In this document: positions 1 to 64,000 of the stretch, piece after piece
How the letters are laid out: every line of letters begins with the position of its first letter
How positions within the stretch are numbered: the stretch's first letter is position 1
DNA from: Halichondria panicea
Taxonomy: Eukaryota > Porifera > Demospongiae > Suberitida > Halichondriidae
Assembly: GCF_963675165.1 (NCBI RefSeq)
Contig: NC_087377.1
Coordinates: 15,620,198 to 15,684,197 of the forward strand
Length of the DNA stretch: 64,000 bases
Direction of reading: 5' to 3'
The notes under the pieces: model-generated
The model's database searches: none
What the model was told of the DNA's origin: nothing
What the model saw: the letters and a program-made list of their open reading frames with translations, nothing else
Position numbers and translations under genes: made by a program

Positions 1-996
1 ATCCAGGCTGCTATCGTACTTCTCCTCTTCCAATCGAATAGCCTCGAGAGGTAGATACCCCATACGGTGACCAATGGCTGTGAGGGTGTGGCTAAGCTTG
101 GAGGAATCATATAGCCGTGACATGCCAAAATCGGAAATCTTTGCGACAGGCAATGGTCGTGTAAGTTTCAATAAGACGTTGTCGCCACAGAGGTCACGGT
201 GGATAATCTGCTTGCTGTGAATGTAGGCCAGACCACAAGCCATGTCTTTGGAGAGGCTAATTTCACATTCGCTAGTGAGGGACTCTTCATCAAGGCCAGA
301 GAAATAGGATCTCAGATTGCAATCCATCAGCTCAACAACGAGGATTGTACTCCCTGATTTGGGGTGCTTGGCAGTCGACAATAACTGAACAACATTTGGG
401 TGCTGGAACGACTTGAGAAAATCACTCTCACGATCAATTGCATCGCTAGCTTCTTCGTTTTTGCCGACTGAAATACTTGCCTGCATCTCCATAGCATCAT
501 GAAGCAGCACTTTGACTGCACATATCTCGCCCCTGTAGCTGCCTTTGAAGACTGCTCCAAATGCACCTTTACCGAGACGCTCGTCTAGGAAAACAGTTAA
601 ATCATCGTTGATCTTCTGGCGATCTTGGTCAACTGTAGAATATTGTGTGGGGTAAAATATTATGACAAATTGGTGCTTACCCTGTAATTTAGGGTTGTTT
701 GGACCAGTAGACTGTAGATGATCTCTTTCGATGGTCTGGGCTATGTGAACTTCACTCACAATGGGACTTGACAAAGCCTCCACCATCTCTTTCCAGCTCT
801 TCCCTCCTTCATTAAGCCATTTAATCAAACCCTCATGATAGCAGTCATCAGGATTGTTGCTCCATTCTTTCCCGATGCTGTGGATTGTAGCTGAGGGTAC
901 GTCAAGAATAAGCAAGATGTTTCGTCACTTAATTCGAGCATCAAACGTGACGAGATACAATCTCTTTAGATCTGCTATTGTGAGATAGTCAGACAT
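1..996 (-). pseudogene. Death domain-kinase gene copy 1, 5' part, nonsense mutation
   Basis: Near-identical copy of the Death-kinase genes at 6522-10372 and 13645-16432, cut by the window edge. Exon 1 (996-681) starts with the same MSDYLTIADLK peptide. In the Death domain the codon that is TGG (Trp) in both other copies is TGA here (925-927). A 48-bp GT-AG intron (680-633) follows, and the kinase exon then runs open from 632 to base 1 with glycine loop, HRDL and DFG motifs. The stop truncates the product after about 23 residues, so the copy is probably dead unless translation restarts. The kinase frame itself shows no other break, so the mutation looks recent. The kelch part, if it exists, lies outside the window. 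Confidence 0.8.
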
Positions 997-1346
997 CTTC
1001 CCTGTAGAATAATTAATTATGGTTATCAGAATTATTAATATTTGGTGTGTGCAAACTAAATCATGTACATACAGTAAAAACAGTACTGTCTGCACTTACT
1101 GATAATAATCCAGTGCTAGTAGTGCAGTCAGTGCAGTATCTTCCACTCACAGTGCAGTGTAACAGTTTAGTTTGACATTTGTACAATTACAAGACAAGCC
1201 ATTTTTCCTCTGCAGAGTAAACAATATCTTGTCACGTGATAAACCACATGGATTCAGTCAGTAAAAAACATCGGCCGTAATCGGATCGCTGGCTATACCT
1301 TAAAGCTCTGAGCAAGTGTTTGTCTGTATTGGTGGAGGCTGAAGAC
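997..1346. promoter_or_regulatory. Divergent intergenic region with E-box
   Basis: A 350-bp space between the minus-strand Death-kinase start and a plus-strand exon. It holds a CACGTG E-box at 1233-1238 (in GTCACGTGAT). Equivalent head-to-head spaces upstream of the genes at 16432 and 26267 also carry CACGTG (16681-16686, 16711-16716, 26374-26379). A shared promoter role is inferred from position and recurrence only. Confidence 0.4.
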
Positions 1347-4125
1347 ATGAGTCCATGGACAGGGACTACTGAGGAACCTTCATCAAGAACAAGGTACATG
1401 TTAATATTAACGTGTAGTTAACTTTGGCCTTGTGCACGATACCGTACCCAGGTAACACACACACACAGTTCGAAGTAACATATAAAAGCTAGCACTTAAA
1501 AACAAGGTCTCCTAGGACGTTTCGTTTTCGTTCGCTTTCGTATTGGTTAGAATTTGCATGATGGTAACTACCTCCCAAATAACGAACACACACACTCACA
1601 CACTTGTTGTTCCCGCCCACTCACGCAGGAGATCCACACGCTCACTAGCGATGATGGTTTGCCCTCTGACATGACCTCTGAGGATGGCTCCACCCTCAAC
1701 GCTATAGGCCACGCCCTCATCCAGATGCAGCAAGGTGGACAGACCACCCCCTCATCTCAGTTCCTCATCACTAGGAGCACCTCTTCTGGTTCAGAGTCTG
1801 GCCAAAATGTTCATATGCTTGCAAAACATTCTAGTAATACGGTAACTGTGAGGAGTGTTGTTATTATGGTGGTTGGTTTGCAGGTCTGGGGATATGGCCG
1901 CCACAACAGGGAAGCTCAGAGGAAGGCTACACACAATGAAGGTGCTGCAAATTCAATACTGAAAGTTAGTGTACAACAGATGTACATGTACGTACGTGGT
2001 CATAATCAAATAGAAGCATTTCCCACAAAGTACAGTTACGAAGCTTTAACATCAAATCTGCCACTTCTAAAACTAGTGTTCAAGCTGGCGCTGTGCTAAT
2101 GCCTCTCGCCATGATTTATTTTCGCTCAAAAGTATAGAAGAGGAAGTATAGAAGAGGAAAAAGTGTATAAAATAATCTGTCTAAAACTGACTTGCATCTA
2201 TTCAATTGTATAATTATGGTATCATTGTTGTGTTTTGTGGCTGCTTATACCAGGACCTCAAGGATCTAGGAAGCAACAAAGAAGAAGATTTTGTTTTCAA
2301 TTAATTATAGTGCATAATTTTACTAATTATTTCATAAAGTTAGCTTATCTATATAAAGTCACTGAGAAGAAAAGACTTATTACATGCATCTATTGTTGTA
2401 TTATGTGGCTTTAATACCAGGACCTCAAGAAAGAAGAAAATTGATTCTTCCAGGATCTGTAGTTCAGTGTATAATTATAATATCTAAGAAGAAAAGACTT
2501 GTGTACATGCATATTGTTATCTATATTGTTATATAGTAGTGTTTTGTGGCTTACCAGGCCCTCAAGAAAAATATGATTCTGCCAGGAGGATCTGGGTCTT
2601 GGATATTGGGGAATGAGCGCGCATGCGCATTACATCCACAGGAATAATTAAAGGGTGTGTCCAAAGAAATCAATTTCACAAATGGCTACTGCTAGCCTCG
2701 ATTCCCGGCCGCTTGAACAAGGTCCTTGTTCAAGCGGCCTGGAATCGAGGCTAGGCTACTGCATGCTAGCTAGCTGTTTTAACAGGTATTTTCTGAGTCT
2801 TGTAGCTAACAAAAAAACTAGCGCTTTAGTGCAAGGCTAACTCATATGTTGAATAGAAAGTTTGTGTGGACAGATGATGCTATAAAAGATTCTGAAGAGA
2901 CTGCAACAGCCTTCAATGTGAGTTAAACTAGCCATAACTCGAGAAACAAGCTTTAGTTTGCTAATCTACGAATCAAAATCCAAGAAGCTGTTAGTTTTCG
3001 TCGCATTGCAACCATTGAGCAGTTACACCTGGAACACACACACACACAGTCAGCTTTACCGTATCCCTCGTGCGGCTAAGCCTAGAGGCATAACTAATAA
3101 CTTATTTGTTGTGTGGAGGCTATCTATCCATGCTGTAAACGTCTTAATAATTAAGTACGCCTTGATTTATACTGTACAGTAAGTGTACGTGTGTGTGTGT
3201 GAGGTCAAGGTTCATTCATTTTGCCAATTGGTTCAGCTTCATTGTACATGCCCTAAACACGATAATTACCAGTTGTTGTTGTTCTTCCCACGCCCAGTTG
3301 AGCGTGAGCGTCGGGGCAGGATCAACGAGCTCATCAAGGTACTGGCTCAGATAGTGCCTGCTTGTCAGAAGAAAGACGCAACTACTGGTTCCATTGTCGG
3401 GGTGAGTGTGTGTGTCTGTGAGTGTGTGTACTAAAGTACTATTGAAAGCCATCGAAATATCTACTAACTTGGTTTTTTTTAAGCCTAAATTTCCTAATAT
3501 TATTGCTAAGCATGCATTAGTGTAGAGCACAGTGTTATGTTAGTTACTAGTAGCATAGAATCCAGCAGAGTTCATCGTATATAACACATGTAGTTAGTTG
3601 TACATAAAATTAATAATTTATGCTATTTTTTAATAGCTAAGCATGTTTTTTTGCTATCTCCACGTACATGTCTCACCGTCACGTCATGTTTCCCTGACTG
3701 CAGTATGTTTACAGCAAGGGAACGGTACTGGACAAGACAGTCTGGCACCTTTGCAAGCACAACCTATGCACTTGTCAGCTTCGTCACAATTATCTCCCCT
3801 CTTACAATCATCGCTGCCGACTGGAGCCTCTAATCCAAACACACCACTCTTAAGCTCACTCGTACAAACTCTATCCTCCATTGCGAGCACGACCACTTCT
3901 CCATCCACTCCTGTACCGAAATCCTCCATGCTGTCACAAGCCAACAACAATGGCGGTGGTGGTGGTGGTGGTGGTGGTGGTGGTGGTCTCTCTACCGCGG
4001 CTGCTGCTAGTCTGCTCAACACTCTGATTCTGGCTCAGAATGTGCTCACAAGCAACTCAAGTGCTGGTAGCCCCGGGCAAGATTCAATGTCTATGGAAAC
4101 GGTGGACCAATCCTCTCAACAGTAG
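1347..4125 (+). CDS. USF-like bHLH transcription factor, frame problem in helix 2
   Basis: Exons read: possible first exon 1347-1393 (its phase does not join cleanly to the next), 1629-1841, 1884-1941, 3298-3401, and 3704 or 3715 to 4125. The joined basic region and helix 1 read AQRKATHNEVERERRGRINE, close to the USF family pattern (HNEVERRRRDKIN). Helix 2 is recognisable as SKGTVLDKTVWHL. The intron 1842-1883 is only 42 bp and in frame; the next intron (1.36 kb) has been invaded by repeats, including a hairpin at 2693-2753. The C-terminal tail is rich in Ser, Gln and Thr and has 12 consecutive Gly codons, with no leucine zipper. Helix 2 and the tail lie in different frames of the last exon. 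Expected role: nuclear E-box binding. MITF/TFE or SREBP relatives fit less well because they lack HNEVER. Confidence 0.68.
1842..1883 (+). other. 42-bp in-frame mini-intron
   Basis: GTAACT to TTGCAG, with no stop codon inside. Removing it joins NT to VWGYGRHNREAQ, the lead into the bHLH basic region. Retention would add 14 hydrophobic residues without changing the frame. Confidence 0.6.
2100..3290. repeat. Repeat-filled intron with palindrome
   Basis: No exon recognised. The stretch 2220-2620 contains three degenerate copies of a unit with CCAGGACCTCAAG. A near-perfect hairpin lies at 2693-2753, with arms starting TAGCCTCGATTCC; the CCTGGAATCGAGG arm motif recurs near 17030. Simple AC repeats lie near 3040. 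Confidence 0.6.
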
Positions 4126-4365
4126 TGTACAGTATATTATAATTGTGGACTGTTTATACTGTTCTAGTTTTAACGTGTGTTTTTTAGTAATCTCTCCTTC
4201 ACTTACTATAGCTACATTGTCAGTATTATTATGTATACATAGTTTTTATACATGATATTTGTGTGGAGCTCTTTGAGAAAAATATTGTAGCAAAGCCCAT
4301 TTATATGTAACCACGCCCATTATAATTATGTGCGGCACCTCCTCGAAAATTGGCCTGGTATAAAG

Positions 4366-5131
4366 CAGAGATACAAAAGAAAGGGGATTGGAAACGACCG
4401 CCCACGCCCTATGTAAAAGGACTGACATCCGGTGAAGCACTCCGTGTAATTATTGCGCTCGCAAATAATTACATGGAAAAGTTTTATATCCCTGGTTTCT
4501 AGCTCTCCTATCCACTAGAGATCACTCAGGGCCTGGGAGATACTTGAGAGAAGTAAGCTTATACCACTGACAAGCTCTAAGTCCGTTGTCTTTACTCTGT
4601 TTCCAATTTTTTTGAGTTTAGCTTGAATTACTCTATGTCAACTTTTCTCTGTCCCTCCTGTGAAGTCAAAACAGCAAAGGACATTGCTTGACTTGGTTAT
4701 TATGTATCTAAGTGCTACATAGAATGGCTTCATGCTATAGATAAGCTGTACTGTTCATAAACGTTTGCAGTATAGTCCTTCAAACTGCTTTAGTATACTT
4801 TTAGACACGCCACGGGCCTGTCCCTCCTACGACTTCATAGTAAAGGCTATTTCTTCTTGCATAGCATTTATTTGTCTAGTAATAGTGGCTGCATGGCTTA
4901 GTCGACTTTTTAGAGCTAAATTCTCTTTACTTTTTAGAAAAATCAACATTAAAAATGATCAATTTCACTGTTTCTATGTACAGCACATTGTAGAGCAGTC
5001 AAGACTGGTAATGAGCATGCTGACTATAAATATAATCCTTTGTAGTTTTAGCCACGCCCTATAACGCGGAATGCTTCACGCAAAAATTTCGTAAAAATTT
5101 CGTTTCCAATCCCCTTTCTTTTGTATCTCTG
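4366..5131. mobile_element. hAT-like non-autonomous element
   Basis: The ends are perfect inverted repeats of 32 bp starting CAGAGATACAAAAGAAAG. The direct repeat TATAAAG flanks the element at 4359-4365 and 5132-5138. The CAG start is typical of hAT ends, but hAT target duplications are usually 8 bp, so the superfamily is uncertain. No transposase frame is present. The short ORF near 4765-5064 is not recognised and is probably spurious. Confidence 0.75.
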
Positions 5132-5342
5132 TATAAAGACTGCTTTTGCATGCGCTAACCATTATAATTTTATAGCCACTGAAAACTTGATGAAGAACCT
5201 TATTTGTGTCTTATTCAGTTAACATAAAGTAAAATTTGTTGTGAACGTAGCCACGCCCATTTATATATAAACCACGCCCATTATAATTATGTGCAGCCTA
5301 GCCTCCATCTCAAGCAGCACTTCCTCAAAAGTTGGCCTGGTA

Positions 5343-5685
5343 ATCGACTGCTTGTGTTAGCTGGCATTGAGAAGAACCTTCATCAAGAACAAGGTACGTG
5401 TGTATAATGTGTAGTTATGCAGTGCAATGAGTTGACTGTGTACTATTGAATGTACAGTACAAAGAATGGGAACCTAGCATGCTTACTAGTCTGTATGTAC
5501 ATGCACTTGTATACAAGGTATGTTTCAATGTACGCAGTTTAGGTTTGTACAGGGAAACGTGTGTCAATTGAGAACACTAGCTCACAATATTTGTACATGA
5601 CATTGTACAGTACGTGTACCAGACCCTTCATCACACTACCAGTTTGAATGTGTCCATGTGTTGTTTATCCTGGCTACAGGACACT
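5343..5685 (+). repeat. Duplicated first-exon segment (copy 1)
   Basis: Nearly identical to 61078-61418. Contains a short exon ending CATCAAGAACAAG before a GTACGTG donor, then an intron ending GGCTACAG. The exon end matches the exon at 1347-1393, so this first exon has been copied several times in the region. Confidence 0.65.
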
Positions 5686-5793
5686 GCCGAGGGTAGCACT
5701 TCAGTGCTCTAGTTCTAATTGTAGATTGACTGATCGATTTGTCTTCTGTACTATTGTTTGATTTTTCCGCCCCTCATCTTTTCCGGCCCCCAG

Positions 5794-6321
5794 TTATGCG
5801 GCCATTTTTCAGCCCGGCCAAGTGTTGAGGAGACAAGAAGAGGCACTGAGAATGGAGGTAGAGGTACAGAGTACATTAGCTGGAAAATGCATTTGTGTCA
5901 TACTTTGTAGAGTCCCTTAAAGTCATTCAAGGTCAGCTATAGTGTGTCCTATTTGAGGTGTGCAATGTACAATCATGTACGACCCCCCCCCCACACACAC
6001 ACACACACACCTTTAGGCGTACTATGCTGCTAAGAAGGCCACTTAGTGTGACTATGACCGTGTGACTCTTTAACCCCTCAGTTCCATTAGGATAACTGGG
6101 GGCCGGAAAAGATAAGCCTACTATGCTGCTAAGAAAGAGAGGGGCCTCACGTAAACTGGCCACTCAGTGTGACTATGATCATGTGACTCTTTAACCCCTC
6201 AGTTCCCGAGCCCCACCCCTCACTGTCTGACTCGGAAGAGGAGATAGACTTTGTATTCTGGGAGAAGGCGTCCACCCTACCCTCGGACAAGACCCCAACC
6301 AAGGACCTGAACTTGTTATGA
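5794..6321 (+). pseudogene. Gene X 3' exons, copy 1
   Basis: Two exon-like pieces: 5794-5857 (after a CCCCCAG acceptor), reading AAIFQPGQVLRRQEEALRME, and a terminal exon 6203-6321 reading PEPHPSLSDSEEEIDFVF... and ending DLNLL-stop. Their phases do not join directly, so a small exon between them, possibly the AYYAAKK piece after CCTTTAG near 6016, may be missing from this reading. The same set recurs at 12832, 22377 and 29293, each ending tail-to-tail with a kelch gene about 200 bp away. The family is not recognised. Upstream exons could not be assigned, so this may be a 3' fragment rather than a working gene. Confidence 0.45.
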
Positions 6322-6521
6322 GACTGTTAAATATTATTTTGTCTGTTTTTGTACTATTTTCTGGCAATGTAATTATGTATGTACCACTTCATGTCATCAT
6401 AATAACTATAATTATATGCGATAAAATTCTGTTGCAACTTAATTGTCTCAACATAATAAAAAGAATATCAATATCGTTATAAACTCATCGCACAATTAAA
6501 GAGAAACAATTAACAAAATAA

Positions 6522-9500
6522 CTAATTAGCACTTGTAGAGAAGAAATCAACAGTTTGAATAATATTATAACTAATTGCTGTCAGTCCTCCGGCTACAATG
6601 ACCTCTCCACTAGGAAGTACTGAGCATGTGCAGTTGTATCGTGCAGTAGGCAGGTCTCCCACTTTCACCCACCTCCTGGTGTCAGGCTGGTAGAGGTGGA
6701 TCGATGAACTTGGGTTGACTCTGTCGTCCAGTCCACCAACGGCTAATAGTGACCTCCCAATACTGAGAGGAGCTGACCAGAAGAGTGGTGCTTCCTGTAA
6801 GGTCTGCCAGAGAGTGGGTGTGTCCAGGTTCGAATGGGCCTTTGCAACGAGTTCAGTGAGGTCGACGTGGTACACTGTCTTGGTTGCACTCAGAGTGTGA
6901 TCGTATCCTCCCATTAGGTAGAGGGTGTTTCCTATGAGAGTCGATTTCAGTGATGATCGTGGGTTAGGTAGTGACTGAGCAATGTACCATCTTCTTGATG
7001 CCACGTCCAACACCTCCACAGAGGAGGTACGTTCTTTATCATCATCCCCACCAGCTACAATGATGCGGTTGTTAAAGGAGACAGCTGTTGAGGAAGAACG
7101 AGCAATGTTCATTGGTGGGTACGGGTGAGTCCATTCCCCTGATTCAAACACTGCAAGCTGATTGGTGCGTTTTTTGTTTCTTGGATTATTTCCTCCCACC
7201 AACACTAGTCGATTAGCGAGTGATGTCATAGCGAAGTACTTGGCAGTGTACTCTGGTAGTTTGGTCCATTGATCTTGCTCGAGCTTCATCACTGTACACC
7301 TGTCACGATCATTGACTGCAAACCCTCCACCAACATACACCGTGTCACCGATAACAACACTCTGTACCGAGTCACCCATCTTGATTGGCATGTCTTTTCC
7401 TCTTCTCCATTTCAGAGTGAGTGGAGGTCTCAACTCTCTGGGAGGGGGACCCTGAATAATGAATGAGTGTAATTAGGATAGTGTCTACTAACAAGCGAGT
7501 GTTACTTGTAGCAATAATTGCATGCACACTAAATCACTTTCTCTAATTAGCTTAAGAGGCCACGCCCACCAGTCTAATAGAATGTACAGTACGATTATAA
7601 GAGATCAAAGCTTCTACTATAGCTCTGCAATAATTTAATGGTGCATTTTGTCTCACCAGTCTCTGCTGTTGAATGATGGCGTCTCTCCTGACCAGCTCAG
7701 CACCTTTGTGCCCAATCTGCTCCCTGTGTGCCTGTACAAGGGAACGTTGGTGGAAATCTAAAACACAGACGTGAATATCATTAGTGAAAATTCTACAACA
7801 GAACGAGAAACAAGCAACAATTTACGCTAAGGAAGTACATAGTTATAGGCACACTCAAACGGATGTGTATAGTTACGGCTTAACACATGAGACAGCATCC
7901 ATGCATGTTAACCCTTTAAACGCCACGGGCCACGATCGTGGCCCACAATAAGTGACTTTTTTTGTGAAATTCTAATTCTGCGATACTTAGGAAGTAGCTA
8001 GAAGTACGCACATCCCTGTATAGAGGAAGAGCTGTAGAATCACGTGCAATTTAGTCTAGAAATTTCCAAGCCACGTTGCTATGTTAAAATTTCATTAGCA
8101 TCTTACCGCACAAAGTTTATAGCTATGGCTAGGTTGTTTACTTGTGCCGATGTGCTTGAACAGCTTGAGGACAGCAATGGAGATGTCTCCTCTGTTGATG
8201 ACAGTGCCTATGAAGGAGAGGGAATAGTAGGATACCGCCCAAAGGCTACGAGCTTTATGCCAGACACTGATGAACTGTCTGGGACTGAGGAGATGGACCT
8301 AGACGCTAGCGCTATGGACCAGGACGGTGAAAGATCAGGAGAGGGCTCACTGTGTGACTCTGGCAAGTAGTATAGTATAGCTAGAATATCAGTAGTAAGT
8401 ATAGTATAGCTAAAATAGAATTAGCAGTAATAAACAGTCTTTATGTGAGCTTGTAAATTTCATAGATCGTTCACCGATATATGTACGTATTGTACTTCAA
8501 ATTGATATATCTTAGCACTGTTACATTCATATAATGTGAAAATCAAGCTTAGTCAAGCCTTTATACCATATTATGATAGGCTGATCCATAAAAAAAAATT
8601 TTTGGATTTTATCTCGCCGCTGGCCGAGTATTTAAAATGATAAAAACGGGTGAGCTTAATAACCGTGATTGTTATGGCAACACATGTTGCACCATTTTAT
8701 TCCTTGTTGTATGGGAATTCTATTGGTATATGGTTGCTAGGCATTTTATTGCTCTGGAAACCCGATAGAGAATTTACAGACATTTCACTTCACTGTTAAT
8801 TAAGAATCCGACGGTTAAAGGGTTAAGGTACAATACTATTGTTGCTGTGGGAATCTCATTATCACACTACATGTACGCACCTTCTTGACTGGTTGAGGGT
8901 CCTTTGACTCCTTCTTTGTTGCTTTCACTGGGTCCGAGCTTGTTGTCAGGTAAGTATCTAAAATCGATACCAACATTAATAGAGGGATATGATTTTTTCG
9001 TTAGGGTTACAGTTAGCTGAAACGTAAACACATAATATACTTATCATTGACTCACAGATGTCCCTGGCAGATGGTCTCCTCCTCATGTCTTCTTGCAAAC
9101 AACTGTCGATGAGCTTCCTCAACCTGTGTGTGTGAGGTATCTGGGCAACATGGAATGATCGATCTTCCACAGATTTGATCGTCTTCAGCTTGCAAACAAT
9201 CTGCATCATAATCGCCCCAAGAGAGAACACATCCAAGCTATTATCGTAATTATCCTTGTCCAATCGAATAGCCTCGAGAGGTAGATACCCCATACGGTGA
9301 CCAATGGCTGTGAGGGTGTGGCTAAGCTTGGAGGGATCGTATAGCTGTGACATGCCAAAGTCGGAAATCTTTGCGACAGGCATTGGTCGTGTAAGCTTCA
9401 GCAAGACGTTATCGCCACAGAGGTCACGGTGGATAATCTGCTTGCTGTGAATGTAGGCCAGACCACAAGCCATGTCTTTGGAGAGGCTAATTTCACATTC

Positions 9501-9871
9501 GCTAGTGAGGGACTCTTCATCAAGGCCGGAGAAATAGGATCTCAGATTGCAATCCATCAGCTCAACAACGAGGATTGTACTCCCTGATTTGGGGTGCTTG
9601 GCAGTCGACAAAAACTGAACAACGTTTGGGTGCTGGAACGACTTGAGAAAATCACTCTCACGATCAATTGCATTGCTAGCTTCTTCGTTTTTGCCGATTG
9701 GAATACTTGCCTGCATCTCCATAGCATCGTGAAGCAGCACTTTGACTGCACATATCTCGCCCCTGTAGCTGCCTTTGAAGACTGCTCCAAATGCACCTTT
9801 ACCAAGTCGTTGGTCTAGGAAAACAGTCAAATCGTCGTTGATATCCTGGTGATTTTGGTCAACTGTAGAAC

Positions 9872-9932
<61 letters not shown>

Positions 9933-10372
9933 ATGTGTGGGGGGATATAATTATTACAGTAGTTAAGCAAGTGAATATTATAGTAGCTAGCTAATAAACT
10001 AAGCATCATGTATGAGATATGCATTCCTGTGCTGAACTAGTGCTTACCCTCTGACTTCACATCAGTAGGATTGCTTGCATCAGTAGACTGTAGATGATCT
10101 TTCTCGATGGTCCTCGCTATGTGAACGTGGCCTACGATAGGACTTGACAAAGCTTTGACAACATCTTCCCAGCTTCTCTCTTCACCTTTCAGCCATTCTT
10201 TCAAACCCTCACGATAGCAATCATCAGGATTGTCTCGCCATTTCGTACCAATACTGTCGATGGTATCCGAGGGTACGTCAAGAATAAGCAAGATGTTTCG
10301 CCACTTAATTCGAGCATCAAACGTGGCGAGGTACAATTTCTTTAGATCTGCTATTGTGAGATAGTCAGACAT
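6522..10372 (-). CDS. Death domain - kinase - kelch protein (gene 2)
   Basis: Five exons with consistent phases: 10372-10048, 9862-9056, 8957-8881, 7731-7657, 7451-6522; 737 residues, no internal stop. Residues 1-95 form a Death domain (W..IL.ILDVP, SWEDVVKAL, HIARTIEKDH). Residues 122-375 form a kinase with GKGAFGAV loop, CAVKVL lysine, HRDLCGDN catalytic loop, DFG and YLPLEA; it looks active and nearest to the TKL/IRAK-RIP style. A short charged coil (AHREQ...RRDAIIQQQR) follows, then six kelch repeats (VYVGGG, LVLVGG, IIVAGG, LYLMGG, LLAVGG, VIVAGG) expected to make a six-bladed propeller. No signal peptide or membrane segment. A cytosolic recognition and signalling role is inferred from the domains. 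Intron 1 is expanded by a GT microsatellite and intron 3 holds a piggyBac-like element. Confidence 0.88.
7912..8822. mobile_element. piggyBac-like element 1 in intron of gene 2
   Basis: 911 bp flanked by TTAA at 7908-7911 and 8823-8826. The ends are inverted (CCCTTTAAACGCC against CCCTTTAACCGTC). The matching intron of gene 3 (near 15023) has the uninterrupted site GCATGTTAAGGTAC, which proves the insertion boundaries. A subterminal perfect palindrome GGGCCACGATCGTGGCCC lies at about 7927-7944. TTAA targets and CCC ends are hallmarks of the piggyBac superfamily. Confidence 0.9.
8125..8370 (+). pseudogene. Acidic N-terminal remnant, probably of a piggyBac transposase
   Basis: An 81-codon frame inside the element, beginning MARLFTCADVLEQLED and rich in Asp, Glu and Ser, followed by stop. 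Acidic N-termini of this kind precede the catalytic core in piggyBac-family proteins. No DDD core follows, so the element is non-autonomous. The assignment rests on position and composition. Confidence 0.45.
9874..9930. repeat. (TG)n microsatellite
   Basis: About 28 TG units inside intron 1 of gene 2 (9863-10047). The same intron is 48 bp in gene 3 and copy 1, so the repeat accounts for part of its growth to 185 bp. Confidence 0.95.
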
Positions 10373-10719
10373 CTTCTGAGTCTCTGTAGAGTGTGGGATA
10401 GAGACATAATTATTAATTTAGCTAGTATTAAAGTATGCATAGCTAGACTAGCTAGCTTGACAAGATCTAAACCATTAATTAACAGTCAACAGTCTGTCTG
10501 CACTCACTGATAATAATCCAGAGGCAATATCTTCATTCATTGAAGTAGAAAAACAATATCTAGCAAGAGTGCTGCATGAATGCACTCCTGGTATTATACA
10601 AATATTTTTGTTGTCAAGACAGATCTACCACATCATGTGACATGATGCTTCCTGAAAAGAAGAAATGTTACAGTCACTTTTGAAGCTCTGAGCAATAAAA
10701 TGGTCAATCTGTGTTTTGT
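10373..10719. promoter_or_regulatory. Divergent intergenic region of gene 2
   Basis: Equivalent in position to 997-1346 and 16433-16826. Carries a CATGTG-type box inside ATCATGTGACATGAT near 10632 in place of CACGTG. No exon seen. Confidence 0.3.
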
Positions 10720-10828
10720 GGAAGCTTTGTCCAGTCCTATTGTGGTCCACAGTGACATAGCCAGGACTATGGAGAGAGACCATGTACAGTCTACTGGTGC
10801 AAGCACTGAGGAAGCCATCGTCGTATAG
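10720..10828 (+). pseudogene. Inverted Death-exon fragment
   Basis: Plus-strand reading ALSSPIVVHSDIARTMERDH matches the end of the Death exon of the minus-strand genes (ALSSPIVGHVHIARTIEKDH). A GTATGAG donor-like site follows. A related piece lies near 26440-26500. These are inverted partial copies of the Death exon next to each kinase gene. Confidence 0.6.
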
Positions 10829-11714
10829 GTATGAGGTAACTAAGTGAGTGACTCTAAACTGCATAGGAAGATGACAACTCTGAGCCTGTGTTAGTGTACA
10901 GTGGCCATGATCCCAGGCCGCACTTGCGAAGGAGGCTGGTGTACAGTAGCCTCTACACAGGCTCTCCTTTTTCTGTTCTTTATCACAATCGTTCAATAAG
11001 ATAAAATACTGTATTATTCGTTCAATGAGATAAAATACGGTATTAATTGGAGGAATAAAGAAAGAAATAGACGTAAAGTTAGGAAAAAGGAGAGCCTGTA
11101 TCGGGAAGTCGCGTGAGGGTAGAAGGGTGGTAGAAGGGTGAAAATGAGCGTGGGCATACTGAGCTAGAGATGTTGGACTGCCCACGCAGAGGTCTACGAC
11201 TAATAAAACTTTGCCTGCAGCAAGCTGGACATGGACTTGGAACTGGAAGTTTGCAAGCACTATAGCTAGCTATACCTTAGGCTTAGCTAGATGATCTACT
11301 AGTCTAGATTGTGTGTTTAGATTCTATCACTATTGTGTCTTTCTACATGCTATAGTAGAATAGCTTAGTCATCATTATCATATAGCAGGTAGCTACTGCC
11401 ACCAGAGCTGGCCACGCTGGTTCTCTGATCTGACTTGCAGCACAGCTTGGTGGTTGTCTCAGTGCAGTGCAGTACAGTACAGTCTTACTCTGAATGCGTG
11501 GGAGAATACCTTACGTCACGATTGTGGGCTACATATCGCCCACGTTCATAAAAATCCTTGTGGATCACGCGATTTCCCAAACCAGGCCTTACTTTTTCTT
11601 AACTGTACGCCCATTTCTTTCCTTGCTGCCTCACTATGTCTTGTTTATGGATGAACAGTGACAACAGCAAGAAAAAGTAAGGCCTGGGAACGAGGCTAGG
11701 TGTACAGTACAGTG
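10829..11714. other. Non-coding stretch
   Basis: No gene supported. The minus-strand frame 10625-11260 has no recognisable domain and overlaps repeat fragments. Two pieces around 11095 and 11680 carry a GCCTGGGAACGAGGCTAGG motif common to other repeats in the window. Confidence 0.4.
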
Positions 11715-12271
11715 CAGGGGCGTAGCTACCATTGTTTCCTGGTTGCCCAGAAACCCCCCCAGGAGCTACTGAGAAAATTGGGCAGGGCTCCCTATAATTG
11801 AAATCATGCAGCCCTGCCCATCTTTTCACACTTGGCTTTGTCTCAGCTAGTTAGTCTCAGCTAGCTACCTCAAACAAAGAAGACCAAGACTTAAGTTCTA
11901 GATCTAGTATCAATCCTGAATGCTCCAGTATTCTCAGACTCAGCTCTAAGCACAACTTTATTCAGGAAGTGTACAAGTTTAGAAAAATCTCAGCCACATG
12001 AAATCTCTCAGGTAAATGGCATTTAATTGTTGCTCAGCTAGACTAGCAATACACAATTGGCACCTGCATGCCTAGTATGTTACGTCTGTAGCTAGCTAGC
12101 TTCTCACAAACATGTAAAAAAGTCATGAACAATAGTCAATAAGCAGTAGGTGTGCCCCAATCAAGAGGGTGTGGTACCGGAAGTGGGCGTGGCCACAAAA
12201 ATTTCGCGGCGCTATTGCGCCACTGATTTTTCTGGAGAAACCCCTGTCTCAAAAGTCTGGCTACGCCCCTG
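11715..12271. mobile_element. Element with CAGGGGCGTAGC ends
   Basis: The left end CAGGGGCGTAGCTA and right end GGCTACGCCCCTG are inverted repeats. The CAG start suggests hAT. The flanks share only CAGTG, so the target duplication is unclear. No coding capacity. Confidence 0.6.
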
Positions 12272-12418
12272 CAGTGTTAGAAATTACTCATTGCCATCAG
12301 TCATTGACCGGACGTTTAATTAGAACGACCATGCATTCCTGCATGTGTCCGGTCAGTATGACCAGGCACAAATGACATTTGACCATTATACAGTAAATAA
12401 AAATTATTTCTAACACTG
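12272..12418. mobile_element. Short MITE abutting the previous element
   Basis: 147 bp with 13-bp inverted ends CAGTGTTAGAAAT. It directly abuts the end of the neighbouring element at 12271, so the two were inserted side by side or one into the flank of the other. Confidence 0.6.
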
Positions 12419-12831
12419 CAGTATGTTGTTACAGTACACTACGCCACTCCAAGTGGTACTCTGGTTTCTGGTCCACCGCCTGCATCAGATTTATTCTTAG
12501 GATGTCTATTTCCTATGCATGATGTGCGTGCTCAATGGTCCATGTGGCACAGAATAGTGTGTTCATGATATTCATTTGCAAAAATTGATTTAATGATTTC
12601 AGGAAACTAGTGTAATGACAAAAGCCACCCTCCCGCATTCAATTAGAGATACTTCAGGACCAGAAACCAGAGTATCACTTGAGTGGCATGAGATGAGTGA
12701 GTGCCTATAATGGTGACAATTCCGAGCTGCTTCTGTTATTCTAATTGAGTGTGTCTGTTTGGTTTGTGCTTTACACTGTGTTGGTGTGAGTGGTGTTTTC
12801 ATATCATTCAATGTCTTCCCCTCTCCTACAG

Positions 12832-13445
12832 TTGAGGAGACAAGAAGAGGCACTGAGAATAGAGGTACAGGTAGCTAGACTATACAGAGTATACAATGGC
12901 TGGAAAAATAATGTAGATTCTCTCATGATCAACTAAAGTGTGTCCTATTACAGTAGATCTAATAGGACACATTGAAAACAACAAATCATGTACTAAGTAA
13001 TTTTTACTTAGTACATGATTTGTTGTTTTCAATGTGCAATTATAATAACGTGCGACCCCCCCCCCACACACAGCTTTAGGCCTACTATGCTGCTCACTTT
13101 AACTGACTCTTACGATCATTCTAGTATTCATAATGTAAGTACGTACATATTGTATACCAGTACATGTGTTGTGTGTGGTGTCCCTTTTATCATAGTTGAG
13201 CCATTTTGCATTTAGCCAGTATAAATTATAGCTACTATTATCATGTGATTTCCTCACCCCTTACTTCCTAAGCCCTCAAACTTCCACTCAGTATGACTAT
13301 GACTGTGTGATTCTTTAACCCCTCACTTCCCGAGCCCCACCCCTCACTGGTCTGTCTCGGAAGAGGAGATAGACTTTGGATTCTGGGAGAAGGCGTCCAC
13401 CCTACCCTCGGACAAGACCCCAACCAAGGACCTGAACTTGTTATG
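12832..13445 (+). pseudogene. Gene X 3' exons, copy 2 (decayed)
   Basis: Holds only the 3' half of the coil exon (TTGAGGAGACAAGAAGAGGC, 12832-12866) and the terminal exon near 13331-13445. The terminal exon has lost its AG acceptor (CTCACTTCCC where other copies have CTCAGTTCCC) and has an extra G in CACTGGTCTG that shifts the frame. A long hairpin lies in the intron. Clearly non-functional. Confidence 0.65.
12969..13035. repeat. Perfect long palindrome
   Basis: Arms of about 31 bp beginning ACATTGAAAACAACAAATC, separated by a few T residues. Sits in the intron of gene X copy 2 and is absent from the other copies. Confidence 0.85.
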
Positions 13446-13644
13446 AGACTGTTAAATATTATTTTCTGGCAATGTAATTATATGTATGTACCACTTCATG
13501 TCATCATAATAACTATAATTATATGCAATAAAATTCTGTTGCAACTTAATTTTCTCAACATGATAAAAAGAACGTTATAAACTCAACATGATATCGTTAT
13601 AATTAACTCATCGCACAATTAAAGAGAAACAATTAACAAAATAA

Positions 13645-16432
13645 CTAATTAGTACTTATAGAGAAGAAATCAACAGTTTGAATAATAGTAAATGGTTTTG
13701 TCTGTCCTCCGGCTACAATGACCTCTCCACTAGGAAGTACTGAGCATGTGCAGCTGTATCGTGCAGTAGGCAGGTCTTCCACTTTCACCCACCTCCTGGT
13801 GTCAGGCTGGTAGAGGTGGATCAATAAACTTAGGTTTTCTCTGTCGTCCCGTCCACCAACGGCTAATAGTGACCTCCCAATACTGAGAGGAGCTGACAAC
13901 ACGAGTGGTGCTTCCTGTAAGGTCTGCCAGAGAGTGGGTGTGTCCAGGTTGGAAAGGGCCTTTGCAATGAGTTCATCGAGGTCGACGTGGTGCACTGTCT
14001 TGGTTGGGCTAGTGTGATCGTACCCTCCCATTAGGTAGAGGGTGTTTCCTATGAGAGTCGATTTAAGTTCTGATCGTGGGTTAGGTAGTGATTGAGCAAT
14101 GTACCATCTTCTTGATGCCACGTCCAACACCTCCACAGAGGAGGTACGTCCTTTATCATCACGCCCACCAGCTACAATGATGTGGTTGCTGAAAGAGACA
14201 GCTGTTGAGAAAATACGAGCAATGTTCATTGGTGGGTACGGGTGAGTCCATTCCCCTGACTCAAACACTGCTAGTTGATTGGTGGGTTTGTTTTTTCTTG
14301 GATCATTTCCTCCCACCAGCACTAGTCGATTAGCGAGTGATGTCATAGCGAACCACTTGGCGGTGTACTCTGGTAGTTTGGTCCATTGATCTTGCTCGAG
14401 CTTCATCACTGCACACCTGTTACGATCATTGTCTGCAATGCCTCCACCAACATACACCGTGTCACCGATAACAACACTCTGTACCGAGTAGCCCATCTTG
14501 ATTGGCATGTCTTTTCCTCTTCTCCATTTCAGAGTGAGTGGAGGTCTCAACTCTCTGGGAGGGGGACCCTGAATAATGAATGAGTGTAATTAGGATAGTG
14601 TCTACTAACAAGCGAGTGTTACTTGTAGCAATAATTGCATGCACACTAAATCACTTTCTCTAATTAGCTTAAGAGGCCACGCCCACCAGTCTAATAGAAT
14701 GTACAGTACGATTATAAGAGATCAAAGTTTCTACTATAGCTCTGTAATAATATAATGGTGCATTTTGTCTCACCTGTCTCTGCTGTTGAATGATGGCGTC
14801 TCTCCTGACCAGCTCAGGATCTTTGAGCTTAACCTGTTCCCTGTGTGCCTGTACAGGGGAACGTTGGTGGAATCTTTCACACACGTGAATATCATTAATG
14901 AAAATTCTACAACAGAACGAGAACAAACAACAAATTTCCGCTAAAGGAAGTACATAATTATAGGCACACTCAAACGGATGTATAGTTACGGCTTAACACA
15001 TGAGACAGCATCCATGCATGTTAAGGTACAATACTATTGTTGCTGTGGGAATCTCATTCACACACTACATGTACGCACCTTCTTGACTGGTTGAGTGTCC
15101 TTTGACTCCCTCTTTGTTGCCTCCACTGAACCAGAACCTCTCGTCAAGTAAGCATCTAGAAAATCGATACCAACATTAATAAAGACGAATATGATTTTTT
15201 TTGTTAGGGTTATAGTTATAGGGTTAGCGGAATTGTAAACACATAATTATAATTAACTCACAGACGTCCCTGGCAGATGGTCTCCTCCTCATGTCTTCTT
15301 GCAAACAACTGTTGATAAGCTCCCTCAACCTGTGTGTGTGAGGGATCTGGGCAACATGGAATGATCGATCCTTGGCTGATTTAATGGTCTCTAGCTTGCA
15401 AACAATCTGTGTCACAATCACCCCATAGGAAAACACATCCAGGCTACTATCGTATTTCTCCTCTTCCAATCGAATAGCCTCAAGAGGTAAATACCCCATC
15501 CGGTGACTAATGGCTGTGAGGGTGTGGCTAAGCATGGAGGGATCGTATAGCCGTGACATGCCAAAGTCGGATATCTTTGCGACAGGCACTGGTCGTGTAA
15601 GCTTCAGTAAGACGTTATCACCACAGAGGTCACGATGGATAATCTTCTTGCTGTGAATGTAGGCCAGACCACAAGCAATGTCTTTGGAGAGGCTAATTTC
15701 ACATTCGCTAGTGAGGGACTCTTCATCAAGGCCGGAAAAATAAGATCTCAGATTGCAATCCATCAGCTCAACAACGAGGATTGTACTCCCTGATTTGGGG
15801 TGCTTGGCAGTCGACAAATACAGAACAACATTTGGGTGCTGGAACGACTTGAGAAAATCACTCTCACGATCAATTGCATCACTAGCTTCTTCGTTTTTGC
15901 CGACTGAAATACTTGCCTGCATCTCCATAGCATCGTGAAGCAGCACTTTGACTGCACATATCTCGCCCCTGTAGCTGCCTTTGAAGACTGCTCCAAATGC
16001 ACCTTTACCGAGACGCTCGTCTAGGAAAACAGTTAAATCATCGTTGATCTTCTGGCGATCTTGGTCAACTGTAGAATGTTGTGTGGGGTAAAATATTATG
16101 CCGAATTGGTGCTTACCTTGTAATTTAGGGTTGTTTGGACCAGTAGACTGTAGATGATCTCTTTCGATGGTCTGGGCTATGTGAACTTCACTCACGATGG
16201 GACTAGACAATGCCTCCACCATCTCTTTCCAGCTCTTCCCTCCTTCATTAAGCCATTTAATCAAACCCTCACGATAGCAGTCATCAGGATTGTTGCTCCA
16301 TTCTTTCCCGATGCTGTGGATTGTAGCCTGGGGTACGTCAAGAATAAGCAAGATGTTTCGCCACTTAATTCGAGCATCAAACGTAACGAGATACAATCTC
16401 TTTAGATCTGCTATTGTGAGATAGTCGGACAT
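13645..16432 (-). CDS. Death domain - kinase - kelch protein (gene 3)
   Basis: Same five-exon layout as gene 2: 16432-16117, 16068-15262, 15155-15079, 14848-14774, 14568-13645; 732 residues, all phases consistent, no stops. The Death domain, kinase motifs (GKGAFG, AVK, HRDLCGDN, DFG, LPLEA) and six GG-marked kelch repeats are intact. Intron 1 is 48 bp, in frame and without stop, so unspliced RNA could also be read through. This is the cleanest copy and serves here as the reference for the family. The kelch part differs from gene 2 mainly at the residues after each GG and at one position before each blade. Transcribed away from a CACGTG-bearing intergenic region. Function unknown; the domain order suggests ligand sensing by the propeller and signalling by Death and kinase. 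Confidence 0.9.
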
Positions 16433-16826
16433 CTTCTCTGTAGAATAATTATGGTTATAATTTGTCAGAATTTAATATGTGATAAAATAATATTTGGTGT
16501 GTGCAAACTAAATCATGTACATACAGTAAAAACAGTACTGTCTGCACTTACTGATAATAATCCAGAGGCTACAGTATCTTCACAGCTTGATACCAGGCAA
16601 GATACAGAAATACAGGACAACAGCTAGCTCAGCTACAACGAGACCCGCCCTCTTTCTCTGCAGAATAAACAAATAGCTGTCACGTGCGATGACAAATAAC
16701 ATTGCTAAACCACGTGGCTGGTCTTTCACTTCCATACTAAGCTAGAGAAAAGAAGAAATTGTGCAGTCAGTTTTGAAGCTCTGAGCAAGTGGTCAAACTA
16801 TTTGTCTGTATTGGTGGAGGCTGAAG
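16433..16826. promoter_or_regulatory. Divergent intergenic region with two E-boxes
   Basis: CACGTG occurs at 16681-16686 and 16711-16716 between the gene 3 start and the plus-strand exon at 16827. Copy 1 keeps the first box, while its second is mutated to CACATG. Confidence 0.4.
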
Positions 16827-16873
16827 ACATGAGTCCATGGACAGGGACTACTGAGGAACCTTCATCAAGAACA
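16827..16873 (+). pseudogene. Copied first exon (MSPWTGTTEEPSS)
   Basis: Identical reading to 1347-1393 with a GTAATG donor, but no USF-like exons follow. An orphan copy of the first exon carried along with the duplicated unit. Confidence 0.55.
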
Positions 16874-17920
16874 AGGTAATGTACTTATTCCTAAATAATT
16901 ACAAAAAGAGAGGTCATTTCTTTTGGAGGTTGAGAAAAATTCCTGGTGTTGCATATTTAGAGGGTCGCATCTAATTGGAGGGTTACTCTACTATCCTCGA
17001 TTACAGGCTGCTTAAAATTACTTCTAGCGGCCTGGAATCGAGGCCGTGGTTTGACCTCTATTTAGGACGCAACATAAAAAATAATTGTCTACTTTTAGAG
17101 GTCAGAAAATTGCCTAAGATCGAGGGTGTCGCATATTTGGAGGGTCATCTTAAATTGAACAAGTACGGTACTTGTGTATAATGTGTAGTAATGTGGGCCC
17201 TAACTTTGGACGTTTCGTTTTCGTATTATTTTCGCTTTCGAATTACATGGTTAGAATTTGCATGATGATAACTACCTCCCAAATAACGAACACACACACA
17301 CACTTGTTGTTCCCGCCCATACTTGTACTCAGAGATGTGCTCACAGAATAAGGCCTATAGTTTACTAGGATCATTTATGAGATGGAGGATTGAAAAATTA
17401 AGATATTCCGGGCACACCACTGTCAGTGTGTACTGTATACCGTATAGCGGGTAGGGTATAAACTTTCGTAGAATGACCGTTGAAAGGTTTTCACGGAATA
17501 GCAGCCTTTCTGCAGCATGCATGCATGCGATATTAAATTCTAAACCTGTGTAGGGTACCAGCTACATATCGTCTTGTACATGGCTTGTAATAATAATTAT
17601 TATACGTGTATAATTATGATGATATCCCATTTTGTACTACATCAGGAGTGCATGAACTCCTGGTACTATAATAATTATTATCGGGTTTAAAATACAGCGA
17701 CTTTTCAATTACGAATTACGAAATTCGCTCAATAGATTGATTTCCCATTTATAGTTGCAACACAATCAAGCTTGTACAGTGTCATTCACAATCCATTAAC
17801 CTCTCATTGGATAGTACTGTCCCTATTCCTGTGTTGTACACTACTGTCTATTTAATTGTAGATTGTGTTATTTATGTTTATGTGATCAATTTCCTGAACC
17901 AATTTTCCCTCCCCCCACAG
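16874..17920. other. Non-coding, repeat-rich stretch
   Basis: No gene supported. Contains a degenerate GGCCTGGAATCGAGG repeat near 17030, a block (17210-17310) like the intron before the USF-like exon at 1629, and AT-rich sequence. Confidence 0.4.
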
Positions 17921-18123
17921 TCTCGTGCATGGACAAAGATGATGTGTACAGTTTTGGAGTGCTTGCTTGTGAAGTGGTAAATGCCAGATTTCCTGAAGCT
18001 GCTGTATTTCTTGGTCTGCTATCGAGTATGGAAGGTGTATGGCGGGAGCTCCACCCACTCATCACCTCAGGACAGACCCTCCATGGACACTGTGTTACAC
18101 CACATCAAACAATTGGACTCTGA
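17921..18123 (+). pseudogene. Kinase subdomain IX fragment
   Basis: After a polypyrimidine-CACAG acceptor the frame reads CMDKDDVYSFGVLACEVVN and stops at 18121. D-VYSFGVL is the conserved block after the activation segment of TK/TKL kinases. Nothing upstream supplies the rest of a kinase. It differs from the array kinases (LDVFSYGVI), so it comes from another gene. Confidence 0.6.
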
Positions 18124-18314
18124 GTCTTAGTATTGGTGCATGAGTGTGTTGTTATTAATTTGTGTAAAGAATATATAATTATGAAGATTTAATATAATTA
18201 TTCTTGCAAACAAAGTGGGGGAGGGGCTGCTCAAGATGAGGGGGTGTTGCATATGGGGTCAGAGATCAGAAAGCCATGTGGACTAACTGAAAACTGTACT
18301 AGATATCATGCAAG

Positions 18315-18495
18315 ATGAAGGCAGCCTTGATAGCAGCCACGGTCCTCACACTTGCGTCTGCTCCCTTCATAAAGCCAGCTCTCTGGGGAAGCTGAATGTA
18401 CCGGTGGTTTTACTTCCCTATGTCCCCTCCAGCACTGGAGTCAAGGTCAACTTCACTCTGAGCTCCCCTCAAGGTTGCTTCTTTTGGTCAGTGTA
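18315..18495 (+). pseudogene. NUP210-like first exon, frameshifted
   Basis: Begins MKAALIAATVLTLASAP, a signal-peptide-like start, but that frame stops at 18393. One base off, the frame reads GKLNVPVVLLPYVPSS, then VKVNFTLSSPQGCFFW. This matches the start of the mature part of nuclear pore membrane glycoprotein 210 (KLN.PKVLLPF, VNFTLE, GCYRW in vertebrates). A single-base shift near 18385 separates the two parts. No further NUP210 exons were found. Confidence 0.6.
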
Positions 18496-18835
18496 CCTAC
18501 TGTGTGTGTGTAGGGGAGGGGGGATACTGGTGTAAGCTGTGACCCTGAGTTACAGTCAATAGTTAATTAAGCTTGGTGCAAAGATTTAGGCCTAAAAACA
18601 TTTTTAACGTGGCTTGATATTGCTCGGTGAATTCCAGCGTCCAATAATTATTATATAATTATAGTGCAATAAAAATAATTAATGATTACGTATAATTATT
18701 ATGCCACGCCCACACACACAGGTTGAGCATTAAACCGGACATAGTGTCAGATATCTAACCATGCAGCTAGCATACTTGTAGTGATACATGTGTGTCTCTC
18801 CCTTGCCCTAACCACACCCCCTCACACACGTGCAG

Positions 18836-19473
18836 GTGTTGGCAAGTCCACCCTCCTCCGCTCTATGGCGTGTCATGAGCTGCGTTTACCAGCTGGTGTG
18901 AGTGTACTACACGTGGAGCAAGAGGTCACTGGGGACAACACACTAGCACTGGATAGTGTACTCAAGTGTGACACTGAGAGAGTGCAGCTGCTCGCTAGAG
19001 AGGGGGAGCTACTGCATGGCCTCAGGGAACAAGAACACAGCAGCAGGCAGGTCTGTATACTAGGGGTGGGGGGAGGTGTTTTAAGTACAGTAAAATTACA
19101 ATAATGAATTTTATTACCAAATTTGTGTCCAGGGTTACCAGTGTGTAGGTGTCCTAGTGTGTAGTAAACTGTGTGTTTGACTGCTAGTCAGCATTCGTAT
19201 GATTATGGTTTGTGTGTATATTTTCAGTAGTTATTTTCAGTACTTTATTTACCTTTCATCTGCCCCTCTCTCTGTATGTGTAGCGCTTCTGATGAGCTGG
19301 CTGAGGTATACCTTCCACTACAGGAGATAGACGCTGATGAAGCACCAGCAAGGTAACTGTACCCAGTAGATCAAGTACCATCTTACACACTGTGCTCACT
19401 CACTCACAGAGCTGGCTGTATTCTGGCTTGTCTGGGGTTCACTCCACAGAAGAATGAGATTTTATCTCGCTAA
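18836..19473 (+). pseudogene. ABCF3-like ATPase fragment
   Basis: Three exons: 18836-19050 (VGKSTLLRSMACHELRLP, then VLHVEQEV and LDSVL), 19284-19352 (ASDELAEVYLPLQEIDADEA) and 19410-19473 (AGCILACLGFTPQK, then stop). Order and spacing follow the first ABC domain of ABCF3/GCN20. The Walker A loop is half present, and the signature and Walker B are missing. Joining exon 1 to exon 2 shifts the frame. Dead fragment. Confidence 0.7.
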
Positions 19474-19559
19474 GACACTATTTGCAAGGTAAGCAGTTTT
19501 TGTGAGACGGAAGTGCTGACATTAATTAATCTTCTGTTTTCTAGGGGAAGGCGTGGGTG

Positions 19560-19940
19560 TTTTTTCAGAATCAGGCTGTTTTCAGAGCTATCTTTTAGCT
19601 ACCATAACTTGAATTCCGTGGATACAATTTCAATGATTTTCTGATTTTCTGAAAGCTTAGAAAGAGACCTTTCAAATGGTGTCATCAAAGTTTATATTTG
19701 AGAGATAAAAGTATTTGCCAATTTGGCCATAACATGAATAAAATAAAATAGCCCATGGTCCAAGGCGGAATATTACAAATTAGGGCCCCAACAAAATTTT
19801 GGATCAAAACACATCATTTGAAAGGTCTCTTTAATTCTAAGCTTTCAGAAATCATAACATTTTTGACATTGGATCAACGGTATTAAAGTTAATGGCTGTT
19901 GAAAAATCAGGTTTGTTTTTAGAGCTATCTTTTAGAGGCC
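19560..19940. repeat. Fold-back repeat
   Basis: Inverted blocks around GAAAGCTTAGAAAGAGACC and its complement near 19850. A related, more diverged stretch lies at 20880-21190. Confidence 0.5.
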
Positions 19941-20129
19941 ATAACTTGTGTTAGGAACGTCCTATTTAAAAAACTCAAAGACGCATTCTGTAGCTTTGAG
20001 AAAGCACTATTGTATAAAGTGTCTTAAAACCGCTAATTGCTCGCAGTGCCAAAGCTCACTAATTTGTGTGTCCTATGCTGTAGATGTAGGAACACGGAAC
20101 CATCGTCGGTTGTGTGCAATGTATTATAG

Positions 20130-20682
20130 TCGTACCCCCGGGTTTGAAGTGTCCATGGACTACTGGACCGTGTCATGCAGCTGCTGGAGGTGTCCTTCAC
20201 CAAAGATGGCAGTAGATACTTCCTCAAGGCAGCTGAAGGTGAGGGTTGCATAAGCACAGCTGTGTATGTGTGTTAGGGACTTGTGAAGGAACTACTGTAT
20301 ATGCATTCAGTCCAGTTTGTTGGGAATTAGTGGCCGTGAGGTTTTTGAAGTGTATGTGTTGAATCCACTGGAAGATTATTTTGTCATAAAATTTATTCCT
20401 ACAACTACACTTGCTCACTGCCCACACTTCTGCACTGCTTGTGTTTACCGCTCCCTCCCCTGCACACACACTCCACAGACTCTACCTAGTTCCCGGGCCG
20501 TTGTGCAGAGGTGTGTGTACGTGGGAAGGTGATTGGGAAACTGGGCATGCTCTATCCTGGTGTGTCTGTTGTGCAGCTCTAGTGTGTGTGAGACTGGGAG
20601 GTGTGTCTGGTGCAGCTGTTCTCACGGCCTCCTCCAACCAGTACCTGCCCTCCGTACTCTCCAGGGAGAACCTATCTCCTCA
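20130..20682 (+). pseudogene. Two unidentified exon-like fragments
   Basis: 20130-20241 can read LDRVMQLLEVSFTKDGSRYF and ends AAE before a GTGAGG donor; 20590-20682 can read LGGVSGAAVLTASSNQYLP and ends before GTTAGT. Both look like real coding sequence by composition and splice signals. I do not recognise the parent gene, and no continuous gene can be built from them. Confidence 0.35.
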
Positions 20683-21489
20683 GGTTAGTGTGTGTTCATC
20701 ATGACCTCCTTGACAGTATGTATACCATGCCAGGTGTGTGTTTAGGGTCAATACTGCAAGGTCATGTACTATACATAATTATGTCATGTACATATAATTA
20801 TAGCCTGGATCCCAGGGTAGGCCGGTGAACGAGGCTAGTACATATAATCCTTTTGTTTGTAGTTAGGGTGCTTTAAATTTAGTAACCATTAAAGATCTAA
20901 CATACTCTTCTTGAGGGGAGGGGTAGTTAAACACATTATTTTAAACAGCCATAACTTTATTATCGTTGATCCAATGTCAAAATTTATATTATTTGCTTAA
21001 AGCTTAGAAACAGACTTTCAAATAATGTGCTTCAATCCAAAATTTCTTTGGTGTAATTTTTCGGCCTTGGACCATCAGCTATTATCCTTGGTTGTGTCCA
21101 AATTAGTTTTGTAGCTCAAAATAATATGAACTTTGATGGCGACGTTTGAAAGGTATATCTTATATACCATTCGATTCCTTGTTAAAAAACGCTTCTATCT
21201 ATATATGCTGTAGAGCTGGTAAGCTCCACATTTTGTGATCTTGTGTGTGTGCATTGGGTGCATGATGTGAGATCAATTTCAACATGGTATGGAGTGTTGT
21301 TAACATGGAGGGTGACATTGTATGAGTGTAATAACGTGCGACCCCCCCCCCACACACCTTTAGGCCTACTATGCTGCTCACTTTAACTGACTCTTACGAT
21401 TATTCTAGTATTCATAATGTAAGTACGTACATATTGTATACCAGTACATGTGTTGTGTGTGGTGTCCCTATAGTTGAGTGTGAGTGTGA

Positions 21490-21910
21490 GAGGCCATATA
21501 TATAAGGAGGACATACGTGTGTCGAGGCTGGAGGTGGCCCGTGTGCTGAGGGGAGAGAAATGAGTACAAAGAGAAGTACCTCTCACTATTGGAGCAGATT
21601 AGGTAAAGGGTCATCTTGTAGTGTTTGTAAAGCGGTCATCATAACTTTAATAACTGCTAATACATACTAACACTGTGTATCCAGAGGAGGTTCGACAGGT
21701 GCAGTGCAGCTCAAGCAATTAGTCTCTGATTACACGCTTGCATGAGCGGATAATTAGTGTTCATGCAATCAAAGGCTAATACATACTAACACTGTGTATT
21801 TGTACTAACAATGTTAGTTGATTAATAATAATGTTTCTCTGTTGCACAGGATGAGTGCTGACTCGGCTCTGTTTAAGTCCAAGAGCAAGAAATCAAAGTG
21901 GCTCGACTAG
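21490..21910 (+). pseudogene. Gene Y tail, copy 1
   Basis: One exon-like piece ends NEYKEKYLSLLEQIR before GTAAAG. The terminal exon 21850-21910 reads MSADSALFKSKSKKSKWLD and stops. A one-base shift lies inside the first piece (GGAGAGAAATGAG). A second copy is at 28203-28834. The family is unknown; the C-terminus is a basic, lysine-rich tail. Confidence 0.45.
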
Positions 21911-22376
21911 TGAGTTGTGTCACGTCAGTTAGTGTGTAGAGTTGTAGTGAAGCTTTTCTTATTCTAGTCACTCTATATAGAGATTATTATAGAATACAGT
22001 CAGGTTAATTAATGGACTCCATAGCGGACCTATGCCACCTCTAGAGTACAGCTCTACTGTTTCACTGTATATCTTGAAGTAAGATTATAATCTAGTGCAA
22101 TAAGATACTATTAATGTTATGATTCTACTAAAACTCGTTCTCAAAAGTTTCAGCCTATAGTGTAGTTTTATTTTATTGCTCCAGTTACTTGCTGCTTAGC
22201 CAGATCATATATACTATTGTATAACACTCCTCTGGTTTCTATAGATCTTTATTATTTATGTCAACAGCCGAGGGTAGCACTTCAGTGCTCTAGTTCTAAT
22301 TGTAGATTGACTGATCGATTTGTCTTCTGTACTATTGTTTGATTTTTCCACCCCTCATCTTTTCCGGCCCCCAGTT

Positions 22377-22802
22377 ATGCGGTCATTTTTCAGCCCGGCC
22401 AAGTGTTGAGGAGACAAGAAGAGGCACTGAGAATGGAGGTAGAGGTACAGAGTACATTAGCTGGAAAATGCATTTGTGTCATACTCTGTAGAGTCCCTTA
22501 AAGTCATTCAAGGTCAGCTATAGTGTGTCCTATTTGAAGGTGTGCAATGTACAATCATGTACGACCCCCCCCCCCACACACACACACCTTTAGGCCTACT
22601 ATGCTGCTAAGAAAGAGAGGGGCCTCACGTAAACTGGTCCCTCAGTGTGACTATAATTATGACCATTTGACTCTTTAACCCCTCAGTTCCCAAGCCCCAC
22701 CCCAACTGTCTGACTCGGAAGAGGAGATAGACTTTGGATTCTGGGAGAAGTCGTCCACCCTACCCTCGGACAAGACACCAACCAAGGACCTGAACTTGTT
22801 AT
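22377..22802 (+). pseudogene. Gene X 3' exons, copy 3
   Basis: Same coil exon and terminal exon as 5794-6321, ending DLNLL-stop, with only a few substitutions. Lies tail-to-tail with the kelch exon of gene 4. Confidence 0.45.
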
Positions 22803-22992
22803 GAGACTGTTAAATATTATTTTGTCTGTTTTTGTACTATTTTCTGGCAATGTAATTATGTATGTACCACTTCATGTCATCATAATAACTATAATTATAT
22901 GCGATAAAATTCTGTTGCAACTTAATTTTCTCAACATGATAAATTATCGTTATAAACTCATCTGCACAACAGAGAAATGATAACAAAAATAA

Positions 22993-25900
22993 CTAATTAG
23001 CACTTATAGAGAAAAAATCAACAGTTTGAATATAAGTAGAAAATAGTTTTGTCTGTCCTCCGGCTACAATTACCTCTCCACTAGGAAGTACTGAGCATGT
23101 GCAGTTGAGTCGTGCAGTAGGCAGGTCTCCCACTTTCACCCACCTCCTGGTGTCAGACTGGTAGAGATGGATCGATGAACTTGGGTTGAATCCGTCCGCT
23201 CCACCAATGGCTAATAGTGAACTCCCAATACTGAGAGGAGCTGAGAACACGAGTGGTACTTCCTGTAAGGTCTGCCAGAGAGTGGGTGTGTCCAGGTTTG
23301 AAAGGGCCTTTGCAATGAGTTCATTAAGGTCGACGTGGTGCACTGTCTTGGTTTCCCTCCCAGTGTGATCGAACCCACCCATTAGGTAGAGGATGTTTCC
23401 TATGAGAGTCGATTTCAGTGATGATCGTGGGTTAGGTAGTGACTGAGCAATGTACCATCTTCTTGATGCCACGTCCAACACCTCCACAGAGGAGGTATAT
23501 CCTTTATCATCATACCCACCAGCTACAATGATGTGGTTGTTAAAGGAGACAGCTGTTGAGGAATTACGAGCAATGTTCATTGGTGGGTACGGGTGAGTCC
23601 ATTCCCCTGACTCAAACACTGCAAGCTGATTGGTGCGTGTGTTATTTCTTGGATCACTTCCTCCAACCAGCACTAATCGATTAGCGAGTGATGTCATAGC
23701 GAACCACTCGGCAGTGTACTCTGGTAGTTTGGTCCATTGATCTTGCTCAAGCTTCATCACTGTACACGCGTCACGATAATTGACTGCATAGCCTCCACCA
23801 ACATACACCGTGTCACCGATAACAACACTCTGTACCGTGGTACCCATCTTGATTGGCATGTCTTTTCCTCTTCTCCATTTCAGAGTGAGTGGAGGTCTCG
23901 ACTCTCTGGGAGGGGGACCCTGAATAATGAATGAGTGTAATTAGGATAGTGTCTACTAACAAGCGAGTGTTACTTGTAGCAATAATTGCATGCACACTAA
24001 ATCACTTTCTCTAATTAGCTTAAGAGGCCACGCCCACCAGTCTAATAGAATGTACAGTACGATTATAAGAGATCAAAGCTTCTACTATAGCTCTGCAATA
24101 ATATAATGGTGCATTTTGTCTCACCTGTCTCTGCTGTTGAATGATGGCGTCTCTCCTGACCAGCTCAGCATCTTTGTGCTCAATCTGTTCACTGTGAGCC
24201 TGTATAGGGGAACGTTGGTGGAAATCTTAGAATTAAAACACACACGTGAAATCATTAGTGGAAATTCTACAACAGAACGAGACAATTTCCGCTAAAGTAC
24301 ATAATTATAGGCACACTCAAACGGATGTGTCTTAACATGATTTATACAATAGCATCAATTGTTGAGGTATACGACTATTGTTGGAATCTCATCGACACAC
24401 TTAGCTACATGTACGCAAACAAATATCATTATTGTAGTATAATACTAGCGTATAAGAGTGTGTGCATTTGGTGACTACTATAATACCTGTAAGAGAGCGG
24501 CCCTCTCAACTAGAGCACCCTCTCTCTGGGAAATGAGATCAGCGATCCTTGACTCTTGTTCACTGAGTTGTCTGTCCTTGTCAGCAATCATACCATCTTT
24601 GGTGGCAGCATTAGCACGGACAGTATTCAATATCTGTATGAAAAAAGCTTATCAACATGCTAGCTTGTTGAACAAAATAAACTGGTTCTGCTGACCTGTT
24701 GCTGTCTAGCAAGCTGAGTATCTTTGTCCGCTACTTCCTCATCTTTTTGAACAAGTTGCTCATCTTTTTGTGCCAGTAGTGCAACGCTCTGTTCAAGTTG
24801 ATCGTCTTTCTCAGTAAGTTGCTCATCTTTCCTCTCCAGTATCCTGTCCTTCTGGACCACCTCTCTCTGAGAACAGAGTACAGCATGCAGTGTCAGACCC
24901 TTGCACCCACTAGCGCACTGGACTGGACTCACCTGTAGAGCCTCTATCCTCTTCTCCTTTGCCCTGAGGGTCCTGACAGTCTTCACTCGTGCAATGTCCA
25001 GCTGGAGCAGTCCTCCGTCCATCTCCCTCTCCACCTCCTCTAGAGACGAGAGGAGCTCAGCGGTGGTCGGTCTTCTCTCTGGGGTGTTGGCCAGACACTC
25101 CCTCACCAGACCAAACAGGGGGTGCTCACGTCCACGCACCAGACTCCTCTCAAGGAGAGCCGTGTAGGGACCTCGACGCTCAAACTCTGAGCGAGCCAGG
25201 AGGTGGTCTGGGTTGTTGGGGTCGCTGTACGTGGGGGCAAGGAGATCTCCTGGAAACACCTAGTCCAATGACAGGAGTGAAAGAACATGTGAATACTGAC
25301 TGTCATGATTGTTTTTATGTATGTCTGGAGAAAATGAGTGCACGTATATTCACAATCATACACATACAAAATGCATTTGCTGAAGGTCAACAATATTAAA
25401 GGGGGATCTCCCCAACACATACAACCACACTACTTATAAGGTAATTCACTGCATGAATGGTCACCAGGAATCTAACCTATGAATATCATTAACTACACAC
25501 ATACTTGTGTGAGTGCAAACAGTTGTAGCACTCCGAAAGAGAAGACGTCCAGACTGGGTCCGTACACACTGTGACCTCTGTCAGAGAGGGCCTCGGGCGG
25601 CATGTACACCAGTGTCCCAGGAAACCTCGTCAGAGTCCTGGCCAGTCGACCAGGCTCCAGATTCACGATACGAGAGTTACCAAAGTCTGTGATCTTGGCT
25701 CTCAGAGATGCCGTCAGCAGGACGTTCCTGGCAGTGAGGTCACGATGGACCACGGACTCACGATGCAGGTGGAGCAGCCCTCGAGCCACACAGACCAGAA
25801 TGTACTGGGTGACAGAGAGGGGGATGTTGGGGGTGGACTCCAGGAGATCGTCCAGACTTGAGTCCAGCCTCTCCATGATCAGGAGGGGCAGTCGAGAGCC

Positions 25901-26267
25901 AGTCACGAAACACAGCCCAATGAACTGGGTGATGTTGGGGTGACGGATGCGAGCCATGAGTCGACACTCTCGGCGGTAGTTCCCAGCTAGATTGGCCACT
26001 CCACCACGCTCGTCCGTCTCCAGGAGAACCTCGTGGATCTTCTTGGCTGCATACACCTCACCATTGATCATCACCTGTGCATGGAGGCAGTCACACTTGA
26101 ATAGCTAGCAGATACACTAGAGACAGTGCACAGAAACAGAGCATGCAGTGACTGACCTCTTGAACAGAGCCATAGGAGCCAGTTCCTAGAACTCTCTCCT
26201 CTCCAAAGTGCTCCACATTCTCCAGCACAAACTCCCTCAAGTCAGCATCATCTCGCAAAGAAAACAT
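22993..26267 (-). CDS. Kinase - coiled coil - kelch protein (gene 4)
   Basis: Seven exons with consistent phases: 26267-26157, 26074-25505, 25259-24933, 24866-24696, 24633-24487, 24199-24125, 23919-22993; 775 residues. There is no Death domain. The kinase (residues about 18-300) has GTGSYGSV, the AAKK lysine, HRDLTARN, DFGNSR and YMPPEA, with motifs distinct from genes 2 and 3. Exons 3-5 encode a long coiled coil rich in KDEQL/KDRQL heptads. The last two exons, coil AHSEQIEHKDAEL and six kelch repeats, are the same module as in genes 2 and 3. The exon boundary before this module is phase 0 in all three genes, which allows such shuffling. Intact. The GC content of the kinase exons looks higher than that of the kelch exon, consistent with different origins. 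Confidence 0.87.
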
Positions 26268-27222
26268 TGCTAGTAAAGTTAAGTTAAGTTGACTCAGCTA
26301 GCTAGCTTGATAGCTAAATGATACGCCCCTTTTCTTATTCAATCACATGCAAATAACAGCTGAATCAGCAAACCACGTGGTCACCCAGCACCCATGGAAC
26401 ATGGAGCAAGTGGCTAACTATTGTCTCAGTGTTAGGTGGAGGCTTTGTCCAGTACTATAATTTGTAGACCACAGTGACATAGCCAGGACCATGGAGAGAG
26501 ACCATTGCTGAGGAGGTGGGAATGGCAAGTTCCTGGCCAATCAGATGATCCTACATGTACATGACGAAGCTGCTCGTAAAGATGCAAGTCTGATGACAAA
26601 CTCAGGATGATGAGTGAGTGATAGTGTTGTTATTTAATAGCCTGATAGGATATACCTACTGCCAACATTTTCATGTTCACTGTACCCAAGTATTGTATTT
26701 GGATGGTCCGGAAAAACTGTTGTAAACTAGTAAATAGTATGTAGAGGAGGAGCCTACGCACGCGAGGGACTGGCAAACTGCCTATCAGTCACTCGTCTCA
26801 GCTGCAACGAGCATTGCAGCCTATCAGATTGCTCAACGTCATATTAGCTCTGTAATTGTAACCACACTTACACTTCAGGGGATTCAGTACATTCCATAGT
26901 AGCTAAATCTCATAGCAAAATATAACCACATTATCTATAATGATATTCATGTTTGGTAGTGTCATAATTATGATCCATATATTCCGCTGAAACGAGTGAC
27001 TGATAAGCAGTTGGCCAGTCGCTCACACTACGCGCCAGTCTACCTTTTTAATACCCTCGAAATATACCCGCTATATACGGTAGCTTCTTTATAGTGCATA
27101 GTGTGCTTAAATCAATATGAAATTCATGCCCAAATTGTGGAAAATAAGCGTAGACAATATTTCAATAACACGCATAGTTTAGTACATGTATGTGTACGTG
27201 TATTGAGTTTGCAATTCCTCAG
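26268..27222. other. Upstream region of gene 4 and non-coding DNA
   Basis: CACGTG at 26374-26379 in the same relative place as in gene 3. An inverted Death-exon scrap lies near 26440-26500. The rest shows no coding sequence I can support. Confidence 0.4.
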
Positions 27223-27341
27223 GGCCATGTTCAAGCTGAACCCCAATGCAAAGACGTCAAGTTCAAGCTGAATGCCCAAGAGTTCAAACCTCCGAGAGCA
27301 AGCTTCTCTCCAGTGGTCACTGCCTCCTCCACACCTCTCCG
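27223..27341 (+). pseudogene. PAM2-like exon fragment
   Basis: One frame reads FKLNAQEFKPPRASFSP; another, one base off, reads MFKLNPNAK. Both resemble the PABP-binding PAM2 motif (LNxxAxEFxP) in adjacent frames, suggesting a motif pair broken by a frameshift. CTCAG acceptor and CGGTAAATG donor flank it. The parent gene is unknown. Confidence 0.35.
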
Positions 27342-28202
27342 GTAAATGCAATCATATTATAATTGTGAAATAGCTTTTCCCGAATTTCGAATGTCAAAAT
27401 GTGCATACCCCCAGGCCATAATAATCTGTCTTTGAGCTCGTGCATGCATGAACAATCTGCCATGATGATCTTAGTATTATCATTGTACATGTACGGGATT
27501 GATCCCCATCCAGAACTACGAAACTAGCTGGCAAAAAGGACATCTAATTATTATTGCATACTGAGAATGCATTTTCAGTTGGTTGTATAATTGTTGCTTA
27601 GCAGTGGACTTTATAAATGCTCTGTAGTACCCAAAAGGACAACTCCCCTAGAAGTGTCCTACTGGAATCAATATTAGGAGTTTTCACACTTTTTGTGTTT
27701 GGCCAGAGCCATTTGTTTATGCACAAGTCATATTTCTGCCTGACAGGGCCTTTGGGCCGTAGCCTTGGGCCTTGTCTGAAACCATGTTGGAGCCAAAGCT
27801 CCGTTCTGCAAATTGTGATTATGCTTATTTATAATATGCGTTTGTTAATTGTTAGTTCTAATTTGTGGTTTACGAATTTGTGGTTTACGTGCCTGTGTCC
27901 ATGAAGAACTATTTGAACACGTCATAAAATGCAATTCATAGGACAGGAATGTTGCCACCAAACCAGTGCTCTGTTTTAGTACTCCTATAAAGGCTAGAGT
28001 ATTGGTTATTGTACCTGTAGAAACTGGATTATTAGCGCTTACTCGATTATAAGCCCATGCTTAACTGCAAGTTTTTGATTAAGGTCATCTGTATTTCTTC
28101 CATTTCTCTCTATAATTTCATGTCATAATTATTATTGAATTCATGATTTTACTATTTACCCTCATTTCTCTGCACACCCGCCCCCTCACTCACCCCTGCC
28201 AC
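27342..28202. other. Non-coding stretch
   Basis: AT-rich. The plus-strand frame 27617-27904 has no recognisable content. No gene supported. Confidence 0.35.
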
Positions 28203-28834
28203 AGAGACAAGGCGACTATAGAGTCCTCAGCCTCTGCCCTACAAGAGCAAAATAATTCCGTTTCTGCGTGTGTCACCAAACTGGAGGTAAAAGTTTACGT
28301 AAGGACTTTGAGAAGGAGCAGAAAAATGAGAAGTACCTCTCGCTATTAGAGCATACTAGGTAAAGGTCCTGTAATTTACTTACTGTTATTATAACGTGTT
28401 ATGTTAGGTAAGATCTTAGTGCAGCATACTAGGTAAAGGTCATCGTGTAGTGTTTTGTAAAACAGTCATCATAATCCTTAGTTTTACCGTATAGCGGCTC
28501 TTGGGCTATCAGAAATGTTCATGGGTCATGGGTTTTCTAATAATTATTCACGTTTCAATGTTAGGAAACCACACCCATCAATAGCTTTATCCCAGTTTTA
28601 ATGTTCACGTTAGCTGCTCTGCCCTCGAAAAACCCGAAATTTTGCACCTCACCTGCTACGGTACATGCTAACACTGTATATCACTATACAACCACTTGAA
28701 TGCAGATAAAGCACAATCACTCTCTTTATTGCCTCCCAAGAAGTTAAGTAGCTAACTGTTCTCTGTTGCACTGGATGAGTGCTGACTCGGCTCTGTTTAA
28801 GTCCAAGAGCAAGAAATCAAAGTGGCTCGACTAG
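28203..28834 (+). pseudogene. Gene Y exons, copy 2
   Basis: An exon reading RDKATIESSASALQEQNNSV begins at 28203 after an ACAG acceptor. A second piece reads RKDFEKEQKNEKYLSLLEH and ends before GTAAAG at about 28360. The terminal MSADSALFKSKSKKS exon follows at about 28774, but its acceptor AG has become TG (GCACTGG against GCACAGG in copy 1). The copy is therefore probably dead. Confidence 0.45.
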
Positions 28835-29292
28835 TGAGTTGTGTCACGTCAGTTAGTGTGTAGAGTTGTAGTGAAGTTTTTCTTATTCTAGTCACTCTAT
28901 AGAGATTATTATAGAATACAGTCAGGTTAATTAATGGACTCCATAGCGGACCTATGCCACCTCTAGAGTACAGCTATACTGTTTCACTGTATATCTTGAA
29001 GTAAGATTATAATCTAGTGCAATAAGATACTATTAGTGTTATGATTCTACTAAAACTCGTTCTCAAAAGTTTCAGCCTATAGTCTAGTTTTATTTTATTG
29101 CTCCCGTTACTTGCTGCTTAGCCATGCAGATCTATTGTATAACACTCCTCTGGTTTCTATAGATCTTTATTATTTATGTCAACAGCCGAGGGTAGCACTT
29201 CAGTGCTCTAGTTCTAATTGTAGATTGACTGATCGATTTGTCTTCTGTACTATTGTTTGATTTTTCCACCCCTCATCTTTTCCGGCCCACAG

Positions 29293-29724
29293 ATATGCGG
29301 CCATTTTTCAGCCCGGCCAAGTGTTGAGGAGACAAGAAGAGGCACTGAGAATGGAGGTAGAGGTACAGAGTACATTAGCTGGAAAATGCATTTGTGTCAT
29401 ACTTTGTAGAGTCCCTTAAAGTCATTCAAGGTCAGCTATAGTGTGTCCTATTTGAAGGTGTGCAATGTACAATCATGTACGACCCCCCCCCCCCACACAC
29501 ACACACACACACACCTTTAGGCCTACTATGCTGCTAAGAAAGAGAGGGGCCTCACGTAAACTGGCCACTCAGTATGACTATGACCGTGTGACTCTTTAAA
29601 CCCTCAGTTCCCGAGCCCCACCCCTCACTGTCTGACTCGGAAGGGAAGAAAGACTTTGGATTCTGGGAGAAGGCGTTCACCCTACCCTTGAACAAGACCC
29701 CAACCAAGGACCTGAACTTATTAT
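29293..29724 (+). pseudogene. Gene X 3' exons, copy 4
   Basis: Same coil exon and terminal exon as the other copies. The acidic stretch has changed to DSEGKKDFGFWEKAF, and it still ends DLNLL-stop. Tail-to-tail with kelch copy 5. Confidence 0.45.
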
Positions 29725-29919
29725 GAGACTGTTAAATATTATTTTGTTGTTTTTGTACTATTTTCTGGCAATGTAATTATATATGTACCACTTCATGTCA
29801 TCATAATAACTATAGTTATATGTGATAAAATTCTGTTGCAACTTCAACATTATTATAAATGAATATCAATATCATTATAAATTCATCGCACAATTAAAGA
29901 GAAACAATTAACAAAATAA

Positions 29920-31428
29920 CTAATTAGCACTTATAGAGAAGAAATCAACAGTTTGAGTATTGGTAAGTACATCTGTCTGTCCTCCGGCTACAATGACCTC
30001 TTCACTAGGAAGTTCTGAGCATGTGCAGTAGTATCGTGCAGTAGGCAGGTCTCCCACTTTCACCCACCTACTGGTGTCAGGCTGGTAGAGGTGGATCGAT
30101 GAACTTGGGTTGAATCTGTCGTCTCGTCCACCAACGGCTAATAGTGACCTCCCAATACTGAGAGGAGCTGAATACACGAGTGGTACTTTCTGTAAGGTCT
30201 GCCAGAGAGTGGGTGTGTCCATGTTGGAAAGGGCATTTGCAATGAGTTCATCGAGGTCGGCGTGATGCACTGTCTTGGTTGGACTACTCACAGTGTGATC
30301 CCACCCTCCCATTAGGTAGAGGGTGTTTCCTATGAGAGTTGATTTCAGATCTGATCGTGGGTTAGGTAGTGACTGAGCAATGTGCCATCTTCTTGATGCC
30401 ACGTCCAACACCTCCACAGAGGAGATACGTACTTTTTCATTATACCCACCAGCTACAATGATGTGGTTGTTGAAGGAGACAGCTGTTGAGGAATGACGAG
30501 CAATGTTCATTGGTGGGTACGGGTGAGTCCATTCCCCTGATTCAAACACTGCTAGTTGATTGGTGAGTTTGTTGTTTCTTAGATCAAATCCTCCCACCAG
30601 CACTAGTCGATTAGCGAGTGATGTCATAGCGAACCACATGGCAGTGTACTCTGGTAGTTTGGTCCATTGATCTTGCTCGAGCTTCATCACTGTACACCTG
30701 TCACGGTCATTGCCTGCACTACCTCCACCAACATACACCGTGTCACCGATAACAACATTCTGTACCGAGCAGCCCATCTTGATTGGCATGTCTTTTCCTC
30801 TTCTCCATTTCAGAGTGAGTGGAGGTCTCAACTCTCTGGGAGGGGGACCCTGAATAATGAATGAGTGTAATTAGGATAGTGTCTACTAGCAAGCGAGTTT
30901 TACTTGTAGCAATAATTGCATGCACACTAAATCACTTTCTGTAATTAGCTTAAGAGGCCACGCCCACTAGTCTAATAGAATGTACAGTACGATTATAAGA
31001 GATCAAAGCTTCTACTATAGCTCTGCAATAATATAATGGTGCATTTTGTCTCACCTGTCTCTGCTGTTGAATGATGGCGTCTCTCCTGACCAGCTCAGCA
31101 TCTTTGTGCTTAATCTGTTCCCTGTGAGCCTGTACAGGGGAACGTTGGTGGAAATCAAACACAGACGTGAATAACATTAGAGAAAATTCTACAACAAAAC
31201 GAGACAATCTTCACTAAAGGAAGTACATAATTATAGGCACACTCAAACAGATGTGTAGTTACGGCTTAACACATGAGACAGCATCCATGCATGTTAAGGT
31301 ACAATACTATTGTTGCTGTGGGAATCTCATTATCACACTACATGTACGCACCTTCTTGACTGGTTAAGTGTCCTTTGACTCCTTCTTTGTTGCCTCCACT
31401 GGGTCCGAGCTTGTTGTCAGGTCAGCAT
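29920..31428 (-). pseudogene. Kelch gene copy 5, kinase lost
   Basis: Exons 31428-31352, 31129-31055 and 30849-29920 match exons 3-5 of genes 2 and 3. The kelch exon is open with all six GG motifs. Exon 3 carries TAA (31364-31366) where the others have CAA. Upstream, the intron is cut at 31516 by the inverted-repeat element and no kinase or Death exon follows. The kelch part still shows the same pattern of variation as the intact copies, so it was a working paralogue before truncation. Confidence 0.85.
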
Positions 31429-31516
31429 CTAAAATCGATACCAACATTAATAGACGGATATGATTTTTTCGTTAGGGTTACAGTTAGCTGAAACGTAAAA
31501 CACATAATGTACTTAT

Positions 31517-33233
31517 AACACCTTCTATTTTGAACTCGGATTTTCCATTTTACTTTTTCCTTGCATAATTACCCTATATTTGTTATCACTCGAATTTTTT
31601 TATAAATATCACCTTGAAGTGATACACACATTTATAATTATGGTATCGCTTGTCATGAACATTTTGGTCAGTAGCTCAACCTGTTACCTAAAATCCATAA
31701 TTTTTATAATTTAAATGATGTAACTATATAGTGTGAATTTTGTGAAAATTTGAAAATGTAGCTAGTTTCTGGGTAGTGAAAAAATTAATCAACAATTGTA
31801 TAGACAACAATTTATGCTTCCAAATAACGCTTAATTATGCAATGGCACTTTCTTCATTCAGAATAGCGGATGCGTGGAAGACACCTATATACCTGCATGG
31901 GAGTATATATGGATGTGAGATAGAGAACAGTTAGAGTAGAGTAATCACACATGACATTATAATTCGAAGCTCACACATAATTATTAGTGCACTGTCTGTG
32001 TTAACCCAAACAATTTCAGGGGTAATAATTTGAATTCCTTGAAATTTCAAGCCAAATACTAACTGTAATGTTTCAAAGATCATTGCTATACTAAAATACT
32101 TGGCTTGAAATTTCAAGGCAAACTGTAGATGTTCAATAATTATTGCAGTACTCATAATTCTCAAGCTAAGTGATAATATAATTATAACTGTTATAATACA
32201 CACATTTTTCAATGATCAAAGCTATAATTATAGTTCTCAAAGTGCTTGGCTTGAAATTTCAAGGTTTTTAACCAATATAGCAATTATAATACTGTAAAGC
32301 AGTCAAGTAATTATGTATTTTGTTGGAATTATTGTAACTATAATTATACAATTATTTATCAAAAAGTAATCTTAACATCCATTAATTAACAGTTTTCTCA
32401 ATTGAGGACAGTTGCTTCAATAGAGCTTGTGTTTCGTTGTTTTCCAGTGCAAGGGCACTCCGTCCATTCTTGACAGCAGATGAAGATACTTTCCCTGGAT
32501 GAGTGTATGCACGTGAGATGTTGCACAGTAATCCAGGCATTACATGTACATGCACATGAGTCTTTTGAACATCAAGTTAACTTCCTAACCATGCAAACCA
32601 TACACATGTCTTGAAATTTCAAGCCTGATACATCATAACTATAAACGCAAATTCCCAAAGTGCTTGAAATGTCAATGACTATTGTACGTATAATTATCCT
32701 GTCTGCAAAGAACTAGCTGTGCTGTTGTGGCTTGAAATTTCAAGGATGTACCTTGCCTCGAACCCAGGCCGCAGGGAGGCCTGGTTTAGGCAAGGATGTA
32801 CCGTATATGCTTTATCAGGAGCCGCGGCTACTAAATGTTTCGAAGGAGGCTACAATTAGAGAGAGGCCACTGTTCAAGAGTGGCCTTTATTAGCTCCAGC
32901 TAATTCAACTTGTTATCAAAAGTTATTTTCACCTGCATAAAACTTAAACTCTGCCATGAGAAAGACTTTGTGAAGCACTAACAAGCAGTTACCTGTACCT
33001 AGTAGCTACGTAAATCTAGCTAGCTGGTAGTCTAGTATTGTTTTAGCTGCCACATGCAGAAATGCTAGAGTCAAAGTTCACTGAGGCTACTATTTGAGAG
33101 CGGCTACTAAAATTAGTTTCATTTTGCTAGCAAGGGAGGCTACTATTTGAGTGCGGGCCTTTATACAAGAGCGGCCTCTGATCGAGCATAATGCTGTAAT
33201 TATTGTACAGAGATTCATTACATGATCTTTACC
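31517..33233. repeat. Left arm of inverted-repeat element
   Basis: Contains five exact CTTGAAATTTCAAG palindromes and one variant, the last exon of the methyltransferase gene (32382-32494) and an embedded MITE (32800-33190) that also occurs alone at 61661-62046. Carries the empty site for the piggyBac-like insertion in the other arm (ACGCTTAATTATGC near 31830). Confidence 0.9.
32038..32744. promoter_or_regulatory. Cluster of 14-bp palindromes, left arm
   Basis: CTTGAAATTTCAAG occurs exactly at 32038, 32104, 32250, 32610 and 32731, with a variant (CTTGAAATGTCAAT) at 32663. Several sites share flanking GTGCTTGG. Such a cluster of a perfect 14-mer cannot be chance in this length. Candidate binding sites for the element's own ParB-like protein or a transposase; this is inference. 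Confidence 0.7.
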
Positions 33234-36200
33234 ATACTAAGGATGACCTTTTTTGCAAATTCTCTTTAAAGGATCTTTACCATACTAACATAATGCAGGA
33301 TGACCTTTTTGCAAATTATCCTTAAAGGATCTTTACCAGATGTTAACAATACTTACGATTCCCACTCAAAGGATCGAAGACCCATTGCCCAGGTGATGTT
33401 AGTAGTTTAATGAGTTCCTGATACAGCATTGGTTTTGGTCTTGCCCTGCCTTGAGGTGTATTGATAGGCTCATCCATAGCTACTGTTAAAAGGTTGCCCA
33501 CAAACTCTGTTTTCTTAGCAAAGAAAGGGTACTCATTGCAAGAAGACCATTGCCCAATCACCATTGGTGTTATAGTGTTTTGAAGATCACACCCTGTGTA
33601 CGTATCTGTATATGTAAACAAAATGTAGTGGCTTTTTGTGTTAAAATGTAGTATAGGTGTACTCATACAATATAAATTTATTGTAAGTACATACTATAAT
33701 TATATCACCTTTGCTTGCAGCGCTGGTGTCTTGCATGTATGCTGTTTGTGCTTTGCAATCTTGCTGCTGCAACTCCAGGTCTTGTGGTGGGGAAATTACA
33801 ACTACTGCAAAGGACGATAGGCCCAGGGCAATGTTGGTAGATCTCACTAGGCGTACAATTGTCGTTACTTCTGTGCACGACCAGTCCTGTATGAGATTTA
33901 CACAGGTGAACGTGGTACATCATTGTATAATCATGTATGTATACGTACGTAACCTACATTGTGTAGATGCTTGCATACCATTGATTCTGTAAAGCTATAA
34001 TACGTACATACCCCAACGAATGTTGCCTTTTATATGTTATTCTAATGATGTGCTGTAATATAAAATTAGCAAACTAATTACTTACCTCTGGTGTGTCGAG
34101 GATGGTGAGGTGCAGACCACTGCACTGCAGACTCCCAAAGCCATCCAGTATCTCTCTCGTACTGACCGTGATCACGTTCGCATTTATAATAACCGCGAAA
34201 CTGTTGTCATAACTGACATGTAGGCCGTCTGTGACGCTAGTTGGTTGTTCTATGGATTTGTTTAGTATAGCTTGCTTTGCTTGGGTACAGAAGGAGCAAA
34301 ACGTTTGGGGAACATTGCTCTTTTTGAAACAGAGGGAAGTAAACTGTGCCAAGTTTTCGTCAGATGTGTGCGTAGGGTAAAGCTGCAGTGCTTCCTCCCA
34401 AGAGCCGATGTCGAGTTGCGTCATGAAGGCCAATTTAATCTCTTTCATTTTTTTTATGACTTTGCACTTTTGGCTTAGGTCTTTAAGCGACAACTCTCCA
34501 CATTGAACTTCCTGTAAAAGGTTTCGTCTTTCTTCCTCTTCCAACCCTCGAAGCGGCTTAAAATTAACTCCTTTGCAACTAATTTTTGAGATTTTAGCTA
34601 CTTGTCTCTGCCCTCGTGACAGCTTTTGGTTTTTGAGGTCGCACAATTCATATTGAGCAAAAATCTCTAAAACACAATCATACTCAACGTCGGGTAACGA
34701 AGCCAGGAAGAAGACCATTGAGTATTCGAGCTGTTGCACCTGTATACAAACGTTATGAACTAGTTAACCCGAGATACGTACGTACATACATTATGCAAAT
34801 GCCTTATTATGTATGACAAAGGTATGACAATGTACCGTATTTACTTGATTAAATAAACGCAGGGTAAAAGAAACTATTTACGATGGCAGCGCAGATATCA
34901 ACACAGAGGGAAAACAATACTCCTATTATGACTTAATGTTATTTTAAGCTAAGAAATAGATTTAAGCTGAGACAGCAGTCAAGAAGAGCACAATAACTGC
35001 TGCTGCGCAAGAGTTTGGAGTAGACATGACAATAAACCCCCTTTTCGAATAAACGCCCTCTCTGCTAGGAGATAACGCCCGGGCGTTTAACCAAGTAAAT
35101 ACAGTACGTGTGTAAGCACGAGTTTGTCACTCACCTGCAGGCTGAGTAGACTAGCACATGCCTTTCGCCACTCTGTCTTGCTACTCCTCCCAGCGTACCT
35201 GCTTCTGCATATCATTACCTACATAACGAAAATAGTTTCCTTTTACTAACTACTAGTTTAGGTGTTGCTATGTATCCGTACATCATAAATGCGCGCTTAC
35301 CTGATCTTGTGTTGTCATTTTGTGAGTAAGATCGGTTGCCCTGTTGTGTTTCGAAGCTATCATTAAGGCCACGTCGTCATCGACACCTGTATAAACTGCT
35401 ACTAGCCTTGTCTGAAGGCTTTCTCTTGGGTTTTCGACAGCCAGCTCCTGAAGTGCAATTCTGCTATGATTGCCCCCAATCGTTTCATACTTGTACAGTG
35501 CTGGATGTTTTTTATCGAATTCTTGACCGTCATCGAGGCATGGTATACCAATAATGGGTGACACCGTACAAATTTGGTTCGCCATTATTTCGTCTTTCAG
35601 AGTGTTGATAAAAACTCTATCTGGGGGTCTCAAACATCTGCTCATTCTAGGCTCCATTAGACAGGAAATGGGAATCTCATAGCACCCTATAACATTGACC
35701 GATTGCAATTTGCATAAACTTAATTACTTATTGAGCTCACCAGTATAGTACTGTATGATGTCATTGTCACTGTCTTCATCAATTTTTTTCTTCTTTGATG
35801 GTCCAAGACCTGTGCTTGGTGAAGTATGCTTACCAAGCTGCACTAGTGGCTCATCCTGGTACTTGCCTATAACGATACATGGAAAAAAAGCTCTCAGTTT
35901 AGTGTAGTTAATTTATAGTTATTTACGTAAGCTGTCAAAACTCCGAAAATTATAAAACCTGCATGCATGCATGCACTAGGTGATTCATGAAAACCATGTC
36001 ACGCGCTTACCAGTGTTGCTGTCAATTCTTGGAAGAACTAGCCGAGTCCATTCTTCATGGAACTGCGTGGCGCTCTTTGCATTCTTAAACTGTCTTGAAA
36101 ATGGTGATTTCTCCCATGTAAAGTCTACCAGTGACTTCTCTCTTGCTGCTTCTTGATCCAGTAACTTGATCTGCATACATTAGTCTAATACTTGCATGTG

Positions 36201-36364
36201 CCATGCATGCAGTGTATCTGTATCTACCGATATACATTTATATAGAAAAAGCTTACCCTGATCTTGTCGTTGCTAGCTTTAACTGCAAACACAGGACCAT
36301 TAGTTTCCTGTGTCGCATTCTTCACGATATGAATGTAGCTGTCTTTGACATCAAAATACCACTC
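32382..36364 (-). CDS. ParB-like domain fused to beta-class DNA methyltransferase
   Basis: Nine exons: 36364-36257, 36170-36011, 35866-35741, 35686-35301, 35218-35135, 34739-34086, 33886-33709, 33593-33357, 32494-32382; 681 codons with all phases matching and no stop. The true start is not found: exon 36364 follows an acceptor. Residues about 136-255 resemble a ParB/sulfiredoxin domain (GGNHSRIALQEL; DDDVALMIASKHN). Residues about 460-681 follow the beta-class order of DNA amino-methyltransferases: a motif IV region (HLTILDTPE), then a Lys-rich middle, then motif I (GQWVFDPLSGN) and GRSALALEN. Motif IV is DTPE, not DPPY/W, and the Gly-rich loop after motif I is altered, so catalysis is doubtful. 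KKKK near residue 118 could direct nuclear import. Bacterial and phage ParB-methylase fusions are known; this spliced version is eukaryotic. Confidence 0.72.
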
Positions 36365-36810
36365 CTAATTGTTTGCTGGCATTTTCAACTCAATAATAAT
36401 GAAAGATTACTTTTAGTGAATAATAATGTTGTACAGTATCATTTATCAACAGAAAACTCGTACTCTTGTACTGTACGTTTTATCATATCCTTCTTTTATC
36501 AGCAATAGACACATGTAACAGTACATAATGTCATGTATCAATATCTTGATACATGACAACATGTAGTATGGTGTTTGTTTAACATCCGAGCATAATTGTT
36601 GTGTCTGTTAAACATTATGGTACTTACATACATATATATTATTTTATGCAGACTCTTATACCAACTTGAGGAAATGAGGTGCCAGCAACGTAAGTTATTA
36701 TTTGCTGAAAATGTTTGTCCACTCAATAATAACCCTTGGGTGTACACATTCATACATAGTGCGAGTATTTTTTAAACTACTACATTACATGCAGTAGCAA
36801 ATAATTATTT
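36365..36810. other. Stretch upstream of the ParB-methyltransferase exons
   Basis: No convincing first exon on the minus strand. A plus-strand piece near 36651-36690 has AG and GTAAGT ends but short, ambiguous coding. The missing 5' exon of the gene may lie here, in the hairpin, or beyond the right arm. Confidence 0.3.
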
Positions 36811-37537
36811 AACTTAATTGACCACCTTTATTGCTCACATACTTTGCCTAATACATTACAGGGAGCCCTTACTTATCACCCTCTAGTAGAATCTGTAAAC
36901 CTGTCGGTCAATTAGCTAAGCTAGTGTATACACATGTGCACCGGATTTGCTATTGTGACAACTTAATCGACCACCTTTATTGCATGCTCACATACTTTGC
37001 CTAATACATCACCTTCTAAGAGAATCTGTAAAGCTGTTGGTCAATTTTTTATTCTTAGCTAAGCTAGTGTATACACATATGCACCTTACAGAGGATTTCT
37101 GGTTGGTTGGCAGAAGTTAAAAGTTGAAGTGCACTCAACCATGTGTTACTTTCTACTAAAGCAATTAGTGGTCATGGCTGACTGCACTTCAACTTTTAAT
37201 TCTGCCAACCAACCTGAAATCCTCTGTAGCAAATCTGGTGCACATGTGTATACATTAGCTTAGCTAATTGACCCACAGGTTTACAGATTCTACTAGAGGG
37301 TGATAAGTAAGGGCTCCCTGTAATGTATTAGGCAAAGTATGTGAGCAATAAAGGTGGTGGATTAAGTTGAATAATTATTTGCTATTCACAATAGCAAATC
37401 CGTTGCACATGTGTATACACTAGTCTAGCTAATTGACCAACAGGTTTACAGATTCTACTAGAGGGTGATAAGTAAGGGCTTCTTGTAATGTATTAGGCAA
37501 AGTACATATGTGAGCAATAAAGGTGGTGGATTAAAGT
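36811..37537. repeat. Nested long hairpin with internal tandem units
   Basis: A fold-back centred near 37160. Each arm holds two copies of a unit with TTTATTGCTCACATACTTTG, AGAATCTGTAAACC and GTGTATACACATGTGCAC. Probably a MITE with internally duplicated arms that inserted inside the larger element. Confidence 0.75.
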
Positions 37538-38043
37538 AATTAATTAAAAAAGTAAGTAAAGATCATGTAATGAATCTCTGTACAATAATTACAGCATTAT
37601 GCTCGATCAGAGGCCGCTCTTGTATAAAGGCCCGCACTCAAATAGTAGCCTCCCTTGCTAGCAAAATGAAACTAATTTTAGTAGCCGCTCTCAAATAGTA
37701 GCCTCAGTGAACTTTGACTCTAGCATTTCTGCATGTGGCAGCTAAAACAATACTAGACTACCAGCTAGCTAGATTTACGTAGCTACTAGGTACAGGTAAC
37801 TGCTTGTTAGTGCTTCACAAAGTCTTTCTCATGGCAGAGTTTAAGTTTTATGCAGGTGAAAATAACTTTTGATAACAAGTTGAATTAGCTGGAGCTAATA
37901 AAGGCCACTCTTGAACAGTGGCCTCTCTCTAATTGTAGCCTCCTTCGAAACATTTAGTAGCCGCGGCTCCTGATAAAGCATATACGGTACATCCTTGCCT
38001 AAACCAGGCCTCCCTGCGGCCTGGGTTCGAGGCAAGGTACATC

Positions 38044-38750
38044 CTTGAAATTTCAAGCCACAACAGCACAGCTAGTTCTTTGCAGACAGGATAATTATAC
38101 GTACAATAGTCATTGACATTTCAAGCACTTTGGGAATTTGCGTTTATAGTTATGATGTATCAGGCTTGAAATTTCAAGACATGTGTATGGTTTGCATGGT
38201 TAGGAAGTTAACTTGATGTTCAAAAGACTCATGTGCATGTACATGTAATGCCTGGATTACTGTGCAACATCTCACGTGCATACACTCATCCAGGGAAAGT
38301 ATCTTCATCTGCTGTCAAGAATGGACGGAGTGCCCTTGCACTGGAAAACAACGAAACACAAGCTCTATTGAAGCAACTGTCCTCAATTGAGAAAACTGTT
38401 AATTAATGGATGTTAAGATTACTTTTTGATAAATAATTGTATAATTATAGTTACAATAATTCCAACAAAATACATAATTACTTGACTGCTTTACAGTATT
38501 ATAATTGCTATATTGGTTAAAAACCTTGAAATTTCAAGCCAAGCACTTTGAGAACTATAATTATAGCTTTGATCATTGAAAAATGTGTGTATTATAACAG
38601 TTATAATTATATTATCACTTAGCTTGAGAATTATGAGTACTGCAATAATTATTGAACATCTACAGTTTGCCTTGAAATTTCAAGCCAAGTATTTTAGTAT
38701 AGCAATGATCTTTGAAACATTACAGTTAGTATTTGGCTTGAAATTTCAAG
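38044..38750. promoter_or_regulatory. Cluster of 14-bp palindromes, right arm
   Basis: Mirror of the left cluster: exact CTTGAAATTTCAAG at 38044, 38165, 38525, 38671 and 38737, variant at 38112. Confidence 0.7.
38294..38406 (+). pseudogene. Duplicate of methyltransferase last exon
   Basis: Identical 113-bp exon (KVSSSAVKNGRSALALEN... ending in TAA) in the right arm on the opposite strand, with no upstream exons. A by-product of the inverted repeat. Confidence 0.8.
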
Positions 38751-38957
38751 GAATTCAAATTATTACCCCTGAAATTGTTTGGGTTAACACAGACAGTGCA
38801 CTAATAATTATGTGTGAGCTTCGAATTATAATGTCATGTGTGATTACTCTACTCTAACTGTTCTCTATCTCACATCCATATATACTCCCATGCAGGTATA
38901 TAGGTGTCTTCCACGCATCCGCTATTCTGAATGAAGAAAGTGCCATTGCATAATTAA

Positions 38958-39859
38958 CCCTTTCCCCGCTTTAGCCGACTATAGTCGGCATGGCTACTGA
39001 TAAATTTCAAAAAATCATTGTGCACACTGTGTTGGAGCTATGCACACACTGCAAGTACCAGCACATGCGCATTGAGCTGCTCTTCCACGTGGTATTTTTA
39101 ATATTTTGCTTAGAGGTACGGTTCAATCAGAATTGTCGAAAGAAAAGTGACCGTTTTATAATTGCTACAAGATCTTTGTAGTACAACCTCAGGGAGGTTC
39201 TAGGGAAGCTAGAGAGTGAGAATATAGATGCTTATGGCCTTGTAGAGTGAGAGGACAGTGACTGAGATCATAGCTAGGTAGGAAGCTTCCTTTCAGAGGT
39301 CAAACTAAAAAGAAAGAGCCTGAGAATCCTGAGGAAGACACACTTGAGGTGGACCATCTTCCTGAACCTGGTAAGTCACTATAGAGTAGCATTTGTATAG
39401 TCTTGATAGCTTCACTATAGGTTTGTTTAGGCTAGTAAGTACAACAGTGGACATCATGAGCCACCATTGAACTTGTAAACCTGTGTGTAGGTGAAGAAAA
39501 TATTTCCCGGGAAAAGGGTGTCTGCCGATAGAACCTCAAATACAAGTTTCTGCAGATCATGATTGAGTCCTGAGTGAGCCATGTCACCATGAGAACATTC
39601 TGAACACTTATATCATGTGTTCAGTCACTTCGTAACATCATACAATATTGTTTGTGTACATAATTGTGAATTTTTGTTAACAATTGTTATTTGTGGGGTG
39701 GTGGTTGGTTGCTAGGCAACGATGATGATTCCATGAATGCGACAGGTCTGGTTCTACCTGTGGAACTTGTTATAAGTGTTTTTAATATACGGTTCATGAG
39801 TTATAAATTTTTTAAACAAAATATACAAATATTCACTTTTAATTAAAGCAGGGAAAGGG
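38958..39859. mobile_element. piggyBac-like element 2
   Basis: 902 bp, TTAA at 38954-38957 and 39860-39863. Ends CCCTTTCCCCGCTTTA against CCCTTTCCCTGCTTTA. The left arm of the host element keeps the empty site. Subterminal palindrome GCCGACTATAGTCGGC at about 38975. A short frame at 38990-39181 is not recognised; no transposase core. Confidence 0.9.
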
Positions 39860-40177
39860 TTAAGCGTTATTTGGAAGCATAAATTGTTGTCTATACAATT
39901 GTTGATTAATTTTTTCACTACCCAGAAACTAGCTACATTTTCAAATTTTCACAAAATTCACACTATATAGTTACATCATTTAAATTATAAAAATTATGGA
40001 TTTTAGGTAACAGGTTGAGCTACTGACCAAAATGTTCATGACAAGCGATACCATAATTATAAATGTGTGTATCACTTCAAGGTGATATTTATAAAAAAAT
40101 TCGAGTGATAACAAATATAGGGTAATTATGCAAGGAAAAAGTAAAATGGAAAATCCGAGTTCAAAATAGAAGGTGTT

Positions 40178-40375
40178 CTGTGCAACTTTAGGTGCCAACC
40201 AAAACGTTTCGGTGGACACTTTACTTCCTTTACCGAGTAACTGTTTGGCAGCAGTGACAATAGCTGGAACAATCTCAGTGGTAAGACTCTCCATTTGTTT
40301 TGCCTGGGACACCTTCACTTTAGCAGTGGCTTCTGCAACACTTGGGTCATACCTGGGACGCTTACTGGCAGCCAT
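40178..40375 (-). pseudogene. ORF truncated by the inverted-repeat element
   Basis: Begins MAASKRPRYDPSVAEATAKV and reads about 66 codons before running into the arm end at 40177, where the sense continues only as repeat-encoded sequence. No family recognised; basic start and coil-like composition. It is head-to-head with the P-loop/PHD gene at 40703 and on the same strand as the ParB-methyltransferase gene, so it could be that gene's first exon, but no phase-compatible donor lies before the junction. Confidence 0.35.
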
Positions 40376-40702
40376 TTCAGAATCAATATGTATCTATAGT
40401 GTATCTATACATGCACAGACTAGTGGATCATCACTCTACATACTGTACAGTCAAGGTCGACGGTAGTGGTGCAGAGAGGGTGCACTGCAGAAAGTTTATT
40501 ACACTTTGTGTGCATGGCAGCTATAGAAATCACTATAGAGATCACTGTAGCAGCTCCTCCATAACATGTGGCAGGCATATATATAGAGACTTACTTATAG
40601 ACCTATTAGGACATTGTAAATCCAAGCCAATCCCTCTGCAAGTCTACTCTGTTTAGCAAGCCAAGTTAATTTTCATCAAGTTCTTGATATATAGGGCCCA
40701 CC
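40376..40702. promoter_or_regulatory. Divergent intergenic region
   Basis: 327 bp between two ATGs on opposite strands. The plus-strand ATG lies in a strong translation context (CCCACCATGG). No other gene content seen. Confidence 0.3.
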
Positions 40703-43700
40703 ATGGATTCTGAATCAGACAGTGAAAGTCAAACTGTTGACTATTTCATTGATATCTTTGAAAAAAATAACAGATTTGGTGTGTACAAGGAGAACTCATC
40801 GTTCAAGGCATTGAGTAACTTCAAGATTGACTTTTCGTATGGAGTTCAGAATGAGGATGGACCGTTGTCTAGATATATATGCACAGTCACCTTCAGTGAT
40901 GGAACTACTCTCGGGTACGTTGTTACTGATAATAGATGTCACCATCCACATTTATATATATAGAGCATATTCATCATTACACTATAATAATTATTATAGA
41001 GAAGGATATTTTCCCAATGATTGGACCAAAGGTGGCAGACGATCTCTCATTGACTCACTAAGATTTTCTGTGCACAATCCTTCAATCACCACTCATGCAT
41101 CAAACACACAGGTAAAGATATATATTTAGGTGTCTTGATGTACAATGTAAGTATAACTATAATATTACACACATGCATGCAAATCCCGATATTAAAATAT
41201 AAGCATGCATGATAATTTTTGCGATTTTGCGATAACATTATGAGATTGCGTTATGTATACATCACGATCCTTACCACAAAGGTTATAAGATTGTAACGTC
41301 TTGCTGATGATTTGGCAGGATTTTTTAGAGGGATTTTATCTATATATATATGGTAGCTATTGATTAAGCTATCAATCTATATAATTAATATTAGCTCATA
41401 ATTATATATACAGCTCGAGGCTTACCTCATGAAAAAGCTGGAGGATTTCTATTGCCTCAAGTCGGAGTCTGAAGATCCACACCATTACACGAAGCAAGTG
41501 GCAACGATTGTAGGTCTGCAACCACATTCTGAACTTTGGGTGTTCAACGGTCAAGTGCACATGAATGCCGATAGGGATCTAGTAGATCCAAAAACTAGTC
41601 CATTCATTTGGCTCGGGGACTACGTTTCAGACAGTGTACTACATAAACATAGTCTTCCTACCTCAAAAGAGGCATCGACTGTCCCGGCATCTCTTGATCC
41701 ATCATAATTCCATTCATTGTTGGAAGCTTTGGAGAATGTGTACCAACATAACATTCCAGCAGCCACTCTCATGATCGGAGCAAAAGTCCTTGCAGTCCAC
41801 TATTCTCTCCTGCAGGATATTGGAATTCAAGTGCCAGCTGCTATTGCTGTTGGGAACGTCTCGCTAGGCAAAACACGGAGTGCTGAAGCAGCTTTATCCC
41901 TGGTTGGAATGGATACTGTCAGCAAGGTGAAATCTATCACAGATGTTAAAGCTATCAAGTTTGGCAGTCTCACATCATTGGGCATGATTATTGATGACCC
42001 GTCTCAACCATCTGAAGTATCGGAGAAGCTGCTCTTTCATTTTGATAGAGGTACCAGAGCCACTACTACTTCTTTTGATGCCCCGAAAACTACGTTTCTC
42101 ACATCAATGAATACTACCTGCCTGCAAGCTTTATCAAGCATGGATCCAAGGTATTATGATTTTCCCAGTTTTCATATATATATATAGATAAAGGACATTT
42201 AAGTGCCTCAAACATTTCGGCTATAATAATACGAGGTCTTAATTATAATTATATAGATACATCACTAGGGCTGTTCTCATTCCTTTTGAGGAAAGTGGAC
42301 ATATTGAAGCAGCAAGACGTGTTGATGCTGACAGAAAGTTGAAACGAATCATGGCAAAGGAAGCTGGGAAAGCTGTAGGTGTTGTAATATCTATGGGGAA
42401 ATTCTTCAAATCACCAGAGGCAGACAACTTTTTCAAACACATTGTTACCCGTGTTGAGCATCTAATGCCAGATAACACCTGTCATCGCCTTCTCGTTTCT
42501 TACTCTTGGTTGCTTGGAGCAACTTTCAAGGTGAAAATGCGTATATAATTATATAAGCTTATAATTCATGTATATATAGACCCCCACAATACACAGTGTA
42601 TAGTTGGTTTGCTATAATTATAATAATACATGCAGATACTGTCTGTTGCAAACGTCCTGAAACCTGAGGCTGAAGAAATGATATGGAAGTACTTCGAAAA
42701 CACAATGGTTCCAATCATTACCAAGTATCAGCTGGAACCTATGGAGGCCCAAGTATAGACTTAACAAAAGAAGACATCCAGTGTGTTCTGTGTTCATCAG
42801 TTGCACAGCAGCCTTCCAGCACTGTGAGTTAACAACAACTATATATAACATGCAAGAGTATACTGTAAACAGTTTTATACTAATTATTATATATGCAATT
42901 TATATGTATATGCATTGCATGCATGCAGGTGTTGACTTTCGTACGGAATATAAGCTCTCATCAGTTTGCAATCAACGTTGGGCAGTTGAGGAAGCACAAT
43001 GAATCTATGGGAAAGTCCCTGTCATCCTCATTTAAGAGTGCTCTTACGAATTTGTTCAGGGGCAGTATCAAACCAAGTGTTCCACAGCTATTCCTCAAAC
43101 CTGGAGTGAACCTTCCCTACGTGCAGACGGGAATAAAAGGAAGAAAATCACCCAACAACGTGTACGTGCGGAGTTTTGTGATACAAAAATCGTCTCTCAG
43201 CAACGACACAGTAGCAAAACTAGAGAAAGGTAAATTAATTATTGGGTTATGTAGGAAAATGCTATAACTCTTTATTCAATTAATGAGGCAATATCCCCCC
43301 GCCCCTAAAAGCCGTATGTTCAAAAATAATTAATTCATGGCAGTCATCATTTATATATATAATAATTATAGCCTCCTCTGAACTGAAACAAACTCCTGCA
43401 TCCTCCTCTCAACAAATTCCTGCATCCTCCTCTCAACAAACTCCTGCACGTGAGGCTCACCAGAGCAGGAATGTGAGGCAAACAGCTGCAGTTACATTGA
43501 AGAAAAAATTGTATTCTCCTGCCAAGTTGTGTAGGTCTCCCAAGAAGAAGCGATGCACGACACCACACCTCTCACTTTCTTTGAATGGATCACCTTCAAG
43601 TTCTGAGGCAGAATTATACACACCTCTCAACAGATCACACCAATTACATCGGACAATGATGAAGTTGAGTTTACTACACGGTCCGACGTTATTGAGCATT

Positions 43701-44898
43701 CCTCACTATACTTACTCCTCAAAAGAAGAGAAAAGAGAGACCTCTGCCAACACCAAGAGGAGTTTTTACTATAGCACTCCAATTAACAAACATTCTGTGG
43801 CTGCTCTCAAGCAATCATTTTCTCCAATCTGCCACAAGATTAAACCGAGAAAGCTACAAAAACATTTTGAGGGCAGTCGTCATGATGCAGATAAAAAGAC
43901 CTCCATTTCATCCATTACTCAAAGGGCACATCAGGATCCCCCAATGCTTGAATTGCAGCAAAAAGTCTCCCCTGGTAAGTAAGATAGGTTGGCCGGGACC
44001 AGCTATAATTATACATGCATGCATGCATCTATATAAATTATGGGTTTTCACGATTGTGCAAAATAACAGCAATAATTTTTCAATGGAGGTTCCATTTTGT
44101 GGACGTTTTGTAGAATGTGTTTCGCGCTATATACGGTATAGACTCTCGGCTCTTTGAATTACGGTCACCTCTCTATATAATTATACCTTTTGTTTCGCTA
44201 GGCACGAATTAATTGGCATGCATGCAGGCTGTTAAAGCAGCCACCTTGCTATTTCGGCCAAACTGCATGCGACACTGTCCCTATAATTATTATAATAGTA
44301 CCTGTACATACATGCATACTATGTACATTATAGGGTGACAGGACTATAATAATTATAGTATATATATGTCAATGTTGAGCTCGAATGCATTATTGCGTTT
44401 ATTGCGTTTTTTAGAGAGGTGAATTTTGTAGAGAGATGCATTTTGTAGAGAGGTGCATTTTTCATAGAGCGTTTTTTCAGCCAACTCCACCCATCATGTG
44501 GTTTGGTCAAGACAGCAGCATCTAAAAAATGGCTTTTGCAAACGTACCTCTGCTTTCAAGCGTGAAAGTAAAAATCATGCAGCACACATGCATGCATACA
44601 CTGTCATGCACACAGTAATTTGTTTTCTCAACAGCAACATTTTATTCATGCACACGTCACCATGCCCATTAATATTTTGTGCTACTGTATATATACAGAA
44701 GACGAGAAACACTGCCAGCAATGTGGAGGGAAATTTACGAAGAAGGGAAAACGCATGTGGGTCGGGTGTGAGGCTGACTCATGCTGGCGATGGTATCACT
44801 ACACCTGTGTAGGTTTGAAGGAGCTGCCTTTTGAGAGCCAAGTTTAGATATGTCCAAGCTGTCATCCACCAGCTGGAAAGTTATCCGTGATTAACTGA
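40703..44898 (+). pseudogene. P-loop NTPase with PHD finger, decayed (gene A)
   Basis: Exons: 40703-40914, 41000-41111, 41414-42150, 42257-42530, 42636-42823, 42929-43229, 43372-43974, 44699-44898. The NTPase part has Walker A GNVSLGKT, a Walker B-like MIIDDP, a sensor-like TSMN and an arginine region RYITRAVLIPFE, reminiscent of SF3/DUF927-type helicase ATPases. A Ser/Pro/Lys linker with a QQTPASSS repeat follows, then a PHD zinc finger (CQQC, CEADSCWRWYHYTC, CPSC). Three lesions: TAA at 41705-41707, a frameshift near 42740, and TAG at 44845-44847 just before the last Cys pair. Comparison with gene B shows that reading should continue through each. Probably part of a mobile element; ATP-driven DNA or chromatin action is inferred from domains only. 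Confidence 0.7.
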
Positions 44899-45992
44899 AT
44901 AATGCCAAACTTTCGAATAATGCCAAAACTATCTGTACGGTATACTATTATTATCTATTTACCCAGTTATGGTCATAATTACATGCATAATATGTTTGAT
45001 TTGTGCATAGATTGAGTATATAGTTAACAGGGATTGGAAACGGGATCACGTGCGACAATGACTCCAACGTTGCTTCTTGCATTTGATGCATGATTTGAGA
45101 TGGCTTAAGGGTGTGGTCTGTTTAGGTAAGGCCAGTTGTTAGAACATTTTCATTACACACAAACTGGAGCTAGGTACGTACACACTAATGACTATACCAG
45201 CCCAAAACAAACACTCAGCCTAGGAGAAAGGTGCCTCAAGCTGCCTGACTGCTCTCCCTGTGTCAGAATTCGGTTTCAACGTACCTACCCTGCCGGCCCG
45301 ACTCTCGCACTTCTCAGTTAACACTGAGTTCTCTATCAAACCGACTGCTCTCCCCGTGTCAGAATTCGGTTTCAACGTACCTACCCGGCCGGCCCGACTC
45401 TCGCACTTCTCATTTAACACTGAGTTCTCTATCAAACCGTCGTCAAACCATAGATGGTCAACACGCCCCAAGGGAAGTTTCCCATTGTTATATACTTCAC
45501 AACGAGATCAGAAACGTAACGTCCTATCAGAACCACACCTACAGCCAATCTCCGGAGAACACCTCCTGGGACCACATGCAAACGTCACATAAGGAGTCCT
45601 CCAAAACATCGCTGCGGATGGGCTATTGAGCAGAATGTATGAAAGTCCAATCCACAAAATCCTTCACCCCACTCGTGATGTCCTTGGCCCTGCTGCAACA
45701 TCGACAAATAATATTTGTACACAAATGGGGCAATCCTACATCTCGGCAATGAATTGGCAGAGATGGCTAAGATTCTGCCTCTCATTTTCACTCAAGCCAT
45801 CAGAGGAGCTCGTTCCATTGTGGCAACATCCCTTCCAATTGCATGCATGACTAGTGACCAGCGAATCACTGATCATCAAACATTGCATGAACATTTGCAT
45901 GATTGCTACACGGAACTAGAGAGATTGTTAAAGGGAATACATAGGTATGCATGCAAGTATATAGCATTTCAGCATTCAGGAGAATGAGTCAA
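44899..45992. other. Spacer with 96-bp tandem duplication
   Basis: Contains two 96-bp direct repeats (45248-45343 and 45344-45439) with CAGAATTCGGTTTCAACG. The open frames here on both strands have no recognised domain and I do not support them as genes. Confidence 0.6.
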
Positions 45993-48963
45993 TTAGAGTT
46001 TGGATCTTGGCAGAATGGGTTTTTTTCCAGCTTTATAGCATTTCACTGTGTATGCATTCCTCCTTCGAACCATTCTGTGCAGGTAAAATAGATGGTGCTG
46101 CTTATTCATTGCACACAGAATATGCTTAAATCTACCAAGCCAGACAAACGTCTGCTCGCCAGCCTGTGTGTTTGCGTCAGGGCACTTTTCTTTGAGCCTT
46201 TGAGGAGAATATAGCGTATGGCATTCAGGGTTTACATGATTAGGAAGGTGGAACGTGTCAATTATCTTCTCGATATTGAGCCATGCCTTGTCCATTGGGG
46301 GCGGTAATGGTAAGGCTGCTCTTGCAAACTTCAGTCTATTCACATTGCACATGTTGTCATACGCTAGGTACATAGCAGTTGGCAGAAAGTGGTAGTTTGT
46401 CTGCATGTTGACTCAACGTTTGAAGCCACTTGATTAGGATGAAAAAAACTTGCATTGGTGATTCCGACCTGCACGGATATCATTATATAAAATAACGCAT
46501 CCACATAATTATGTGTGCAGTACATTATACTGCATGCGTGTTCTCACTTGTATAATGGTTGCCAAGCTTCTATATGGCCTCCTGCTCTCACAACAAATTG
46601 GTGTCCCCTCGACCACCTCCGGAGACGTTTTGCTTTTCCAGTAATTTTGCGACATTCTGTAGACTCTGTCATCGGTTTGGCAACATGAAGGCTCTTTGAC
46701 AACAGTGATGGGTTTGTTGCTAGTAGATCATGGGTTCCTGATTATAGTATAATTATGCGCACACTATACATTAAATATTATATACCTTGAGAAATAGCTG
46801 CAGATTTTCCTATTTCAATTTCAGAAGTAGTGTTTTGTAGAACCATGTCTATTGTTTTCTCTTCATCAAAGTTAACCGAAACATCATCTCCTATATCAGG
46901 GTGCACATAATTAGTGAGTACATGCATGCATGGTTAAAGAGTGCTAATATATAGCTTAAGTAACAATCTTTTAAGATTATCTCTAAAAAATGTTCAGCTG
47001 CCGCCGTTATTCGAATACAGTTATTGGCAGCATGCTGAATTAACCAGCTGCTTTCTCTCAGACTGAGGATAAAGTTCACATAGCAATTATAATTATATAC
47101 AGTCAACAAAGTATATCAGCAATATTACTGGACTGGATGTGATACGGGATTAATAATTATAGTATACAAGTTCCAGTGTATATATACATGCAGTAATATT
47201 ATTTTATAGCACATCATGCATACGACTATTCAGTATAATGGTGTATAATATTATTGTACCATTTTGAACTTTGCAGTGCTTCAAAAAACTCCTGAGATCT
47301 GTTGGTACTGGTGGTACCTGTGACTCCAAACACTGGCAGTGATCCTGACAAAAAGCTTTTCCAGGCATTGGCGGATAGGTGCACACATCTGGCATAGATA
47401 TTGATGGAATTCGGTCCACAACATACTGTGAACGATGACATTAATAATAATACTGAATGTATGTTGCAGGACTTGGATGATAATTTTTGTGCATTTACCT
47501 TCAGTCTGTGCACGCAATGTGGAAAAACAAGTTTCCAAATCCCGTCAGTAACCCACAGAGTGCCACAACCTATAATATTATAATGATAATAGCAATGTAT
47601 ATTATTATTATTATTATTATTATTATGAGTAGAAAAACTTTCCTCTTTTCTTGCAAACAGCAGTGCAGTCAGTTTCACAGTGAGGGTATATACTGCATGA
47701 GCGAATTGTTTCAATCATTTCCATTGTTTCCTCTCTGTCACTGTCTCGTTTGAAGGTGAAATGACTTAGGGAAAAAGTAGGATTGGTTGCTAGTACAAGA
47801 AACCTAATTTCATTCTCAATCTCTCCATTGTAGAATGCATCTGCTGCAATCTTTTCTGTCATGGCTGAATTAACAAGAAGTAAAAAATTAATGCGGATGC
47901 AAGCCATATGTATATAATTAAATTTATATATATTAATATAATTATAATTATAGCATAAAACCTTGGTCCTTGTTGAGAGAATGAGTGTCATTGTATGTTT
48001 CACTAAAACCCTGGAAGGAAACCCATGAGTGGTTCCTGCGGAGTGATAAACTTGATAGGAGCAAATGATTGCAATGACTGTTATAATATAATAATACCAT
48101 ATACATAGCCGAGGGGCTTAATTTTCACTGTTTTTGAGGTATAATATAGCAGTTAGGTGCAAAGATAGAAAGCGTAACCTGCATGGGAGTGATTCCGGTA
48201 AGCAGTCAACCCAAAATTCCGCGCTATATATAATTATATATACAGTGCATTATACATAATGTACTTACGCAAGGGAGCACTGAAATTCTAGGAGAGGCCG
48301 AGTGAAGAAAACGGTGTCATAAACTTCAATTAAATTTTGCTGGCTCTGATAGTATTGAAAGCCAGAGGTTTGTTTTCTCCCCCACATCGCATAGTTATAA
48401 GTCAAACCACATGGCTGACACCTAAGAGTGACTTTCGGCAATTTCTTCACACCAGATAATGTGTAAAGGGTGACCTGGAGAAGTTTATAAAACCAAAGTG
48501 CATATTTTATTACTTACTTCACAGTCATGATTTGAAGTCAATTGACGTTGGCATTCAAAGCAGTTAGACACTGGAGGAGCTAACAGAGTTGGTGATGGAT
48601 GGTTAGATGTGAATGTGGCTATTAGGTGTGGACAATGAATCGTAATGAAAGAGGCTAGCAAGTGTGCATCATCCATATCTGTGACTTTTGCTATGTACTT
48701 GGATACATGGAAGGTGTTTAGTGTCTTCGGAAATCCAGAAAGCACGGAACATATCCGTGCTATCTTGTTGATACCATATCGTCCCACCAGGTACGTAGCG
48801 ATATCATGCTCAGATATGTCTTTTGAAGATTCAGGCAGCTCAATATAGTCTTGAACAATTCACAAGCTTCAGTAATCTTGCTTGATGACATAAGGTATGC
48901 CCTAGCCTGTTTTGATGCTTCAGTTAAATTCTTTGGCAGTTTTCTCTTCTTCTTAGCATCCAT
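45993..48963 (-). pseudogene. CxC cysteine-cluster / KDZ-type transposase-like gene, decayed
   Basis: Exons: 48963-48518, 48474-48269, 48035-47962, 47864-47639, 47569-47499, 47425-47260, 46890-46786, 46737-46548, 46468-45993; about 650 codons. A CxxC block (RCQPCGLTYNYAMWG, then YYQSQQNLIEVYD) and a second Cys block (PHCETDCTAVC, GCGTLWVTDGIWKL, KAFCQDHCQC) resemble the CxC5/CxC6 modules described with KDZ transposases. The C-terminus (YLAYDNMC, HTLYSP, NTQAGEQTFVWLGRFK, RRRNAY) resembles the end of that transposase family. Frameshifts near 48860 and near 46385, and an unclear junction 47639/47569, mark decay. Its 3' end faces gene A. The family name rests on memory of motif patterns. Confidence 0.5.
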
Positions 48964-49737
48964 ATCTCTGTAGCTATAAGTGACTGTGTATGCTATAACT
49001 TTGATTAGCTAAACCTTGGCATGAACTATAGCCTATATTCTAGCAGTTGCAAGATGAATCAGCATTAATTGTGATTTTTGTGGGTGAGGTGTGTCAAGGT
49101 GGTGTCCAGATCTAGTTGTGTAGAATATTCTATTCCAGTACAGTAACCTACTGTAAAGCACACCATTGTGGTAAAGTATAAGCATTATCATTGGTGGACA
49201 AGGTGTCCAGTTACTGGTGGTTTGTGTCCTCTACTATGCTTCCAGTGTATGGTTCCAGTACTGTAAGGTGCACTGATTTCGTCATTGCGGTCAAATATGA
49301 GCATTATCATTGGTGGACTGAGGTGTATGGCGCGCTGACTTGCCACATACCGGAGACCTGCATGGTAAATCTAAGAGAGAAGTCTATCATGTCTTTGCTG
49401 TCAATAGTAGCTGCTATCTAGCATCAGTGTGCCTCAGACAAGCAAGAAACAAGTGCAAGTTGACCTCTGGCAAGCATGGAGCACTCATCACCAGGTTAGT
49501 CAACTGCATTAATGTACAGCCATTTGGAATGACTTTTAGATTGTATACTGGCATCATTATCCCTTGCATGCATGCCTGTCTCTGAACAGACAGCCTTTTG
49601 CCGAGATATTAGATCTATTTTGTGAAAATATTTTTCCAAAACATGTATATTAGCAGGAATTGCATGTGACAATTACATGTAATTTCCTTGGTAAAACCAT
49701 ATAATTATGTATACAATTATAGACTGTTTTTGTGCAG
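48964..49737. other. Region upstream of gene B
   Basis: Contains a possible plus-strand exon around 49340-49494 (RQARNKCKLTSGKHGALIT, SAP-like in spacing) ending before GTTAGT, which might be a 5' exon of gene B. Two related CAGTACAGTAA/GTACTGTAAGG stretches lie near 49135 and 49255. Weak support only. Confidence 0.25.
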
Positions 49738-51806
49738 AATTCACAGAGCAAAACAATGCCATTGGCTACCTGAAAGCAGGCGACATATTTACTCCCCTAA
49801 CAAACTTTACTTTCAAGTTCGTTTGCAGAGTTTCGTCACCTTTTGAAAGTGATGACAACACAGATTACAGTGGCTTCATTGTGGAGGTGAAGGCCTCTGG
49901 AACAGACGACAAGGGGTTAGTGATTGCATGCATGGTGACTATTAAATTACTATGAATTGTGTTTTACTGTTTTATAGGGTTTGTTTTCTTCCCTGGCATA
50001 AAACCCACCAAAAAGGCTTTAACATTACTAATTAAAAGAGTTGGGCAGTGCTGTTCCCGAGAAATTGTTAATGTCTAAGCTTAAAAGCAGTCAGCTCACT
50101 GACATCTTCTGGAACAAGCTTGTGGACTTCGAAAAGTGAGATTTATCCATGTACATTATATCTAATGAAATATAATTTTAGTGACCCTGACTATTCTCGA
50201 AGAATCAGAAAAGCAATTGTTGCACTAGGAAGGCAGCCTGATAGTGAGATTATTGTTCTCAGTCCTTATGTCCATGTGAAAGAGGACGGTGAGATCATAC
50301 CACTTCGAGAATGCACTTACGTATGGGTCGAGAGTGTAATCAAGAAAGAAGGAGTAGTTCCAAGCGGGGTACAGTTTTACAAGACACTCCCTACCATCCC
50401 TACTCCTGATAGGCCATTGGATGTACTGTTAGGTGGCCTGCGTGAGCTGACTCAGAGCAATTTCTAATTTGCTGTCTTTGTGTTAGGTTAGTTAATATTA
50501 ATGTCCATCCTATAACTGCACGCATGTGACTGCATGTCATCCATTACCTTTTTTATAGGCTCTGTGGCTTCCTCGTTGTTTTATGAGAAGCTACAAGCAA
50601 CTTACGGGAGTTTTGGTGTCACAATGGTTGTGGGAGAAGTAAACCGTGGTAAAACCAAGAGTGTGGAGCTCTGTCTAGCTGCACTAGGAGTCAGACATGC
50701 TCGTTTCTCTTCCATCAGTGATGCTCTCTTACGGAAGTTGCTTCATGGTGGTATGCCGTGGTGTTTTGACGACCCTGACACGGCAGAGCAAGTTATGAAG
50801 ATCCTGCTGACAGTCTTCGGTGGTAATACAACTGGTAATGCACTGTCAAGTGGCTCTTGTCGTGTGTCTCCTCTAGTAACAGCCAATGTGCACATTTTGG
50901 ATGCTCTAGCTTCAATGGACAAGAGGTATATAATCTTATAAACCTATAGTATTATACAGTTTACGTACGTAGTTGCTAATCGGCATTTAATAAAAGCTAA
51001 CTATTGCATGGTTATAATTATGTAGTCAGCGCGCCTTGCTATGCAGAGCCTTCCTATAATAATTATTGCCTTAAGTTGCTACACCCGTGCTCCCCCACAC
51101 TCTATATAGGGTGGTATGCAGAGGAAGAATTGTAATGTTTCCTCATCACCTTGAGTACAATCTCCAGTCGACAGAGGCAATAAATGAGATTTTCTCATTG
51201 GCACCAGTAGCCGGACCAGCCGTTGTGAGGATTGGGTACAATGTGGCTTGTATGCAGCCCACAAAGCTCAAGAATATTCAAGCACACATTAAGGAGATGT
51301 TACCCAACCTTGACTCCAGAGCAGTGATTGAATACAGTCTTCTTCTGGCTTCTGCTCTGGAGGTTTGTTTTATTTTTGGAATCAGCCCATAATCATGATT
51401 GCCTGTATATGCATATGCTGCAAAATCATGCACTTCTACTTTTTGCTATATAATTATATACATGCATGCAGCATGATATATACACTTTACACATGCATTC
51501 ATGTATGTGCAGATATCCGGGATGAGTGACATAGTTGATGGAGATAGTCTGATTTCTTGGTTTGACGATATACTTGTGCCGGGAATAAAGAAATTTCAGA
51601 GTTCAGTCACCAGTAACCTTGGAAATGACTTGGTGGCATATGCCAGAGCTTCATCCATTTCTGAGGTATTATAATCATGCATGCATGACGTCAATTCATG
51701 ACCGTGAACTTTTATGCCGCAGTATACGTATAATTATTATTGTACTATGGTTGCACCAAAGATCAAAGGCTTCAGTTGTAGTTTATACTACTTATACAAC
51801 CTGTCT

Positions 51807-51873
51807 GACCACAGCCATGGTATATGGCTGTTATACCCTAGTGTATAACAGCCATATACCATGGCTTGTGGTC
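51807..51873. repeat. Perfect palindrome
   Basis: Arms of about 28 bp starting GACCACAGCCATGGTATATG, 9-bp loop; inside the gene B intron. Confidence 0.8.
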
Positions 51874-52586
51874 AAACTACATGTACAGCTAGAACTGAAT
51901 ACAGTATCCCACCTTTGCAACAAAATTGACACACTGTTTCAATTAAAACAATGACACACTACTCAATTCAATCAATATTAGCAATATTAGAGCTATATAG
52001 AGAGACTCCAATACAAAACAGACTACTAATGATTTTAGTCAACATAAAAAGAGCCAAGTTCGAGCGATGAATAGTTCCAAAAAGGAGGCAAATTTGGAAG
52101 AACTCCGTGAACCGAACGATACTGGTTTGTTTGTGTTGCTTTTTTTCAACTTTCAACATTGGTTGTCACAACCTGCTTATTACATTGCTGCATGGGACCA
52201 GGAGCATGGGTCCAGACTGCCAAGTGTTTCTCAGACTAAAGAGACTGCACTGCACTGGGCCAGTACAGTAGGCTTGTGGAATGATATTTTCGGGTACATT
52301 TGCACTCTTTGTAGACAAGTAGCACCAGTGTACTTTCTTGAAGTGCCTTCTATAAAGATGCAGAAACACAGCCTTCACAATTGCTTGCTTGAATCATAGA
52401 CGCTTGCTTGAATCAGCCATCGCTTTTTAAAAAGATAGCAAATTCATTGCATAGCTATAGCAACAGTGACGTCAAACAGTAGTTATAAGCATATTCATTG
52501 AAGAAGCATGACAGGAAGTAGCTAAACATAGTAGTACAGTTCTAAACATAGTACAAGCCAGTTAAACTATGGCCTCTCGTGGTATA

Positions 52587-52812
52587 CCGTATAGCGCGAA
52601 ATTTTCGAGGGGCTTAATTTTCGTGGATTTCGTGGGTTAGCAATCCTACACGAAAATTAAGTCCACGAAAATCGTTCTTTACCTGCTATAACGTGCAAGA
52701 TCTAAAGGCGTGGCTTCCGGTAAGCAGTCATTCCGCGAACATTGTGCAACGAAATGGCTTTTAGAGGCCAATCCACGAAATATAAGTGCCTCGAAAATTT
52801 CGCGCTATACGG
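52587..52812. mobile_element. TA-flanked MITE
   Basis: Inverted ends CCGTATAGCGCGAAATTTTC with TA on both sides (52585-52586, 52813-52814). Partial relatives lie near 27040, 28490, 44130 and 48100, so this is a common family in this genome. Confidence 0.75.
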
Positions 52813-53960
52813 TATTTGCTTTACACGCTCGAGTAATCAGATAAACCAACTCGGCTGCGCCTCGTGGTTTATCAGATTACTCTCGCGTGTAAATCAAATA
52901 TACCACTCGAGGCCATTGTTTAACTATAACTTATATTTATCATATTGAAAAAACACATTTGATAGATTCTGAGAGTGATCAACCCCAAATGCTCTTATTT
53001 TATTGGTGACGAACGAAGAAAGCAAATTGGAGTTGCCGTACTACTCAAGCAATTCTTGAAAGGCTTAGACCTTAAGGAAATACCGCACGAAGAGGAAAGT
53101 GGGATTAGGAAAAAGCTTAGGAGACGTGCGAATGTGAAGACAACTGGCACCCAGTATTTTCTGGCCGAGAAGAATGAAGGAACAAAAATCACACGAGAGA
53201 ATGGTGTAGGCCATTCCTGCATGATCGCTCCCCATTCAGATGTACCCCAGGAATTTTTTGACATCGTGGAGGCCAAAGTAGAAGGTAAATTATAATACAT
53301 GCATGATGCAGATCTATATGCATTAGCATTATTATTACCCTGTGTAATGGCCTAAATAGATCTCCAGTATAGCTGTCTACGTACCGGCTTGCTATTTAGA
53401 TTTGTATTCACTTCATGCACTTTTTATAATTATAACATGTGGCTGACACTGTCACCTGACGTGCACGAGATATGTATTGTACAAATATAGATAATAAAAT
53501 GACAATCAGTGGTGACTTAAGTATAACAATACACACTTTGCATGTGTGCAGCGTGTGAGCGAGCTATTATTATACACTTTCATGGACTGCTTGAACTGCT
53601 AATGAGTTACTACTTACTTGAAAGTTGTAGAAGGCGACAAAAACACTGTCGTTGCATATGCTGTATATAGATTCAAGATTATAATTATATGTAATTACGG
53701 TAAAAGTTGTTTTGCCGCTGTGCGATGAAGCTTAACGCAAGGGGTGAATGTTTATGCATGCATGTGCGTCTTTTTTAATTTTAAAATGACTCATGTATAA
53801 GCATTATATGTAATCAAAAAAATGTGTCTCCATATACAGAACAAGAGTTGGACTCTGTCGTCCTTACTCCACCCGACACTCCTGCACATATTATTCGCAA
53901 ACAGGACGTACACCATCATACGCCTCGCCGACCAGAAGCAGGCAACTCATTCACCATTAA

Positions 53961-54423
53961 TGATGAGCAAGCAAGTTCTCTCCGGGTAGAAGATACTCTA
54001 GATTCTGACGTCCAGTCCAAACTCATTGTTGAGCAAACGAGTCCTCTCCGGGTAAAGGATACTCTAGATTCTGACGCCCAGTCCAAACTCATTGTTGAGC
54101 AAACGAGTCCTCTCCGGGTAAAGGATACTCTAGATTCTGACGCCCAGTCCAAACTCATTGTTGAGCAAACGAGTCCTCTCCGGGTAAAGGATACTCTAGA
54201 TTCTGACGCCCAGTCCAAACTCATTGTTGAGCAAACGAGTCCTCTCCGGGTAAAGGATACTCTAGATTCTGATGCCCAGTCCAAACTCATTGTTGTTAAG
54301 CAAACGAGTCCTCTAGATTCTGACGCCCAGTCCACCAAACTCATTGTTGATCAAACAAATCCTCTCCGGGTAGAGGATACTCTAGATTCTGACACCCAGT
54401 CCAAACTCATTGTGAAGCAAACC
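53961..54423 (+). repeat. Coding minisatellite, 66-bp unit
   Basis: Seven units of 66 bp in frame in the last exon of gene B. Four central units are almost identical, and the outer ones have small in-frame losses. The frame has been kept despite gene decay elsewhere. Confidence 0.9.
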
Positions 54424-54723
54424 AGAGCAAAACGGTCAGCAAGAAGGAAGCGTGTACGACCACCTACAGATCCCTTGGTACAAGCTGCAAACAAACTTCA
54501 AGGGTGTTTAACAATTACAGCCTTGGAGGATGATCACCAGCCCAAGTCAAAAAGAAAACGCACTAAGATTGACGAGTCGAGGTGCCATGTATGTAAAGAA
54601 CCATTTATAGATGGTCAAGAAGCCAAGTGGGTGGGGTGTGACTTTTGTCCAAGGTGGTTTCATAAGAAATGTATAAAAGGGTACGTACTCAAAAGGAAAT
54701 GGAAATGTTTTTTCAAGCATTGA

Positions 54724-55169
54724 CTAATGAAACTTAATAATTCGAAATACGACTGACTATATATAATTATATATATTAATCTGTTTTGCGTTTCAGCATG
54801 CGCATGTGCATGCATTATGTTGATTTCAACTCTTTTTTCTGGCAGTAAATCATTTAATCACATCATAATTATATATTCTTTATTCATGCGATTATCGATT
54901 GATCGTAATGAATATAGCAAAGTCAGTGTATTATTATATACATGTAGTGCTAATAAAATATAATTTTATTGTCGTGTATCAATAAATAACATGTATATAG
55001 GGTGAGGGTTAGGGTTAGTATAATTTATACATGCATGCATATATATACACATGCATGCACATAACGTATAAGTATACCAGTAAAATTCTCTTCTTAGTGC
55101 ATGCATGTCAGTCAGTTGAACAACTGTATAATATTTCTTTGCGCTCCTGCATCCAATTAAACCATTGTA
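54724..55169. other. AT-rich non-coding stretch
   Basis: Rich in ATGCATGC and ATATAT. No gene seen. Confidence 0.4.
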
Positions 55170-55714
55170 TATGGTGGGCCGTTTGTTTCAAAATTTAAAT
55201 GTTACATTTTCATTCAGATCACAATACATTCATTCAAGATGTGCAATTTTCATTGAAGAGCATTCAAGATTATTCATTCAAGATTCAAGATTTTGATGGA
55301 TGCATAAACATGCATAATTTCAGATGACTTTACTAATAGCCACACTTTGTGGTTTTATTGCATGGTGGTGTAGTTGTAATTAACAGGAAATGGGGTTCAC
55401 AATAATCAACTCCCTCCCTCAGTAGTGGTAAGGTGATTCCCAAACCAGAAACATGACATTGATTGACGAAAATTAACAAGAGGTCAGGGGTTCGTTGCTG
55501 ACCTCCGAGTTTTGAGCATTAAGCAAAGGACATCTGACTGTATATGCATGCATGCATGCATATCTTGAATAATTATTGTCGACTTGAATGCATTAAAATC
55601 TTGAATGACAATTGCAGGTCTTGAATGAATACTGTATATATGCATCTTGAATGAATGTATTGTAATCTGAATGAAAATATAACATTTGAATTTTGAAACA
55701 AACGGCCCACCATA
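55170..55714. mobile_element. MITE with 70-bp inverted ends
   Basis: Ends begin TATGGTGGGCCGTTTGTTTC and match over about 70 bp with a few differences. Direct repeat ATTGTA at 55164-55169 and 55715-55720. Confidence 0.8.
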
Positions 55715-55806
55715 ATTGTAAGGAATTTATCTTTATGTAAGGAACTTTCAGAACATATACACACATGTGATGCATGCACACCCATGCACATGCATGCATG
55801 CATGTA
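55715..55806. repeat. Stray unit of the 100-bp minisatellite
   Basis: TTGTAAGGAATTTATCTTTA...GGAACTTTCAG matches units of the array at 57240-58460 and directly abuts the MITE. Confidence 0.7.
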
Positions 55807-56070
55807 TTAGTAAAACCAGTAGGTTTTACATAGGATTGGCAGTGGGTTTGCCCGTGTTTAGCAATATTTCAATTATTTTGACTCATGTTCAAACTGTTCT
55901 ATCTCTGCAGGGAAAGGCCACATCAAGAAACTGGCTGAACAGATAGTTTATTTAGCCTTTTCTCTCTTTGTATCTCTCATTTCATAATCCATAAACATTT
56001 TAATGAATGAATATTTTCATTTTAAAAATTGCACTATTTCTACGTTTCACCGCTCTTTGTCTGACTGACT

Positions 56071-56114
56071 AAGTAAGTAAGTAAGTAAGTAAGTGAGTAA
56101 GTAAGTAAGTAAGT
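56071..56114. repeat. (AAGT)n microsatellite
   Basis: About 11 AAGT units with one GAGT interruption. Confidence 0.9.
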
Positions 56115-56671
56115 TTCTTGCCCAGCATTTACTCCAAGTACAGCCATCTCCAGGACATTCTGTACAGGGTTTCCAAACGACTACAACCTGGATTACAAAG
56201 CGCTTCTTCAGATTTGCGATTGCTTCCACGAGGCAGATGACCTCTCAGTCTCTATTTCTCTTACCTAGACAATTCCGCCATCTTTAATGACTCAGCAATT
56301 ACGTTGTGGCCAATAATAATAGATAGGCGTGGCTAAAAAACCGTGTGCCTAAAATCAGTGCAGCAGTGCTTTTCCAGAGCCTGAGGTGTTCCTTTTCTTC
56401 ACACTGTTCAGCTCTAGCTCCCTTTCTCTGACAGGCATGCTATATGCACTGGCTAGATATCATGCTCTTAAAATGGCTGTCATTTAATACTGATTCGCAA
56501 ATTCAACATAATTATCAAGCAATAAATTATTACTCATTATACTATAATTATTAGTCCAGAGATATTCGAGAAGATATCTGATTAGTCCTGTCTTCTCTTC
56601 TTGTACTGCCTCTTGACGTTCCACTTATGCATGTCATGATACGTAAACTGTACTGAAAAAGAAAGGGAATC

Positions 56672-57216
56672 CGACTAGAAAAACATTTGCAATGTGAAAA
56701 ATTGCTAGGATTGGCCAGGGGAACCACAAAAAAGCGTGGGAACAAGAAATCAGACGAGAGCATAACTCCAATCCGTTACAACGTCATGAACATGTACAAT
56801 ACATAGTATATTAAATAATAGACTGTGTTCCAGATCCACCTATCAGCTTCCATCCACCACATCATTCCATGCAGTCACCAGTACGGTCCGTGCATGTTAC
56901 TACGCATGGATGGACTGTGTGTACCTGTGCTCAACACTGCATGTATTAGGAACATCAATTCATCACAAATCATCATGATAATGTGCCCCACATTCTTATA
57001 ATAAATATATATAGGGATTGGTCATCACTCCACCAGTAAAAATTGCGTGGCATATTGGCTGGGAAAACATGGGAAAACTACCAGTATACATGTGCATGAT
57101 TGACGTTGTAACGGATTGGAGTTATGCTCTCGTCTGATTTCTTGTTCCCACGCTTTTTTGTGGTTCCCCTGGCCAATCCTAGCAATTTTTCACATTGCAA
57201 ATGTTTTTCTAGTCAG
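56672..57216. repeat. Fold-back element with 118-bp arms
   Basis: Arms 56672-56790 and 57099-57216 are almost perfect inverted copies containing TTCTTGTTCCCACGC. The spacer of about 300 bp has no gene. Confidence 0.8.
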
Positions 57217-57239
57217 ATAATTATACACAATGCGGACAC

Positions 57240-58460
57240 TAATATTTTATTTGTAAGGAATTTCTCCTTATGTAAGGAACTTTCAGGCATACACATGCAC
57301 ATGTGATGCACACCCACATGTGATACACAATAAAATTGGACACCATAATTTATTTGTAAGGAATTTCTCCTTATGTAAGGAACTTTCAGGCATACACACA
57401 TGTGATGCACACCCACATGTGATATACACAATAAAATTGGACACCATAATTTATTTGTAAGGAATTTCTCCTTATGTAAGGAACTTTCAGGCATACACAC
57501 ATGTGATGCACACCCACATGTGATACACAATAAAATTGGACACCATCATTTAATTGTAAGGAATTTCTCCTTATGTAAGGAACTTTCAGGCATACACACA
57601 TGTGATGCACATGCACCCACATGTGATATACAATAAATTGGGCACTATAATTTATTTGTAAGGAATTTCTCCTTATGTATAAGGAACTCTCAGGCATACA
57701 TGCACACATGTGATGCACACCCACATGTGATACACAATAAAATTGGACACCATAATTTATTTGTAAGGAATTTCTCCTTATGTAAGGAACGTTCAGGCAT
57801 ACACACATGTGATGCACACCCATGCACATGTGATACACAATAAAATTGGACACTTTATTTGTAAGGAATTTCTCCTTATGTATAAGGAACTCTCAGGCAT
57901 ACACACATGTGATGCACACCCACATGTGATACACAATAAAATTGGACACCATAATTTATTTGTAAGGAATTTCTCCTTATGTAAGGAACTTTCAGGCATA
58001 CACATGTGATGCACACCCATGCATACATACATGCACATGTGATACACAATACTTGTAAGGAATTTCTCCTTATGGTAAGGAACTTTCAGGACATACACAT
58101 GCATGCATGCATATACAACGAAATTACAACTATAATTATATTTGTAAGCAATTTATCCTTATGTAAGGAACTGTCAGGGACATATATATATATATAAATA
58201 TATACATAATTATGTACACATGCACACCCACATGCATGCATGCATGTATGTGTGATTGGCACACATTGTAAGGAATTTATACTCATGTAAGGAACTTTTA
58301 GGACATGTATATACATGCATGTATACACAACAGACGCTGCATGTGTGAGAAATTTATCTCTACGTAAAGAATGCACATATACATGCAACCCATATAACCG
58401 CATGCACTCAACTCACAGTCTGCCATTTGTGAGAATTTACCTTGATGTAAGGAACTTTGT
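57240..58460. repeat. Minisatellite of about 100-bp units
   Basis: About 12 units with AAGGAATTTCTCCTTATG, GGAACTTTCAGGCATAC and CACATGTGATGCACACCC. Units from 57257 to 58058 are regular (99-103 bp); later ones diverge. Long open frames here are by-products of the repeat. Confidence 0.9.
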
Positions 58461-59397
58461 GGACACACACACACACACACACATGCATATCTACCTATAT
58501 GGTACATGTATATATGGCGGGTATAATCTTCGAGTGCTAATAATTATGTTTTGTCAATGTGCATTTCATAAATTGCACCAACCCGCGAAAATATCAACCG
58601 CAAAAAGTGCCTGTTCATTATAGAGTCTACCCTTGAAAAATAATTACCCGCCAAAATTATAACATACACTGTACATAGTCTCGCAAGCCAGAGGTTATAA
58701 TATACCAGGGTCTCCAAGGGTCCGCGAGATTACACTGTACACGCGCAATAACTATCACTCCAAAAGCTGAGAGGTATCATAGATACTATCTATGGAGGTA
58801 TATACGTAAAGATCAACAGGCCTGGTCTCGAGGCAAGGCATGGCCCGGCCACAGCTCAGCTCAGGGTATAAGTTATTTTACTTACGTCATCCCTTACCAC
58901 AGAACACACACAATTCATGTGCTCTCAAATCATGCATTATATCACTAAGTAGAGTAGCAACACTCGGTGAACAAGTTTTGCTACGGACTCTTCTGAAAAG
59001 GCAGCAATGGTAAGCAAAACTAGGCATAACTCGAGAACGAAGCTTTATTTTGCAAATCCACAAATACCAAGCCAAGAAAACATGACTAGCAGCCTATAGA
59101 AACTCTTACTTGCACTTCATTGATCCTTGAGTAGCTGAAACAGTCTACACACACACAGACACACAGACACACTACCGTATACCTCACTTGCGCATGCGCA
59201 CCGAAGCATAATAACTAAACACCATGACATTTACTACAAAGTGAACATTGAGCTGTTATTGAGTAAATAAATGAGTAAATAAATGAGTATAGATCTAGAT
59301 ATATATCTACTAGGTGAACACAAAACGTAAGTGATAGCCCAGAAACTTAGAACAATCTGTTTAACATATTGAGCATTTCCACTGTTCACGGATGTCA
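58461..59397. other. Non-coding stretch with MITE scraps
   Basis: A GGCGGGTATAATCTTCGAG fold-back piece at 58515-58665 and a GTCTCGCAAG-ended scrap at 58679-58735. No gene supported. Confidence 0.4.
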
Positions 59398-59418
59398 TGC
59401 ATGTTGGTCAATCCTCAC

Positions 59419-60200
59419 GCAATTAATGTGGAACCAACGTGGACAGTAATCACATCCCACCCAATTCTCCTCGTCTCCTGCCTGCTGGCACTGCTGACAA
59501 ATGTTTGTGTCGATCTTTTTGTTGATCTTTTTGTTCATGCGTCTGCGTTTCACCACAGGGGTGGTACTGTGTCTCCCCTTCATCCGTTTGCTGCGCTTCA
59601 ACACAGGAGTATATTGTCTTCAGTGCAAAGTGTAAGAGCACGCTTTAGTTGTTTTGTCACGGCTTCACCACTGCTCGCTGGATCTCTGTTCGTACCACTG
59701 TCTGATGGAGGGGTCTCTACAGCTACCACAGGAGGAGTTGTACTGCTGTTTGATGGAGGGATCTCTACCACGTGAGGAGTGTCTGATGATGGAGGGGTCT
59801 CTACCAAAGGAGGAGTTGTACTGCTGTTTGATGGAGGGGTCTCTACAACATGAGGAGTGTCTGATGATGGAGGGGTCTCTCTTTCCACACTGGTTTCCTT
59901 TGGAGGAGTCTGACTCTCCCCGCCCCAAAGGCCACTGGAGTCCTTGTCAACTTCCTCTATAGCTGAACACACCTCTTCTCCATGTATAGCTATAAAAAGG
60001 ACACAAAATTGTATGATTATAATTATGTGCATGCTGCATATACTATCTATTAAAGGTATGCCCTGATAAATTATAATTTTAGCATGAATATTGATGAATG
60101 TTATAATTATTATAATTACATATACCTGCTTCCAACTTTTCGAGAAAAGACTCGTCAAAGGTGGACTGGTAGATCTGCGAGCACTTCTTTTGCTTAGCAT
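59419..60200 (-). pseudogene. PHD-tail gene C, remnant
   Basis: Starts MLSKRSARRSTSPPLTSLFS at 60200, with an intron from about 60125 to 59990. Then an acidic start and Pro-rich repeats (VETPPSSDTPHVVETPPSNS, about 2.5 units) lead to GEAVTKQLKRAL. The next part, LKRSKRMKGRHSTTPVVKRR, and a PHD finger (CQQC, CDYC, FHINC) lie one base out of frame. The finger ends at a GTGAGG donor-like site and the rest was not found. Same end-of-protein design as genes A and B but no NTPase part: a truncated relative or a separate short protein. Confidence 0.5.
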
Positions 60201-60350
60201 GCATGGATGCTAGCTAGATGGCATCGTGGTCCTGTCAGTTGTTTTGTTTAGGAACCATTGGGGATTGACAGTGTTCAAAGGGAAGTTGGCAATTCTCTTC
60301 TGAAAGTCTTGCACAGTGATTGAGATCTGTTTGTCACTAAATGCAGCACA
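60201..60350. other. Short spacer
   Basis: No gene seen between the start of PHD-tail gene C and the minisatellite. Confidence 0.3.
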
Positions 60351-60835
60351 GAGCTCCCGTACAATTACTTCACTACTCGACTACTTCACTACCTCACTCA
60401 CTACTTCACTACTTCACTACCCAACTACTTCACTACCCAACTACCTAGCTACTGCACTATCCAACTACTTCACTACCCAACTACCTAGCTACTGCACTAC
60501 CCAACTACTTCACTACTTCACTATATATACCCAACTACTTCACTACCCAACTATCCGACTACTTCACTACCCAACTACTTGACTACTTCACTACCCAACT
60601 ACTTGACTACCCAACTACCCAACTACTTGACTAACCCGACTACTTGACTACCCAACTACTTGACTACCCAACTACTTTACTACCCATGCAACTACCTAGC
60701 TACTGCACTACTTCACTATACCTAACTACTCGACTACTTGACTACCCAACTACCTATAGCTACTCCACTACCCAACTATATAGCTACTCGACTATACCAA
60801 CTGAACTACCTGGCTACTACCCAAATAAGTCTTAA
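60351..60835. repeat. CTACTTCACTACCCAA minisatellite
   Basis: Irregular array of CAACTACTTCACTACC, CTACTTGACTACC and CTACCTAGCTACTGCA words over 485 bp. The resulting Tyr/Thr/Leu-rich frame is not a gene. Confidence 0.85.
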
Positions 60836-61077
60836 ATGCTCAAACTACTCAGTTGGCTATATACAATACATAGACACTCAGCATATACATATATACGTGA
60901 CTGCCCATCCTAGATATATACTTTTTTTTACATGTGACCACAACTAGAGTCTACTCAGTTCTTTCCTCATTCACTGAAAATCGGCTGTCTTTGTTGACTA
61001 CAACATTACTGGCTACCAATGGTAGTCAAAAGCTTGTCATTTAACAATCGTGCCATATCTATGGTAATCGACTGCTT

Positions 61078-61418
61078 GCGCATGCGCTAACCATTATAGC
61101 TGGCATTGAGAAGAACCTTCATCAAGAACAAGGTACGTGTGTATAATGTGTAGTTATGCAGTGCAATGAGTCCACTGTGTACTATTGAATGTACAGTACA
61201 AAGAATGGGAACCTAGTATGCTCACTAGTCTGTATGTACATGCACTTGTATACAAGGTATGCTTCAATGTATGCAGTTTAGGTGTGTACAGGGAAACGTG
61301 TGTCAATTGAGAACACTAGCTCACAATATTTGTACATGACATTGTACAGTACGTGTACCAGACCCTTCATCACACTACCAGTTTGAATGTGTCCATGTGT
61401 TGTTTATCCTGGCTACAG
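61078..61418 (+). repeat. Duplicated first-exon segment (copy 2)
   Basis: Nearly identical to 5343-5685, including CATCAAGAACAAG before GTACGTG and the intron end GGCTACAG. Confidence 0.7.
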
Positions 61419-61498
61419 AACACTGACTCAGGACGAGGAGGACTTTAATAAGTTCCTGGAGAGTGCCAAAGCTCAGCAGCTCTCACTCTCCACAAAAG
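61419..61498 (+). pseudogene. Exon-like fragment
   Basis: After the ACAG acceptor reads TLTQDEEDFNKFLESAKAQQ and ends before GTATCA. In the matching place at 5686 the sequence has diverged. Charged coil-like peptide, parent gene unknown; could be the next exon of gene X. Confidence 0.4.
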
Positions 61499-61660
61499 GT
61501 ATCACTTTTAACTGACTCTTACGATCATTCTAGTATTCATAATGTAAGTACGTACATATTCCGTAGTCTTGCAAGCAGACTCCTAGAGGGAACGTCTGGT
61601 AACTATTGCAGCAATTCCATAGCACTGAGGAATGTAGTCACGTGCAAGATATTTGTTAAT

Positions 61661-62046
61661 TACCGTATATGCTTGATCAGGAGCCGCGGCTACTAAATGT
61701 TTCATTTTGCTGGAAGAGGAGGCTACAATTCAAGAGAGGCCACTGTTCAAGAGCGGCGTTTATTAGCTCCAGATAATTTAGTTTGTCATCTAAAGTTGTT
61801 TTCACCTGCATAAACTTGAACTCTGCCATGAGAAAGTCTTTGTGAAGCACTAACAAGCTGCTACTTGTAGCTACGTACATGTAGCTAGCTGCTAGTAATA
61901 ATTTTTTGGCCCACGTGCAGAAATGCTAGTTCACTGAGGCTACTATTTGAGAGCGGCTACTAAATGTTTCATTTTGCTAGCAAGGGAGGCTACTATTTGA
62001 GTGCGGCCTTTATACAAGAGCGGCCTCTGATCGAGCATATACGGTA
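61661..62046. mobile_element. MITE with TACCGTATATGC ends
   Basis: Starts TACCGTATATGCTTGATCAG and ends with its inverted form. The same element is embedded in both arms of the inverted-repeat element (32800-33190 and about 37600-37990). Confidence 0.7.
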
Positions 62047-63010
62047 ACATGGAATTTAATAGCATATTAAATGGAGGCCGCAATGACGTCACTCATCTCA
62101 ACGCATGTGCACTAAAGTTGAAGCCTCGTGGCAGTCTCAGAACTATTAGCAGTCACTTTGTGAGCATATCAGACGTCCATCATTCATTCCCCTCCTCATT
62201 CCCACCCCTTGTACTTATAATTATGCTTAGTTCTTTTAGTTCATTCCCCTCCTCATTCCCACCCCTTGTACTTATAATTATGCTTAGTTCTTTTAGTTCT
62301 TTTTGTATCTCCAGTGTCGGTCAGTTTGCACCCTGTCCGGCACTGTGACAAGAGCATATCATGTGCATGGGCACCAGATTGAGTAATAGGTTACTGTGGT
62401 AAAATACCATTTTAAAGAAAATAAGATCTGGCTAAAATATAACCCCCGAAAGGCTGAGGGGTTAATCCCCTAGGCGGGGATGCCCATTCAGATGAACAAT
62501 GCTCTTGAACCCCAACCAATATCATTATGCTATTGGTTTGCATATAATATTATTAGCAAGTAATTCTGCATAACGATATACTCGTAGAATTATACCCGAT
62601 ACTGCGACACAAGTTGTTAACAAATTCACATGTAGACAAATATTTTCATATGCAGCTAGCTAGCTCTTGCTTGGTCTGAGCTCCTTGTAACCAAGTTCCC
62701 TCGCAACCAGGTATAGTTCAACACTAAAATTAGCCTTTGCTAGAGTAATAATCCTTCTTTTCACGTTCATTTTATGCTATAATAGGAAAATATACGGGGT
62801 GTTACCCGCCCACTATGACGTGGACAAATCTGATTGGCACTGCAAACATTCTGGCAGTGGTCCACGGAATTGCTGCAATAGTTACCAGACGTTCCCTCCC
62901 TCCCACGTCTACTCGCGAGACTACATATTCCGTACCAGTACATGTGTTGTGTGTGGTGTCCCTTTTGCCTACTTAATCTTGTCACTCTATAGGGGTTTTA
63001 TGTTATAGTT
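62047..63010. other. Non-coding stretch with repeats
   Basis: Two copies of a 62-bp direct repeat (TTCATTCCCCTCCTCATTCC) at about 62183-62300. Inverted relation between 62850-62930 and 61562-61620 (CAGACGTTCCCTC), which may be the two ends of one larger element. No gene supported. Confidence 0.4.
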
Positions 63011-63109
63011 AGAACATGGGCATGAGGTATCTATGTGTTATAGTGTCCCAAAACTTTAGCCCGAGGGATGAGGGACACTATAACCATAGATACCGAATGC
63101 ACATGTTCT
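63011..63109. repeat. Long palindrome
   Basis: Arms of about 39 bp around AGGTATCTATGTGTTATAGTG, with a short loop. Confidence 0.7.
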
Positions 63110-63829
63110 AACTGATTTAGATCCCAAAACCTATTGGCTACTAGAAATGCACTAGCTTAGCAACAGTCAACCTATATAAACAGCCTTCCTAGCAACTGCA
63201 TCATTATTTTTTTGAAAACTAATATCTGAAGAGTTGGCATCTCTGTGTCTCTACTAAATCTGTGGTCTCTATTCAAGTCAACCCTGTTCCTCCATCTCAG
63301 TTTGATGGACAAAATTATAGTCCTATATATAGCTCCACCCACAAAAAGGAAACATCCAGCTGCAAACAAGCCCAGCACACTTCCCAAGAAACGAGCGGCT
63401 CTCACAAAGCGAAAGGAAGACACCTATAAGCTATAATTTGCAGCAAACAAGCGGCTCCTATACTACTCTTAAACAAAGCGAAAGGAACTTTAGGAAGAAG
63501 CCAAAGCTGGAATCCCAGCACTTCCATACATCCAGCTCCTCCCCCATGCAGCCTTGCAGCAAAAAAGCACAGCACAATGCCCAAAAAACGAGCGTCTCCT
63601 ACTGCTTTCGAACAAAGCCAAAAAAAGAAACTAGAGCTTCTCTCTTTCATTCTAGTTCTGTTATTATATTACTAGACAAAGCATCTAGCTAGCTACAATA
63701 ATTTTTATGTTATTACATGTGTATCTTCTTGTAAATCACAATACAATGTACAATATTGTAGTTTGTAGCCCAGAGCAATCTGTAGTACCGGTACTATAGC
63801 TCATAGTTCCCTGCTAAATACACTCAAGT
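63110..63829. other. Lys-rich degenerate repeats, no firm gene
   Basis: Plus-strand frames at 63245-63436 and 63438-63692 are rich in Lys and contain three related blocks (CAAACAAGCCCAGCAC, GCAAACAAGCGGCTCC, AAAAAAGCACAGCAC). Internal stops and frame changes argue against one gene. Confidence 0.3.
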
Positions 63830-64000
63830 GGGATCTAAAAATTATAGAGTACAGCTACTGTTTTACTGTTTCACTGGAAGTATTATAATTATATAGTGCA
63901 ATAAAGTACGTGTCTATGATTCTACTAAAACTCTTTTCTCAAAAGTTTCAGCCTATAGTCTAGTTTTATTTTATTACTCACGTTACTTGCTTAGCCAGAT
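63830..64000. repeat. Start of another repeat unit
   Basis: Matches 22041-22205 and 28970-29120 (TACTAAAACTC, CAAAAGTTTCAGCCTATAG, TTAGCCAGAT), the 3' side of gene Y before gene X and a kelch gene. Suggests the array continues past the window. Confidence 0.7.

Follow-up and report, generated by a model that had tools for sequence, protein, structure and literature searches.

A family of kelch propellers with hypervariable binding-face loops in the sponge Halichondria panicea, possibly the sensors of Death-kinase receptors

Introduction

Why do similar kelch propellers lying close together in the genome of Halichondria panicea differ from one another at recurring sites of their blades? The window analysed here is a stretch of 64,000 nucleotides (contig NC_087377.1, positions 15,620,198 to 15,684,197). 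An earlier note, made from the sequence alone, described four almost identical kelch copies in it, which varied at two fixed positions per blade, and proposed an undescribed family of variable cytosolic sensors with Death and kinase domains.

Kelch exons and gene architecture

Each of the four kelch ranges (W1 to W4) lay on the minus strand and consisted of a single open exon of 307-309 aa, while the plus-strand frame was full of stops at all four. All matched Pfam Kelch_1 (E 2.1e-25 to 3.7e-30). Because their pairwise identity was 84-87% in protein and 91-93% in DNA, the description "almost identical" fits only the framework. The features are as follows.

1..1011, minus strand: next copy, with kinase (1-615, cut by the window edge) and Death-like domain (706-1011); its kelch (L074) lies left of the window
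6522..7451, minus strand: kelch exon W1, six blades, 309 aa, open, hypervariable BC/DA loops
7452..7656, minus strand: intron W1, 205 nt, near-uniform across 75 of 116 distinct copies
7657..7731, minus strand: linker exon W1, 25 aa, phase 0 on both sides
8881..8957 (approximate), minus strand: short linker exon W1, splice sites read by eye
9056..9862, minus strand: TKL-type kinase exon W1, end at TCT|GTGAGT read by eye
10048..10372, minus strand: Death-like domain exon W1 (weak match), start MSDYLT
13645..14568, minus strand: kelch exon W2, 307 aa, open
14569..14773, minus strand: intron W2, 205 nt
14774..14848, minus strand: linker exon W2, 25 aa
15079..15155, minus strand: linker exon W2, 26 codons, phase 1 to 0, read by eye
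15262..16432, minus strand: Death-like domain (weak match) and TKL-type kinase W2
22993..23919, minus strand: kelch exon W3, 308 aa, open
24125..24199, minus strand: linker exon W3, 25 aa, phase 0
24487..24633, minus strand: coil-like exon W3, phase 0, read by eye
24660..26297, minus strand: kinase W3, different from that of W1 and W2, tail long and coil-like, reading in phase with W3 linker and kelch, without Death match
29920..30849, minus strand: kelch exon W4, 309 aa, open, no upstream kinase match
31055..31129, minus strand: putative linker exon W4, 25 aa, placed by analogy with W1-W3

The genes of W1 and W2 begin with the Death-like domain, followed by the kinase, with kelch downstream. 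The proposed association with Death and kinase domains was thus confirmed in part, for W1 and W2, and with a Death-like domain that matches only weakly; the same architecture could not be confirmed for W3 or W4. When six non-kelch exons were compared with Pfam, three matched kinases, one matched DUF536 and RNase_Y_N weakly and two had no match; no BTB match was found among the six.

The Death assignment is a possibility that rests on weak matches only. Pfam Death matched two of six members (best E 0.0032), and a Death-like profile made from six sequences matched FADD at E 0.0026. A model of the Death and kinase exon from a single sequence had a pLDDT of 31 and was not used. The kinase was TKL-like by ranking against solved structures, with no phylogeny behind the ranking; the 60 examined of 569 solved-structure matches included EGFR, B-raf, CERK1 and CTR1, and no IRAK.

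Family size and exchange between copies

The family comprises at least 128 scored kelch matches in the genome, 104 of them at 15.48-17.39 Mb of a single contig. They are the scored part of 463 first-look candidates, ordered by how similar they were to W1. The aligned set contained 124 copies, namely 120 fetched ones and the four of the window, with four listed copies of cluster C6 left out. Ordinary length and an open frame were observed in 122 of the 124, the exceptions being L001 with a TGA and L065 with a long end; this count is biased by the ranking, which favours copies close to W1. A scored kinase lay within 4 kb upstream of at least 66 of the 128 kelch copies. Of 156 acceptor sites, the first 100 were compared with the scored kelch matches, and 90 lie next to one. 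Downstream sequence was also read at eight kinase loci that have no scored kelch. Three contained kelch sequence: that of L164 was cut by the end of the piece read, and those of L165 and L168 were broken by an internal deletion and a frameshift, respectively. L166 carried Ig-like stretches, and L161, L162, L163 and L167 had no match to the queries used. A scan of a prokaryotic contig collection revealed no relative.

The copies exchange sequence by recombination: in a PHI-like test, none of 300 permutations reached a value as low as the observed one. An interpretation of the kelch exon as an island of diversity between homogenised flanks was dropped after the flanks were compared. Among the 75 of 116 distinct copies that share the intron before kelch, its diversity was 0.021, compared with 0.050 at fourfold sites; however, by our criterion the other 41 lacked it, the 120 nt after the exon were more diverse (0.18-0.36 per 20 nt across the family), and silent divergence was greater in the kinase than in kelch (median pS 0.159 vs. 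0.075).

Selection on the variable sites

High variability together with dN above dS was found at 28 codons of the 124 aligned copies. Among them are the residue after the GG pair (W1 positions 44, 88, 136, 183 and 241) and the residue before the first strand (27, 71, 119, 167, 224-225 and 272-273), both of which had been noticed before. "Two fixed positions per blade" was therefore correct but too modest, since further BC-loop positions are among the 28 strongest (46, 51, 95, 140-142, 188-189, 245, 292-295 and 297). The reported difference in loop length after the fourth GG also held, and the loops near W1 244 and 295 vary in length too.

The site-wise dN/dS was obtained with our own grid method on FastTree trees, an unpublished program. 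Three alternative trees retained all 28 sites and added 7-9 more, and simulations at omega 0.5 and at omega 1 (one run each) gave no false positives among 306 sites. The tree-based estimates are weakened because the copies recombine; pairwise counts are unaffected. In the tree-free comparison of pairs more than 2% apart, pN/pS by bin was 2.2-9.2 at the 28 sites and 0.41-0.68 in the rest of the exon, and the median pN at the 28 sites was 0.478 vs. an exon median pS of 0.085. Pairs less than 2% apart showed no clear excess there (ratio 1.26, 26 changes), and silent rates were raised too at 71-72, 183, 188, 225, 241 and 293. dN/dS above 1 at the variable codons held site-wise and, above 2% divergence, pairwise. 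Variability was 1.21, 1.38 and 0.63 bits at codon positions 1, 2 and 3, respectively; the lower value at the third position indicates selection on the amino acid.

The 124 copies carry 106 distinct combinations at the 28 sites, which differ on average at 21.1 of them, and Tyr, Phe, Arg and Trp are enriched. In a separate cluster (C6 and C28, with 15 distinct copies), the 28 most variable sites shared 21 with those of the main set; this is not independent, because these copies belonged to the set used to choose the sites.

Different results were obtained for the kinase in 42 genes (40 fetched genes plus W1 and W2, drawn from the 66 kelch copies that have a scored kinase at 4 kb or less). The ratio of mean pN to mean pS was 0.36 for the kinase and 1.13 for the kelch of the same genes, and sites with an entropy of at least 2 bits amounted to 0/282 and 20/307, respectively. 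In these genes the kinase is under purifying selection, and the kelch exon as a whole is not. No internal stop was found within the kinase domain in any of the 42; in-frame stops in seven of the kinase matches all lay at match ends, outside the exon.

Position of the variable sites on the propeller

An AlphaFold2 model of the kelch exon (pLDDT 88.5) had kelch domains as its nearest folds, including KLHL12, Keap1, KLHL20 and LZTR1 (Z 29-31). By motif and by predicted fold, the window kelch is a six-bladed kelch propeller. Strict DSSP on this model assigned 25 of the 28 to BC and DA loops; the remaining three (140-142) lie where one strand c begins. The BC/DA loops hold 106 residues (hypergeometric P 3.8e-10 for this enrichment), whereas the 45 residues of the opposite-face AB/CD loops contain none of the 28 sites (Fisher P 7e-5), which rules out an even spread. 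DSSP and kelch topology served to assign the faces, so that loop class stands in for computed exposure or burial. BC and DA loops bind substrates in Keap1, KLHL3 and KLHL20 (PMC6650413, PMC6720452), supporting the earlier suggestion that the varying sites correspond to the ligand-contact loops of Keap1-type propellers.

Proposed explanation and alternatives

Family size, a fixed framework, variable loops on the binding face and dN above dS in these loops are shown, as are purifying selection on the kinase and recombination between copies. The explanation we favour, with moderate confidence, is that the copies are germline-diversified Death-kinase-kelch receptors, probably cytosolic sensors of non-self. 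It lacks ligand, expression, localisation and population data, and the Death match is weak. The copies would encode intracellular receptors belonging to a large germline family, in which the six-bladed propeller is the sensor and its DA and BC loops make up one binding face. Selection would have given nearly every copy a different face, while framework and kinase, held alike by purifying selection, would let the members feed a common pathway. A ligand on the variable face may start signalling by clustering the Death-kinase part or by setting it free, and microbial, viral or allogeneic ligands may have driven the diversification. One ligand per copy, signalling upon binding, cytosolic location and non-self ligands as the driving force are inferred only. 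The earlier idea of variable cytosolic sensors is supported to this extent, "cytosolic sensor" being an inference from architecture. A bolder reading, which could as well be wrong as right, is an undescribed class of animal immune receptors with more than 100 cytosolic Death-kinase members, in which kelch serves as the paratope and a linker-kelch cassette stands behind different kinases and undergoes exchange.

It is also possible that the face is a self-ligand code, in which each copy has its own endogenous partner, for allorecognition or as insulated channels, and faces diverge to separate copies and not to catch invaders. The diversity between copies (21.1 of 28 sites) fits any pressure toward distinct faces, and in fungi the HNWD propellers, which are under selection in the same loops, serve allorecognition (PMC1805685). 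However, insulation hardly needs more than 100 copies including broken ones, though this is an argument and not a test. That the propellers are variable substrate adaptors, choosing targets for the attached kinase and broadening its substrates without any sensing, seems unlikely. BTB-Kelch proteins do choose substrates via these loops (PMC6650413, PMC6720452), and the absence of internal stops from all 42 kinase domains would fit; but in K13, KEAP1, KLHL2, KLHL3 and KLHL12 conservation is highest in the substrate pockets (PMC6650413), contrary to the pattern observed here.

Relaxed constraint, i.e., neutral drift of surface loops in redundant copies, could appeal to the general tolerance of loops and to the broken copies in the family. 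It is very unlikely, as pN at the 28 sites is far above the exon pS, the AB/CD loops lack any of these sites, and nearly all copies of the (similarity-ranked) sample are open and of ordinary length. Targeted hypermutation of the 28 codons, by somatic mutation or in the manner of bacterial diversity-generating retroelements, is likewise very unlikely. In its favour, fourfold diversity was 0.074 (n=47) within 3 codons of the sites and 0.028 (n=59) at 4-8 codons. However, silent diversity did not fall further at 9-15 codons (0.055, n=19) and 16-40 codons (0.049, n=9), so there is no clean gradient, and third positions at the sites themselves vary less than positions 1 and 2.

Comparison with known systems

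Several known systems come close to this family. IRAK/Pelle-type proteins have a Death domain followed by a kinase, and IRAK is not known to have a kelch; the W1 and W2 genes may resemble them, with a TKL-type kinase behind an N-terminal domain that matches Death only weakly. Animal NLRs with LRR sensors are large cytosolic receptor families with Death-fold parts. Unlike NLRs, the sponge genes gave no match to NACHT/NB-ARC or LRR among 10 scanned exons, a set which did not include all exons of the genes. As a separate observation, the same genome contains many NACHT matches, as well as 10 exon matches to Wnt, which is not known outside animals.

The six-bladed kelch with BC and DA loops as the binding face (inferred here) is shared with the BTB-Kelch adaptors Keap1, KLHL2, KLHL3, KLHL12 and KLHL20. 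These have BTB domains, serve Cullin ligases and keep a conserved pocket, with conservation in Keap1 and KLHL2/3/12 peaking in the BC/DA loops (PMC6650413, PMC6720452), whereas the H. panicea family has Death-kinase (Death match weak), no BTB match in the six non-kelch exons scanned, and its most variable sites in the loops of the pocket.

The closest principle is found in Podospora anserina, where NWD/HNWD genes (het-d, het-e) are NLR-like allorecognition genes with WD40 propellers, and diversifying selection falls on one face of the propeller, at the d-a loop and b-c turn of its repeats (PMC1805685). Because the same loops diversify there, the principle of diversified propeller loops is already known; the open-access literature searched (subscription papers and preprints were outside its scope) yielded no animal counterpart built on kelch, and PMC12909245 does not mention kelch. 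Both systems use a propeller for recognition, show selected d-a and b-c loops of one face and exchange sequence between family members. HNWD is a fungal family of 10 genes with NACHT, WD40 and near-identical, exchangeable repeats, whereas the H. panicea family is an animal one with Death-kinase (Death match weak), kelch and more than 100 copies. Near-identical repeats within a gene are absent from W1, whose blades are 24% identical on average and 30% at most. The family offers a panel of more than 100 natural variants on a single framework. If our reading is true, innate immunity or the distinction of self from non-self would gain kelch as a further recognition scaffold, its pocket having become the region of greatest variability. 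Fungal WD40 propellers would then have converged with it on the same pair of loops, hinting at a general rule by which propellers evolve into receptors.

Variable kelch exons and the genes that carry them

The earlier note had described four kelch copies in the window, almost identical and differing at the same positions of each repeat. This observation held, and all the residues it listed were present in our alignment of the window copies. Each copy is one open minus-strand exon encoding 307-309 aa, with Pfam kelch matches far above the cut-offs.

6522-7451, minus strand, kelch exon W1
13645-14568, minus strand, kelch exon W2
22993-23919, minus strand, kelch exon W3
29920-30849, minus strand, kelch exon W4
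22993-24199, minus strand, linker and kelch of the W3 gene
24487-26297, minus strand, kinase with a long coil-like tail upstream of W3

The exon structures of the W1-W3 genes were inferred from splice sites judged by eye. The W2 gene runs from Death plus kinase through two linkers, of 26 and then 25 codons, to kelch, with matching phases throughout; the W1 gene resembles it, except that Death and kinase are separate exons. In W3, the same linker and kelch stand in phase behind a different kinase, which is of a second kind and not the Death-kinase. In W4, linker and kelch were present and we failed to find an upstream kinase match. Because of these two arrangements, the linker-kelch cassette is inferred from sequence alone to be modular, W3 being a putative case of module shuffling. 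For the Death domain the evidence is a weak FADD match (E 0.0026), with Pfam Death found in 2 of 6 members. The kinase is TKL-like, none of 42 domains contained a stop, and its family gave 101 scored matches among 1230 candidates in the genome. At one locus, L166 (G000:C6:2569988-2575000, minus strand), two near-identical Ig-like stretches (by eye) and no kelch lie downstream of a related kinase; since they replace kelch there, it is possible that the kinase family carries other sensors. An ORF of the window at about 35283-35723 (minus strand) resembles a ParB-like nuclease domain by eye.

Selection on kelch codons

Among 124 aligned copies most columns were near-invariant, and some held 9-16 different residues. 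A grid-based dN/dS analysis of 306 codons in 116 distinct sequences, which had a global omega of 0.98, revealed dN>dS at 46 sites (posterior >0.95), among which 28 had a nonsynonymous rate >=3, and dN<dS at 43 sites (posterior >0.9). All 28 persisted when the tree was built from the remaining codons, or from only the 5' or the 3' half of these, and 7-9 sites were added; one simulation at omega 0.5 and one at omega 1 produced no false positives at 306 sites. Tree-free pN/pS was 9.2 at the 28 sites versus 0.41 elsewhere in the exon for pairs 2-4% apart, 2.2 versus 0.55 for pairs 10-14% apart, and 1.26 versus 0.72, on few changes, for pairs <2% apart. Variability at the 28 codons was 1.21, 1.38 and 0.63 bits at positions 1, 2 and 3, which is what amino-acid selection would produce. 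The copies displayed 106 distinct 28-site combinations, with a mean difference of 21.1/28 sites, and Tyr (3.3x), Phe (3.2x), Arg (2.4x) and Trp (2.2x) were enriched over the rest of the exon. The same variation pattern was repeated in the cluster on contigs C6 and C28.

Kinase and kelch were also compared within the same 42 genes. The kinase had a median pS of 0.159 and pN of 0.056 (ratio of means 0.36), with >=2 bits at 0/282 sites; kelch had pS 0.075 and pN 0.088 (ratio 1.13), with >=2 bits at 20/307 sites. Silent divergence of the two correlated at only 0.13, and four-gamete incompatibility between neighbouring sites fell below all 300 permutations; therefore the copies recombine. Upstream of kelch, 75 of the 116 distinct copies share a 205-nt intron that is unusually uniform: its diversity was 0.021, falling to 0.004 over the final 41 nt, against 0.050 at fourfold kelch sites (95% interval of the difference 0.013-0.046). 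Conversion or constraint could account for this uniformity. Uniformity as a general feature of the flanks was ruled out, because 41/116 copies lacked that intron by the criterion used, sequence after the stop was more diverse than the intron (0.18-0.36), and identity over the next 200 nt after the exon was mixed among the four window copies (79-100%). The last ~45 nt of the intron (e.g. 7452-7496) were near-invariant even where upstream sequence was unrelated (loci L080 and L120), possibly as a strong splice signal or the edge of exchange tracts.

Place of the variable sites on the propeller

The AlphaFold2 model of the four window kelch proteins had a pLDDT of 88.5, and its Foldseek and VIA-align neighbours were the kelch domains of KLHL12, Keap1, KLHL20, NS1-BP and LZTR1. 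By strict DSSP on this predicted model, 25 of the 28 sites fall in BC/DA loops (106 residues), the other three (140-142) where strand c of blade 3 begins, and none in AB/CD loops (45 residues). All six blades repeat two main variable positions, one after GG (44, 88, 136, 183, 241, 290; W1 numbering) and one in the DA loop (27, 71-72, 119, 167, 224-225, 273). Residue 44 aligns to Keap1 334 and KLHL20 326, provided that the alignment starts without a gap; Keap1 Tyr334 (PMC6891428) and KLHL20 Trp326 (PMC6720452) are named ligand contacts.

Family size and genomic layout

The window occupies positions 15620198-15684197 of contig C1 (G000:C1). A search of the 131.46 Mb genome with W1 scored 128 matches among 463 candidates: 108 on C1, 17 on C6 and 3 on C28. 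On C1, 54 matches form a minus-strand group at 15.48-16.13 Mb (median spacing 9.4 kb) and 50 a plus-strand group at 16.71-17.39 Mb (8.5 kb). The 22-base stretch ending the intron before kelch occurred 156 times (<=2 mismatches; backward control 0), and 90 of the 100 sites listed adjoin a scored kelch match; thus the genome likely holds ~150 cassettes, 128 of them seen. Kelch exons were identical within L014/L015, L019/L020, L031/L032/L033, L066/L067, L085/L086, L089/L090 and L103/L104, some being neighbours and others up to about 1.5 Mb apart; these could be recent duplications or assembly artefacts. The copy at L168 has a frameshift and that at L165 an internal deletion, which we read, from sequence alone, as birth and death of family copies. 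Matches to Wnt exons indicate that the genome is an animal's, and a sponge is suspected. NACHT gave 102 scored matches among 265 candidates, with clusters on C7, C13, C14 and others, a putative expanded NLR-like repertoire of the same genome.

Interpretation and comparison with known systems

On our reading, selection diversifies one binding face and keeps the framework and the kinase similar across copies, which is how a receptor repertoire works. Its most likely purpose would be non-self sensing. The main rival is that the variable face serves allorecognition or a self code. Non-self sensing is inferred without ligand data, and we lean towards the full statement by a modest margin only.

The open-licence literature searched yielded no description of an animal kelch family that is hypervariable. 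Sponge transcripts changed after microbial patterns include a 'Kelch motif containing gene' (PMC6208332), with no relation to this family established. The closest precedent comes from fungal HNWD genes, whose WD40 repeats are likewise under positive selection in the d-a loop and the b-c turn (PMC1805685). However, HNWD repeats are near-identical and exchanged, whereas kelch blades within one copy are only 24% alike. In kelch proteins the substrate pocket lies on the face made by the DA and BC loops, where the top 10% of sites by conservation are concentrated in K13, KEAP1, KLHL2, KLHL3 and KLHL12 (PMC6650413). The family described here is the reverse: its DA/BC face is the most variable.

Follow-up and report, generated by a model that had tools for sequence, protein, structure and literature searches.

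Halichondria panicea harbours a family of mobile-looking genes encoding the fold of ParB, the protein that partitions DNA in bacteria, and several branches of this family carry their own palindromes in the last intron. Our preferred reading, to which we give a probability of about one half, is that the protein, in which a ParB fold is joined to a degraded methyltransferase, would bind palindromes that are cognate to its own lineage and lie mainly in the last intron. The window analysed is a stretch of 64,000 nt (NC_087377.1, 15,620,198–15,684,197, forward strand) with one such element at 31517..40177; coordinates without a C prefix refer to this window.

The gene of this element lies on the minus strand, where nine exons with GT..AG borders join into 685 open codons followed by a stop:

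36257..36364, minus strand: exon A, the most 5' exon found, with the start codon further upstream
36011..36170, minus strand: exon B
35741..35866, minus strand: exon C
35301..35686, minus strand: exon D, with the ParB N-domain fold (fold comparison)
35135..35218, minus strand: exon E
34086..34739, minus strand: exon F, the middle region and the start of the methyltransferase-like part, reading DTPE at the motif IV position
33709..33886, minus strand: exon G
33357..33605, minus strand: exon H, reading DPLSGN at the motif I position
32495..33356, minus strand: last intron, between exons H and I; palindrome-bearing at the same position in other lineages
32382..32494, minus strand: exon I, the last exon, within the left arm
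38294..38406, plus strand: right-arm mirror of exon I (genome match C1:15658490-15658600)

The first-pass annotation had described an intact spliced gene. The splicing and the open frame hold, but intactness is unproven because the first exon, with the start codon, was not found upstream of exon A.

Exon D folds like the N-domains of ParB, as judged by fold comparison; the first-pass annotation had named a fold unlike ParB as refuting, and this was not seen. Fold comparison was needed since Pfam recognised the ParB part neither in raw ORFs nor in the spliced protein; exon D modelled without an alignment gave a pLDDT of 35 and was unusable. The nucleotide-binding motif of ParB is GERR, which occurs in 0/91 alignment rows, and GG[QNLHK][HN] is present in 89 of them. 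No helix-turn-helix or other DNA-reading domain was identified in the element's protein, the segment that includes the beginning of exon F giving a Pfam row at chance level only. Searches among 5.8 billion proteins returned no match for the 685-aa protein at E ≤ 1e-3, and none for residues 133–685 at E ≤ 10; exon D by itself, aligned in three rows, matched 158 proteins at E ≤ 10, and alignment A2 used 90 of the 120 listed from these. No relative was found in the viral contigs and the bacterial and archaeal genome contigs scanned, a 17-mer had two matches in viral contigs, and tblastn against plasmids gave four weak matches, all to recombinase genes. Phage ParB-like proteins align well with the sponge protein (GNHT against GNHS).

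The C-terminal part of the protein has homology to beta-class N6/N4 methyltransferases around the motif I region. Alignment to a phage pair with hhalign gave P 6.8e-8 (0.40–0.65 for five shuffles), and PF01555 scored E 0.014 and 15.8 bits on the spliced protein, below the family cut-off of 26.7. The catalytic motifs of the beta class are DPPY and DPxxGxG; the window reads DTPE and DPLSGN at the corresponding positions, and motif I in paralogs reads DATSES, DATESG, DATQSG, DATTGSG and DITSGN, being degraded in 6/6 sponge sequences aligned. Judged by sequence, the methyltransferase motifs of the element's protein are degenerate. The ParB–methyltransferase fusion that had been proposed is borne out by fold and by homology, but its ParB half is invisible to Pfam and its methyltransferase half has lost the canonical motifs.

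The element is bounded by a long inverted repeat with defined ends:

31517..33232, plus strand: left arm, 1,716 bp, containing the last exon, most of the last intron and palindromes
37556..40177, minus strand: right arm, the left arm inverted plus a 902-bp insert
38958..39859, no strand: the 902-bp insert, in the right arm alone, with TTAA on both sides and ends CCCTTTCCC/GGGAAAGGG
31517..31541, plus strand: terminal 25 bp, AACACCTTCTATTTTGAACTCGGAT
40153..40177, minus strand: terminal 25 bp, AACACCTTCTATTTTGAACTCGGAT, inverted
36795..37546, no strand: inverted array of units of about 165 bp (in tandem in the C12 copy)

Positions 31826–33232 and 37556–38962 (1,407 nt) are 100% complementary, as are 31517–31834 and 39860–40177 (318 nt); with the insert left out, each arm measures 1,716 bp and the two are 100% identical. 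The insert we take, by resemblance, to be a piggyBac-like MITE. The same terminal end is found at C1 left, C1 right and C12 left, the left terminus being identical to the base in the second copy at C12:4433567, and 24 bases of AACACCTTCTATTTTGAACTCGGAT also stand alone at C8:5500619. From these shared termini we infer that the element may be mobile. No target-site duplication was seen around the window element, and Pfam found no transposase in the ParB–methyltransferase gene and no match at E ≤ 0.01 in ten other element ORFs, small ORFs being only partly covered. In a paralogous locus the counterparts of the left and right flanks are separated by about 8 kb; on the left, 4/6 paralogs diverge from the window exactly at 31516 and 2/6 a few bases earlier, and on the right 2/2 diverge at 40177. 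We considered an assembly artefact from a folded-back read, a reading that the perfect identity of the arms would suit, as would the C12 copy, which has no right arm within the stretch examined (up to C12:4449800). This was rejected as highly improbable, given that the insert lies in one arm alone and that the two edges, at the paralog breakpoints, border different flanks.

Each arm holds five exact copies of a 14-bp palindrome, CTTGAAATTTCAAG, and one variant with two mismatches, as first reported (no strand applies):

32038..32051: CTTGAAATTTCAAG, downstream of the last exon
32104..32117: CTTGAAATTTCAAG, downstream of the last exon
32250..32263: CTTGAAATTTCAAG, downstream of the last exon
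32610..32623: CTTGAAATTTCAAG, last intron
32663..32676: variant, two mismatches, last intron
32731..32744: CTTGAAATTTCAAG, last intron
38044..38057: CTTGAAATTTCAAG, right-arm mirror
38112..38125: variant, right-arm mirror
38165..38178: CTTGAAATTTCAAG, right-arm mirror
38525..38538: CTTGAAATTTCAAG, right-arm mirror
38671..38684: CTTGAAATTTCAAG, right-arm mirror
38737..38750: CTTGAAATTTCAAG, right-arm mirror

Allowing up to two mismatches, the window contains 12 matches to CTTGAAATTTCAAG, against a mean of 0.41 and a largest count of 3 in 100 window shuffles. Clusters are present in both arms, as had been claimed, but because the last exon lies in the left arm and its mirror in the right they represent one duplicated cluster and not two independent pieces of evidence. 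Genome-wide, where repeat counts are lower bounds, at least 14 exact copies were found: ten in the window element, three in the C12 copy and one on C15 in DNA unrelated to the element. The refuting case named in the first-pass annotation, a palindrome spread through the genome independently of the gene, is not what was seen: 13/14 reported copies sit inside element copies.

In the C12 copy, indels disrupt 2/5 of the exact palindrome sites. By substitution count, the C12 palindromes differ from those of the window at 3/84 positions and the remaining arm at 45/1,106, the latter inflated by the terminal 25 bp, which the aligner misplaced; the C12 palindromes are thus not better kept than the rest of the arm, although the C12 gene has two frameshifts. 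A third copy (C1:8149665-8151494) contains stops, and the 9.9 kb around it has no CTTGAAATTTCAAG within two mismatches.

Genome searches with PF01555 and PF02195 gave no match, a result which would wrongly suggest that the family is absent. Paralogous lineages were grouped by identity, not by tree, and the last introns of C4:2.47M (where the piece stops short), C8:3.31M, C11, C12:5.02M, C3:1.90M and C1:9.67M were left out. AAATTT-centred palindromes occupy the last intron in 4/6 lineages read, giving these the clustered palindromic sites near the gene that mark ParB in ParABS systems; between lineages the AAATTT core is common and the outer bases are altered symmetrically. C14 and C1:8.42M have one palindrome word in common and may be one lineage, so that the independent words number three. 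One lineage with two loci, C7:4.0M and C1:8.26M, has no AAATTT-centred palindrome over 2.3–2.5 kb at its 3' end, and C6:5.85M has two 10-bp cores only, its last 3' splice site not being identified. Copies inside one intron can be local duplications, as the 71-bp spacing of the C14 intron palindromes illustrates.

DNA transposons commonly carry subterminal repeats, and the palindromes could be mobile-DNA repeats of this sort, either transposase sites or a selfish palindromic repeat, with the ParB-like protein as a passenger or host gene. The ten further ORFs without a Pfam match would accord with this, as would one word, GTACAAATTTGTAC, for which 26 of at least 41 copies lie apart from both its genes and from the array upstream on C14; some of these form clusters with no protein match nearby, with clusters at C3:401 kb, C6:2.29 Mb, C7:5.74 Mb and C11:5.12 Mb. 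We nevertheless regard it as unlikely, as it leaves aside the shared intron in four lineages, the constant core with symmetrically changing outer bases, and the company that CTTGAAATTTCAAG keeps with the gene.

The palindromes might instead act in RNA, the intron copies pairing into stems near the 3' splice site and controlling retention of the last exon. Two palindrome copies do pair together in the minimum-energy structure of 4/4 introns folded, the others pairing locally, and compared with 40 shuffles the fold energies are lower by 2.2, 5.0, 5.6 and 5.9 standard deviations. Such pairing is, however, automatic, because copies of a palindrome are always able to pair with one another, and a stem would not require each copy to be palindromic. 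Furthermore, 3/6 window sites in the left arm lie beyond the last exon and an 8-copy palindrome array on C14 is found some 5 kb upstream of its ParB exon, so that we consider an RNA role improbable.

ParB clamps and the palindromes they bind have been described in bacteria, plasmids and phages. By comparison with ParB, Noc and VirB, the sponge gene is animal and nuclear, has introns and carries its sites in the last one; its protein has GG[Q/N][H/N] in place of GERR, no helix-turn-helix identified, and a methyltransferase-like C-terminus. The SopB proteins of F and N15 are 49% identical and have different sites (sopC and IR1-4), F SopB functioning with its own sites and not those of N15 (PMC7205306); the sponge family would likewise pair related proteins with different sites. 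A ParB fold with clustered palindromes adjoining its gene also recalls SopB and its repeated sites as described there (PMC7205306), and would fit a segregation system in which the palindromes serve as a centromere for the element. F and N15 are, however, prokaryotic replicons with a ParA-type partner, whereas the sponge element is chromosomal and requires no separate partitioning; together with the missing GERR motif, this makes segregation most implausible. Of the two roles offered at first, self-recognition gains support because AAATTT-centred palindromes recur at one intron position in 4/6 lineages read, but segregation does not.

Bacterial and phage ParB–methylase fusions likewise have both domains in one protein, and one report describes non-specific DNA nicking by that of B. 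cereus (PMC5512222); the sponge proteins differ in their degraded motif I. The enzyme behind 4mC in bdelloid rotifers is reportedly a beta-class N4CMT. That system and the sponge gene are alike in being of a bacterial DNA-modification type within an animal (PMC8885841), although the rotifer system lays a mark and the sponge protein has degraded motifs and an attached ParB domain. VANC anti-silencing proteins of Arabidopsis VANDAL transposons have targets that are often tandem repeats and vary considerably among related TEs (PMC5735166). The sponge family resembles them as a TE protein family whose putative targets are repeated and differ between lineages, but the protein is unrelated, and what is new in the sponge is the ParB fold together with the placing of the sites in an intron. 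Among the listed open-licence literature, in the portions available, no nuclear animal family appears that joins a ParB fold to a degraded methyltransferase and has palindromes private to each lineage at one conserved gene position.

Under our preferred reading of cognate palindromes, the protein would bind its sites as a dimer, via whatever DNA-reading part is present, and once bound would cluster on them as ParB, VirB and SopB do on theirs. The outcome would be self-recognition in cis, by which the element may control its own transcription or keep copies of itself from being silenced; the outer four base pairs would shift in step with the protein, such that each lineage stays private. More tentatively, and with odds we place clearly below even, this may amount to a putative eukaryotic ParB–parS-like system, a clamp with a dead methyltransferase on private, co-diverging palindromes, each lineage recognising itself and probably escaping host silencing. 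The sponge family offers a natural series of diverged protein–site pairs, and with it ParB-type clamp function in animal nuclei, and its use by transposons against silencing, become directly testable.

Self-alignment of the window showed 31517-40177 to be an inverted-repeat element with 100% identical arms, each 1,716 bp long when a 902-bp insert is set aside; it carries a minus-strand gene in which a ParB N-domain fold (exon D) is fused to a methyltransferase-like C-terminus.

Features of the window and of the second element copy, on contig C12
31517-40177: inverted-repeat element with the minus-strand gene
38958-39859: 902-bp insert, right arm only, TTAA on both flanks
32799-33190: ~390-bp arm repeat; genome relatives number more than 30 (a lower bound), mostly 85-88% identical
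Near 6113, 13284, 22591 and 29518: Kelch parts of a neighbouring gene family
C12:4438419-4439603 and C12:4437988-4438364: stretches of the C12 gene with its frame-breaking deletions (8 bp each)
C12:4434071-4436673: 2.6-kb insert with an A-rich end, LINE-like by look, within an arm of the C12 copy

The outer edge AACACCTTCTATTTTGAACTCGGAT is present at both ends of the window element, and the C12 copy shares it base for base on its left side (4433567); the adjoining flanks are unrelated at each of these three ends. The window edges are supported because uninterrupted flank paralogs part from the window there: on the left exactly at 31516 in four of six and a few bases earlier in two, on the right at 40177 in both of two. 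No target-site duplication was found at the edges of the window element. Since the edge positions lie ~8 kb apart in one paralogous locus, insertion was accompanied by deletion, or the site was rearranged later. An exact lone copy of the terminal 24 bp at C8:5500619-5500642, with no more element homology across the 1.2 kb read around it, may be a footprint or a shared motif. The left flank of the element is part of a kinase-Kelch gene family, recently amplified, that occurs in window 1-31516 and C1:15.4-17.4 Mb as repeated units of a 5' kinase half and a 3' Kelch half; this flank has more than 40 matches on C1, and the unit adjoining the element stops at 31516 without its kinase half.

The first-pass annotation had described the gene as intact and spliced. 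Nine minus-strand exons with canonical borders do join into 685 codons and a stop, but a first exon was not found for the window gene. The left arm contains the last exon, and in P0029 (an NCBI protein, the C6 paralog) the ParB exon is joined to the next exon at the corresponding place. Between the window and C12 genes there are 11 synonymous changes at 447 sites and 4 nonsynonymous at 1,611, and because this ratio is ~0.1 the protein was under constraint. The same comparison revealed two frameshifting deletions in the C12 gene, each exactly 8 bp; the third copy, at C1:8.15 Mb, contains stops. The C-terminus aligns with phage beta-class methyltransferases (P 6.8e-8). Its catalytic positions read DTPE and DPLSGN in the window protein, motif I reads DATSES, DATESG, DATQSG, DATTGSG and DITSGN in five paralogous lineages, and from this degeneracy we infer a probable family-wide loss of methylation activity.

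Palindrome clusters had been noted in both arms. Each arm does hold five exact copies of a 14-bp word and one variant with two mismatches, but the right arm repeats the six sites of the left. Of the left-arm sites, the last intron contains three (variant included), and the other three are downstream of the last exon. The exact word has at least 14 matches in the 131-Mb genome, where a control pattern has none and chance would give ~1.2 (a rough figure from base composition). As to occurrence apart from the gene, 13 of the 14 matches listed sit in element copies (10 in the window element, 3 in the C12 copy, which has indels in two sites) and one stands alone.

Beyond the three copies, a genome protein search (E<=1e-3) found relatives on eight contigs (C1, C3, C4, C6, C7, C8, C14 and C17), 27-38% identical over the ParB and middle exons, with one N-terminal exon on C17 at 71%; C11 and C12 gave weaker middle-exon matches. 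The 3' ends of five further lineages, paralogous groups drawn by identity without a tree, were read.

Palindromes at the 3' ends of five further lineages, named by contig and position
C8:5.63 Mb: TACCTAAATTTAGGTA twice and one variant; last intron
C14:4.82 Mb: TGTACAAATTTGTACA four times; last intron
C1:8.42 Mb: 14-bp core as in C14:4.82 Mb, three times; last intron
C6:5.85 Mb: CTAAATTTAG twice, imperfect flanks; 3' splice site of the last intron not located
C7:4.0 Mb and C1:8.26 Mb (close pair): no AAATTT-centred palindrome; last intron looks short

AAATTT-centred palindromes were thus clear in four of the six lineages including that of the window, weak in one and absent in one. Four last introns (2,663 bp) hold 11 AAATTT-centred palindromes of at least 14 bp, and 135,882 bp of background hold one, on a piece fetched for its palindrome. 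When 215,613 bp were scanned for 14-bp palindromes of whatever sequence that recur within 500 bp, a single case turned up apart from these elements and low-complexity words, and it lies within a local inverted duplication. Across the palindrome-bearing lineages the dyad symmetry and AAATTT core are retained and the outer four bases per side vary (CTTG/CAAG, ACCT/AGGT, GTAC/GTAC).

At six loci the C8 word occurs as a pair spaced by 76 bp (one member with one mismatch in three of them), and at a seventh, C6:1.19 Mb, as a pair spaced by 61 bp; there is one single near-match elsewhere. Where the middle exon was also matched (C8 twice, C11 and C12), the pair lies ~1.3 kb from it. Around the C3 pair the sequence matches the C8 gene's 3' end at 98%, and around the C1:17.49 Mb pair at 90%, but the genome protein search found no ParB or middle-exon match close to either. 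The C3 copy resembles C8 too closely for conservation to be judged. At C1:17.49 Mb none of 46 palindrome positions differs, versus 17 of 341 elsewhere in the intron, but the bases near the palindromes are also well preserved (1 of 120 differs). In the C6:1.19 Mb intron 191 of 376 aligned bases have changed, yet it has two palindromes at 0 and 1 mismatch; as aligned, 8 of 46 palindrome positions differ, since nothing there corresponds to the first C8 site.

Some results tell against a specific tie between protein and palindrome. The word shared by C14 and C1:8.42 Mb, GTACAAATTTGTAC, has at least 41 genome matches; among those listed, the last introns of these two genes account for 7, an array upstream in C14 for 8 and other places for 26. 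Among these 26 are clusters of the word, of which those at C3:400993-401444, C6:2289862-2289975, C7:5738793-5738835 and C11:5123549-5123637 had no ParB-methyltransferase match nearby in the genome protein search. The C14 array (C14:4831810-4831971), ~5 kb upstream of the ParB exon, is iteron-like, its eight exact copies starting 10-27 bp apart. No DNA-reading domain was identified in the protein, and palindrome copies inside one intron may be local duplications. The palindromes could instead act in RNA, since each of four introns, when folded as RNA, has two palindrome copies paired together (z from -2.2 to -5.9, relative to 40 shuffles).

Symmetric change in palindrome arms is the pattern that a dimeric DNA-binding protein produces. 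The simplest candidate binder would be the protein whose gene surrounds the sites; its predicted fold is that of a palindrome-loading clamp. Given the symmetric outer-base change, this fold and the known analogues, we commit, at a probability of about one half, to cognate self-recognition, that is, putative binding of each lineage's protein to its own palindromes. Co-divergence of protein and site, as we read the sponge lineages, has analogues in SopB of F and N15 (PMC7205306) and in the VANC proteins of VANDAL elements (PMC5735166). The ParB-fold protein may also be likened to VirB, a ParB relative turned anti-silencer (PMC10770331). Within self-recognition, we prefer autoregulation or anti-silencing, which we leave unranked, to partition as what such binding would serve in this sponge family.
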